Assembly (NCBI GenBank): GCA_026168455.1
Contig: CM047430.1
Location: forward strand, 9,928,848-9,992,847
Reading direction: 5' to 3'
Source of the DNA: Theocolax elegans
Taxonomy: Eukaryota; Arthropoda; Insecta; Hymenoptera; Cerocephalidae
DNA: 64,000 nucleotides
Part shown: in pieces, positions 1 through 64,000 of the stretch
How positions within the stretch are numbered: the stretch's first letter is position 1
Layout of the letters: each line of letters opens with the position of its first letter
The notes under the pieces: generated by a model
Told to the model about the DNA's origin: nothing
What the model saw: only the letters and a program-made list of their open reading frames with translations
The model's database searches: none
Program-made: the position numbers and the translations under genes

Positions 1-720
1 GTCGTCGTCAACGGCACCATTGTTGTTGCGGGAACGGACGAGGCGTACACTACGAGACGATGCGGCAGCCATGTTACTCAAGCCGCACTCGAGTAAGGCC
101 GCGTACGCACCACAAGTGGGCCGTCGCGACGCATGCGCGCACACCGGCAATGCGTCGACGACGCCGAGGAGAGCAGAGCTCTTCCGATCGCCGTGATAGA
201 TACGTCGACGTGGACGAATCGAGAGTGCAGCGAGTGTGCGAAATTGTGCCGAGCATATTAAGCGAGAGCAGCGTAGCAACAAAGGTTGGTGCATCCTTAT
301 CTGTGCCTCCTTTGTTTTATTATAATCCATTCCGTGCTTCCTTACTGTGTGTGTGCGAGTTATCGCGGTTTCCCCCTTCTCCCTCCCCTTCTTCTTCGAG
401 CAGCTTGCGACCCGCGATCGCGTATCGTGGCCGCGCCGTCGGTCGACATTAAACTCGTCGCGGACGAGTAGCGCAAGTTCAGCCAACGATTCGCGATATT
501 GATTTACAAATTGAACTCGTGTAATCTGCAGTGAGCCGCATTTCGCTTTCCTAAATTCGCCCCCTCCCTGAGCCGATCGCAGCCGAGCTTGAGCCCGCGT
601 AAAGGACGAGACTGGCACCCGTAATTACATAAAGTAAAGCAGATAATAAATTAAGTTATTTTACATATTCCTTATTTTTATTATCCCCATCACCTGCACC
701 CTAATCCCCAGTGCAGCGTG
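1..720. other. GC- and CpG-rich block, possible LTR 3' part
   Basis: This block is much richer in G, C and CpG than the DNA after 720. Several frames are open for 60-130 codons, but their translations are Arg/Ser-rich and show no recognisable domain, so I do not call a gene. The right edge is sharp: an AT-rich stretch with AATAAATTAAG is followed by a C-rich run, then GTGACA, then ordinary AT-rich DNA. That resembles the 3' end of an LTR (ending in CA), but the left end is outside the window, so no terminal match or target duplication can be checked. A promoter/5'UTR CpG island is an equal alternative. Confidence 0.25.
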
Positions 721-1251
721 ACAATATCTATAGTATTGAATTAAAAATCTAAAAAATTCATAAGGATGGTTTAGAAAACAAGGAACAGCTTAATGCTTTA
801 ATTTAAAAAAAAATATCATTTTTTTTCTATCAATCAATAATTAGTCAAAAAAGGCATAAACTTTCAACCCGAACATCGTCATCAAATTGTGGAATTAAAA
901 ATCTGGAAAAAATTGAGTATATTATTTAATAAATCCCTAAAAGCATGGCGTTTAGGGTTCTTTTTTTTAAATTTTTTCATTTATAAAATTATTTAAAAAA
1001 TAACTATTTTCTGAGTTTGATATCGCCTCAAGAAGGAAAACTTCATTACGTAACCTCAGTATGTCTGATATCCATTCAGAAACAATTAAAAATTTACGCA
1101 ATATTGTAAAAAATCAAAAAGAAAGTATTGCATCCATACGAAATAGCTTTTCGTACGAAGAAACGGTTGCTAGTAATATATAAAAAGTGATTCACATCTT
1201 AGCCTAACAATTTGTAGGAACGCAAAAATGAATGTGTACGTCAATATATAT
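721..1251. other. AT-rich spacer with a short coding-like remnant
   Basis: Mostly AT-rich sequence with A and T homopolymers. From about 1027 to 1182 the plus strand has an open stretch of about 51 codons ending in TAA, with a hydrophilic, coiled-coil-like translation (it includes IHSETIKNLRNIVKNQKES). This looks like the remains of a coding sequence, possibly the coiled-coil region of a DNA-transposon protein, but it is too short to assign. Confidence 0.2.
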
Positions 1252-4200
1252 ATAGCATCCCCCGTCGCGGCTTCGCCCACTCTGTAATTGCATAGAACTC
1301 GAAATATTAGAAAATAGCATAAAGATAGGTTTACCATATTTCAGTTTTCATTGGTTTTAAATAATGTTTTTAAAGAACTTCACGGTAGACAATATGTTTT
1401 GTTTGTGAACTGTTTGGTAATAAAAGAAATTGATTTTCTGATGTACCTGTTCTTGACAAACTAACATACAATTGACCGTGTGAAAAACAATCAGATCGCA
1501 AATCAATCCCAACGTATTGAAATGTCTGACCTTGTGCCTTATTAATTGTAATAGCAAACGATACCTTAATTGGGAACTGAAGTCGCTTAAATTGAAAAGG
1601 TAAATCAGTAGGGATCATTGGTATGCGGGGTATAAGACCAATTTCTTCTGCCGCTTGGCCTGTAAGAATAGTCGCTTTAATAATATTATTTCGCATGGCT
1701 TTAATTTATAGCCGCGTACCATTACACAATTTTGGAGGATTTATATTGCGCAATAGTATTATTGGAACCCCGATTTTAAGTTGTAGGTTGTGTGGAAATC
1801 CAACTGGATTAAGAGAATTCAGAAATTCTTGTGGATAATGAACAGCATCTTCAGTATTGAAATTCAAATTATGAATAGATCTCCATATCGGTGATGATTT
1901 AAGACATGCCTTGATTATATCAGCTCTTGTCCCTCTAGGTATAACTGGCAAAGTTTGCCGAAAATCTACAGCAAAGACAATAGTTAAACCGCCCATCAAC
2001 TTATCACACGATCTAAGATCTCTGAGAGTTTGATCGATTGCTTTAACATGAGCTCGATGAATCATAGTACATTCGTCCCATACGATAAGTTTTGTATCTT
2101 GAAAGATTTTACCAAGAGGACCATTTTTACGGGTAGAACAAACTAGTTCTTGGTCACATGAGACATTCAAGGGTAGTTTGAAAGATGAGTAAGCTGTTCT
2201 ACCACCAGCTAGAAGCGTTGGGGCATTACCTGATGATGCTACACTAATAGCTAAGCTACTAGTTGTACGAACGTATGCAAGAAGTAGATTCATTAGAAAA
2301 GTTTTGCCAGTGCCTCCAGGAGCATCTAAAAAAAAATTTCTTTTCTATCACTATTCACATTTTGCGTAATAGAATCATATGCTTGACGCTGATCGGGTAC
2401 TAATTTGGGAAGATTAATATTAATGTACTCTTAAAGGTCATTAATATTAGAATTTCGGTACATTAAATCATAAGGGTTTTCATTATCTAACTCGCTACGA
2501 ATTGGCGTTGGTAAGCCGAAATCACATAAGTACCTTTCACCCAGACTAACAACCATGCAATAAGACCTCTATTAAAAATATCTTCAGAATAAGTAATGGA
2601 GTCATCATTGTTGCGACATCTAGCTTGGTATAAAATATCTTCACAGAAATCTTTTTTAAATGAGTCCCATAAAATAAGTGGTTGAGAAGGATTGCAAAAT
2701 ACTAAAATAATAGCAAATAAATCTCTCAATTTGGATGGAATTTGAGAAATAGAAGCATCTGCAATAGTGTCTTTCCAATGATTATCATTTTCTAGAAGAC
2801 CTAATGCATTGCAAGCTGCTTTGAACGTTGGATAAATAACACCATTAACAGTCCGTAAATAATTAAATGAGGTTGGTCCTTGAACGTGATGTAAAAGCAT
2901 ACGTAGATGAAAACATTCACTTTGATTAGGATGAATCGTATACACTCTACCGAGAGCTGTATCTTTTTTGATACCAGGAAAGCCATCGACATCCAATCCA
3001 CGTTTCCTTCTAGAGAATTTATTATTACTCCAAGTATAATAAGTTAGAACTTCAGAATACAAAAGTGTTTTGGCAAAGTCATCTGATTGACAGAGACTGG
3101 AAAAAGCAATGAGAGTAGTTTTACGCGGATGGTCAAGAACATCATGCAAGTCTTCAGACAAATAAACACGTTGGTTATTTTCTAAATGAACAGCTAAATG
3201 GAGCATGGTAGGAAATCGTTCGTGGATAGAAAAATCAAAAAATCGCCACGTTGTTTCAGAAGTGCATATGTAATGACCATGAATGTAGCAATCCAATTCA
3301 TCTGCGTTATTTTTAATAGAAAATGTTGCTGAATCTACTCATTTAGTAATATATGTACAAACATACTTAATAGCTCGTACTGAATTGCAAAATTCTGAAT
3401 TAATGTGGGCATTAAAAGTTCGTAATACGTATGCACTATAGGGGACAACCCATCTGTTATCAATATCAATGGTAGTACCGCGTATATTTACAGTAGCCGT
3501 GCATCCTTCATCTTCAGGTTTCCTTCTACGATAGGTTGGATATCCATCATCACCAGTCTGTGTCTCTGATACGAATGAGCAAGGATATTTTTTAGTACAC
3601 TTGCCATCTTTCATGCAACGTGACGATGGGTTAAATCACCGCAGAGTCCGTGAATCATATTTTTATAAACAGTATCGAACAATAATGGATCCTCTTCTTT
3701 ATTAGGAAGTTCAGCAGAAATAATGAGATCTATTTCGTCAGGTTGAATTTTAATATCTAACCACGAAAGTAAATGAGCGTGTGGTAAACCTCGCTTTTGC
3801 TACTCCACACTATATGCATAACAGTTTACTTTACCAAAAACTTTTTTTTTCGTTACTTCATCCATAAACTTTTTTAGCTTAAGGTGAAATACTCGAGAGA
3901 CAATGTCATGTCTATCAGATAATCTTTGTCCAGGAAAAAGTTCATTTTTTATTTCTGGCCAGTTAGGGTTGCAAGTAAAAGTAATAAACAAATCTGGTCT
4001 TCCAAATTTACGCACGTAAGTCATGGCATCTTGTGTTTTTTCAATATTAGCAGCTTGAATATCGGCATCTTGATTAATTGCATCTCTTAAATGTATATAT
4101 TCATCAGCATGTAATTTTTTTTATTGTGTCGAATATAATTTAATCGCTCAGTAATCATTTTTGCCATCATGTCCACACAGTACTGATTAAAAAGATTTTT

Positions 4201-6030
4201 AAAATAATGTATATAGTTTTCAGAATTTGTTTTAATCATAAGCCTGTAAGCGTAAAATTGCATGCAAGAAACAGTTTTATTTTGGCGATTATTAGGGTGA
4301 GACTGTTGAATTGTAAGATAATACCCATCTCCTCTAGGAAACATAAGAGGATATTGAAGAGGATCATAAGAACGGTGAAGCTCTGATACTCGTTGTATTT
4401 GATTATTTCGACAATGCAGAACAATATCTCTTGGACCTTTATCTTCGTCTACCAATAGTACAGCAACTTCGTTAACCACTGGAGCATTATAGCGACCTCG
4501 ATGTTGATTTGTAGGCACACGATCAAAATGAATTATTAATTTGAAATCGTCGTTTGAACTTAATGTTTTTTCTAAATTATACTTAAAACTTCTAATTAAA
4601 TTATTATTAAGATGAAAAACATTCTGTAAGATTTCAATTAATTCTCTACTTAAATTTGGAACAATATTCGATCGAAGTGATAACTGATCAGCATCGGAAA
4701 GAAAGTATATTTGTAAAAATTTGGGATTATTTTTAGCCGCCGCCGGTAAACTTCCTATGCTATGGTAAACTTGGCCTTGGATTTTAAAAGTTGGCATAAA
4801 ATTCTCTTCCACAACTTGTTTCGCTCCAAAAGAAGTTATTTGAAACAAAGTATTATATTTTCTAGCATTATCAAGAAAATGTTTTGATTGTGGATGCAAT
4901 CCTAAAATTAAATCAGGCGCTTCATCTTTCCATTTCTTAGCACAACAATGAGTACATATTTTATCTATTGCACCAATTTTTACATTTTCTAAATCAATAT
5001 AATTAATATGAGCATCATATTCAAATGCAGCCCTAGGCGTACAAATACGTCTATTGTACATAGAACGAATACGCTGATCATCGAGTCGTTGTAATCGCCT
5101 GACTGATGATTCGCGATGTTTTTGAGAAGAAGTTTGTAAACGTTGTTGTAATAAACGCATTTCTCTGATTGGGCTTATATTGCGTTCTCGATTATTAGCA
5201 GATGGTGCTCTTAATTGTGACAGTCGAGCTTCACGCTCATCGAAGGTTTCATTCGTTCGAACATAGCCATACGCCTGGCATTGTATGTTTTCCGAGATAA
5301 ATTAGATTTCGGCATTGTACACAAAATATATGTATCTTCTATACAAATAAATTAAGAATCAATAGTAAGTCAATAATAAGAATAATTAAGAATTACAAAT
5401 AAGAAGCAATATTAAAATTTACGAATAAAACCCTAAAGACAATGTGTGGTGATCTCAATGGTAGACACAATTGTCTAACATAAGACTCAAAGGCACCAAG
5501 TTTAAAAAACTTGACATTTTAGTAGCTGTAAATTATTCACTAGTAGCATGAACGGCGCAACGGTCGATCGCCACTTTGTAAAGTTTTAAGTGACACAACA
5601 ATTAATAGGCAAATGTTTTTGATAAATCAAACAAATAATTTAACGAAAAATGGAACTCGTTAATTCAATAATTAGAATCCAACGAAAGCTTAACGTTTAC
5701 GAAAAATAAATTTTTATCGTAAAACTCAGATGACTCGAACGACCGAGCCCGGCTGATATATATGTACTAAGTAGCGATAAATTTGTCGCGTGCAGCACCA
5801 GACCGTCAGCCACCTATCGGCCATCGCCTGAACTTATCGTGCATCCTGTAAGTGTAAAAACTTTTATTTTTTTAACAATGAAGCAAAACGATTTTTTTAT
5901 AAAATATAGCCTATGACACTTCATAGTACATAAAGAAACTACAGTTAAAATTTCGTTACAATCGATTGTGTACTTTTTGAGATTTTTGCGCACATACAAA
6001 CAAACACTTCCTCTTTATATAATAGTAAGA
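1252..6030 (-). mobile_element. Decayed autonomous Helitron (Helitron-1)
   Basis: A rolling-circle transposon read on the minus strand. Its 5' end at 6030 starts TCTTACTATTATATAAAGAG, nearly identical to the 5' end of the second Helitron at 40072, which defines the terminus independently. It encodes one Rep/helicase polypeptide, now broken. The 3' end is less certain: on the minus strand a GC-rich GGCGAAGCC hairpin is followed by GGGGATGCTAT and a TA run near 1252. This resembles a Helitron 3' end but carries CTAT rather than the usual CTAG. Confidence 0.8.
1370..5315 (-). pseudogene. Helitron Rep-endonuclease/Pif1-like helicase, broken
   Basis: The family protein nicks and joins DNA through an HUH/Tyr Rep domain and unwinds it with a Pif1-type helicase. 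The start is taken as the ATG at 5315 (MPKSNLSRK). Visible in order: a basic N-terminus; a zinc-finger-like region (KICTHCCAKKW); Rep motif 1 (GRPDLFITFTCNPNWPEI); the HUH motif (QKRGLPHAHLL, about 3780); the tyrosine motif (IKYVCTYITK); helicase motif I (PGGTGKTF, about 2310); Walker B (IVWDEC); and motif VI at the C-terminus. Lesions: TAG replaces Trp just before the HUH motif, TGA follows the tyrosine motif, there is a frameshift at an A9 run just before Walker A (about 2330), and a helicase stretch is deleted near 1860 relative to Helitron-2. It cannot make a full protein as read. Confidence 0.9.
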
Positions 6031-7640
6031 TAAGATAAGATTAATATTAATTATCCAGAAAATTTGTATGAGGCAGAAGTATATTCCACGTGGTGTAATG
6101 CGCGGGATACTACATCACAAACTAATAATACTTGAAATATATCAGTTTTCAAATAAGGCACACAACCAATATGAGGTTAAAATTCTTTGTTTTAAAGCCA
6201 AGGATCATATTCTATTATTATTATGCAATTATATTGAACGGCGCAATTAAAAAATACATAAAAATTCCAGGTTTTTTCAATTAGTTTGCTGAAAAAAGTA
6301 ACTGCTTTCGTACTTGTAAGGAAATATTAACTGTGCCGTTTTAGCACTTTCCTCAAAATTAACAAATGTTTCATTGGCCGTACAACAAACAAATTAAGCC
6401 CAAATACAATGATGTATCTCTTTAGGAAACCAAGTTACAGACTTTAAAAAATAACATGTTTCAATAACAAATAACGGGTGAAAATGGAGACGCCGATCTA
6501 AAACTATTTGATGTATAAATTATATACACCATGCGAGAGCGAACACTGTTATGAGGAAAAGCACATAGATTTAAAAGGTAAATTAATATATTATCGTGAT
6601 CTCATATTTGGATACGTTTTATGCAAGGATCATGCCTACTGAAAAAACTCAGGTGCGAAAACATTTGAGAAATCACCTGAGAAAATCTTAAGTAACGAAA
6701 ATGAGAGAAAAACTTTCTAAGTTTTATTAAAAAATAGTGTTTTAAAGAATGTGTTATTTCATGATATAAAATAACGTTTGAGTTGGAAATAGTGGCAACT
6801 AGTGCGACGTTTCTATCCACAGATGATGATTCTCGTCTCTTATATGTCTATCCTTTGAAAAAAAAATACAAAAACACAAAAAATCCATTTTTATAAGTTT
6901 ATTTATAATGAAATAATAACATTAAACAATCATGATATTAAGTTTATAAAATATAAAGAAATAAGAACTTATCAAATCAACAGAGCAGCCACGGTTGAAT
7001 AACCATCACTATTTCCCTCATAGCGTCTTTGAAAATCACGTGTATATGTTCAACATTGCCCTTTTCAGGTACTACGTTCATCAATGATGAAATTACGAAA
7101 TCCGTTAATATAACGGTAAACTGATTACTAAGACAAATTATAACGGCAAACATTTCACGTTGCGCGAGAGCTCACGAAAATGTTAGATATTAAGCTGAAG
7201 CTGCCAAAAGCCAAAATCAAGATGATTGATTTTTTGGGATGAAAAACAAACCGACTTCAGTTTGACATATAACTTTTTCAAGAGCTCTCGCACAAGACAG
7301 TTTATCGCTAATTTCGTCACGGATATTGTAATTTTATCGTTAAGGGGGTGGCATACCCGGTGGGTTACTGACCGAGCAAAAAAAGACGATTATTGCATTT
7401 ATTTAAAAAAATATGTAATTTAATGCAAAACCCAAATACAGAAGCACTAGGTAATAAAATAATAAGTAATTCTACGAAGTTCCAGGTCAATACGATAAAG
7501 ACACCCTAAAAAATTTCTGCACCGAAAAATCAGAGATAATCGTAATTTTTCTGTAAAACTAACAAATTTTTCTCATACTATCATCATATAAGATTTTTCA
7601 GTAAGGGTGTTTATTATAAGTGTTCAAATGGCTAAATAAT
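6031..7640. other. AT-rich stretch, no gene seen
   Basis: About 1.6 kb of AT-rich sequence on the 5' side of Helitron-1. Open frames reach only 60-72 codons and have no recognisable composition or motif. A TAAGATAAGATTAA run lies at the Helitron boundary. The only structure I see is the small inverted-repeat candidate at about 7500-7614. Confidence 0.5.
7500..7614. repeat. Small terminal-inverted-repeat candidate
   Basis: The segment begins ACACCCT and ends AGGGTGT. Just inside lie GAAAAATC and its complement GATTTTTC. The total is about 115 bp and AT-rich, as expected of a tiny MITE. No second copy was seen in the window and the target duplication is unclear, so this is weak. Confidence 0.25.
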
Positions 7641-8025
7641 GCTAAGATTATCAAATTAAACGTACGATGCACACACACACTTTAGGGAAAGCTGGAAATT
7701 GACAGGAGCAGGGCACTAGGCTCACCTTACACTCAGGAACCCGCCGTGGCTCCTAACACTCCACGAGGCAAAACTAATTAACATAGTGAACTTTGGACGA
7801 AGAAAAGAAGAACGCTTTTACGTGTCTCGAGTTAAGCCGCCCTATCTTCTCGCAATCCCGATCGTGAGTGCCTTGTCGAGTCATGCTCATGGTACACGAA
7901 ACCGATGCGCGAGAATCTGCGCGAGAGACGCTGCGCACACGCATCGTAATACTCACGAGTACGTCGCGGTTCTCTCGTCGCGCCAGTGTCGGTTGTGTTT
8001 ACATCTTGCTTTTCGTTTCACTCTT

Positions 8026-8085
<60 letters not shown>

Positions 8086-8390
8086 GGTGAGTACAACACA
8101 GTTGATTTTTCGCTCTGTCCTCAATTACACGTGTAACTCACTCAGCTGCCTCGAGTTTTTTTACAGCGGAGGTGGATAGGACGCTCACCGACTGCAGCGT
8201 CTATTTTTACAAATAGTTTTGCTTTGCTGCGGCCGGCAGTCCTATAAAAAATAGATTTGCAATCCGGCAATTTTTCGAGGTTAACTGCGAGAGGGAATTT
8301 GCGACTCAACCGGGAGCAGTTCTCACAACATAAGTCGGCTGTAGCAGCATTTTCGCTCATCTACCTGTGACCTTCTCTGGCGGACGTTGA
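7641..8390 (+). other. Probable LINE 5' UTR/promoter region with CT microsatellite
   Basis: This region lies directly upstream of the LINE ORF1. It contains a CpG-rich part (about 7850-8000), a (CT)n run at about 8030-8082 and a further GC-rich leader. The rise in CpG and the absence of stops in the leader just before ORF1 suggest the 5' untranslated and promoter region of the LINE. The exact 5' end of the element could not be fixed because no second full copy is present. The Ser/Leu-rich frames across the CT run are products of the microsatellite. Confidence 0.4.
8030..8082. repeat. (CT)n microsatellite
   Basis: An almost uninterrupted CT dinucleotide run, ending just before TTCCGGTGAGTAC. 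Confidence 0.9.
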
Positions 8391-9579
8391 TTGGCAGCAA
8401 TGGCATCGCGCGGCTGCTTCGTATGTGGCGTACGTCTTACGAGGAAAGACTATACTGAGGTATGCCCGGAGTGTAGCAAAATTTCCCACTTTCACTGCGT
8501 GGATGTTCTGTCTGGCTCTTCTGAGCGCCGCTGTTGTGAGCTGGCGAAAGTGAAAGCGCTAGTCGTGGCTCCTACTGATGCGAGGGCGCCACCGCCTGGG
8601 TTGCCACGACAAGCTTGGGAGAACTGCGCTACCGAGCCAGTAGCCACGCCCATATCGACTCCTTCCACTGCTAAGCGCGTGGCCTCGCCTCCGTCGCCAT
8701 CATCGTCGCAGGTTGCTAAGCAACCTCGCGGCGCCACGCCCAATGAGTGTCTCTCCGGCCTACCCGCACAGTCGACCGTTCCCGTAGATATGGCCGCGTT
8801 CCTTTCTGAACTCGCATGCCGCTTGGAGTCAAAACTCGATAATTCGGTCTCGCGCATCGAGTCATCAGTTCAGGGCTTAACAAACGAGATTCGGGAACTA
8901 AATTCCTGAGTCTCACTACTAGAGGCAGAGACTGAAGAAAAGTTTTTGGGTATCTCGAGTCGTTTGGGTGCCTTGGAGTGCGCGAACGATGCTTTGCGTG
9001 GTCAACTTGAAGCGGCGAAAAATAATTGCGTGGGGAGTACCACGGAGCCGGTCAATGACACATGCGAGGTTTTGATACTCGGTATTCCGGCTAATCTAGA
9101 GATTTCAGAGGGAGAGGCCGTCGGAAAAATCTTATCAATTATCAAACTCCCCCGGGCTAATTCGCACGTAGTAGAAACCAGGCCATGGCTTGCCCGTAAT
9201 GGAACTAATAGTCAACCCGAGCGTACATCATCATCGCTAAATGGAACCAACGCCGGTAACGGTATTGTAATTAGATTTTCTTCTCCCTCTATCAGGGATC
9301 TTTCTTGAGAGAGCCCGTCTTTTGAAGGGAGTTACGGCGGAGTCTCTCTTCGGTGCGAGTGGTGCGACCTCAATATTTCTGCGTGCGTTATGGCCCAAAA
9401 AATTACATGTATTATTGTCTAAGGCTATTCGTCATTCGTCCGACTTAGGCTATGCGAGGCCTATAGTCAAAAATCTTAATGTTTTTATGCGAAAAACCAA
9501 GGGAGGGCAGCTTATTCCTATACATAATGAATCGGACATCCTTAATCTTCCGTCATCTAATTCCTCATCGTCGAAATGA
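8391..9579 (+). pseudogene. LINE ORF1 (Cys-rich, gag-like), interrupted
   Basis: ORF1 proteins of this LINE group bind the element RNA. The N-terminus (from the ATG at 8391 or the one at 8400) has a Cys/His-rich zinc-finger-like segment: CFVCGVRL, then VCPECSKISHFHC, resembling a PHD/RING-type finger. A Pro/Ser/Thr-rich linker follows (about residues 60-130), then a coiled-coil-like region. An in-frame TGA (8907-8909) splits it, and the same frame continues to about 9308. There an extra T near 9302 shifts the frame: the text reads on as LERARLLKGV in the frame that ends at 9579. That tail (LGYARPIVKNLNVFMRKTK) has a counterpart in the deleted LINE copy at 43.1 kb, which confirms it belongs to the element. 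Confidence 0.8.
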
Positions 9580-12500
9580 GGGTCGGCGGGCCAGGCCTCA
9601 TCCCTTACTAACACTACATTTTCCATCTTTCATGCTAATATAAACCGTTTAAAAACGCATTTCTCATCTGTCGAATCACTTATTGCTCCTTCAAATCACG
9701 ATATCATTTCCTTTTCAGAGACCTTTCTCAAGGACTATGACTCATCCGATATATTGGGCCTTCCAAACTACACATTATATAGATTGGATCGGGTTGGAAA
9801 GGAGGGGGGGGGGGTGTGGCGGCTTACATTAAGAATAACCTTGATGTTAAGTTAGTCGCCCACTCGGATCCTGTTTTTTCCAACTCTCCCGAGTTTATGA
9901 TCTTTCAGATTTATGGTTGTTCCAGTTCGATATTGTTTTGTGTGGTTTACCGAAGGCCCACAGCGGCGTACCCATTCGAATTTTTTAACTACGTATCAAA
10001 GTTTTTACACACATGCGACCAAGTAATAATCACCGGTGACTTTAATATCAATATGGGCAAAAAGGATGGGTCGTCTGCTATGTTGGAATCTTACTTAGAG
10101 TCATTAGACCTTTTTCTAATCGAATCGGAACCTACTCATCATACTCACACAGCTAATACTTCATCGCACACATGGCTCGATTTATTTATTGTTCGAAACC
10201 CTCCGCCAGTTCATAAGTATACGAAATCACTCGTGCCCTTTGCAGCAGGGCATGACTCTATTATTCTAGAATTAGACATTGGTAAACCGCAACTGAAACC
10301 AAAAAGGTTTTGGTCGCGCAACTTTGCGCTCATCGATCTGGCGGAGGCAGCTGCATTGTTTTCGGATACTTTTGATCGAGCTTCATTCCATCATAACACT
10401 TCTATCTTGTCATCTTGTCAATCATCTACGCGCATGTCGCATGTCACGCCTGGCCGCGCGTTCTCTCCTTCTCCATCTCCCTCAAATTCCTTGTTACAGT
10501 CTAACTCGTTGTCACTCTCTACGTCACCTATCTTTATAAATGACCTCCTCTCCAACCTTGGCAATTCCATCTTGTCTACTTTTAATTCACTAGCTCCGGC
10601 AAAACTCACCACCATTAAATATTCTAACAAACCATGGATCACCCCACTCATTAAACAAAACATTAAGGCTCGAAACATGGCTTACAAGAGATACTTGACC
10701 TCGGGACTGAGCTCTGATTACCACATTTTTAAAGACCTTCGTAGATTGGTTAAAAACTCCTTAGACTCGAGTAAATTTACCTTCTATAACCAGAAAATAA
10801 AGTCTGCCGCCAATTCATCTGGTCTGTGGAGGGAGCTCAGGAACATGGGTCTTGTATCTAAACCAGCTCAGTCGCCTCTTAGTTTATTTTCACTTGATCA
10901 GCTTAATACTCATTACGCCTCCATCTCATATTCACCCTCTCACCTCACATTGGATCATCTTCAGTCACTCATCACATCTCAGGACATCTTACCCGCCAAT
11001 TATCCCACAACTTCATTTAATTTCGTTCCTGTCACTACTCATAAGGTGCTTTCTACCATATCCAGGGCTTCCTCCAAGGCTATAGGCTACGACGGGATCT
11101 CGGTTCCCATGCTTAAATGCTTGGCACCCCAGATAGCTCCGCACCTGGCTGACCTGTTCAATTACTCTCTTTCATTTGGTTTCTTTCCAGAGCCCTGGAC
11201 TAAATCCTTGCTTTTTCCTCTGGCTAAGTCGAGCAGGGTGATCTCGCCGTCTGATACCAGGCCCATTGCTAAGCTCTGCGAAATTTCCAAAATCCTCGAG
11301 AAGCTTGTCCATGAACAACTTACAGATTTTATTAACTCTAATAACCTAATAATTGAGAGACAAGCAGGCTTTCGCAGGGGGCACAGTACCCAGACGGCGC
11401 TGATTGGGGTGTTGGATGATGTTAGAAGAGCGATTGACAAGCGCATGATTACCATCCTCATCCTGTTCGACTTTTCCAAGGCGTTCGATTCAGTGCCGCA
11501 CGATATTTTGTTACGTAAACTACGTGCGCTGGGATGTTCGGACGTAGTGCTAACCTGGTTCTTTCACTACCTTGTGGGCCGTTCGCAGGCGGTGGTGGAC
11601 GAGCTGGGGAACACCTCGGCCTGGCTTGATACGTCCAGGGGAGTTCCACAGGGCAGTGTCCTTGGCCCTCTGTTGTTTTCTATTTTTATAAATGACCTGC
11701 CGAGTGTTTTAAGACATTCTAACCATATGATTTTTGCGGATGACACCCAGATCTATCACTCCTTTTACCCGGCAGATCTCGCTCAGGGAGTTCTCAGAAT
11801 TTCGGAGGATGCCAACGCGGTGGAAGAATGGGCGAGATCAAATGGGCTTAGTTTAAACGTGAAAAAGACAAAGGTGATGATCTTGGGGAGTCAGGCCTAC
11901 ACTTCGCGCATTCAACTAGACTCTGCTCCTAAGGTTAGAATTGGAGATAACTTACTGTTTTATGAGCAACAAGTTAAATCATTGGGCATTTGGATAACTC
12001 CAACCCTGGATTGGTCTCGCCAGGTTGCGTCGGTCTCTCAGCGCGTACATGGAGTTCTCCACTCCTTAAGATTCTTTCGGCGAGCACTCTCGCGCCAGAA
12101 CCGTAAACATCTAGTCGAGTCGCTTGTTCTCCCACACTTTGATTATGCGTGCGCAGTCTTCCATGATTTAGATGCGACCAGGAATTTGCGACTCCAAAGA
12201 CTTTTGAACGCCTGTGTTCGCTTTGTGTGGGGGAACATACCCTGGCGCGAGCATGTGACACCTTACCGTCTGAGGCTAGGATGGCTGTCGGTTGAGCTCA
12301 GGAGATCCCTCTTTATTGGTTGTAGCGCCTATAATATCATCTCACACAATTCCCCGTCCTATATTGCACGCCATTTCATTATACGCGATTCCTCATTTTC
12401 ATCCCGCTCATCCTCTCGCCACTCACCCTTATCCCTCTTTTATCTCCCTCCCAGAACCGAAGCCCTTAACAACTCCTTCATAATCACTGCCTCTCGCCTC

Positions 12501-12653
12501 ATAAATCATTTACCCTTCACTGACTTCAACCTGCACCTTTTCACTTCCTTTAAAACGTCATTAATTTCCTATCTTACTGAGCTTGACCGACGGGCCTGGG
12601 AATCGAGGGTGTTGGCTGAGGATATAGTTTGCCCTCCCTTGCCTGAGGTGTAG
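9580..12653 (+). pseudogene. LINE ORF2: AP endonuclease + reverse transcriptase, one frameshift
   Basis: The protein nicks target DNA and primes reverse transcription there. The endonuclease starts right after the ORF1 stop (IFHANINRL, then ISFSETFL) and continues as GGVAAYIKNN, VVYRRP, VIITGDFNINM, TWLDLFIV and GHDSIILEL. The RT follows: RPIAKLCEISKILEKLV, AGFRRGHSTQTALI, ILFDFSKAFDSVPHD, GVPQGSVLGPLLF and the catalytic IFADDTQIY (about residue 640 counted from 9816). The C-terminus is open to 12653. The only break I found is in an 11-G run at 9804-9814, which separates the N-terminal endonuclease frame from the rest; the GTG at 9816 is just where the long frame resumes. Homopolymer length is error-prone, so ORF2 may be intact in the real genome. 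Confidence 0.88.
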
Positions 12654-13172
12654 ATTGAGGTTGTGATGGGATGGGTCGATCCATAGTATTAAATTCATAG
12701 TATTAAATTAATTTCTAGTCACTCTCGTTTTACTTTTTGCTTTGTTTTATTCCAGATTATTTATTTTTATTTTTATTTTTACACTTTTTCTGCTCGGTTT
12801 TTATTTCATTTCAACCTCAATCTATTTTATCCTCCCGGACCTCTGCCTAAGCTAGGTTAAATTGTAATTATATGCGCTGCTCATTTATATTTATTTTATC
12901 TTGTTTTATTATGTTTTATTATATTGTTTTATTGTTATTATTATTGTTAAATTATTAAATTAAATTATGTTTGAGCGTTATATTTTATTATAAATGTTTT
13001 AAATGTTTTATCGTTATTTGTATTATAAAAACTGCTTTTTTGCCGCTACACTATTTATAGTATTATATTTTTTATATTGTATTCTAAGACAGATTTACTA
13101 CTGTGTATACGGGGTTTAACCCCATTTTACCCAATAAATATTATCAATCAATCAATCAATCACGAATAGAAC
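12654..13172 (+). other. LINE 3' UTR with ATCA-repeat tail
   Basis: An AT-rich untranslated region with several T-rich stretches. It ends in CCAATAAATATT followed by ATCAATCAATCAATCAATCA, the short tandem tail typical of CR1/L2-like elements, which use it in 3'-end recognition during target-primed reverse transcription. Confidence 0.75.
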
Positions 13173-13614
13173 TGGATGTAATTATATTAATGTTGTTCTA
13201 CTCGCAAAGATGTTGAACGGGGGCGCTTCAAGTAAATTATTATTTGTTCTCTTACGTCTAAGGGTAACTAAGTAATTAATCCCGCTTTTTAGCCAACAAA
13301 TTAATGTTAGAGCTAAGGACAGGTCAAATTTAGTAAGAATAAAAGGATACTATTATAGAAAGGATTATTAATCAAATTTACAGAATTATTAATTAACCTT
13401 TACCTTATTTAAGGTATTCAGTCAGTTACAATATTAATACATTTTTCTATATCAACCTGTACCAAAGGTCCTCAGTTGATTTTGGTTAGTTATTCGTTTT
13501 CATTATTAGTGATTCTTCTTGGTACCTTTCGATCCTAGTTGTAATTTTCGGTCCTCGCTTGACAATAACCAATTATAAGTATATACACACACATACATAC
13601 ACACATATATATAT
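13173..13614. other. AT-rich spacer
   Basis: No gene is seen. The segment at about 13,540-13,570 (TTCGGTCCTCGCTT) recurs at about 18,670, after MITE-B, so some sequence here may belong to an older shared repeat. It ends in a CA/TA-rich microsatellite that carries the following MITE. Confidence 0.4.
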
Positions 13615-14557
13615 GGGCTATTTCACGTCAAGTGGTACGATGAAAATTTTAAATCGCTCCAAAATTTGAGAACAGGCTGGAAATATCTTCAAGAAGATAG
13701 AAAAAAAATTTTAGGTGTTAAAAATAATTTGCCTAAGAGTTATTCCACCATAAAAAATGGAAATTTTTCAATTTTTTAGAAAATTTTCTATTTTTAAAGC
13801 CATTTATCTCAAAATCTATTAATTTTTTTGAAAAAACATTACAAATAACTTTTGTTCAAAATAATCTTTAAAATTTATCTACCTGGGTTACAATTCTTAA
13901 TTTTAAAATCTCGAAGAGATACTCGAAAATATTGAATATCAAAAAAAGGCGACCACGCCACAATCGATTTTGATCTAATACCGCTCAAAAGATCACATTT
14001 TTTGAGAGCTTTCGAATAGCGGCGGTTAGATTATTGGCCAAGACCGATGGTGTAAGTTATGCCTTATAAACCTCATAAAATCACTAATTTTCATGTATTT
14101 TAGGGCATAACCTACAACAGCGGTCTTGGCCAATAATCTAACCATCACCATTCAAAAGCTCTCAAAAAATATGATCTTTTGAGCGGTGTTAGATCAAAAT
14201 CGATTGTGGCGTGGTCGCCTTGTTTTGATATTCAATATTTCCGGGCGTTCTATCTCTTCGAGATTTTAAAATTAAGAATTGTAACCCAGGTAGATAAGTT
14301 CTAAAAGTTATTTTGAACAAAAGTTATTTGTAATGTTTTTTCAAAAAAAATAATAGATTTTGAGATAAATGGCTTTGAAAATAGAAATTTTTCTAAAAAA
14401 TTGAAAAATTTCCATTTTTCATGGTGGAATAATTTTTAGGCAAATTATTTTTAACACCTAAAATTTTTTTTCTATCTTCTTGAAGATATTTCCAGCCTGT
14501 TCTCAAATTTTGGAGCAATTTAAAATTTTCATCGTACCACTTGACGTGAAATAGCCC
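13615..14557. mobile_element. MITE-A copy 1, complete fold-back element
   Basis: Two arms of about 450 bp form an almost perfect inverted repeat around a short loop centred near 14,086. The ends are GGGCTATTTCACGTCAAG and its complement CTTGACGTGAAATAGCCC. Both ends sit in ATATAT runs, suggesting insertion at TA. There is no coding capacity. This is the reference copy for the family in the window; other copies are at 15,969, 27,493 and 45,099. Confidence 0.9.
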
Positions 14558-14574
14558 ATATATATATATATATA

Positions 14575-15655
14575 CTAGGGGGGCTTCGCCCCCCTGCGCG
14601 CTTCGCGCGCCAACCCCCTATTTTTAATTCGAAAAAGGTTTTTCGTAATTAATTTATTTAAAATAATGTTTTAAATTGTATTATTTTTTCACTACCATGG
14701 ACACCTTAAAAATTAAACAGATTCACACAACACCTTGAAGGTATTGCTATAGTTATTATTATTTATAAATAAAAGTTTACCAAAATTTAGAGTAATGAAA
14801 TCAGAATAAAAATAATAAAAAAATAGAGACATATTAAATGTTAACTGTAAATATTAAACTATATGAATTCTTATAAAGCTTAAATTTATATTTTAATAAT
14901 TATTAACTATTAATAATGAAAAATTAACTTACCAAAAATAGTAAAGTACATATACTTACTAAATTGTAGTATTTTAGTTAACAATTTATTAAAATTTTGG
15001 ATTATTTGAAACGGTTATAAATAGAACTTCACCTCCTAAAATTAATTTATTTAATGACGAACGATCATCGCCAAAAGTTCTATGTCATTAATATTTTGTA
15101 TTTTTAGAGTAATAAAATTTTCTTCTTAATTAAATTAATTTTTGTATTAGTTTTAAAGAATTATTTATAAAATTTTAGCGCTATATAAATAAAAACCTGT
15201 TTCTTCCATTTCTCTCGTGAATCGTAATTTGCACCCTCTTTCAAAATTTGCATTTTAATCCATAATTATATCCAATTTATTTTTACTATGCAGAGCCCAA
15301 ATATTTATTTTGATTATTATAAACAAATTCATTTCTTAAATATCCTTCTGTTTCTAATAAATACATACTTGTTTATTTAAAATATTGTGTTATATAAATA
15401 TAAATTATCTACACATTTATATATCCATACAATTTTGAAATATTAATTTAAAAAATATTTAAATTAAATGCTCCTAAATTAATAGTTTTTAAAAATCTAT
15501 TCAAATGTAATTCGTATTTTATATTGCCACTGTTAAAATTTGAATTTTCTTTTGCCTATACTGTTTATAATAAAATTATCTTAAAAATGCAATAATTAAT
15601 ATATTTAATTTTTAACCCATTGTATATATCATATGGATATTTGGAAAAGTGTATG
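14575..15655 (-). mobile_element. Helitron-like 3' terminus and AT-rich body
   Basis: On the minus strand, GGGGGGCGAAGCCCCCCTAG is a perfect GC hairpin followed by CTAG at 14575-14578, with T as the next host base. That is the canonical 3' end of a Helitron (hairpin, then CTRR, insertion between A and T). A second hairpin (GCGCGCGAAGCGCGC) lies just inside. No Rep/helicase coding is visible upstream, so this is a non-autonomous or truncated element. Its 5' end is not identified; the stated end is where the direct repeat with 16,510-17,235 stops. Confidence 0.6.
14910..15655. repeat. Direct repeat, copy 1 (about 0.74 kb)
   Basis: This AT-rich segment is repeated in the same orientation at 16,510-17,235 with small indels. 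Shared landmarks are TTAACTTACCAAAAATAGTAAAG at the left (quoted in part), the GTTTCTTCCATTTCTC block and ATGGATATTTGGAAAAGTG at the right. It has no coding capacity. It may be the body of a non-autonomous element present twice. Confidence 0.75.
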
Positions 15656-15968
15656 TTATACTTGATTAATATTTATTTCATCTTCAAACAATTTTGCATT
15701 TGTATTTAAAGCATTACATTCAATTTTAGATCCGTTATTATTATTGAGTATACGTTTAAAAATTTTATGAGTTTTATCAAAATTTTTTGAGTAAACAAAT
15801 ACACATTCTTTCAAGTTATGTTCACAACTTTTTTTTGCGCACGGAAAAAATACATATATTATGTATTCTTGAAAAAACAATTTTAAAATATATATATATA
15901 TATTATATAAATATTCCGCCGCACGCACACACACCCACATACTTACATACATATATATACATATATAT
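15656..15968. other. AT-rich spacer ending in CA/TA microsatellite
   Basis: No gene is seen. The open frames on both strands come from TATA and CA runs (about 15,888-15,968). The run at the end is the insertion site of the next MITE-A copy. Confidence 0.5.
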
Positions 15969-16482
15969 GGGCTATTTCACGTCAAGTGGTACGATGAAAA
16001 TTTTAAATCACTCCAAAATCGAGAACAGGCTGGAAACATCTTCCAGAACATATAAAAAAAATTTAAGTGTTAAAAATAATTTGCTTAAGAGTTATTCGAC
16101 CATTAAAAGTGGAAATTTTTCAATTTTTTAGAACAACTTCTATTTTTAAAGCCATTTATCTCAAAATATGTTGATTTTTTTGAAAAAACATTCCAAACAA
16201 CTTTTGTTTAAATTAATCTTTAGAACTTATCTACCCTGGTTACATTTCTTAATTTTGAAATCTCGAAGAGATAGAACACCCGGACATATTGAATATCAAA
16301 AAAAGGCTACCACACCATAATCGATTTTAATCTAACACCTCTCAAAAGTTCACATTTCTCGCGAGCTTTCGAATGGCTTGGGGTAGCTTATTGGCCAAGA
16401 CCGCTGTTGTAAGTTATGCCTCATAAACCTCATAAAATCACTAATTTTCACGTATTTTAGGACATAACTTACACCAAAGGTG
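15969..16482. mobile_element. MITE-A copy 2, half element
   Basis: It starts GGGCTATTTCACGTCAAG after an ATATAT run, follows the left arm of copy 1, passes through the loop (TAAGTTATGCCTCATAAACC) and stops just inside the second arm, where TA-rich sequence begins. The missing right arm makes it a truncated copy. Confidence 0.85.
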
Positions 16483-16509
16483 TAATATATATAATATATA
16501 TATATATAT

Positions 16510-17235
16510 GTGGTAATGAACAATTAACTTACCAAAAATAGTAAAGTGCATATACTTAATTGTAGTATTTAGTAAAAACCTATTAAAATTTTAGATTGTT
16601 TTAAACGGATCTAAACAGAACTTTACCTCCTAAAATTAATTTATTTAAGTCATCGCCAAGAGTTCTATATGTCATTAATATTTTGTACTTTTAGAGTAAT
16701 TAAACTTTCTTCTTAATTAAATTAATTTTTGTATTAGTTTTAAAGAATTATTTATAACATTTTAGCGGTATATAAATAAAAACCTGTTTCTTCCATTTCT
16801 CCCGTAATTCGTAATTTGCACCCTCTTTCAAAATTTGCGTTTTAATCCATAATTATATCCAATTTATTTTTCCCTTTAGTTACAGAGCCCATATATTTAT
16901 TTTAATTATTATAAACAAAGGCATTTCTTAAATAACCTTTTGTATCTAATAATACATACTTGTTTATTTAAAATATTGTTTTATATAAATATACGTAATC
17001 TCCAAACAATTTTTAAATTTGATTTCAATAATATTTAAATTAAAAACTACTAAAATAATAATTTTCGAAAAACTTTTGAAATGTAATTCGTATTTTATAT
17101 TGCCACTGTTAAAATTTGAATTTTCTTTTGCCATTACTGTTTATAATAGAATTATCTTAAAAATGTAATAATTAATGTATTTAATTTTTAACCCATTGTA
17201 TATATCACATATGGATATTTGGAAAAGTGTATGTT
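16510..17235. repeat. Direct repeat, copy 2 (about 0.73 kb)
   Basis: The second copy of the segment at 14,910-15,655, same orientation. It ends at ATGGATATTTGGAAAAGTG, after which the CA microsatellite begins instead of the sequence that follows copy 1. Confidence 0.75.
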
Positions 17236-17248
17236 CACACACACACAC

Positions 17249-17315
<67 letters not shown>

Positions 17316-17345
17316 CACGCACATACACACACATGCACACACACA
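17236..17345. repeat. (CA)n microsatellite
   Basis: About 110 bp of CA dinucleotides with a few CG/CATG interruptions. The His/Thr and Val/Cys frames across it have no coding meaning. Confidence 0.95.
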
Positions 17346-17555
17346 CTTATATATATATGACATATATATATATCATATACATGACATATATATATAACAT
17401 ATATATATGACATATATATATAACATATATATAACATATATATATGACATATATATGACATATATATATAACATATATATGACATATATATATGACATAT
17501 ATATATATATAAAATATATATGACATATATATATATATAAAACATATATATATAT
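17346..17555. repeat. ATATATGAC-type tandem repeat
   Basis: A low-complexity array of TATATA blocks separated by GACA, ATAACA and similar short interruptions. It encodes only Tyr/Ile/Met strings. Confidence 0.95.
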
Positions 17556-17576
17556 GTTGAATTCTGAATTCTTAGA

Positions 17577-17579
<3 letters not shown>

Positions 17580-17631
<52 letters not shown>
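17580..17631. repeat. (GCG)n trinucleotide run, about 17 units
   Basis: A perfect GC-only trinucleotide run of about 52 bp standing in AT-rich DNA, with no surrounding gene. Confidence 0.95.
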
Positions 17632-17632
<1 letters not shown>

Positions 17633-17662
17633 AATATTTATATATTATAGAGAGATATATAT

Positions 17663-18604
17663 GGGGTAGTCCACATGAAGTGGTCCGATCAAAATTTTAA
17701 AATGCACCAAATTTTGGGTACACTTTGCAAATGTTTTTCAGAATACAAAAAAAAATTTTTAGGTACTGGAATCTATTTGCTCAAAAGTTATTCTAACCTC
17801 AAAAAGTGAATTTTTCCATATTTTTTTCAACACCAGCTGGGTTTACCGCTATATAACTCAAAATCTATCAACTTTTACTATAGAACATTATATGTAACAT
17901 TCGTTGCTAATTATATCTAGAATTTATTCTTCTGGGTTAGAAAAAAATGCAAGTGCGCCACCTTTGATTTTTTCATCCAAAAGTCTAAAAGAAAGCTTGG
18001 AGCAATACCTTTCAAATGGTCTGTAGCATTTTTATGGCCTCCAATTCTGTAAAAAGTTATGACAATTTAAAGAAACACGAAATTTTTTTAAAAATTTAAA
18101 TGGGAATTACCATGTTAATTTTTGTGAATTTTTTGTCTTTCTTTAAATTGTCATAACTTTTTACAGAATTGGAGGCCATAAAAATGCTACAGACCATTTG
18201 AAAGGTATTGCTCCAAGCTTTCTTTTAGACTTTTGGATGAAAAAATCAAAGGTGGCGCACTTGCACTTTTTTTAAGTTGAATATTGACATGTAGTTTATG
18301 TAACATTGACCTTGAGATTAGAAATTCTAACCCAGAAGAATAAATTCTAGATATAATTAGCAACGAATGTTACATATAATGTTCTATAGTAAAAGTTGAT
18401 AGATTTTGAGTTATATAGCGGTAAACCCAGCTGGTGTTGAAAAAAATATGGAAAAATTCACTTTTTGAGGTTAGAATAACTTTTGAGCAAATAGATTCCA
18501 GTACCTAAAAATTTTTTTCTGTATTCTGAAAAACATTTGCAGAGTGTACCCAAAATTTGATGCATTTTAAAATTTTGATCGGACCACTTCACGTGGAATA
18601 CGCC
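17663..18604. mobile_element. MITE-B, complete fold-back element
   Basis: Arms of about 440 bp form a near-perfect inverted repeat around a loop near 18,105 (AATGGGAATTACCATG). The left end is GGGGTAGTCCACATGAAG; the right end, read inward, is GGCGTATTCCACGTGAAG. Its length (942 bp), terminal pattern (GGGNTA, then TGAAGTGG, then AAAATTTTAAA) and TA-rich flanks match MITE-A (943 bp), but the arm interiors differ. It is a sister family. No coding capacity. Confidence 0.88.
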
Positions 18605-18964
18605 ATATATATATCAACTTTTTACCAATACAATTAGTTACTTATCGTAAAAGTAGTTATATTTGTACCTTTCGGTCCTCGCTTAACAACTACTTTTATG
18701 AACAACAAATACAATCAAACCAATGTATACTAAGCTCAGGCTAGTTTTCTATATATATATATATATATACCCGTAATTTCTTAATATTTTTATATGTATA
18801 CTTACTTTTTTAAAATAAGAAACAACTTCTTTTAGGGTATAGGATATGAATTTATTTTGGAATGGTGCGTTTACAAGGACGTTTGGGAGAAAAAGTGAGT
18901 TTGAGAGTGTTTCCAAGAGTGTGTTTTGAGTATGCTGCTGCGTGCTTTGGGTCCTCCGTTTTTA
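18605..18964. other. AT-rich spacer
   Basis: No gene is seen. The GTACCTTTCGGTCCTCGCTT sequence at about 18,665 resembles one at about 13,550 before MITE-A copy 1. A TA microsatellite lies at about 18,753-18,770. Confidence 0.4.
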
Positions 18965-19470
18965 TACCCTTCCCTATTAAAAAAATTAGTACGAATTTAG
19001 TACAAAATCAGCACTAAATTTAGCGCTAAATCAGTACAAAATTGATACGAAATTCGTCCGAAATTTGTACAAAATTCGTACCCTAAAAGTCCAAATTTAC
19101 AGTTCTAAATAAGCACAAAATTCATGCAAATAATATACAGAATTTGTACAAAATTAGTACAAAATTAGAACAAAATTCGTACAAAATTCGTACAAAAGTA
19201 GCACATAATTTGTACTAAATTTGTACGAATTGTATACCCTGTTAAAAAAATTCACGCTGATTCATTGATTTGTGATCAATATGAAATTATCACAGCATCA
19301 ATATAAAATCATCACCGAATCAGAGTAAAATTAGCACTGAATCAGCAGTAACTTTTTCCCAAAACGCAGAATTAACTTGGTACAGAATCAGTTAGTACAA
19401 AATCAGGATTGAATCAGTACGAAATCGGTATTGAATGTTTACTTAATCTGCAATGAATCAGAGTTACACG
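18965..19470. repeat. Degenerate short tandem repeats (AGTACAAAAT-like)
   Basis: About 500 bp built from a drifting 9-12-bp motif: AGTACAAAAT, CGTACAAAAT, AGCACTAAAT, then AATCAGTACGAAAT in the second half. Units alternate between GTAC- and GCAC-containing variants. This is an old simple-sequence expansion without coding capacity. Confidence 0.75.
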
Positions 19471-19539
19471 CAAAGTAATATAACAATAAAAGTTAATTTA
19501 TATGTTATTAATAAAAGTGATTAATCACATACCGTAACA

Positions 19540-19649
19540 CTATTTTGTTGTTCCTGTCATTAAATTAACTTTAGGTTATTAATTTCGGACCATAATTTGA
19601 TAGTAGTTTATAACCAAAAGTTAATTTAATGACAGGAACAACAAAATAG
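19540..19649. repeat. 34-bp inverted repeat next to a tRNA-like segment
   Basis: CTATTTTGTTGTTCCTGTC at 19540 returns as GACAGGAACAACAAAATAG ending at 19649; the arms continue inward as an AATTAACTTT type sequence to about 34 bp each. The right arm runs directly into the tRNA-like A box, so the palindrome is part of the SINE head or of a MITE joined to it. Confidence 0.7.
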
Positions 19650-19740
19650 CTCAGTTGGTAGAGAGTAAGCCTCCGGATCTAAAGATCCAAGGTTCAATTT
19701 CCGCGGGTTGGAAATTTTTTTTTTATGTTTTTTTTATTAG
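19640..19740 (+). mobile_element. tRNA-derived SINE head
   Basis: TAGCTCAGTTGG (19647-19658) matches the tRNA A box and GGTTCAATTTC (19691-19701) matches the B box, at normal tRNA spacing. The centre (CCTCCGGATCTAAAG) resembles an arginine tRNA anticodon arm, but the stem pairs poorly and the 5' acceptor half is replaced by the inverted repeat. A T-rich run with more than four T follows, which could stop polymerase III. A functional tRNA is unlikely; a SINE or tRNA pseudogene fits. Confidence 0.55.
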
Positions 19741-19832
19741 TTAAAATTTTGTGCATTTAAAAATGTACTTTTTCGCTTGCCCAGGACATTTTTTAAATTT
19801 GTATATGAAATACATTTTTCAAAGGCATTTTA

Positions 19833-19985
19833 ACGTTGCTCAAACGTTGTCACAACGTTATTTCCACCTATCGCGGCAGCTTACATAAATCTTAGCGGAC
19901 ATATCCCACGTTGTAGCAACGTTGTTCCAACGTTTCAACTACTTTTATAACAACGTTGTAACGTTGTCAAAACAACGTTGTGTGC
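19833..19985. repeat. Cluster of AACGTTG palindromic motifs
   Basis: About nine copies of AACGTT/CAACGTTG within 150 bp, on no fixed period, ending in GTGTGCTAGTAGGG. The motif is self-complementary. It looks like the terminal region of a DNA transposon or an ancient simple repeat. Confidence 0.6.
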
Positions 19986-20079
19986 TAGTAGGGATGTGAC
20001 AATATTTGACTAGAATTAATACTGTAAACAAAGAAAAAATAAAGAAAAAATAATCATCAGAATCAAAATTGTTTTTTTA

Positions 20080-21775
20080 GCCTACTGACAATACCATTGT
20101 AAAGTGGACAAAGTTTTTTTGTATCATCTTTTACATTAATCGCCTTTTTTCCAACTTAATATGTACCATTTCAGATGTCAGTCTTTTATTCAAATTACTT
20201 TCTCGATCTAAAATTGAGAGATCATCAAAATTAAAAAATGATTAAATAAAGTCATATGGTCATTAATAACAAATTGAGAATTTTTTTTTTTGGTATTGAA
20301 TTTATGTTCTTTAATTCGGTACTACAAGTGCCTTTTAGTTTCCCCAACATAACTTGCATTACAATCTTTGCAGTCTATTTTATATACAACATTAGTCTCA
20401 AGATTTCTTTCTAATTTTTCTTTACCCCTTACAATGATATTGTCAAGACTGTTACAGATTGTTGGAATCGGTCGAATATATTGTTGTTTTATTGTGTTTT
20501 CTATCTTTTCATAGAAACCAGGTACGAATGGTAATTTTAAAGTACCAAAATATTATCTACTTTTACTATTTTGGTCCGCAGCATTCCAACCTTTTCTTAA
20601 CGTTATGGTTTATAAAATTTTCTGAATAATTATTATCAGATAGAAATCGTTTTACAGTTTTAATGATGGACTTGTGAGATTTCTGATTGGATAATAAAAT
20701 CGCTTTATCTACTAAAGTATACACTATAGCACTCTTCTGCTGTATTGTATGACATGAATCAAAGTTTAGAAATCTACCTGAAAAAGTATCTTTTCTATAC
20801 CAATTTGTAATAATTCGATTCGAATTATTTCTAATTAATGATATCTCTAGCAAGTTAATAGTACCATTTACGTCTTTTCCATGCGTAAATTGTAATCTAC
20901 TATGGTAACTGTTCAAGGTTGTTAACAATAAATCTAATTTATTTTCAGGTATACACATTATAGTGTCATCAACATAACGAAAATAAAATAGTGGTTGAAA
21001 ATCTAATTTGTTGATACACTCTTCCTCTAAGTCAGTCATTACTAAATCAGCAAATGGAGGGTTTACTGGTGATCCCATTGGGCTTCCAAAATATTGCTGG
21101 TAATATTTATCATCCCATTTAAAAAACGTATTATACATTAAAAATGTTACAACATTAATTATTTCACTAAGTGGTATATTTTTTTTTTTTTTTATATTAA
21201 GTGGTATCTTTTTCGATGCTTTTTATTAAAAGTTCAGTAGGTATATTAGTAAACAGTGAAACCACGTTTAAATAAACTAAAATATAACCAGATGGTATGT
21301 CACAGTTTGTCACTTTCTTAATTAATTCATAACTATTTTTTACATATGATTTTGGCTTATTTATGCTATTGCTGATTATATTGTTAATAATCTTCGATAA
21401 TTTATAAGTCGGGTTGCCAATACATGATACTATGGGTCTTTCGGTAAGCCATAAATTTTTGGTAAATCTGTATTTGTTAGTGTAAGTTCATTCTTATGAT
21501 ATTTATTGTCTAGAAATCCTAATTCATTCCAATTTGTTAATATTTTTTGTGTACTTATTTGTAATTTGTTTAGTGGATTAATATTTTTGGCAACCGGTTT
21601 GTATGTGTTCGTAGTAGAAATGAGATTTTGCATTTTTGTTTTATACGTTATTGTGTCAATTGCAATTGTGACATTATTTTTGTCAGTTATAGTGAAAAAT
21701 ACATTATTATCTTTTAAAAACAATCTTGTTTTATTCAGCCTCTGTACCAAAATTCTATCTTTATATTTAATATGT
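20080..21775 (-). pseudogene. Penelope RT and GIY-YIG endonuclease, defective
   Basis: Visible in order on the minus strand: FTITDKNNVTIAI and KIYGLPKDP (RT N-terminal part); then, in a shifted frame, LVYLNVVSLFTNIP, where the family's catalytic Asp (LDVVSLFTNIP) is Asn; then GSPMGSPVNPPFADL and FRYVDDTIMCIPEN with both Asp intact; and finally VVYKIDCKDC-NASYVGETKR, the GIY-YIG-type segment, with a TAG soon after. Downstream, a RESNLNKRLTSEMVHI-type stretch marks the C-terminus. Frameshifts occur near 21,430 and 21,160 (a T-rich run) and near 20,560. With the Asp-to-Asn change, the polymerase should be inactive even if the frame were continuous. Confidence 0.8.
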
Positions 21776-22838
21776 TGTAACGGTAAGGTATTGTTTACCT
21801 TACCGTTTGACGAATTCGAGCAACACGAGCGAACAGTATCGTGATGTTCGCATTGGCTCAGGCCGGCGAGATTCAGCTCAGCTCGATTCGTCGTGGCTAC
21901 TCGGGCGAGATCGACTTCACGCGCGAAAGATTCGCGCACGCACCTGTTTAAAGAGGTGAGGGGGGGATTCGCGCGCGTGGAGAAGAGATATATATATATA
22001 GCCGCCTTGTTACGCGACTGGTGTGATCCCCCCGCGTCCTGTGTTCAGCTTCGCCGAGCTGTATTTTACAGTGCGTTTCGTGTGTGCATTTCGACTGCAG
22101 GCCGACCCTGCATTTGCAGTGAAGGGTGCAACTCCGTGCATCGACCTGCAGCCAAACAACCTCGATGCACGGGCGAACGGACAATCCGTCCTACACCGCA
22201 GCGGGAGTTAGAGAGAGCTGAGAGAGCAATCGATCGGCTGGTCGTTGTTTACCAACGACTATAGCAACTTATGAAGTAAGTGGTACCACTTCACGCGATC
22301 GTGTTTTATTCGCAATTAATCAATAATCTTATTGCTTTATACCAGTCCCGTTGACTAGGTATATTATTTTAGTTTGTGACACTTTTCCCCCCTCTCTCTA
22401 CAAGTCGGTCGTTTACCGAGTTGTAATAAAAGCGTAGACCTCGGCGACAATTTGAGATTTTGTTTATTATTTATCTTTTATATTTATTTCAATAAATTCA
22501 ATTTATTGATACATTTCAATTTGATATTCGATTAATTGAATTTTAACCCACGTACGATTCCTTCCGTAATCCTAAGAGCTCGTATATTTCTGATTGACAA
22601 GTGCTCAACGCGATATCCCTGTTTCGTGGTCAATTTCAGATTTGATTTTTTTTACCTGGTTGTTATCTGAAACAGTAACTCGGTTTCAGACTAACACTTA
22701 ACAGATTTGGTAGAGCGGACAAGTAACCGCCGCCGCAACGCGGGGAAAATACGTTTATTTAAATACGGTAAGTTTAACCGTACCACTGAGCAGCCACGAT
22801 ATTAAAATAAACATCCGTGCGGCAACCAAACCGTTACA
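21776..22838. mobile_element. Solo LTR inserted in the Penelope-like element
   Basis: The ends are TGTAACGGT and ACCGTTACA, a perfect 9-bp terminal inverted repeat of the TG...CA type. The flanks are ATGT on both sides (21,772-21,775 and 22,839-22,842), a 4-bp target duplication. The length is 1,063 bp, with a GC-rich left part holding a TATATATATA box near 21,990 and an AATAAA near 22,490. No internal retroviral-type coding is present, so this is the scar of recombination between two LTRs. The terminal structure and duplication size fit a Gypsy/BEL-type retrotransposon; the family is not identified. Orientation from the TATA and AATAAA order is probably plus. Confidence 0.88.
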
Positions 22839-22868
22839 ATGTAAAGTCTTTTTAAACCTATTTTCCAT

Positions 22869-23132
22869 TCATTGCGTAACATTTTTTCTAATACAATTTT
22901 TAGTCTCATTATCAATTTCACTGTATTCGAACAATTGTTCTATGTTTTTAATAGTATCTATTATATTTTGTTTATTTAAATTTGTCGTCTTACTGAATTT
23001 ATGTCCTAAAGAGACTGTATCTACTATATCTAAAGGAATGTTTAAGTTTGTTAAATTAATAAAATATTTATTTTTAATATTGTTATTTAAGTTGAGTGTA
23101 TTAGAAAAATTGTTTGATTTTTTTATTCGCAT
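22869..23132 (-). pseudogene. N-terminal fragment of the Penelope polyprotein
   Basis: An 87-residue Asn/Lys/Ile-rich open frame (NFSNTLNLNNNIKNKYFINL, then TVSLGHKFSK), separated from the RT by the solo LTR. Penelope proteins have a lineage-variable N-terminal segment that commonly includes an S-LG--F pattern like the one here. It ends in TAA at 22,869-22,871, so the original reading frame across the insertion point is also broken. Confidence 0.55.
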
Positions 23133-23159
23133 TTTTTCCCTGTTTTCATTTTTACACTA

Positions 23160-23792
23160 ACAATTTTCAAATTTAATTTAAGATTTTTTATTAAGCATAT
23201 ATTTAAATTCCTTTATACTGTCATTTAGTCGATTATAAAATTCTTTAGTAATTTGTATTAGAAGTAGTTTATTAATACTTATAAAAAATTATTAATTTTA
23301 TTTTATAAAAACGATATATAAATATTAATATCTTGAATTTCGACATTTAAGATTTTCCTTTGAAGTATAAAATATTATTTTTCATTTTTTATTTCGCTGT
23401 ACGGATAATGAAGGTTATATGTTTTAAATTATTAGAAATATTATACAAATGTTTAGGAAAAATATCAAACCGTCTGCCTTTTAATAAAAATATCCTCTGT
23501 GACTCAGCTTTACTTATTCTCTTCTGTAAATCTGTTACCCTCTTCATGTCATATGTGATGTATTCTCCAAACGTATTCGCAATGTACTTGTAGAATATCA
23601 TGTCTTGACTTTCTACAAGTACTTGACTTGACTTTCACCTTCGTTGGTATAGAGCATTGTAGTAGGATACGATTTTCAATCGAAATCCGAATTATATATA
23701 GATGTATATTTTGTCATCCAATGTCAAACAATCTATAATTGTTTATGTACATTCAAATATTTTCGTTTTTGCAAATGAAGGTATAGCCTAAA
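23160..23792. other. AT-rich 5' part of the Penelope-like element
   Basis: No convincing gene. Open frames at about 23,360-23,600 (70-77 codons, both strands) lack recognisable motifs; the minus-strand one (KRVTDLQKRISKAESQRIFL) is hydrophilic and could be degraded Penelope N-terminal coding. Confidence 0.35.
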
Positions 23793-23820
23793 GAGGATGA
23801 TGAAAAGTCATCGAAACGTC
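23793..23820 (+). ncRNA. Hammerhead-ribozyme-like motif
   Basis: GGATGATGA, then AAAGTCAT, then CGAAACGTC resembles the minimal hammerhead core (CUGAUGA, short stem II, CGAAAC, cleavage after GUC) known from Penelope-like elements. Stem II would be only TGA/TCA, and the first core bases deviate (GGATGA for CTGATGA). It lies on the strand opposite to the RT. It is either a degenerate ribozyme or a chance match in the right neighbourhood. Confidence 0.35.
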
Positions 23821-23870
23821 GCCATCTAATTAAATATATGGTTTATTCACAAAGATCGAGAAACCTTAGT

Positions 23871-24325
23871 TTTAAATATAATTATTTATATATTTATATA
23901 ATTTTAATCATTATAAATAATTATTTATTATTATCTATATATAGAAACAAACTTATATTAATATTTAGTAAATAAAACGAGTGAAAAGTTTTGTACTAAG
24001 CAAAAAAGAAAAAGGAAAAATTTGAACGAAAGGAGTCAAATTTCCCTTTTTTTATAACTACAGACCAGTTGGTCAACCATTTACCCAGGCATCTGTTTTA
24101 TTTTAACTGATTTTATGGCTTAAAGATGTTTATGTCGCTTTACTTGGGTTTTTCCCACAAAGCTGTTCACTCGTATACTATATTTCATATTGAGTTTACA
24201 TATAAGAACTCCTATACATATATTTATAAATTGAAGATTATATATGTATAGTTGCTAGATGTGACAGTTCCTTAATACTTCGATATCGATCTAATCAAGG
24301 TCGTAGAGTTTTCCTTTTGTTTCAG
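23871..24325. other. AT-rich spacer
   Basis: No gene is seen. The last part is T-rich (CCTTTTGTTTCAG), a good polypyrimidine tract and 3' splice site for the segment that follows. Confidence 0.45.
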
Positions 24326-24452
24326 GTGCAGCTGTTGCAGTCGCGGATCTTCTACGGACACCATAGGACACTACCCGCACCTCTAGACGCGTAACTGTTA
24401 CACAAGGAACGACCACCTGTTCAGGAGTCCAACAACCGCATAGAGGGAGCAG
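24326..24452 (+). other. Candidate internal exon, probably noncoding
   Basis: The 127-bp GC-rich segment is bounded by TTCCTTTTGTTTCAG on the left and GTAAGTGTCG on the right, both strong splice signals. All three frames contain stops, so if transcribed it would be a UTR or long-noncoding-RNA exon. The contrast with the AT-rich flanks supports a real exon, but no promoter or polyadenylation site can be tied to it. Confidence 0.35.
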
Positions 24453-25429
24453 GTAAGTGTCGCGTCCCGACGAAAATTATATTATTATTTTTCGTAACAA
24501 GTACTGCGTAGTTCAGAATAAAATTACGGCGTAGAAGACTAACAAAATAAGGTTGATAAGGAATGATTCTGAGTAAATGCAGTAATATAAAATATAATTT
24601 ATAGAGCTAAGGGACAGATTAATTTACGAGTGTTTCAAACGAAAAAGAGACTGATAAGTAGAGTTGAAGATATTATTCAAAGCCAATACGCTGTCACACC
24701 GCACTGGGGATCAGGGTACGGGTGATAAAGTCTATATCAGTCACAAAAATAAGAGAATTTTTTAACTAATACAGATTAATTACACGGTTTTCAGTCGCGT
24801 TCGCGGCTATATTTAACGGCTGCTAGCTATTAACAATTAAGCGTAATTAATTATAGCGTAATTATGGCTCGCATTTTGGCTCGAATTTTGGCTCGTAAGA
24901 ATTATTCGCACGGCGATATAATGAAGAAGCGATCGAATATCCGCTCGATCGACAAAAATGGCGACGCCAGCCACGTGTGCGGATACGCGCGAAAAGGGGA
25001 ATAGCGGCACACACACTTTATGAGAAGAGGAATATGGGTATAGGATAGCACGTTTGCACGAACCTTGCACGGCGAACTTTCTCTCTCTCTCTAGGTTGCC
25101 CCGGATGCACACTCTCACAGGCTCTTTCTCTCGTAAAACGGCAAAACGGTTCACACAAAATGCCTCGTTGCGTCCGCTCACGGCCGTGTTCCCGAGTTCT
25201 CTGCCTTCGTCCTGCGAGAGCGCCGCGCGCATGCGTCGCGACCGTCTCCGCGCAGTGCGAGCGCGGCTTTATAGCGAGAGCGGCTTGATGTTGTTGTCGG
25301 CGTTCCGCTGTGCTGTTCGTTCGAGACGACGACGACGAGGACGAGTTTGCGACGACGAGGCTGCTGTTTGGTAATTATTACCCCGTTCCTTGTTAATTAT
25401 CGACTATTCGATCTATTAGTTGGTTTCAG
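24453..25429. other. Intron-like AT-rich DNA then CpG-rich block
   Basis: From 24,453 to about 24,850 it is AT-rich with no gene. From about 24,900 to 25,370 it is CpG-rich, with a CT run (about 25,078-25,092). Frames of 106-131 codons occur on opposite strands over each other, have no domain and look like high-GC by-products. A CpG-island promoter or an LTR is possible; I found no terminal repeats. Confidence 0.35.
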
Positions 25430-25581
25430 GTGGACGGCGAACCTTACTGTCGGCGTATATGAGTATGTGTCGCTTTCTCTGTCTCTCTCTATTTTATGGC
25501 TTCTTGGCTGCTGAGACGTCTCTTCTCGACGTCGACTCCGGATGTTGTTCCTCGGGTCTACTGTGCGGCTGCTATTACACG
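25430..25581 (+). other. Second candidate exon
   Basis: GTTGGTTTCAG precedes and GTAAGAAGT follows this 152-bp GC-rich stretch. One frame is open across it (MSMCRFLCLSLFYGFLAAET), hydrophobic and signal-peptide-like, but it runs into the intron-like sequence without a recognisable continuation. Further possible acceptor sites lie at 25,752 (CTTTACAG) and about 25,913 (TTTCTCCAG). Confidence 0.3.
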
Positions 25582-26014
25582 GTAAGAAGTAACTTGGCAG
25601 GTGCCTTGCTATTTAGTTAGTATATGTGAGCAATGCTTATGCTCACATAACCTCTAACCCTGGCTCCTATACACCTCTACTCCTGTACACAGTCTTGTGT
25701 ACTCCTATCTGTTCCTTAGTATTGAAAACATACTTATTAATATGCTTTACAGGTTGATCTTCCTGTACGAGTTTTGTTGCTGCTGTGGAGCTCTACGGAG
25801 GCTACTACGGATATGCTGCTGTGATTGCTACAAGAGCCGTCTTCCTTATGCTTTGGACCTTGGTGTCCTGTCCATGTTCCTGTGTTGACTTCATACTCAG
25901 CTGATTTCTCCAGGCTCTCCGAGTGCTGTTCGCCCTGTACGTGGCCTCTTGGTGGCTACTGGTCTTCTCGACTCCTGGATGTGCTGGCTCCGCTTCAGTT
26001 CCAGGGTGTACCTT
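25582..26014. other. Mixed-composition DNA, no gene assigned
   Basis: Moderately GC-rich with short frames (63-85 codons) on both strands. The plus-strand frame at 25,697-25,888 is Cys/Leu/Tyr-rich without a domain. It may be the 3' exons of the candidate noncoding transcript. Confidence 0.3.
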
Positions 26015-26156
26015 GTTCGGTGTTAGGCATGTTTTTATAGGGTTTAGGGAATTATATTCCATAATGAGTAGTTAGGGATATGTGTGCTCGGTGCTAGGCA
26101 TGTTATATATAGGATTTAGGTAAATATATTGGATAATGGGTAGGTAAGGATGTGTG
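26015..26156. repeat. Two-unit tandem repeat, about 70 bp each
   Basis: Units start at 26015 (TGTTCGGTGTTAGGCATG) and 26085 (TGCTCGGTGCTAGGCATG) and share a GGRTTTAGG segment, an ATTCCATAATG/ATTGGATAATG segment and a GATRTGTGTGCTCG end. They are diverged by several substitutions. No coding. Confidence 0.7.
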
Positions 26157-26725
26157 TGCTCGCTTTGCACCATGACAGGCACACTTGCCTTGTCACAACG
26201 CATATAAGTGGGATCGCCGGTAGTGAGCTCGAAACAAAGGGTTGCGCAAGAGATTTTTGTACTGCACTATAAAATTAATGCTCGGAGATGAGCCGGCGAT
26301 GGGAAACATGGACTAGAAAACTCGAGCATTAGAAGGAAGTAATAAATTAAGCCGTTTTCTGGGTAATGTCGCAGTAATAAAAGGGGGACAGCAAATTCTC
26401 CGAATTAACTACGACGCGATACAGAAAATGCATGGAATTCGATCATTTTTGATCACGCACATCTAACGGTCCAATCGGGTGCAAGCACAGAAAAATCGAG
26501 AACTACTTACGCAATTTCCATCTAAAGCAAAACGTAAGACAAGGACAGATGCATAGATTTTTAGGGTATATAAATAGGACCGAGAACAGACACAGCTACT
26601 CCTAGTTTTTCGTCTAAAGATTTCGTAAGGCGAAACTCTGCCAGTCAACTCGTTGATTTTTATCCGAGAGCGTGGCTCTACTACTCGGACTTTAAATTTT
26701 TGATTTGATTAAAGGTCTTTGCGAT
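26157..26725. other. Spacer, no gene seen
   Basis: Mixed-composition sequence. The only frame is 61 codons on the minus strand (26,463-26,648), Cys/Ser/Arg-rich and not recognisable. Confidence 0.45.
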
Positions 26726-27091
26726 ATGGGTAGTAACCGTAGAAGCCATGGTGTTGCAAAGCACGCTCTTTTGTTTATGTTAGATAGTATTAATGCTTCA
26801 AATCCATGGCCTCAAATAATATGGTTTGGTTTCAATGAAAATGGCGCTTCTGCAGATGACCTTTCAAGTATTTTAAATTAAATTATAGTTTTACTGCGTA
26901 GTAATGGAGCAGATCTGCGTTTAACTGTATGTGACCAAGGTAGTGCTAATCGCAAATTGTTTAGTAATTTAAAAATAACTTCTTTAAATCCTTATTTTTT
27001 CGTTAATGAAATCAAAATTTTTGCATGTTTCGATTGGCCTCATCTTATTAAACGACTGATTGCTCAATTAAGGGGATGTCGGATGGTCTAA
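26726..27091 (+). pseudogene. P-element/THAP9-type transposase fragment
   Basis: P-element transposases cut and paste DNA with an RNase H-like fold interrupted by a GTP-binding insertion. The translation has the family's central pattern: HALLFMLDSINASNPWPQ; then VLLRSNGADLRLTVCDQGSA, with the conserved CDQGS that carries a catalytic Asp; then LNPYFFVNEIKIFACFDWP and PHLIK, the conserved stretch that follows in this family. One TAA interrupts the frame after SSILN (about 26,880). The sequence leaves the family pattern soon after PHLIK, at about 27,068, and the frame ends at 27,091, beside the first base of the giant inverted repeat that can be matched in the window. Neither the N-terminal THAP finger nor the C-terminus is present. 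Confidence 0.75.
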
Positions 27092-27492
27092 AACGATGTT
27101 ACGCAGGTCGGTAATTAGTCCGGGCGCTGAGGGGGGTTTCGTGGCCACTTTTTGTCCCCTCGGGAACTTTTCGTATTTGTATGTTTTTTGGATCGTAGAA
27201 ACCGAATTTCTCCCATTTTGAGATATGGCCCATTTTTAATAAAAATACCGAATTTTTTAAGTTTTTCGGAAAATTGACCTTATTTAATGCAAGAATGACT
27301 TTTTATATTATATAAGTATATATTTTTTGTAATAATTACGTACATAAATAGTTATTTTACCGTGAAACAACCCAATAAAAAAAGAAACTCAAATAAAAAG
27401 GCTTAGCAAGCGCGCTCTTTTCTTATGCAGTAGGTGTAATCCGCACTTTTTAAATGTAATATAAGCACATTCATACGCTCATATATATATAT

Positions 27493-27910
27493 GGGCTATT
27501 TCACGTTAAGTGGTACGATGAAAATTTTAAATCGCTCCAAAATTTGAGAACAGGCTGGAAATATCTTCCAGAAGATAGAAAAAAAATTTTAGGTGCTAAA
27601 AATAATTTGCCTACGAGTTATTCCACTATGAAAAATGGAAATTTTTCAATTTTTTAGAAAAATTGCTATTTTCAAAGCCATTTATCTCAAAATCAATTGA
27701 TTTTTTTGAAAAAACATTACAAATAACTTTTGTTCAAAAAAAATTAAAATTTTTCACTTTTTGAGGTTAGAATCAATGTTGGTAAAATTGTTTCTATCAC
27801 TTAACAATTCTGACCTGTCTTCTGGGAAATAACTCTATTTTTTACGATAAAAATGGTGTGGTTTAAAATTTTGGCCAGACGTGTTTATCTGAAATTATCC
27901 ATAAACATAT
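27493..27910. mobile_element. Chimeric fold-back MITE (A-type left, B-like right)
   Basis: It starts with the MITE-A terminus (GGGCTATTTCACGTTAAG) after an ATAT run and follows the A arm to about 27,738. It then switches to AATTTTTCACTTTTTGAGG, a segment characteristic of MITE-B. Its right end (GGTTTAAAATTTTGGCCAGA, then CTGAAATTATCCATA) has the B-like terminal layout but a diverged sequence. It is shorter than either parent (about 420 bp). Confidence 0.65.
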
Positions 27911-28805
27911 ATTGTGACAATGTGCTTCGCACATGTCAACATGATTGAATGCTATTTGAAACTAAAGGGAATACCTACCTACCCGAATAGCTAAGCAACT
28001 ATATATTTAAACATATCTACTCATATAACTTCAACCTTTCCCTATATCTACCTACCCGCACTGGATCTAAGTCCTACCTACCTTCACAATCCTAATAACC
28101 CTTCCCAAATTTCACTAACACACATTAGCACTGGAAATATAAGTAAGCTGAAACGACTAGCGAGAATCCAGATTATCATCAGGACCAGTCTAGGCACCAG
28201 TTGAGGGAGGTCTGGAATCAGCACACAGGGCTTCAAAAAGAGCTATCCTCAACCCAGGGTGTCCGGAGTCAGCATGCAGGCAGTTAATCCGCTGTGAAGA
28301 TAATACCATTTATTTTAGTATATGCTAGTGGTATGTAGGAGAAGAACACAAGGAACACATCCAACTGTATCTTAATATCACAGCCGTATCTGAGTATGAC
28401 AGTTGTATGTTAGGAGAAACAAGGCTGAATTGAGGTTATGTTTGTGTGCACAAATTAGGTGTATAGTAGATAACGAATTAACCTGTTGATACAAACGCAT
28501 ATCAGCACCACCCCAGGACATAAAGAATTACCTGGAGATTTTACATGGAATAGCTGTGGCGACCTTGGTGTTCGGCGTCATCAAGTGAAGCAAAATAGTG
28601 GCAGCTCCAGGTAACGAGGTTGGCGGGACAGCAACGTAGTCGACTTCGCGCCTGAATCTTGCGTCATTATAATTAGTTAACAAGCTGGGATTATAAACGA
28701 GATTATTACCTTAAGAAAATATCAGGTACGACGTCCAAGTGAAGAGAATATTAGCCAGCAGCAGGATAACAGCCACATCGAGGTGCACAAACGCGGTCCA
28801 CCGAG
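27911..28805. other. Moderately GC stretch without an assignable gene
   Basis: It contains three CCTACCTACC-type motifs (about 27,976-28,082) and a stretch at 28,140-28,800 with balanced composition. On the minus strand there are AG acceptors and GT donors that could delimit short exons; the mirrored copy has an 82-codon frame at 62,736-62,984 (LTPTPWVEDSSFCKPCVLIP). No domain is recognisable. It may be a noncoding transcript like the one suspected at 24.3 kb, or part of an unknown element. Confidence 0.3.
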
Positions 28806-28884
28806 TATTTTGCGCTACTTTTTACGTGTCTTTATCGAGCCAAAAGTTGCGCCATAAATTGCGCTACTATATTGAAAATTTGAA

Positions 28885-28930
<46 letters not shown>

Positions 28931-31170
28931 ATTTTATAATAGAAAATGCCTTAAGATCTTTTTTATGTGATTTACAATTGCAATTTTCAATATGAATCCA
29001 ACTTTAAAAAATTTCTAATATTTTGATGAATGCAATCAAATAAAAAAAATGCATATTAATAAAGTTATATTTATTTATTTAACTAAAAGCTCCAAATTTT
29101 GAAAGACAAGATTTTTTGTTTTAAACTCTTACCTCGAGGTTTTTCCAAATTCAAGATGGCAGCATCCAAGATGGTAATATACATAGGAGAATATTTTTTG
29201 ATATTTCGATATTATTAAATAAACAATGTTTTATGATGAATGTTTATCAACATTGGACATACGGCGTAGTTTTTACCATTTCAAGATGGCGGACCCAATA
29301 TAGCGGCAAAAAATTTGGCAAATTCTTCGATTTTTATGAAATTCGATTTACAGGGATTTCTTGGATCGCTGATTACGAAATCGTTATCAGTTTTTACAAA
29401 TTCAAGATGGCGGACCCAATATAGCGGCAAAAAATTTTGCAAATTGTTGAATTTCTATAAATTTTGATTTACAGGGGTTTCTTGGGACGCTGATTACAAA
29501 TACGTTATCACTTTCAACAAATTCAAGATGGCGGACCCAATATAGCGGCAAGAAATTTTGCAAATTGTTGGATTTCTATGAAATCAAAAGGCGCGATAGC
29601 GCCTGGACGCAAGTATGCAGGCGCGTAAGCCCTTATTATACAGCTAACTAACCCCTCATATTTTTTATATTTTCGTACATTTAAAATTATATTTGATTTA
29701 CAGGGGTTTTCTGTGTCGCTGGTTACAAATTCGTTGTTAGTTTTTATTTACATATTCAAGATAGCATAGAAACCAATATGGTGACCACAAGTTCTATTTA
29801 TGTTAAATTTAGTTTAAAAGGTTTTTTGGGCCACGGATTACGGATCCGTAATGATGACTTATGTGCAGCATGCTTTTCCTCCTGAAATAAATAGTCATAA
29901 ATATTCCTCAACGAAAATATTAAAAGTAAACAAAACAAAGAAATTACAAAAAAAACTTACTGACTTACGTGTATTTTTCATGCGATGTGAGCTGAAAAAC
30001 GTGACTCCTTGGCTAACCGACGTAAAATCAGCGACCTATAAACTTAATTTAAAGAAAACTATAAGACAAAAACACAACTGGATTATGTTATATACTTTTA
30101 AAATTTTTGTGTTCTTTTGTTTAGAAGCAAATAATGTAAAGTAAGAAAAAAGAAAATATATATTATTACTTTTTATATTTAAATAAAATGTTCTGATGAT
30201 ATTTAAGGAAATAGGCATATTTTTATATAAAATACGTTTTATTAAGGCCGTATATAAAATATAATAAAAATACAAATATTTCGATGGAAGCCAGCCATTA
30301 AATCATAATCATATATTTTAAGTAAAAATAAATCAGTTTACAATTTTAATAAATAGTAAATTATATGTAGATAATTTAAGAGTGCAATTTTTTTAGGTAC
30401 TGGTATAATGAATTTTTGTTCATTGATGTCAATTAATACGCATATTCTCCATATCTGTTCTGTTCTAATACAAATTTCGTTGCTGCTGCAACGTCTCGAA
30501 TTATACTTGAGTAATGATTCAAAGTTGCTTTATAACCTGACAAATAGATATTTCTTTATCATTAACATCTACAACGAAGTCTATTAACGAATAATAATAA
30601 CTAACGAATTATTATAACGAATTCGTAATCAGTGATCCAAGAAATCCCTGTAAATCGAATTTCATAAAAATCGAAGAATTTGCCTAAGTTCTTGCCGCTA
30701 TATTGGGTCCGCCATCTTTTAAATGGTAAAAACTCCGCCGTATGTCCAATGTTGATAAACATTCATCATAAAACATTGATTATGGAATAATATCGAAATA
30801 TCAAAAAATTTTCTCATATATATATTACCATCTTGGATGCTGCCGTCTTGAATTTGGAAAAACCTCGAGGTAACAGTTTAAAACAAAAAATCTTGTCTTT
30901 CAAAATTTGGAGCTTTTAGCTAAATAAATAAATATACCTTTATTAAAATGCATTTTTTGTATTTGATTGCATTCATCAAAATATTAGAAATTTTTTAAAG
31001 TTGGATTCATGTTGAAAATTGCAATTGAAAATCACATAAAAAAGATCTTAAGGCATTTTCTATTATAAAATTATATAAATATTTATATATATATATTCAA
31101 ATTTTCAATATAGTAGCGCAATTTATGGCGCAACTTTAGGCTCGATAAAGACACGTAAAAAGGTGCGCAA
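28806..31170. mobile_element. 2.4-kb fold-back element with 0.57-kb arms
   Basis: The left arm (28,806-29,385) and right arm (30,612-31,170) are inverted copies. The ends carry TTTACGTGTCTTTATCGAGC and TTGCGCCATAAATTGCGC next to a TA run. The core (29,386-30,611) holds the rest of a tandem repeat, a short GC hairpin (GGCGCGATAGCGCC at about 29,590) and AT-rich sequence with frames below 100 codons. No transposase is visible, so it is non-autonomous. Confidence 0.85.
29279..29600 (+). repeat. 121-bp tandem repeat containing AAGATGGCGGACC
   Basis: Units start at 29,279, 29,400 and 29,521. Each begins TTCAAGATGGCGGACCCAAT, continues ATAGCGGCAA and holds a GATTTACAGGG segment about 70 bp in. The third unit breaks off at about 29,580, before the GC hairpin. 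The repeat straddles the inner end of the left arm of the fold-back element. The motif resembles the YY1/Pho binding consensus (an inference). Confidence 0.85.
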
Positions 31171-31392
31171 AAAGTTGCATCAAAAGTTGCGTCAAAAGTT
31201 ACGCTATTAATTGCGCATACATTTTCAGTAGGATTCCTATTTATTAAAATTGAGCAGAATTGCTAATTTTGTAGCAAAAAGATTTTCGGTTTTAAAATAG
31301 CCCTTTATAGAATATTCAGCTCTTTTAAACAGTGCAACAGTTTTTTCCCGGATTTTTAAATCGATATGAAACGCAGAATATTGCTTCGATAG

Positions 31393-31443
31393 TCTACGGG
31401 GACCGTGCGTACGATAGCCCTAAATCGTGCACGCTCCCCGTAC
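31393..31443. repeat. Satellite hairpin 1
   Basis: TCTACGGGGACCGTGCGTAC pairs with its downstream complement (CGTGCACGCTCCCCGTA) across an eight-base loop, with mismatches. The stem is about 20 bp with a two-base bulge. The most degenerate of the three. Confidence 0.85.
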
Positions 31444-31747
31444 ACCTACCGCAGTAGAAAATTATAAATATTTCAATTTTATTAATTCTATTATCGCAGA
31501 TATTTGTAATTCAGGTTTGTGTGTATCTTTTTACTAACATAATTGAAAATTTGCTAGTGGATGACAAGAAATTAACGAAAACAGATATTTACTATTTATT
31601 AAAATTTAGCAGAATTGCTAATTTCGTCGCAAAAAAATGTTCAGTCTCTAAATTACGTTTTATAGAATATATGCCTCTACTAAACAGTGCATCCGATTTT
31701 TCCCGAATTATTAAATCGATATGAAACGCAGAATATTGCTTCGATAG

Positions 31748-31799
31748 TATACGGGGACCGTGCGCACGATAGCCGTAAATCGTGCACGGTCCCCGTAGA
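31748..31799. repeat. Satellite hairpin 2
   Basis: TACGGGGACCGTGC, bulge GC, ACGAT, loop AGCCGTAA, then ATCGT and GCACGGTCCCCGTA. The stem is 19 bp apart from the bulge. Confidence 0.9.
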
Positions 31800-32103
31800 C
31801 CTACCGCAGTAGAAAATTATAAATATTTCACTTATATTAATTCTATTCTCGCAGATTTTTTGTAATTCGGGTTTGTGTGTATCTTTTTACTAAAATAATT
31901 GAAAATTCGCCAGTAGAAGACAAGAAATTAACCAGAACAAAAATTTACAAATTAGTAAAATTTAGCACAATTGCTAATTTCTTCGCAAAAAAATTTTCAG
32001 TCTCTAAATAACGTTTTATAGAATATTTGTCTCTACTGAAGAGTGCAACTGATTTTTCCCGGATTTTTAAATCGATATGAAACGCAGAATATTGCTTCGA
32101 TAG

Positions 32104-32155
32104 TCTACGGGGACCGCGCGCACGATAGGCGTAAATCGTGCACGGTCCCCGTAGA
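32104..32155. repeat. Satellite hairpin 3
   Basis: TCTACGGGGACCGCGC, bulge, ACGAT, loop AGGCGTAA, ATCGT, GCACGGTCCCCGTAGA. One C/A change in the left arm of the stem relative to hairpin 2. Confidence 0.9.
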
Positions 32156-32461
32156 CGTACCGCAGTAGAATATTGTAAATATTACACATTTATTAATTCT
32201 TTTCTCGCAGATTTTTTGTAATTCGGCTTTGTGTGTATCTTTTTACTAAAATAATTGAAAATCGGCTAGTCGATGATAAGAAATGCACCTGAACAGAGAT
32301 TCATGTAAAGAAACAAATTTAAAATATGTATGTTAGACATGGCATCCAATTACAAGCTCTAAATATATGGCGGCCAGCTCCATGTGTCTTGAAATTAGTA
32401 AAAAAAAATATAAACGTGATTGCATATAACATGAAATATGTATATAATTTTCAATGTATAA

Positions 32462-33310
32462 AACAAGAGACTGTCTCACCAGGATCTCCAATCTGTACAT
32501 CGAGCTTGAAAGGCATCCCCAAAGCCGAGATCGCCTGTTTCGAAGCCGATTAAGGGAATTGTCAGAACCCTCGACTTTGAACGGCCTCGTCTAAATGACG
32601 AGAACAGAGGGTTTAGACACATCACGGGATGCAAAGGAATTTCTCCTATAAATTGCATTCATTCGAACGCTAGGCCACCTACCGCAATACCTCCCCGGGG
32701 ATCCGGGGAGTAATAGGGAGATGTGCTTCGGCATGTCGACAGTTGGACCAATATGACTTTACTATGGTACGCAGGGACTGGGAACCGAGCCCCACGTTGG
32801 CGTACCTGTGAGTCGAAAGTGAAACGCCAGCGTGTCCCCAGTATTGGGTTGGACTCTGCGGGGTATGTGGTTGCAAGCAGGCTTGACGGGTGAAGCGAAG
32901 TTGACCCGGATGCCGCTTATGTTCGAAAGCGGAAGACGGCGGTGAGCTAAACACCGCCGCATCCCTACCGAGAATTACGGCTTAAGGCAAACCGTTGTAA
33001 GGCGGCGTGCTATCGTAAAGAGCTTCGGTACACTTCCTAAGTGGCTTCTCATCGGGGTAAATCGATGCCATAGAAGGCTCTCAGAGAGTTTTACTTTTCG
33101 AACGCATCGGGGAAGCTTTAGGCACCATCGCTGACAAGGGAAACCGACCAACTGTGAAGCTTAGATGACGAGAGCCTCCAGGGCAGCAAATACTGCGGAT
33201 CGATGCGGTGATATTGGCCTAAGGAAAGACTCTAGAACAGTCAAAGAATACTGTATAAAACAACAATGCATTTTACTTTTCGGAAAGCGTTGGTGGCGCC
33301 ATCTCTCGCA
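32462..33310. other. GC-rich, strongly structured block of unknown identity
   Basis: About 850 bp of near-balanced composition in AT-rich surroundings, present in both arms. It contains perfect stem-loops: CTCCCCGG/CCGGGGAG with loop GGAT (32,691-32,710), CCGCTT/AAGCGG (32,913-32,932) and CGGCGGTG/CACCGCCG with a 7-base loop (32,937-32,959). Frames of 60-91 codons overlap on both strands without recognisable content. The density of stems suggests a structured RNA, for example the 5' end of a non-LTR retrotransposon (some carry HDV-like ribozymes) or a SINE-like element. I do not recognise the family. Confidence 0.5.
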
Positions 33311-33540
33311 ACAAATTTTATATTATTGTTTTAACTAACGTTCACACTGCAAAAGTATATTTATTATATAAGATTAAGTAATTATACTTATTATCTTAAT
33401 TTATGCTTCATAAAAATAATTTGAATAATAATTTTTTTGATGACATTTGTTAAGACATGTCGAGAACCCGCCAATTCTCAAAAATCTTAGTGGAGTGGGA
33501 GAAGGTAGTAGTAGATTTCTTTATTGCTTTCTTTATTTTT
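33311..33540. other. AT-rich spacer
   Basis: No gene is seen; short frames only. Confidence 0.5.
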
Positions 33541-33752
33541 TTCAAAAAGTAAGAACGTCAAGCCCTCACATAAATTGTGGTGATAGTTTAGCTGAATTTT
33601 CGTTAAATTTTATATGTATTAAAGGTACGATGTTTGGGTTCAAAATTTTCAAACCAAAGAATCATATCAAAAATATTTATTTTAATGATTCAAAATTTAT
33701 TTAGAGCTTCCTCATTAAAAACTGAAGGGCTTGACGTTCGCACTTTTTCAAA
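33541..33752. mobile_element. Small MITE with about 28-bp terminal inverted repeats
   Basis: The ends are TTCAAAAAGTAAGAACGTCA and, read inward from the right, TTGAAAAAGTGCGAACGTCA; both continue AGCCCT. The length is 212 bp with an AT-rich core. It lies just outside the 3' end of Helitron-2. Confidence 0.65.
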
Positions 33753-33911
33753 ATAAAACCTCTTTTATTCTTATTGAATTCTTATTCAAAAAATAAAAAG
33801 TCCAAATTACCGACTATACCGGTAAGGTATAGTTTTAGCATGCTGTAATTATATAGTTTGATGGATATTCGTATTAGAAAATAATATATTTTTAAATGTC
33901 GAATCGAATTA

Positions 33912-35843
33912 TTATAAAACTTCCGGATAAACAACATTTTTAGTAGTTTTTGTGGGTGAAGTTATTAAAATGAATTGATTCTTTGGGTTTCCAGTACGTG
34001 AAAATGCAACATATAGTTGCCCGTGTGAGAAACATTCTGACCGTAAATCAATTCCGACGTAATTATAAGTTTGACCTTGGGATTTATTGATACTAATTGC
34101 AAATGAAAGTTTTATGGGAAATTGTAAACGTTTAAATTGAAACGGCAAATCTGTAGGGATCATTGGAATGCGCGGAATAAAAGCAGTCTCTCCAGCAGCA
34201 GGACCAGTCAATATGATGGCTTCAATAATGTTATTACGCATCACTTTGACTTGTAATCTAGTACCATTACATAAATTAGGAGGTTGAAGATTGCGTAGTA
34301 ATATTATTGGAGTTCCTATTTTAAGTTTTAAATTATGTGGAGAAAATCCTGCCGGATGTAATGAATTAAGAAATTCTTGAGGAAAATGTACAACGTCTTC
34401 AGTATTGACAATTGTATCAATAGATAAATATTCTTTTATATCACCATTAAATTTAATTAAAATATAATGATTAATTTCTTCAGCAAGAGCATTTCGTGGT
34501 GAAATAATTGCTCTTTCACACAGCCAAAGATAAGACTTCTGTGATAAATTTTATTTATTTATTTTATTTATTTATTTATTAACTCCAGACATTACAATAT
34601 TTTACAATAAAAAATGTATCCTATAGAGGTGCACACTGCACCTGTACATAGGAGCCGGAGAACTTAACACTATATTTTCAATATCAGGATAAACTTTCGA
34701 TATAAGATCATCCAGAGTTGAAACAACTTGACCAAGATTATCTTCAATGTGAATGTAACTATTATTATTATCTATAGTACCATTTCCCATTTTTAATAAT
34801 TGCTCGGAAAAGTCCGGGTTACCCCCACCAAGATACGCTCTCATATTTGTGCGCAAATGTAAAGTTTCAACATTATTCCATATTTGCGATGATTTTAAAC
34901 ATGCTTTAGCAATATCAGCTCTTGTTCCTTTTGTTATAACTGGTAAAGTCTGACGAAAATCGCCAGAAAAAACAAATGTTACAGCACCCAATAACAAATT
35001 AACAGATTTGAGATCCCGTAAAGTTTTATCAATAGCTTCTATATGTACTCTATGAGTCATAGTACATTCATCCCATACAATAAGGATCGTTTCTTGGAGA
35101 ATTTGGCCTAAAGGACCATTTTTACGAATGGAACATACAAAATCTTGATCACAAAATACATTCAATGGTAACTTGAAAGTCGAATGCGCTGTTCTACCGC
35201 CTTTAAGAAGAGTTGCAGCAATGCCAGAAGATGCAACAGCTACGGCTATATTACCCGTTGATCGTATTTTGTCCAATAATAAATTAATTAAAAATATTTT
35301 ACCCGTTCCACCAGGGGCATCAATAAAAAAAACTTTTCCACATTTGTTAGCAGCACTATTGATAATAGCATCATATGCGTATTTTTGATCAGGTACTAAT
35401 TTAGATAAATTAACTTGAACATTATTTATTAAGTCATCGATATTGAAGCGTGTAATAGATTCTGTGAAAGGACTATTAGAAGGTTGTTCTTCACGAACTG
35501 GAGATTGCATTCCAAATTCCTGTAGATATTTTTCAGAAAGTTTCACAACTCTATCTTCTATTTCAATTAAACCTTGATTAAAAATATTATCAGAGTAAGT
35601 TAACGTGATATCGTTATTACGTTGACGTTCTTTGTGAAGAATATCTTCACATAAATCTTTTTGAAACCTTTCCCATAATAAAATAGGTTGAGATGGTTGA
35701 CAAAACACTAAAATAATAGCAAATAAGTCCCTCATCTTTGAAGATGTTTGTGATATTGCAGCATCAGCTAATGTGTTTTTCCATTGGTCATCATTTTCTA
35801 ATAGTCCGAGCGCTTGACATGCTGCTTTAAAAGTGAGATATAT
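33912..35843 (-). pseudogene. Helitron-2 Pif1-like helicase half (left arm)
   Basis: Continues the Rep protein beyond MITE-C: SKMRDLFAIILVFCQPSQPI; then LVPDQKYAYDAI; Walker [11 protein letters not shown] (about 35,315); SGIAATLLKGGRTAHSTFKL; Walker [31 protein letters not shown]. After PDIENIVLSS the frame enters the LINE fragment. It resumes after it with SYLWLCERAIISPRNALAEE and motif VI ([20 protein letters not shown], then LYVAFSRTG). The residue after GK in Walker A is Ile rather than Thr/Ser, which should abolish nucleotide binding; Helitron-1 keeps GKT. Confidence 0.88.
34546..34670 (-). mobile_element. 5'-truncated LINE/SINE 3' end inside Helitron-2
   Basis: On the minus strand the helicase coding is broken by a segment containing TATGTACAGGTGCAGTGTGC, ending in (TAAA)n/(AATA)n repeats. 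A short unique piece followed by an A-rich simple repeat is what target-primed insertion of a truncated retroposon leaves. The family is not identified, and the target duplication was not clear. Confidence 0.6.
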
Positions 35844-35845
35844 TA

Positions 35846-37071
35846 CACTCTAAACCCTAAAGTGTAAAAACTGAACCTAAAAAGTATAAAAATGTCAATT
35901 TACTATTTTGAAAAGATTAAATTTATAGAATTCCTCTTTTGAAGAGAGTAAATAACGAAAATTACACTTTGATTAGTGTAAAATGCTATATTTCTATTTT
36001 TCTAAAGTGTAAAAAGCGAAAATTCCACTATAAGAGAAGTATAAATTGCGATTTTTACTCCTTTGAAAAGTATAATTTTTCAGACGTTGTCTTGAAAAGA
36101 GCAAATAATGGATTTTATACTTTAGGTAAACTTTAAAACGATAAATTTACACTTTTGAAAAGTTGAAATTGCGATTTTTCCTCTTTTGTAAAGTATAATT
36201 TTTCGAACCTTCATTTTCAAAGAGTAAATAGTGGATACTACACTTTCCGTAAAACTGAAAATGCTAAATTTATACTTTTTAAAAGTGTAAATTTAGTGTT
36301 TTAAACTTTAGCTAAAGTACACGGAGAAACATTTCTTACGTTTAACCTATAAAATTGGCGTGTGCTCTCTAATCAAGCGTATGTTTATAGTTTAATCCCG
36401 TGGCGTTACAGGTTTAACCTATAAAGTTTGATGTCTTTAATGTGTAGCATCAATTTCACATAGGTTGAACCTGTGAGTGCATTAGAACGAATCTTAATAC
36501 GCTTAGGTTAAAACTGTACACATACGCTTGGTTAGAGAGCACGTCAATTTATAGGTTAAACGTAAGAAATTTTTCTCCGTGTACAAAATCTATTACTTAC
36601 TCTTTGAGAATTAACGCCCAAAAATTTATACTTTTCAAAAGTATAAATTTAGCATTTTCAACTTTACGGAAAGTGTAGAATCCACTATTTACTATTTGAA
36701 AATGAAGGTCCAAAAAATTATACTTTACAAAAGAGGAAAAATCGCAATTTCAACTTTTCAAAAGTGTAACTTTATCGTTTTAAACTTTACCTAAAGTATA
36801 AAATACATTATTTGCTCTTTTCAAGACAACGTCTGAAAAATTATATTTTTCAAAGGAGTAAAAATCGCAATTTATACTTTTCTTATAGTGGAATTTTCGC
36901 TTTTTACACTTTAGAAAAATAGAAATATAGCATTTTACACTAATCAAAGTGTAATTTTCGTTATTTACTCTCTTCAAAAGAGGAATTCTATAAATTTAAT
37001 CTTTTCGAAAATAGTAAATTGACATTTTTATACTTTTTAGGTTCAGTTTTTACACTTTAGGGTTTAGAGTG
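35846..37071. mobile_element. MITE-C, fold-back element inserted in the Helitron-2 gene
   Basis: The ends are CACTCTAAACCCTAAAGTG and its exact complement; the arms of about 470 bp are near-perfect inverted repeats. TA flanks both sides (35,844-35,845 and 37,072-37,073). Removing the element and one TA restores a reading frame that aligns with Helitron-1 (TVNGVIYPTFKAACNALG), so both the boundaries and the TA duplication are supported. TA duplication suggests mobilisation by a Tc1/mariner-type transposase. Confidence 0.92.
36320..36581. mobile_element. MITE-D nested in MITE-C
   Basis: It begins CACGGAGAAACATTTCTTAC and ends GTAAGAAATTTTTCTCCGTG, flanked by TA at 36,318-36,319 and 36,582-36,583. 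It is 262 bp and internally palindromic (TTTAACCTATAAA motifs recur in both orientations). It sits off-centre in the loop region of MITE-C and is therefore younger. Confidence 0.88.
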
Positions 37072-37073
37072 TA

Positions 37074-39681
37074 CACTATTAACTATTTTAAGTGATTCAA
37101 ATGAAGTTGGTCCACGAATATGGTGTAATAACATCCTTAGGTGAAAGCATTCGACTTGATTAGGATGAACTGTGTAAACTCTATCTAAAGCAGCATCTTT
37201 TTTAATACCAGAATATGCTTCAACGTCTTGGCCACGTTTCCTTCTAGAAAATTTGTTATTATTCCATACATAATATGTAGGAACCTCGTGATATAGTAAT
37301 GTTTTAGCAAAATCATCCGAAGAAGCCAAATCAAAGCAAGCTGTGAGTGTTGTACTCCGCGGATGTTCAAGGAATTGTTGAATGGTATCTTCAGTAAAAT
37401 AAACACGTTGACAATTTTCTAAATGAACAGCTAAATGTACTACAGCTGGATACATTTCATGTATTGGAAAGTCGAAAAACCTCCACATTGCTTCTGAAGT
37501 GCATATGTAACGACCATTGATATAAATACTAATTTCATCATTATTATTGATAGAAAATGTTGTTTGATCTGTACCCTTATTTATATATTTGCATATGTAT
37601 TTTATGGCTTGCACTGAATGGCAGTATTCAACATTAATATGAGCATTAAAACATCTTAATAACAATGGTGAATATGGGACAATCCATCTATTGTCAATTA
37701 GTACCATTTGATTGCGAATTTTAATTTGAGTAGTGTGCCCACTATTCTGCGGAGACCTTCGGCGGTATAGTGGATAGCCATTTTCACCAGTTACAGTATT
37801 CTCTAAAAAATATCTTGGATAATTGTCTGTACATTTTCCATTAGTTAAACAGGGTGAATTCATATTAAATTCACCGCATGAATCATATTTTTGCAAACAA
37901 TTTGAAATAATTCAGGGTCCATGTCTTTATCTGGCAATTCAGCAGAAATAATTTTATCAATTTCATCTGGTTGAATTTTTATTTGAAGCCATAATAGTAT
38001 ATGCGCGTGTGGCAAACCTCGTTTTTGCCATTCTATACTAAACATATTACATTTAACAGAACCAAATATACAATTTTTAGTTAATAAGTGCATCAACATC
38101 TTAACTTTTAAATGAAAAACTCTGGAAATGATATCGTGTCTATCAAACGATTTTTGATTTGGAAATATCTCTCTGCGTATTTCAGGCCATTCAGGATTGC
38201 ATGTAAAAGTTATAAACAAATCCGGGCGTCCTTTTTTACGTACGTATGTCATCGCATCTTGAGTTTTCTCATGCATGTAACGGCGTGAACCTGTAAATGA
38301 AGATGGCAAAATAACATATTGCCCAATATTTCCAGGGTTAATATTGGCATCATTATTAATAGCATCTTGAAGATGTATATAATCATCTGTGCGTAATTTT
38401 TTTTGATTGCTACGAATAAAAAGTAGCCTTTCGGTTGTCATTTTTGCCTTATTATCTACAACATATTGATTTAATAAATTTGTAAAATACAGTAAATAGT
38501 TGATACTATTTTGTCTCACCATTAATCTATAAGCATAAAATTGCATGCAAGTTACTGTTTTAGAAGTATTAGTTCGTTGTTGAATAGTCAAGTAATATCC
38601 ATCTTCTCATTTAGTAAACATTAAAGGATATTGTAAAGGGTCGTAAGAACGATGAAGTTCAGATACACGTTGTAAATGACCACCTCTATGATGTAAGACA
38701 ATATCTCTAGACCTTTGTCTTCGTCAAGCAATAAAACCGCAACTTCGTTGCAAGTAGGAGCATTGTATCGACCCCTATGTTCATCATTAGGTACACGATC
38801 TGAATGTATAATCAGTTTAAAATTATTTAAATTTTGTAAATAATTATTTTCAAGATTGTATTTAAAACTTTTTATTAAATTATTATTTTGTAATAGTAGC
38901 CTTTGCAATGATTTTATAAGTTCTACTTTTAAATTTGGATTAATATGCGATCGTGCCGAAATTTGATCATTTTCAGACATAAAATAAATTTGTAAAAATT
39001 TATGATTTTCATGAGGATTTGGTAACATACTACCAATTAAATGATAAACTTGGCCTTGAATTTTAGATGTAGGCATAAAGCTTCCTTCTTTGATTTCTTT
39101 AGTGCCAAAAGAAGTCATTTGAAATAATGTATTATATTGCCTGCAATTATCAAGAAAATGTGCTGAATCCCTATGAATACCTAATATTAAATCATTCATA
39201 AACTACGGAGGCTCTTCTAATAGTGGAAGATGTACTTTACCATTAGCACAACAAAGTCCAGGTGCTTCGTCTTTCCATTTTTTGCATCACAGTGAATACA
39301 AATCTTATTCATTTCACCTATTTGAATATCTTTAAAACCTGCATAATTTAATTCAGGTTGATATTCAAATGCAGATCTTTGACCACAAATATTTTGTAAG
39401 GTACGTCGATTGTTAGTATTACGCAATCGTTGATTTGCAAGCCTTTGAATTCTTTCATCAATAGACTCCCGACGTCTACTAACAGAAGTTTGCATTCGTT
39501 GAGTTACCAAACATAACTCTCTTTGAGAATCTGTTTCTCGAGAAAGTCGCAATGTTTGTTGTGAAGACATTTGCGACAGTCGAGATTCACGATCATCACG
39601 ACTTTCATTAAGTCGTCGATCTCTCATTGCTCTAGTTCGAGCAGTTCTTCTCGACAAATTAGTTTTACTAGATTTAGACAT
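37074..39681 (-). pseudogene. Helitron-2 Rep-endonuclease half (left arm)
   Basis: The start is the ATG at 39,681 (MSKSSKTNLSRRTARTRAMR), a position equivalent to that of Helitron-1. In order: an Arg/Ser-rich N-terminus; a Cys/His finger (KICIHCDAKNGK) followed by a frameshift near 39,260; LILGIHRDSAHFLD; GRYNAPTCNEVAVLLLDEDK; Rep motif 1 (GRPDLFITFTCNPEWPEI); the HUH motif (KRGLPHAHILLWL, about 38,015); a frameshift near 37,880 after KNMIH; and the tyrosine motif (IKYICKYINKG, about 37,600). The frame is lost at the MITE-C insertion just after TSFESLKIVNS. The Rep catalytic residues themselves (HxH and both Tyr) are intact. Confidence 0.88.
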
Positions 39682-40072
39682 TTTGATTTTTGCAATAAAC
39701 GCAAGTAAAAATAATGCCGAAATGACGAATACATCTATGGCTCGAGGCGTATTAATATTGTCTGCGTGCAAATTTTGTAATGGGAATAGTAAAACCGGTC
39801 GCCACCTATCGGTCGTTGAGCGAAGCATGCGCATTGTATAGCGCCGACCGCAGAACACCTTCCTACGCGAAGTAGTCCCTACTACGCTATGGCAATATAG
39901 TCCCATGTTTTTTTTCACAAATAATGCATTAAAAAATGAATGTGTATATAGCCTATGTCTCTCCAGATGTTATAACAAATCTATATGCAAAGTTTCAAAA
40001 TATTCGGTTTAGTAGTTTTTGCGTTTATTGGTTACATATAAACAAACCTTTTCTCTTTATATATTAGTAAGA

Positions 40073-40150
40073 TAAATTATTGATGCGACGTTCAAACTAC
40101 AATTGCGTTCTATACTATTAAAAAAACTTCTTCGTCGCCGGTTCTTAAAC
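40073..40150. other. Host flank of Helitron-2
   Basis: A short AT-rich flank directly before the repeat array; the base before the Helitron 5' end on its strand is A. Confidence 0.4.
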
Positions 40151-40360
40151 TATTTCGGGATATTTGCATTAATTACGGGATTTTTCGGGAATCATGGAAT
40201 ATTTTCATTAATTACTGGATTTTTTAGGAGTTCCGAGATTTGTTGCATTAATTACAGAATTTTTCGAGAATTTCTGGATATTTTCATTATTTACGAGAGT
40301 TCTTGGGAATTCTGGGAATTTTTAAGGTGTTACGAAATATTTGCATTAATATTAACTAAA
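40151..40360. repeat. Degenerate tandem repeat (about 35-50 bp units)
   Basis: Units of the type GGGATATTTGCATTAATTAC, then GGGATTTTTCGGGAAT, are repeated four to five times with drift. They give a repetitive peptide (GIFALITGFFG, GIFSLITGFFR), which is why an open frame spans it; I do not regard it as a gene. Confidence 0.7.
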
Positions 40361-40587
40361 AATTTGTTATTATTGTTTATCGTAAAATTGAAACGATTAC
40401 GTAATTTTTGTTAATTTCTCTTATTTACGTAACTAAAGGAGTTTTATAAAATTAAATTATTATATCGTTTATTTAAAATAACGAGAAATCGTCAAGGTCT
40501 GCTGCGTATACTGATAACCACTTATTTTTAAAATTTATTTTATTTACAGTGGAAGGTGATCGAGAAAATTGACTCCTTTTTAGCAAT
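40361..40587. other. AT-rich spacer
   Basis: No gene or repeat seen. Confidence 0.5.
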
Positions 40588-40735
40588 TTAATTGTTGGAG
40601 CGTATGAAGAGGTTTCTGGCATACTTAGTCGAATCCTGTGGACAGACGAAGCAACTTATGTGCGAACAGGAATGATAATTCTCATGACGAGCATTACTGG
40701 GCCCATGAGAATCTATTCCTGGCTAGAGAAGGTAG
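40588..40735 (+). pseudogene. DDE transposase fragment (IS630/Tc1-like, insect type)
   Basis: The translation gives GILSRILWTDEATYVRTG and then, after a one-base frame change at about 40,671, NDNSHDEHYWAHENLFL. The pattern DEATF...NxHN-HYWA-ENP is a hallmark of a transposase domain common in insect genomes, with the Asp of TDEA as a catalytic residue. Only about 50 codons remain. A later piece at about 40,861-40,925 (CIVQNGGPFEHCPRGA), after sequence resembling an intron, may be the continuation. Confidence 0.6.
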
Positions 40736-41818
40736 CAACAAAAATATATTTTATAATAAACCACCTACTGTACTACTTCCGTTTATTTAAAACCAATACT
40801 TATTCTCTATTAATTTACTAATATGTTTTGCTTTCTACTCTTTTACAGATACATTTCTACTGTATTGTTCAAAATGGGGGACCTTTTGAACATTGTCCAA
40901 GAGGTGCGAGAGCGAGAGATAAAGCCTAAAATAATTAGCGCAGAATTTCTATTTTAGTTATGTCAGATATTTTAAAAATAGTTTATTTTAAATAATATAT
41001 TTACTGTCACATTAAATTCCTTAGTTCTTTCCCATTAATAACTATACCAATAGAATAAACATTTTCATCATATTTCGATTACATTAAATCGATATTTTAA
41101 TGGGATATTTTCTAATTCAAAGAATTTGCCTTTCGATGATTTATGTACATTATTACACTAGTATTTACATTACCAAACTGTGTAACAAAGATTTTTTTTT
41201 AATCACCTTTTCGTACTTCTCTTCGTAGCATAAACGTGAGTAAAAAGTTTCACCGACCACCTATAGACAGGAGGGTAGTTATCAGGAATGAAAAGAGCTG
41301 TTTTTATCGAAAGTAGACATTTTTAAAGGTTATTTTGTTACATGCAGGCATCCGCTTTTCGTTGATGTTTCTAAATCGACTTCTCGTACTTGCATTCGTA
41401 GCACAGATCTGTGTAAAATGTTTCATCGACCAACGAAATACAGGAGGGTAGTTATAAGGGATGAAAAGTGCGATTTTTATCGAAAAATAGACAATTTCAT
41501 ATGCAATTGAATTTAAACCACTGCTAAACTATTTGCGTATGTATATATATGAACACGCACACGCATTCATACACAGTCATGCTCACGCACAGTCAGTAAA
41601 GTTGTGAACGAATACTTGTTTAGCTCTGAATAAGAGTAACATCAGTTAACCCATAGCATAAAACGAATTTATTAAATAAAATTATTTCATATTCAATATA
41701 TTTTAACTTTAAGTTCTCATCGTAAACACGCGATGGCGGATTCATAGTGTAATTTGGTATGAAATTTCAATACAATAGTTACAACCAATTGTTAGCATAT
41801 TTTATTATATATATATGT
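40736..41818. other. AT-rich stretch, no gene seen
   Basis: About 1.1 kb without long frames. A duplicated segment occurs: CACCGACCACCTATAGACAGGAGGGTAGTTAT near 41,250 (quoted in part as GACAGGAGGGTAGTTAT) and ATACAGGAGGGTAGTTATAA near 41,450, each followed by GGAATGAAAAG or GGATGAAAAG and TTTTTATCGAAA. This is a diverged tandem duplication of about 180 bp. Confidence 0.5.
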
Positions 41819-43035
41819 GGGTTATTGCAGACGAATTCGACGAAAAAGGTGCGCGGATGGGAGCGTCAATTGACCGCCGATCTTATTTATGTTAATACTT
41901 GTCAAAAAAACGGGCCTCCCAAAATCTTAGACCCCAAAATTAAAAATGGTGCCCCTAGAATTTTTTGAACATTCAAAAATAGTCTATTTTTTGGCTATTT
42001 TCAAAAAATTATGTCTCGGAGACTTTTTCATATCATTTGGACATTCATGGCGGCATTCTCTTAGTATTTTGCTCTACTAATAGAAAAAACTAGTTCGGTA
42101 ATCATTTCAATTGCTGATTAGGTGATCTTTTTATTTTAGTTCAACGTATTTTTTCTAATATTTAGTTGAGTTATTGATCATAACTTTGATAATGTTCATT
42201 TGTTTTATGCGCTAAATTCACTCATTGGAAACAGAGATATTAGCACTTAAAACTAACTCATCATTGATAAAACTCAAATATTTAAACGTAATAAAAAAAC
42301 AAATAATCCGGATATTTTTACCACAAAATTTTGTGAAAGTATCTTCTTGGCCGGTTTCATCAAATTGGTTTTAGTAGAGCCAAAAATATTAGCATTTAAA
42401 ACTTGCCTCTTTTTAATAAACAGCGAAATATACAATGTTTAAAAATTGTATCTTTTGAAAATAAAAAATTACATCCGCTAAATTGACAGATGCTTTAAGT
42501 ACTCAAGAGGAAACTTTCTCTTAATTTGGAGTATAAATAGTCTAATTGGTTTGTTTAAATTACGTATGAATATTTGAATTTATAAATAATGAGCAAGTTT
42601 TAAGTGCCAACATCTCTACTTATAATGACTGAATTTGAATGTATTTAACGTTTAGACCGACGGGATTTTAGTAAAAACAAAATACGATTTCTCCTATATA
42701 AAAGTTTTGGTATGACCTAGTAGATAAAACCAAATAAAGGGGTATATATATATGCAAGTCAGAGGTGCGCACCATATGACGTTATGCCGACGTGTAAAGG
42801 TTAAGAATGGTTTGAAGCTCTTAGAAAGACAAAAAGAATGGTATTTGCTATTTAGAAAGTTTAAAATATTCCAGGGACACCATTTTTAATTAAGGCCAAA
42901 ACCTTTACAGCTGCAAGTACCTGTAAAGCTGTGTCTACAAGTTTTGCCTACAAGTATAAACATAAAAAAACATTGGCGGCAACATTGGCGTTCCCACCCG
43001 TGCACCCTTTTCGTCGATTTCGGCTGGAAAGACCC
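41819..43035. mobile_element. Fold-back element E (1.2 kb)
   Basis: The left end is GGGTTATTGCAGACGAATTC; the right end, read inward, is GGGTCTTTCCAGCCGAAATC; both continue GACGAAAA-GGTGC. Arms of roughly 170 bp are alignable, ending at the AAAAATGGTG-CCCT segment; the core is AT-rich. TA-rich sequence flanks both sides. It shares the TA-flank habit of MITE-A/B but has a different sequence. Confidence 0.75.
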
Positions 43036-43119
43036 GTTATATAATGAAATCTGTAATTTGAAAAATCTATACAATATTTAAAAAATCTATGCTAGACAAA
43101 CATAGGTATCTCTCTCTCT

Positions 43120-43577
43120 CTCTTGCCGAAACCTGTTTTCGAACTGTGGCAGGCAGCAATTCGTAAATCGGCGAACTGGGCTACGCGAGGCCCGTAGTTA
43201 TAGACTTAGTGTTTTATGTGTGAAGTGAGGGATGGTGCGTTGAAACGAGTTAACTCGGATGTCGAATTCCAAATTTTCTTCCTCTCTCTCCTCATACCAA
43301 ATGAGACAGGGCTGGTCGGGCCAAATCATTAAAATCATTAAAACTCATCGAAGTTATTCTCCATTTTTCATTCCAATATAAATCATCTCAAAACACTTGT
43401 TCGCATCGATTGAAGTACTAGTTCATCCAGCCTCTTCCATCCAGTTCTAAATGTAAAAAAAACGAAGGTTATGATTCTGGGTAGTCAGGCTTTTTTATCG
43501 CCGTATTGACTTGAACACTGCCCCGAAGGTTAGACTGGAACGAATTTCTTGAATTATGAATGTGAAGTTAAATCACA
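43120..43577 (+). pseudogene. Internally deleted copy of the LINE
   Basis: It retains the ORF1 C-terminus (LPKPVFELWQAAIR..., LGYARPVV, counterpart of 9,400-9,560), the start of the endonuclease (IFHSNINHLKTL, counterpart of 9,626-9,660) and then jumps to the RT C-terminal side (VKKTKVMILGSQ, counterpart of about 11,860). About 2.2 kb is missing between them. Frames are shifted in several places. It ends where fold-back element F begins, so F inserted into this copy or cut it. Confidence 0.8.
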
Positions 43578-45089
43578 GTTTACAGATAGATTACAGATAG
43601 TCAAAGTTGACATTTTAACACTATATGCATTATATGCCGCATTTTATGAGTGTGTAGCTCCCAGGGGATGCATTGTTCACTAAAACATCATAGGACTTTT
43701 TGTAAAATTTCTAAATTTTTCATTAAAATACTTTTAAAGTCATAAATGTACGCTGTCACACACTTGTAAGCATTTAAACCTTAAATAGTGAAAAGTCAGT
43801 AATTCTGCTCCGGACTCTGAAAAACCTAATGCTGTCTAAAGATGTCTGTTTATAGTCAGAAACTGCCTACAAATTTGCAGAGTGGGTCTAAATCGTTAAG
43901 ATCACTTGTTGTCAAAGTATCAATGGGAAATGTATATTTGTTGCCTTATAATGATGAATCTATTAGCATGATTATTGCAAAAAAAATTTATGCACTTATC
44001 TTGGAGTGGGAGAAAAGTGTCTCCACTTTTCAGTATCCATCTAATTACCTGTAAGCTGGTAATAAATACAAATAGTATTATACAATTATAAAAAATCAAT
44101 TTTAAACATCTATACTGCTGGATTTTTAATTTTCAACTACTTTAAGAATTGTGATACTAATCCAAGGATTACTATAAAAGTATCAACAATATCATTATTA
44201 TTATTCAGCCAATATTGTTTGAATTTCACAAAACTTGTCACTGGTCACATAAATCATATTACCATAATATCTCAGATATGATCTGTTTATATATTTTATG
44301 TATTAAATAGTATATTTAGTTATTGTAATAAGAATGTTAATATATTTATATAGTCCTTTAGATTAGTATTATAATTCTTGTAAGGGTTGTAAAACTAAAA
44401 AATCCAGCATTATAAATATTTAAAAAGTGATTTTTTTATATTATATAATAATATTTGTATTTTTTAGCAGCTTACAGGATTAGATTAGATGGATACTGAA
44501 ACTAGTGAAGATACTTTTCTACCACTCCAAGGTAAGTGCACAAATTTTTTGCAATGATCTGCTAAGAGATTCATCGTTATAAGGCAACAAATATACATTT
44601 CTATTAATATTTCGGGCACTTTTCCCGGATATTGTGACCATCAGTGATCTTAAGATTTTGACCCACTCTGGAAATTTTTAGGCAGTTTCGGACTATAAAA
44701 AGACATCTTTTAGACAATATTAGGTTACCAAGTCCGGAGCAGAAGTTGCTGATTTTCACTATTTAAGGTTTAAATGGCTTACAAGAGTGTGACAGCATAC
44801 ATTTATGTCTTTAAAGTATTTTTAATGAAAAGTTCGGAAAATTTTACAGAAAAAAGTCATACTTATGTTTTTAGTGAAAAATGCATCCCCTGGGAGCTAA
44901 AAATTCATAGACAATGGGCATATAATGCAAAAAAGTGCTAAAATGTCAACTTTGACTCTCTGTAACTTAAAATAATGGCCCAAAAAAAATCTGAAAAAGT
45001 CAGGAGAACTACTGGATACCTCTAAAACATATTCCCACAGTAATAGCAATATTTTATTTTTTCATCTTCGATGTCACAGAGAACCACCC
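43578..45089. mobile_element. Fold-back element F (1.5 kb)
   Basis: The two halves are inverted copies around about 44,300. Shared landmarks are GTCAAAGTTGACATTTTA, CTCCCAGGGGATGCAT, AAGGTTTAAATGG, CTGACTATAAA-type and CACTCTG-AAATTT segments. The right end reaches the GGGTGGTTCTCTGTGACATC terminus (read inward from 45,089); the left end is shorter and truncated at the LINE junction. No transposase. Confidence 0.78.
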
Positions 45090-45098
45090 ATATATATA

Positions 45099-45985
45099 TG
45101 AAATTTTAAAAACGCTCCAAATTTGAAACAGCTGGGACTATCTTCCAGAAAATAGAAAAAAATTTAGTTGTTAAAAATAATTTGCCTAAAGTTATTGGAT
45201 CATTAAAAATGGAAATTTTTAATTTTTAGAAAAATTGCTATTTATAAAGCCATTTATCTCAAAATCTATATAATTTTTTTAAAAAACCTTACAAACACTT
45301 TTGTTCAAAATAATCTTTTGGAACTTATCTACCTAGGTTCCAATTCTTAATTTAAAATCTCGAAGAGATAGAACACCCGAAAATATTGAATATCAAAAAA
45401 GGCGACCACGCCACAATCGATTTTGATCTAACACTGCTCAAGAGATCATTCGAGATTTTTCGAGGGCTTCGAATGGCTTGGGTTAGATTATTGGCCATGA
45501 CCGTAGGTGTAAGTTATGCCCTAAAATACATGAAAATTAGTGAATTATGAGGTTTATGAGGCGTAACTTACACAAGCGGTTTTGGCCAATAATCTAACCC
45601 AAGCTATTCGAAAGCTCTCGAAAAATCTGATCTTTTGAGCGGTCTTAGATCAAAATCGATTGTGGCGTGGTCGCCTTTTTTGATATTCAATATCTCCGGG
45701 TGTTCTATCTCTTCGAGATTTTAAAATTATGAATTGTAACCTAGGTAGATAAGTTCAAAAGATTATTTTGAACAAAAGTTGTTTGTAAGGTTTTTTTAAA
45801 AAATATATAGATTTTGAGATAAATGGCTTTTATAAATAGCAATTTTTCTAAAAAATTAAAAAAATTTCCATTGTTAATGATCAAATAACTTTTAGGCAAA
45901 TTATTTTTAACAACTAAATTTTTTTCTATTTTCTGGAAGATACGTCCAGCCTGTTCTCAAATTTTGGAGCGTTTTAAAATTTTCA
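45099..45985. mobile_element. MITE-A copy at the axis of the giant palindrome
   Basis: This is a MITE-A element that lacks the first 25 or so bases at both ends: each starts at the ATGAAAATTTTAAA position. The arms are complementary and the loop (about 45,520-45,565, CCCTAAAATACATG, then GAGGTTTATGAGGC) is single-copy and like that of copy 1. Outside it, both sides continue into the same TA run and the GGGTGGTTCTCTG end of element F. The axis of the 37-kb palindrome lies in this loop. Confidence 0.9.
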
Positions 45986-45996
45986 TATCTATATAT

Positions 45997-47520
45997 GGGT
46001 GGTTCTCTGTGACATCGAAGATGAAAAAAATAAATATTGCTATAACTGTGGGAATATGTTTTAGAGGTATCCAGTAGTTCTCCTGAATTTTTTCAGATTT
46101 TTTTTTGGGCCATTATTTTAAGTTACAGAGAGTCAAAGTTGACATTTTAGCACTTTTTTGCATTATATGCCCATTTTCATGAATTTTTAGCTCCCAGGGG
46201 ATGCATTTTTCACTAAAAACATAAGTATGACTTTTTTTGTAAAATTTTCCGAACTTTTCATTAAAAATACTTTTAAAGACATAAATGTATGCTGTCACAC
46301 TCTTGTAAGCCATTTAAACCTTAAATAGTGAAAATCCAGCAATTCTGCTTCCGGACTCTGGTAACCTAATATTGTCTAAAAGATGTCTTTTTATAGTCAG
46401 AAACTGCCTAAAAATTTCCAGAGTGGGTCAAAATCATTAAGATCACTGATGGTCAAAATATCCGGGAAAAGTGCCCGAAATATTAATAGAAATGTATATT
46501 TGTTTGCCTTATAACGATGAATCTATTAGCATGATCATTGCAAAAAAATTTGTGCACTTACCTTGGAGTGGTAGAAAGTATCTTCACTAGTTTCAGTATC
46601 CATCTAATCTATCCTGAAGCTGCTAAAATTACCAAATATTTATTATATAATTATAAAAAATCAATTTTTAAATATTTATAATGCTGGATTTTTAGTTTTT
46701 ACAACCCTTACAAGAATTATAATACTAATCTAAAGGAACTACTATAAATATATTAACATTCTTATTACAATAACTAAATATACGTATTTAATACATAAAA
46801 TATATAAACAGATCATATCTGAGATTATTATGAGTAATATGATTATGTGACAGTGACAAGTTTGTGAAATTCAAACAATATATGCTGAATAATAATAATG
46901 ATATTGTTGATACTTTTATAGTAATCCTTGAGATTAGTATCACAATTCTTAAAGTAGTTGTAAAATTAAAAATCCAGCAGTATAGATGTTTAAAATTGAT
47001 TTTTTATAATTGTATAATAATATTTGTATTTTTACCAGCTTACAGGTAATTAGATGGATACTGAAAAAAGTGGAGACACTTTTCTACCACTCCAAGATAA
47101 GTGCATAAATTTTTTTGCAATAATCATGCTAATAGATTCATCATTATAAGGCAACAAATATCCATTTCCATTGATACTTTGACAACAAGTGATCTTAACG
47201 ATTTAGACCCACTCTGCAAATTTGTAGGCAGTTTCTGACTATAAAAGACATCTTTTAGACAGCATTAGGTTTTCAGAGTCCGGAGCAGAATTACTGACTT
47301 TCACTATTTAAGGTTTAAATGGCTTACAAGTGTGTGACAGCGTACATTTATGACTTTAAAAGTATTTTTAATGAAAAATTTAGAAAATTTTACAAAAAAG
47401 TCATATGAATGTTTTTAGTGAAAAATGCATCCCCTGGGAGCTACACACTCATAAAAATGGGCATATAATGCATATAGTGTTAAAATGTCAACTTTGACTA
47501 TCTGTAATCTATCTGTAAAC
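45997..47520. mobile_element. Fold-back element F, right-arm copy
   Basis: The mirror of 43,578-45,089, in reverse orientation, with scattered single-base differences. Confidence 0.78.
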
Positions 47521-47985
47521 TGTGATTTAACTTCACATTCATAATTCAAGAAATTCGTTCCCAGTCTAACCTTCGGGGCAGTGTTCAAGTCAATACGCGA
47601 TAAAAAAGCCTGACTACCCAGAATCATAACCTTCGTTTTTTTTACATTTAGAACTGGATGGAAGAGGCTGGATGAACTAGTACTTCAATCGATGCGAAAA
47701 GTGTTTTGAGATGATTTATATTGGAATGAAAAATGGAGAATAACTTCGATGAGTTTAATGATTTTAATGATTTGGCCCGACCAGCCCTGTCTCATTTGGT
47801 ATGAGGAGAGAGAGGAAGAAAATTTGGAAATTCGACATCCGAGTTAACTCGTTTCAACGCACCATCCCTCACTTCACACATAAAAACAACTAAGTCTATA
47901 ACTACGGGCCTCGCGTAGCCCAGTTCGCCCGATTTACGAATTGCTGCCTGCCACAGTTCGAAAACAGGTTTCGGCAAGAGAGAGA
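47521..47985 (-). pseudogene. Internally deleted LINE, right-arm copy
   Basis: The mirror of 43,120-43,577. The ORF1 tail is better preserved here (MPKPVFELWQAAIRKSGELG); the left arm has lost bases in the same place (AAATCGGCGAACTGG against AAATCGGGCGAACTGG). This is one of the cases where the right arm keeps the longer frame. Confidence 0.8.
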
Positions 47986-48064
47986 GAGAGATACCTATGT
48001 TTGTATAGCATAGATTTTTTAAATATTGTATAGATTTTTCAAATTACAGATTTCATTATATAAC

Positions 48065-49273
48065 GGGTCTTTCCAGCCGAAATCGACGAAAAGGGTGCAC
48101 GGGTGGGAACGCCAATTTTGCCGCCAATGTTTTTATGTTTATACTTGTAGGCAAAACTTGTAGACAAAGCTTTACAGGTACTTGCAGCTGTAAAGGTTTT
48201 GGCCTTAATTAAAAATGGTGTCCCTGGAATATTTTAAACTTTCATAAATAGCAAATACCATTCTTTTTGTCTTTCTAAGAGCTTCAAACCATTCTTAACC
48301 TTTACACCGTCGGCATAACGTCATATGGTGCGCACCTCTGACTTGCATATATATACCCTTTATTTGGTTTTATCTACTAGGTCATACAAAACTTTTATAT
48401 AGGAGAAATCGTATTTTGTTTTTACTAAAATCCCGTCGGTCTAAACGTTAAATACATTCAAATTTCAGTCATTATAAGTAGAGATGTTGGCACTTAAAAC
48501 TTGCTCATTATTTATAAATTCAATATTCATACGTAATTTAAACAAAACAATTAGACTATTATACTCCAAAATTAGAGAAAGTTTCCTCTTGAGTACTTAA
48601 AGCATCTGTCAATTAGCGGATGTAATTTTTTATTTTCAAAAGATACAATTTTTAAACATTGTATATTTCGCTGTTTATTAAAAGAGGCAAGTTTTAAATG
48701 CTAATATTTTTGGCTCTACTAAACCAATTTGATGAAACCGGCCAAGAAGATACTTTCACAAAATTTTGTGGTAAAAATATCCGGATTATTTTGTTTTTTT
48801 ATTACGTTTAAATATTTGAGTTTTATCAATGATGAGTTAGTTTTAAGTGCTAATATCTCTGTTTCCAATGATGTGAATTTTAGCGCATAAAACAAATGAA
48901 CATTATCAAAGTTATGATCAATAACTCAACTAAATATTAGAAAAATACGTTGAACTAAAATAAAAAGATCACCTAATCAGCAATTGAAATGATTACCGAA
49001 CTAGTTTTTTCTATTAGTAGAGCAAAATACTAAGAGAATGCCGCCATGAATGTCCAAATGATATGAAAAAGTCTCCGAGACATAATTTTTTGAAAATAGC
49101 CAAAAATAGACTATTTTGAATGTTCAAAAAATTCTAGGGGCACCATTTTTAATTTTGGGGTCTAAGATTTTGGGAGGCCCGTTTTTTGACAAGTATTAAC
49201 AAAATAAGATCGGCGGTTCAAATTGACGCTCCCATCCGCGCACCTTTTTCGTCGAATTCGTCTGCAATAACCC
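48065..49273. mobile_element. Fold-back element E, right-arm copy
   Basis: The mirror of 41,819-43,035, with the same ends in opposite order. Confidence 0.75.
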
Positions 49274-50354
49274 ACATATATATATAATAAAATATGCTAC
49301 AATTGGTTGTAACTATTGTATTGAAATTTCATACCAAATTACACTATGAAATCCAGCCATCGCGTGTTTACGATGAGAACTTAAAGTTAAAATAATATTG
49401 AATATGAAATAATTTTATTTAATAAATTCGTTTTATGCTATGGGTTAACTGATGTTACTCTTATTCAGAGCTAAACAAGTATTCGTTCACAACTTTACTG
49501 ACTGTGCGTGAGCATGACTGTGTATGAATGCGTGTGCGTGTTCATATATATACATACGCAAATAGTTTAGCAGTGGTTTAAATTCAATTGCATATGAAAT
49601 TGTCTATTTTTCGATAAAAATCGCACTTTTCATCCCTTATAACTACCCTCCTGTATTTCGTTGGTCGATGAAACATTTTACACAGATCTGTGCTACGAAT
49701 GCAAGTACGAGAAGTCGATTTAGAAACATCAACGAAAAGCGGATGCCTGCATGTAACAAAATAACCTTTAAAAATGTCTACTTTCGATAAAAACAGCTCT
49801 TTTCATTCCTGATAACTACCCTCCTGTCTATAGGTGGTCGGTGAAACTTTTTACTCACGTTTATGCTACGAAGAGAAGTACGAAAGGTGATTAAAAAAAA
49901 ATCTTTGTTACACAGTTTGGTAATGTAAATACTAGTGTAATAATGTACATAATCATCGAAAGGCAAATTCTTTGAATTAGAAAATATCCCATTAAAATAT
50001 CGATTTAATGTAATCGAAATATGATGAAATGTTTATTCTATTGGTATAGTTATTAATGGGAAAGAACTAAGGAATTTAATGTGACAGTAAATATATTTAT
50101 TTAAAATAAACTATTTTTAAAATATCTGACATAACTAAAATAGAAATTCTGCGCTAATTATTTTAGGCTTTATCTCTCGCTCTCGCACCTCTTGGACAAT
50201 GTTCAAAGGTCCCCCATTTTGAACACTACAGTAGAAATGTATCTGTAAAAGAGTAGAAAGCAAAACATATTAGTAAATTAATAGAGAATAAGTATTGTTT
50301 TAAATAAACGGAAGTAGTACAGTAGGTGGTTTATTATAAAATATATTTTTGTTG
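49274..50354. other. AT-rich stretch, mirror of 40,736-41,818
   Basis: No gene is seen. It carries the same diverged tandem duplication (AACTACCCTCCTGTATTTCG and AACTACCCTCCTGTCTATAG). Confidence 0.5.
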
Positions 50355-50505
50355 CTACCTTCTCTAGCCAGGAATAGATTCTCATGGGCCCAGTAATGCT
50401 CGTCATGAGAATTATCATTCCTGTTCGCACATAAGTTGCTTCGTCTGTCCACAGGATTCGACTAAGTATGCCAGAAACCTCTTCATACGCTCCAACAATT
50501 AAATT
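50355..50505 (-). pseudogene. DDE transposase fragment, right-arm copy
   Basis: The mirror of 40,588-40,735, with the same LWTDEATY and HYWAHEN segments and the same frame change between them. Confidence 0.55.
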
Positions 50506-50729
50506 GCTAAAAAGGAGTCAATTTTCTCGATCACCTTCCACTGTAATAAAATAATTTTAAAAATAAGTGGTTATCAGTATACGCAGCAGGACCTTGGACG
50601 ATTTCTCGTTATTTTAAATAAACGATATAATAATTTAATTTTATAAAACTCCTTTAGTACGTAAATAAGAGAAATTAACAAAAATTACGTAATCGTTTCA
50701 ATTTTACGATAAACAATAATAACAAATTT

Positions 50730-50950
50730 TTAGTTAATATTAATGCAAATATTTCGTAACACCTTAAAAATTCCCAGAATTCCCAAGAACTCTCGTAAAT
50801 AATGAAAATATCCAGAAAATTCTCGAAAAATTCTGTAATTAATGCAACAAATCTCGGAACTCCTAAAAAATCCAGTAATTAATGAAAATATTCCATGATT
50901 CCCGAAAAATCCCGTAATTAATGCAAATATCCCGAAATAGTTTAAGAACC
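50730..50950. repeat. Degenerate tandem repeat, right-arm copy
   Basis: The mirror of 40,151-40,360. One extra T in a T run shifts the repetitive frame relative to the left arm. Confidence 0.7.
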
Positions 50951-51406
50951 GGCGACGAAGAAGTTTTTTTAATAGTATAGAACGCAATTGTAGTTTGAAC
51001 GTCGCATCAATAATTTATCTTACTAATATATAAGAGAAAAGGTTTGTTTATATGTAACCAATAAACGCAAAAACTACTAAACCGAATATTTGAAACTTTG
51101 CATATAGATTTGTTATACATCTGGAGAGACATAGGCTATATACACATTCATTTTTTAATGCATTATTTGTGAAAAAAAACATGGGACTATATTGCCATAG
51201 CGTAGTAGGGACTACTTCGCGTAGGAAGGTGTTCTGCGGTCGGCGCTATACATATGCGCATGCTTCGCTCAACGACCGATAGGTGGCGACCGGTTTTACT
51301 ATTCCCATTACAAAATTTGCACGCAGACAATATTAATACGCCTCGAGCCATAGATGTATTCGTCATTTCGGCATTATTTTTACTTGCGTTTATTGCAAAA
51401 ATCAAA

Positions 51407-54010
51407 ATGTCTAAATCTAGTAAAACTAATTTGTCGAGAAGAACTGCTCGAACTAGAGCAATGAGAGATCGACGACTTAATGAAAGTCGTGATGATCGTG
51501 AATCTCGACTGTCGCAAATGTCTTCACAACAAACATTGCGACTTTCTCGAGAAACAGATTCTCAAAGAGAGTTATGTTTGGTAACTCAACGAATGCAAAC
51601 TTCTGTTAGTAGACGTCGGGAGTCTATTGATGAAAGAATTCAAAGGCTTGCAAATCAACGATTGCGTAATACTAACAATCGACGTACCTTACAAAATATT
51701 TGTGGTCAAAGATCTGCATTTGAATATCAACCTGAATTAAATTATGCAGGTTTTAAAGATATTCAAATAGGTGAAATGAATAAGATTTGTATTCACTGTG
51801 ATGCAAAAAATGGAAAGACGAAGCACCTGGACTTTGTGTGCTAATGGTAAAGTACATCTTCCACTATTAGAAGAGCCTCCGTAGTTTATGAATGATTTAA
51901 TATTAGGTATTCATAGGGATTCAGCACATTTTCTTGATAATTGCAGGCAATATAATACATTATTTCAAATGACTTCTTTTGGCACTAAAGAAATCAAAGA
52001 AGGAAGCTTTATGCCTACATCTAAAATTCAAGGCCAAGTTTATCATTTAATTGGTAGTATGTTACCAAATCCTCATGAAATCATAAATTTTTACAAATTT
52101 ATTTTATGTCTGAAAATGATCAAATTTCGGCACGATCGCATATTAATCCAAATTTAAAAGTAGAACTTATAAAATCATTGCAAAGGCTACTATTACAAAA
52201 TAATAATTTAATAAAAAGTTTTAAATACAATCTTGAAAATAATTATTTACAAAATTTAAATAATTTTAAACTGATTATACATTCAGATCGTGTACCTAAT
52301 GATGAACATAGGGGTCGATACAATGCTCCTACTTGCAACGAAGTTGCGGTTTTATTGCTTGACGAAGACAAAGGTCTAGAGATATTGTCTTACATCATAG
52401 AGGTGGTCATTTACAACGTGTATCTGAACTCATCGTTCTTACGACCCTTTACAATATCCTTTAATGTTACTAAATGAGAAGATGGATATTACTTGACTAT
52501 TCAACAACGAACTAATACTTCTAAACAGTAACTTGCATGCAATTTTATGCTTATAGATTAATGGTGAGGACAAAATAGTATCAACTATTTACTGTATTTT
52601 ACAAATTTATTAAATCAATATGTTGTAGATTAATAAGGCAAAAATGACAACCGAAAGGCTACTTTTTATTCGTAGCAATCAAAAAAAATTACGCACAGAT
52701 GATTATATACATCTTCAAGATGCTATTAATAATGATGCCAATATTAACCCTGGAAATATTGGGCAATATGTTATTTTGCCATCTTCATTTACAGGTTCAC
52801 GCCGTTACATGCATGAGAAAACTCAAGATGCGATGACATACGTACGTAAAAAAGGACGCCCGGATTTGTTTATAACTTTTACATGCAATCCTGAATGGCC
52901 TGAAATACGCAGAGAGATATTTCCAAATCAAAAATCGTTTGATAGACACGATATCATTTCCAGAGTTTTTCATTTAAAAGTTAAGATGTTGATGCACTTA
53001 TTAACTAAAAATTGTATATTTGGTTCTGTTAAATGTAATATGTTTAGTATAGAATGGCAAAAACGAGGTTTGCCACACGCGCAATATACTATTATGGCTT
53101 CAAATAAAAATTCAACCAGATGAAATTGATAAAATTATTTCTGCTGAATTGCCAGATAAAGACATGGACCCTGAATTATTTCAAATTGTTTGCAAAAATA
53201 TGATTCATGCGGTGAATTTAATATGAATTCACCCTGTTTAACTAATGGAAAATGTACAGACAATTATCCAAGATATTTTTTAGAGAATACTGTAACTGGT
53301 GAAAATGGCTATCCACTATACCGCCGAAGGTCTCCGCAGAATAGTGGGCACACTACTCAAATTAAAATTCGCAATCAAATGGTACTAATTGACAATAGAT
53401 GGATTGTCCCATATTCACCATTGTTATTAAGATGTTTTAATGCTCATATTAATGTTGAATACTGCCATTCAGTGCAAGCCATAAAATACATATGCAAATA
53501 TATAAATAAGGGTACAGATCAAACAACATTTTCTATCAATAATAATGATGAAATTAGTATTTATATCAATGGTCGTTACATATGCACTTCAGAAGCAATG
53601 TGGAGGTTTTCGACTTTCCAATACATGAAATGTATCCAGCTGTAGTACATTTAGCTGTTCATTTAGAAAATTGTCAACGTGTTTATTTTACTGAAGATAC
53701 CATTCAACAATTCCTTGAACATCCGCGGAGTACAACACTCACAGCTTGCTTTGATTTGGCTTCTTCGGATGATTTTGCTAAAACATACTATATCACGAGG
53801 TTCCTACATATTATGTATGGAATAATAACAAATTTTCTAGAAGGAAACTGGCCAAGACGTTGAAGCATATTCTGGTATTAAAAAAGATGCTGCTTTAGAT
53901 AGAGTTTACACAGTTCATCCTAATCAAGTCGAATGCTTTCACCTAAGGATGTTATTACACATATTCGTGGACCAACTTCATTTGAATCACTTAAACTAGT
54001 TCAATAGTGT
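51407..54010 (+). pseudogene. Helitron-2 Rep half, right-arm copy, more broken
   Basis: The same protein as at 37,074-39,681 from the ATG at 51,407. Extra frame breaks not in the left arm include loss of one T near 51,838 (GTGTGC for GTTGTGC), loss of one A near 52,083 (CATGAAATC for CATGAAAATC), loss of one A near 52,528 (CTAAACAG for CTAAAACAG), gain of a T near 52,631, and changes near 53,080 and 53,613. Rep motif 1 and the tyrosine motif are readable; at the HUH site the text reads LPHAQYT because of a local change (CACGCGCAATAT for CACACGCGCATATAC-type), which removes the second His in this copy. Confidence 0.85.
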
Positions 54011-54012
54011 AC

Positions 54013-55244
54013 ACTCTAAACCCTAAAGTTGTAAAAACGATACCTAAAAAGTATAAAAATGTCAATTTACTATTTTCGAAAAGATTAAATTTATAGAATT
54101 CCTCTTTTGAAGAGAGGTAAATAACGAAAATTACACTTTGATTAGTGTAAAATTGCTATATTTCTATTTTTCTAAAGTGTAAAAAAGCGAAAATTCCACT
54201 ATAAGAAAAGTATAAATTGCGATTTTTTACTCCTTTGAAAAATATAATTTTTTCAGACGTTGTCTTGAAAAGAGCAAATAAATGTATTTTATACTTTAGG
54301 GTTAAAGTTTAAAACGATAAAGTTACACTTTTGAAAAGTTGAAATTGCGATTTTTTCCTCTTTTGTAAAGTATAATTTTTTGGACCTCATTTTCAAATAG
54401 TAACTAGTGGATTCTACACTTTCCGTAAAGTTGAAAATGCTAAATTATACTTTTGAAAAGTATAAATTTTTTGGGCGTTAATTCTCAAAGAGTAAGTAAT
54501 AGATTTTGTACACGGAGAAAAATTTCTTACGTTTAACCTATAAATTGACGTGCTCTCTAACCAAGCGTATGTGTACAGTTTTAACCTAAGCGTATTAAGA
54601 TTCGTTCTAATGCACTCACAGGTTCAACCTATGTGAAATTGATGCTACACATTAAAGACATCAAACTTTATAGGTTAAACCTGTAACGCCACGGGATAAA
54701 CTATAAACATACGCTTGATTAGAGAGCACACGCCAATTTTTATAGGTTAAACGTAAGAAATGTTTCTCCGTGTACTTTAGCTAAAGTTTAAACACTAAAT
54801 TTACACTTTTAAAAAGTATAAATTAGCATTTTCAGTTTTACGGAAAGTGTAGTATCCACTATTTACTCTTTGAAAATGAAGGTTCGAAAAATTATACTTT
54901 ACAAAGAGGAAAAATCGCAATTTCAACTTTTCAAAAGTGTAAATTTATCGTTTTAAAGTTACCTAAAGTATAAAATCCATTATTTGCTCTTTTCAAGACA
55001 ACGTCTGAAAATTATACTTTTCAAAGGAGTAAAAATCGCAATTTATACTTCTCTTATAGTGGAATTTTCGCTTTTTACACTTTAGAAAAATAGAAATATA
55101 GCATTTTTACACTAATCAAAGTGTAATTTTCGTTATTTACTCTCTTCAAAGAGGAATTCTATAAATTTAATCTTTTCAAATAGTAGTAAATTGACATTTT
55201 TATACTTTTTAGGTTCAGTTTTTACACCTTTAGGGTTTAGAGTG
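54013..55244. mobile_element. MITE-C, right-arm copy
   Basis: The mirror of 35,846-37,071, flanked by TA at 54,011-54,012 and 55,245-55,246. Confidence 0.9.
54511..54772. mobile_element. MITE-D, right-arm copy, nested in MITE-C
   Basis: The mirror of 36,320-36,581, 262 bp, flanked by TA at 54,509-54,510 and 54,773-54,774. Confidence 0.88.
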
Positions 55245-55246
55245 TA

Positions 55247-57180
55247 ATATATCTCACTTTTAAAGCAGCATGTCAAGCGCTCGGGACTATTAGAAAATGA
55301 TGACAATGGAAAAACACATTAGCTGATGCTGCAATATCACAAACATCTTCAAAGATGAGGGAACTATTTGCTATTATTTTAGTGTTTTTGTCAACCATCT
55401 CAACCTATTTTATTATGGGAAAGGTTTCAAAAAGATTTATGTGAAGATATCTTCACAAAGAACGTCAAGTAATAACGATATCACGTTAACTTACTCTGAT
55501 AATATTTTTAATCAAGGTTTAATTGAAATAGAAGATAGAGTTGTGAAACTTCTGAAAAATATCTACAGGAATTTGGAATGCAATCTCCAGTTCGTGAAGA
55601 ACAACCTTCTAATAGTCCTTTCACAGAATCTATTACACGCTTACAATATCGATGACGTAATAAATAATGTTCAAGTTAATTTATCTAAATTAGTACCTGA
55701 TCAAAAATACGCACTATGATGCTATTATCAATAGTGCTGCTAACAATGTGGAAAGTTTTTTTTATTGATGCCCCTGGTGGAACGGGTAAAATATTTTTAA
55801 TTAATTTATTATTGGACCAAATACGATCAACGGGTAATATCAGCCGTAGCTGTTGCATCTCTGGCATTGCTGCAACTCTTCTTAAAGGCGGTTTAGAACA
55901 GCGCATTCGACTTTCAAGTTACCATTGAATGTATTTTGTGATCAAGATTTTGTATGTTCCATTCGTAAAAATGGTCCTTTAGGCCAAATTCTCCAAGAAA
56001 CGATCCTTATTGTATGGGATGAATGTACTATGACTCATAGAGTACATATAGAAGCTATTGATATAAAACTTTACGGGATCTCAAATCTGTTAATTTGTTA
56101 TTGGGTGCTGTAACATTTGTTTTTTCTGGCGATTTTCGTCAGACTTTACCAGTTATAACAAAAGGAACAAGAGCTGATATTGCTAAAGCATGTTTAAAAT
56201 CATCGCAAATATGGAATAATGTTGAAACTTTACATTTGCGCACAAATATGAGAGCGTATCTTGGTGGGGGTAACCCGGACTTTTCCGAGCAATTATTAAA
56301 AATGGGAAATGGTACTATAGATAATAATAATAGTTACATTCACATTGAAGATAATCTTGGTCAAGTTGTTTCAACTCTGGATGATCTTATATCGAAAGTT
56401 TATCCTGATATTGAAAATATAGTGTTAAGTTCTCCGGCTCCTATGTACAGGTGCAGTGTGCACCTCTATAGGATACATTTTTTATTGTAAAATCTATTGT
56501 AATGTCTGGAGTTAATAAATAAATAAATAAAATAAATAAATAAAATTTATCACAGAGTCTTATCTTTGGCTGTGTGAAAGAGCAATTATTCACCACGAAA
56601 TGCTCTGCTGAAGAAATTAATCATTTATATTTAATCTAAATTTAATGGTGATATAAAAGAATATTTATCTATTGATACAATGTCAATACTGAAGACGTTG
56701 TACATTTTTCCTCAAGAATTTCTTAATTCATTACATCCGGCAGGATTTTCTCCACATAATTTAAAAACTTAAAATAGGAACTCCAATAATATTACTACGC
56801 AATCTTCAACCTCCTAATTTATGTAATGGTACTAGATTTACAAGTCAAAGTGATGCGTAACTAACATTATTGAAGCCATCATATTGACTGGTCCTGCTTG
56901 CTGGAGAGACTGCTTTTATTCCGCGCATTCCAATGATCCCTACAGATTTGCCGTTTCAATTTAAACGTTACAATTTCCCATAAAACTTTCATTTGCAATT
57001 AGTATCAATAAATCCCAAGGTCAAACTTATAATTACGTCGGAATTGATTTACGGTCAGAATGTTTCTCACACGGGCAACTATATGTTGCATTTTCACGTA
57101 CTGGAAACCCAAAGAATCAATTCATTTAATAACTTCACCCACAAAAACTACTAAAATGTTGTTTATCCGGAAGTTTTATA
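55247..57180 (+). pseudogene. Helitron-2 helicase half, right-arm copy
   Basis: The same helicase as at 33,912-35,843, split into at least five frames by single-base changes. Walker A again reads PGGTGKIF, so the Thr-to-Ile change predates the duplication. The middle ([20 protein letters not shown] to PDIENIVLSS) is intact. It is interrupted by the same LINE fragment at about 56,430-56,555. Confidence 0.85.
56430..56555 (+). mobile_element. LINE/SINE 3' fragment, right-arm copy
   Basis: The mirror of 34,546-34,670, ending in the AATA/TAAA simple repeat. Confidence 0.6.
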
Positions 57181-57340
57181 ATAATTCGATTCGACATTTA
57201 AAAATATATTATTTTCTAATACGAATATCCATCAAACTATATATTACAGCATGCTAAAACTATACCTTACCGGTATAGTCGGTTAATTTGGACTTTTTAT
57301 TTTTTGAATAAGAATTCAATAAGAATAAAAGAGGTTTTAT

Positions 57341-57550
57341 TTTGAAAAAGTGCGAACGTCAAGCCCTTCAGTTTTTAATGAGGAAGCTCTAAATAATTTT
57401 TGAATCATTAAAATAAATATTTTTGATATGATTCTTGGTTTGAAAATTTTGAACCCAAACATCGTACCTTTAATACATATAAAATTTAACGAAAATTCAG
57501 CTAAACTATCACCACAATTTAGTGTGAGGGCTTGACGTTCTTACTTTTTG
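57341..57550. mobile_element. Small MITE, right-arm copy
   Basis: The mirror of 33,541-33,752. Confidence 0.6.
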
Positions 57551-57779
57551 AAAAAAATAAAGAAAGCAATAAAGAAATCTACTACTACCTTCTCCACTCC
57601 ACTAAGATTTTTGAGAATTGGCGGGTTCTCGACATGTCTTAACAAATGTCATCAAAAAAATTATTATTCAAATTATTTTTTATGAAGCATAAATTAAGAT
57701 AATACAGTATAATTACTTAATCTTATATAATAATATACTTTTGCAGTGTGAACGTTAGTTAAAACAATAATATAAAATT

Positions 57780-58625
57780 TGTTGGAGAGAGATGGCGCCA
57801 CCAACGCTTTCCGAAAGTAAAATGCATTGTTGTTTTATACAGTATTCTTTGACTGTTCTAGAGTCTTTCCTTAGGCCAATATCACCGCATCGATCCGCAG
57901 TATTTGCTGCCCTGGGGAGGCTCTCGTCATCTAAGCTTCACAGTTGGTCGGTTTCCCTTGTCAGCGATGGTGCCTAAAGCTTCCCCGATGCGTTCGAAAA
58001 GTAAAAACTCTCTGAGAGCCTTCTATGGCATCGATTTACCCCGATGAGAAGCCACTTAGGAAGTGTACCGAAGCTCTTTACGATAGCACGCCGCCTTACA
58101 ACGGTTTGCCTTAAGCCGTAATTCTCGGTAGGGATGCGGCGGTGTTTAGCTCACCGCCGTCTTCCGCTTTCGAACATAAGCGGCATCCGGGTCAACTTCG
58201 CTTCACCCGTCAAGCCTGCTTGCAACCACATACCCCGCAGAGTCCAACCCAATACTGGGGACACGCTGGCGTTTCACTTTCGACTCACAGGTACGCCAAC
58301 GTGGGGCTCGGTTCCCAGTCCCTGCGTACCATAGTAAAGTCATATTGGTCCAACTGTCGACATGCCGAAGCACATCTCCCTATTACTCCCCGGATCCCCG
58401 GGGAGGTATTGCGGTAGGTGGCCTAGCGTTCGAATGAATGCAATTTATAGGAGAAATTCCTTTGCATCCCAGTGATGTGTCTAAACCCTCTGTTCTCGTC
58501 ATTTAGACGAGGCCGTTCAAAGTCGAGGGTTCTGACAATTCCCTTAATCGGCTTCGAACAGGCGATCTCGGCTTTGGGGATGCCTTTCAAGCTCGATGTA
58601 CAGATTGGAGATCCTGGTGAGACAG
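57780..58625. other. GC-rich structured block, right-arm copy
   Basis: The mirror of 32,462-33,310, with the same stem-loops and only a few differences. Confidence 0.5.
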
Positions 58626-58799
58626 TCTCTTGTTTTATACATTGAAAATTATATACATATTTCATGTTATATGCAATCACGTTATATTTTTTTTACTAAT
58701 TTCAAGACACATGGAGCTGGCCGCCATATATTTAGAGCTTGTAATTGGATGCCATGTCTAACATACATATTTTTAAATTTGTTTCTTACATGAATCTCT

Positions 58800-59862
58800 G
58801 TTCAGGTGCATTTCTTATCATCGACTAGCCGATTTTCAATTATTTTAGTAAAAAGATACACACAAAGCCGAATTACAAAAAATCTGCGAGAAAAGAATTA
58901 ATAAATGTGTAATATTTACAATATTCTACTGCGGTACGTCTACGGGGACCGTGCACGATTTACGCCTATCGTGCGCGCGGTCCCCGTAGACTATCCGAAG
59001 CAATATTCTGCGTTTCATATCGATTTAAAAATCCGGGAAAAATCAGTTGCACTCTTCAGTAGAGACAAATATTCTATAAAACGTTATTTAGAGACTGAAA
59101 ATTTTTTTGCGAAGAAATTAGCAATTGTGCTAAATTTTACTAATTTGTAAATTTTTGTTCTGGTTAATTTCTTGTCTTCTACTGGCGAATTTTCAATTAT
59201 TTTAGTAAAAAGATACACACAAACCCGAATTACAAAAAATCTGCGAGAATAGAATTAATATAAGTGAAATATTTATAATTTTCTACTGCGGTAGGTCTAC
59301 GGGGACCGTGCACGATTTACGGCTATCGTGCGCACGGTCCCCGTATACAATCGAAGCAATATTCTGCGTTTCATATCGATTAATAATTCGGGAAAAAATC
59401 GGATGCACTGTTTAGTAGAGGCATATATTCTATAAAACGTAATTTAGAGACTGAACATTTTTTGCGACGAAATTAGCAATTCTGCTAAATTTTAATAAAT
59501 AGTAAATATCTGTTTTCGTTAATTTCTTGTCATCCACTAGCAAATTTTTCAATTATGTTAGTAAAAAGATACACACAAACCTGAATTACAAAATATCTGC
59601 GATAATAGAATTAATAAAATTGAAATATTTATAATTTTCTACTGCGGTAGGTGTACGGGGAGCGTGCACGAGTTAGGGCTATCGTACGCACGGTCCCCGT
59701 AGACTATCGAAGCAATATTCTGCGTTCATATCGATTTAAAAATCCGGGAAAAAACTGTTGCACTGTTTAAAAGAGCTGAATATTCTATAAAGGGCTATTT
59801 TAAAACCGAAAATTCTTTTTGCTACAAATTAGCAATTCTGCTCAATTTTTAATAAATAGGAA
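58800..59862. repeat. 355-bp hairpin satellite, right-arm copy
   Basis: Three units in reverse order. Hairpins lie at 58,939-58,990, 59,296-59,347 and 59,652-59,703, and the stem-and-bulge design matches the left arm. Confidence 0.9.
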
Positions 59863-62282
59863 TCCTACTGAAAATGTATGCGCAATTAATAGCGTAACTT
59901 TTGACGCAACTTTTGATGCAACTTTTTGCGCACCTTTTTACGTGTCTTTATCGAGCCTAAAGTTGCGCCATAAATTGCGCTACTATATTGAAAATTTGAA
60001 TATATATATATAATATTTATATAATTTTATAATAGAAAATGCCTTAAGATCTTTTTTTATGTGATTTCAATTGCAATTTTCAACATGAATCCAACTTTAA
60101 AAAATTTCTAATATTTTGATGAATGCAATCAAATACAAAAAATGCATTTTAATAAAGGTATATTTATTTATTTAGCTAAAAGCTCCAAATTTTGAAAGAC
60201 AAGATTTTTTGTTTTAAACTGTTACCTCGAGGTTTTTCCAAATTCAAGACGGCAGCATCCAAGATGGTAATATATATATGAGAAAATTTTTTGATATTTC
60301 GATATTATTCCATAATCAATGTTTTATGATGAATGTTTATCAACATTGGACATACGGCGGAGTTTTTACCATTTAAAAGATGGCGGACCCAATATAGCGG
60401 CAAGAACTTAGGCAAATTCTTCGATTTTATGAAATTCGATTTACAGGGATTTCTTGGATCACTGATACGAATTCGTTATAATAATTCGTTAGTTATTATT
60501 ATTCGTTAATAGACTTCGTTGTAGATGTTAATGATAAAGAAATATCTATTTGTCAGGTTATAAAGCAACTTTGAATCATTACTCAAGTATAATTCGAGAC
60601 GTTGCAGCAGCAACGAAATTTGTATTAGAACAGAACAGATATGGAGAATATGCGTATTAATTGACATCAATGAACAAAAATTCATTATACCAGTACCTAA
60701 AAAAATTGCACTCTTAAATTATCTACATATAATTTACTATTTATTAAAATTGTAAACTGATTTATTTTTACTTAAAATATATGATTATGATTTAATGGCT
60801 GGCTTCCATCGAAATATTTGTATTTTTATTATATTTTATATACGGCCTTAATAAAACGTATTTTATATAAAAATATGCCTATTTCCTTAAATATCATCAG
60901 AACATTTTATTTAAATATAAAAAGTAATAATATATATTTTCTTTTTTCTTACTTTACATTATTTGCTTCTAAACAAAGAACACAAAAATTTTAAAAGTAC
61001 TTATAACATAATCCAGTTGTGTTTTTGTCTTATAGTTTTCTTTAAATTAAGTTTATAGGCGCTGATTTTACGTCGGTTAGCCAAGGAGTCACGTTTTTTC
61101 AGCTCACATCGCATGAAAAATACACGTAAGTCAGTAAGGTTTTTTTTGTAATTTCTTTGTTTGTTACTTTAATATTTTCGTCTGAGGAATATTTATGACT
61201 ATTTATTTAGGAGGAAAAGCATGCTGCACATAAGTCATCATACGGATCCGTAATCCGTGGCCCAAAAACCCTTTTAAACTAAATTTAACATAAATAGAAC
61301 TTGTGGTCACCATATTGGTTTCTATGCTATCTTGAATATGTAAATAAAACTAACAACGAATTTGTAACCAGCGACACCAGAAAACCCCTGTAAATCAAAT
61401 ATAATTTTAACATGTACGAAAATATAAAAATATGAGGGCGTTAGTTAGCTGTATAATACAAGGGCTTACGCGCCTGCATACTTGCGTCCAGGCGCTATCG
61501 CGCCTTTTGATTTCATAGAAATCCAACAATTTGCAAAATTTCTTGCCGCTATATTGGGTCCGCCATCTTGAATTTGTTGAAAGTGATAACGTATTTGTAA
61601 TCAGCGTCCCAAGAAACCCCTGTAAATCAAAATTTATAGAAATTCAACAATTTGCAAAATTTTTTGCCGCTATATTGGGTCCGCCATCTTGAATTTGTAA
61701 AAACTGATAACGATTTCGTAATCAGCGATCCAAGAAATCCCTGTGTAAATCGAATTTCATAAAAATCGAAGAATTTGCCAAATTTTTTTGCCGCTATATT
61801 GGGTCCGCCATCTTGCAATGGTAAAAACTACGCCGTATGTCCAATGTTGATAAACATTCATCATAAAACATTGTTTATTTAATAATATCGAAATATCAAA
61901 AAATATTCTCCTATGTATATTACCATCTTGGATGCTGCCATCTTGAATTTGGAAAAACCTCGAGGTAAGAGTTTAAAACAAAAATTCTTGTCTTTCAAAA
62001 TTTGGAGCTTTTAGTTAAATAAATAAATATAACTTTATTAATATGCACTTTTTTTATTTGATTGCATTCATCAAATATTAGAAATTTTTTAAAGTTGGAT
62101 TGCATATTGAAAATTGCAATTGTAAATCACATAAAAAAGATCTTAAGGCATTTTTCTATTATAAAATTATATAAATATATATATAATCTATATCATATAT
62201 ATTATATCTATATTTTTTCAAATTTCAATATAGTAGCGCAATTTATGGCGCAACTTTTGGCTCGAATAAAGACAAGTACATA
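59863..62282. mobile_element. 2.4-kb fold-back element, right-arm copy
   Basis: The mirror of 28,806-31,170, including the 121-bp tandem repeats (about 61,505-61,830 on the minus strand) and the GGCGCTATCGCGCC hairpin near 61,491-61,504. Confidence 0.85.
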
Positions 62283-63179
62283 AGTAGCGCAAAATACTCG
62301 GTGGACCGCGTTTGTGCACCTCGATGTGGCTGTTATCCTGCTGCTGGCTAATATTCTCTTCACTTGGACGTCCGTACCTGATATTTTCTTAAGGTAATAA
62401 TCTCGTTTATAATCCCAGCTTGTTAACTAATTATAATGACGCAAGATTCAGGCGCGAAGTCGACTACGTGCTGTCCCGCCACCTCGTTACCTGGAGCTGC
62501 CACTATTTTGCTTCACTTGATGACGCCGAACACCAAGGTCGCCACAGCTATTCCATGTAAAATCTCCAGGTAATTCTTTATGTCCTGGGGTGGTGCTGAT
62601 ATGCGTTTGTTATCAACAGGTTAATTCGTATCTACTATACACCTAATTTGTGCACACAAACATAACCTCAATTCAGCCTTGTTTCTCCTAACATACAACT
62701 GTCATACTCAGATACGGCTGTGATATTAGATACAGTTGGATGTGTTCCTTGTGTTCTTCTCCTACATACCACTAGCAATACTAAATAAATGGTATTATCT
62801 TCACAGCGGATTTACTGCCTGCATGCTGACTCCGACACCCTGGGTTGAGGATAGCTCTTTTTGTAAGCCCTGTGTGCTGATTCCAGACCTCCCTCAACTG
62901 GTGCCTAGACTGGTCCTGATGATAATCTGGATTCTCGCTAGTCGTTTCAGCCTTACTTATATTTCCAGTGCTAATGTGTGTTAGTGAAATTTGGGAAGGG
63001 TTATTAGGATTGTGAAGGTAGGTAGGACTAGATCCAGTGCGGGTAGGTAGATATAGGGAAAGGTTGAAGTCTATATGAGTAGATATGTTTAAATATATAG
63101 GTGCTTAGCTATTCGGGTAGGTAGGTATTCCCTTTAGTTTCAAATAGCATTCAATCATGTTGACATTTGCGAAGCACAT
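62283..63179. other. Mirror of 27,911-28,805, no gene assigned
   Basis: On the plus strand, TCTTCACAG (about 62,800) and CTCCAGGTAATTC (about 62,566) could be splice sites around short exons, and an 82-codon frame spans 62,736-62,984. Nothing is recognisable. GGTAGGTAGG motifs recur at 63,017-63,126. Confidence 0.3.
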
Positions 63180-63602
63180 TGTCACAATATATGTTTATGG
63201 ATAATTTCAGATAAACACGTCTGGCCAAAATTTTAAACCACACCATTTTTATCGTAAAAATAGAGGTTATTCCCAGAAGACAGGTCAGAATGTTAAGTGA
63301 TAGAAACAATTTTACCAACATTGATTCTAACCTCAAAAAGTGAAAAATTTTTAATTTTTTTGAACAAAGTTATTGTAATGTTTTTTTCAAAAAAATCAAT
63401 TGATTTGAGATAAATGGCTTTGAAAATAGCAATTTTTCTAAAAAATTGAAAAATTTCCATTTTTCATAGTGGAATAACTCGTAGGCAAATTATTTTAGCA
63501 CCTAAAATTTTTTTTCTATCTTCTGGAAGATATTTCCAGCCTGTTCTCAAATTTTGGAGCGATTTAAAATTTTCATCGTACCACTTAACGTGAAATAGCC
63601 CA
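63180..63602. mobile_element. Chimeric MITE, right-arm copy
   Basis: The mirror of 27,493-27,910; its A-type terminus (ACGTGAAATAGCCC) ends at about 63,601 before a TA run. Confidence 0.65.
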
Positions 63603-64000
63603 TATATATATATGAGCGTATGAATGCTTATATTACATTTAAAAAGTGCGGATTACACCTACTGCATAAGAAAAGAGCGCGCTTGCTAAGCCTTTTTATT
63701 GAGTTTCTTTTTTATTGGGTTGTTTCACGGTAAAATAACTATTTATGTACGTAATTATTACAAAAAAATATACTTATATAATATAAAAGTCATTCTTGCA
63801 TTAAATAAGGTCAATTTTCCGAAAAACTTAAAAAATTCGGTTTTTTATTAAAAATGGGCCATATCTCAAAATGGGAGAAATTCGGTTTCTACGATCCAAA
63901 AAACATACAAATACGAAAAGTTCCCGAGGGGACAAAAAGTGGCCACGAAACCCCCCTCAGCGCCCGGACTAATTACCGACCTGCGTAACATCGTTTTAGA
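63603..64000. other. Outer part of the right arm
   Basis: The mirror of 27,087-27,492. It includes ATATCTCAAAATGGGAGAAA and a G/C-rich end (GAGGGGACAAAAAGTGGCC), which look like the terminal part of another DNA element, unidentified. No gene. Confidence 0.45.

Follow-up and report, generated by a model that had tools for sequence, protein, structure and literature searches.

The palindrome that runs to the end of the 64,000-nucleotide stretch of DNA analyzed here (the window, C6:9,928,848-9,992,847) is very probably, judging from its sequence, an artefact of assembly rather than a feature of the chromosome, a judgement that covers artefacts of any kind and counts missed-adapter and computational-misjoin routes inside it. 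The real chromosome would most likely hold a single copy of a 22-kb stretch which the assembly presents as A, its reverse copy A', and a further forward copy A''. The preliminary description had weighed an artefact against an amplicon or a sex- or germline-chromosome palindrome; the former is supported by error-type differences in A' and by the pattern of alleles, while the latter finds no support here, and a real palindrome or a sex- or germline-chromosome amplicon as the main reading is set aside on account of the one-sided pattern of errors.

The assembly comprises 658 Mb in 1,277 contigs, and the C6 scaffold holding the window is 74.8 Mb long. Coordinates are given as window positions, with values above 64,000 or below zero lying in flanking C6 sequence. 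BLASTN of the window against itself returned one reverse-complement match, 27,087-64,000, at 98.03% identity; the inverted duplication originally noticed over this interval is present in the assembly, is larger than first thought, and has a match length that puts a chance origin out of the question. The window's two halves, in a tuned alignment of 18,592 columns, differed by 98 substitutions and by 256 indels, of which 240 were single-base. We joined the 13 neighboring 10-kb stretches (130 kb) to the window and ran self-BLAST on the resulting 194 kb. The end of the window truncates the palindrome, whose full span is 23,706-67,339 with arms of ∼21.8 kb (98.08% identical), in keeping with the initial estimate of arms of at least 18.4 kb. 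The same search located A'', in forward orientation, at 67,330-92,302 after the palindrome, matching A in three pieces: 67,330-76,124 to 23,484-32,295; 75,416-87,622 to 31,234-43,435; and 89,745-92,302 to 43,447-45,986. Along C6 the order is A, reverse A', and A'', with outer flanking sequence present on both sides. No gap of Ns lies at either turn in the 194 kb examined; the sole N run there, 100 bases at C6:9,890,009-9,890,108, is far from the turns. The two arms are:

23,706-45,540, forward strand: arm A, the first copy, from self-BLAST of the 194 kb and three-way odd-one-out counts.
45,543-64,000, reverse strand, continuing to 67,339 beyond the window: arm A', the reverse copy, from self-BLAST and alignments.

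The first turn, from A' into A, lies inside a repeated element, and two features define it:

45,098-45,986, no strand assigned: native-type foldback element of ∼890 bp with two ∼440-bp inverted halves, the palindrome being centered on its loop.
45,318-45,340, no strand assigned: turn 1, placed by aligning the junction in either orientation with the native A'' copy and read by eye.

The axis that had been put at 45,543 falls at the central loop of this element, as located by alignment to the A'' copy. The two halves of the element are ∼90% similar, and A'' holds, at ∼91,410-92,310, a native copy that has a right flank of its own. Reading from A' to A, the junction consists of flank, half a, the loop, ∼200 bp of half b, and then the reverse complement of half a. 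At turn 1 the sequence crosses from one inverted half of a single native element to the other, and the structure of the turn is the result that would be expected if a 3' end in half b folded onto half a and was extended.

The foldback family, which consists almost wholly of two inverted halves, gave at least 86 matches in the genome (both strands) from the 40 scored of 3,965 first-look candidates. Another copy is found in the window at 13,640-14,532, and a more diverged foldback-like element at 43,591-44,965, with halves ∼80% alike and surroundings that are also rich in differences, adjoins the element at the axis. Four foldback copies at C7:34,614,048-34,670,114 lie ∼18.39 kb apart with the same best strand, apparently as an 18.4-kb direct tandem array.

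At turn 2, position 23,716 on the reverse strand abuts 23,484 on the forward strand, and ∼230 bp is skipped; the exact sequence shared at the join is 2 bp, or ∼7 bp by eye if a read error is allowed. Two turns at both ends of one stretch would come naturally from a SMRTbell template, in which the polymerase circled one 22-kb insert, the adapters went undetected and the passes were left joined, and Warris and colleagues (PMC6218980) list missed adapters among the origins of palindromic reads. We regard this route as very unlikely. Such a template should turn at the ends of the insert without loss of sequence, yet turn 1 occupies the loop of a native inverted repeat and involves a change of halves, and turn 2 drops ∼230 bp, and an insert end needs neither. 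Using the PacBio adapter core as query and allowing at most three mismatches, we found no match in the window or in the neighboring 10-kb stretch that holds turn 2, a result to be read with the provision that a trimmed adapter would leave none.

The three copies differ sharply in how often each is the odd one out. We aligned A, A', and A'' three ways, refining the alignment segment by segment; some clusters of substitutions are probably alignment noise and were kept in the counts. At A coordinates 32.4-41.4 kb, A' was the odd copy at 120 of 127 differences, A'' at six (five substitutions and one deletion in 9 kb), and A at one. If the three copies are treated equally, the probability of this excess in A' is ∼10^-47.5, a value computed over neighboring events that are not fully independent. 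The 120 odd events in A' comprised 48 deletions, 43 insertions, and 29 substitutions, with 1-2 bp indels making up 91 of them, and 52% of the single-base indels (n = 81) adjoined runs of at least three, against a background of 33%.

Differences are concentrated in A' and beside the turns. Odd events in A are sparse up to ∼41.7 kb and dense from there to turn 1, and those in A'' fall mostly at 68.3-72.3 kb with few beyond (the density table for A'' omits insertions of at least 10 bp), leaving a stretch dense in odd events at ∼41.7-72.3 kb (∼31 kb) that spans both turns and contains sparse patches. At 24.4-28.4 kb, the indels and substitutions numbered 32 and 17 in A', 34 and 39 in A'', and 5 and 2 in A. 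In the three-way alignment, A was odd by 66 substitutions versus 33 indels at 43.5-45.33 kb, and A' by 56 substitutions versus 35 indels at 28.4-32.4 kb. Pairwise alignment gave fewer substitutions in these regions (30 substitutions and 49 indels at 43.1-45.1 kb near turn 1; 11 and 51 at 28.1-32.1 kb), and the substitution excess is therefore probably in part a matter of gap placement. In the final 200 bp up to the axis there are 26 substitutions and three indels, which is expected because that part of A comes from the element's other half. A' reads as a copy of A bearing errors of the sequencing kind rather than evolutionary substitutions, as in a fold-back, and the pattern is mixed near turn 1. 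A natural palindrome homogenized by conversion should have nearly identical arms, with errors no more frequent in one than in the other; these arms are 98.08% identical, with the differences concentrated in A'.

These counts also bear on a purely computational misjoin, in which the assembler walked between the foldback halves and returned on the opposite strand of the same contig with no chimeric molecule involved. The switch does fall between two ∼90% similar halves, yet a copied path would yield an identical arm, not one with 120 odd events in 9 kb; moreover, the halves are just ∼440 bp long and turn 2 is almost without homology. We consider such a misjoin highly improbable, the least probable of the routes weighed here.

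The same one-sidedness was seen in the reading frames of the copies:

34,605-35,849, reverse strand: 415-codon Helitron PIF1 helicase frame that stays open in A and, at 78,788-80,032, in A''.
37,060-39,969, reverse strand: Helitron N-terminal frames of 284, 248, 193, and 250 codons, intact in both A and A'' and shortened in A'.

The PIF1 domain is nearly complete in the 415-codon frame of A. Its counterpart in A' is broken, the pieces of at least 90 codons being 130 and 142 codons long, and only the second part of the PIF1 domain is recognized there. All 21 differences in this frame were odd in A', as were 15 of the 17 at 37,060-39,969, the other two being odd in A''. The broken frames and the odd counts together place the errors in A' and not in A.

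Elsewhere in the window, an uninterrupted frame of 956 codons at 9,783-12,650 carries endonuclease and reverse-transcriptase domains and is possibly a young non-LTR retrotransposon. Rfam at its gathering threshold gave no match in the window, and ARAGORN run with the bacterial code found nothing in it.

As controls, we compared other repeats in the assembly. Over 10 kb, eight substitutions and four gaps separate two units of the 18.4-kb direct tandem array on C7 (99.87% identical), and near-identical duplicates can therefore be error-poor in this assembly. Substitutions exceeded gaps when half was compared with half in the foldback copy at 13,605-14,567 (26 substitutions, one gap), the copy in A'' (35 and four), and the element at 43,591-44,965 (71 and 26). 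The same was true of the repeat at 14,914 compared with 16,514 (56 and 11), two inverted pairs in A (25 and two; 25 and eight), and a 355-bp tandem unit (40 and one). Two short pieces compared as a further control did not match each other. Three local direct repeats (-24,247/-20,941, 95,159/96,967, and 98,384/100,095) had more gaps than substitutions (three substitutions and 10 gaps, one and seven, and 10 and 12), so residual errors occur in near-identical repeats elsewhere too, and error-type differences are not confined to the palindrome. These three C6 repeats are 1.8-2.5 kb long and 98.5-99.6% identical, and they are perhaps more unpolished duplications.

Alleles separate the copies along a different line. 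In the three-way alignment, A and A' share one allele and A'' has another at five SNPs (36,846, 38,462, 39,566, 40,577, and 40,896), and one extra 357-bp tandem unit in A'' is absent from both A and A'. A third allelic difference is a deletion:

43,435-43,465, forward strand: scar of a 2.1-kb deletion in a retrotransposon-like frame, in A and A' (mirror at ∼47,640) and not in A''.

The sequence missing from A and A' corresponds to 87,622-89,745 in A'', outside the window, and the scar holds a short filler that resembles neighboring sequence. The five SNPs and the tandem unit fall in the clean part of A, and the deletion falls in its error-rich end. Both arms carry the same alleles at all of these sites, as arms derived from one molecule would, and because A and A' agree against A'' at the SNPs, the tandem unit, and the deletion, the appearance is that of one molecule seen on both strands in A and A', with A'' as the second haplotype. 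BLAST had at first counted 65 mismatches in 12.2 kb between A and A'', which suggested that A'' was well diverged from A; these probably arose from a misplaced 357-bp tandem unit, given that A'' stood out at just five substitutions and one deletion in 9 kb once all three copies were aligned.

The order of the copies raises a biological alternative, an interstitial inverted triplication truly present in the chromosome (A, inverted A, A) and formed by replicative template switching of the ODIRA type at inverted repeats, with a middle copy that would have been poorly polished for want of reads with a unique placement. Interstitial inverted triplications whose junctions lie at interrupted inverted repeats are an expected product of ODIRA in the account we draw on (PMC4689423). 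The A-A'-A'' order with both outer flanks kept, the position of turn 1 within a ∼440-bp inverted pair, and the ∼230 bp skipped at turn 2 all fit, and both turns are of a type that replication template switching could make too. True copies should assemble about equally well, yet A' is odd at 120 of 127 differences, and they would stem from one chromosome, yet A and A' share alleles against A''. Turn 2, with an exact homology of just 2 bp (∼7 bp by eye with a read error), likewise fits poorly. The likeness to ODIRA or DUP-TRP/INV-DUP triplications (PMC4689423) lies in the A, inverted A, A order; the difference is that the copies here are unequal in quality and in alleles, which a triplication of a single sequence does not predict, although later mutation could in principle also separate A''. 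We hold a real triplication to be very unlikely.

The explanation we favor is a fold-back artefact. A long read, or the library molecule behind it, would have folded back upon itself when one end inside half b of the native inverted-repeat element paired with half a. The strand would then have run back across the same 22 kb, making A and A' two readings of one molecule, and turned a second time near 23,484-23,716 with the loss of ∼230 bp. The assembler may have taken this two-turn molecule as a link between one haplotype's contig end and the beginning of a contig from the other, A''. A single read would bridge the dense stretch, and a step of library preparation may be at fault. Against an artefact stands the placement of the stretch within the 74.8-Mb scaffold, with sequence to either side and no N gap at the turns. 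A simple model of a single raw read also fails to predict how unevenly odd events are spread in A' (0 to 21 per 500-bp bin), or that the first kb of A'' past turn 2 holds only three.

Related artefacts have been described. Fold-backs made up 0.55-0.6% of the nanopore genomic reads in the figures given by Heinz and colleagues, with virtually none in HiFi reads, and library preparation is there thought their most likely source (PMC12870357). Our case resembles those reads, as characterized in that report, in being an inverted duplication of one molecule for which other reads would be expected to give no support; it differs in being known from the assembly alone, in having two turns, and in involving a ∼31-kb stretch. 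Palindromes were present in 44-48% of the reads of two amplified Arabidopsis sets, compared with 0.5% in a control, in the data cited from Warris and colleagues, where some reads hold up to 15 palindromes and uncorrected reads lead to inverted duplications in contigs (PMC6218980). Several turns per molecule and inverted duplications in contigs are what our case shares with these products of multiple displacement amplification (PMC6218980), whereas nothing here indicates an amplified library. Retained haplotypes and read errors are both given as causes of false duplications in a further report (PMC9516828). A and A'' resemble two haplotypes placed side by side and A' resembles a read-error copy, with the difference from the false duplications outlined there (PMC9516828) that here one of the copies is inverted and no gap separates them.

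As an artefact, the palindrome would enlarge a chromosome-scale assembly by ∼43 kb of duplication and would be called as an inverted duplication or a gene gain. Its significance would be mainly one of quality control, and it illustrates a test that needs no reads, in which three copies are compared, the odd one is identified, and its differences are checked for indels. In the very improbable event that the chromosome does carry a 22-kb inverted triplication, perhaps heterozygous or somatic, with its first junction made by a template switch between foldback halves, the ∼890-bp foldback elements, present in many copies in the genome, would act as hot spots for inverted amplification.
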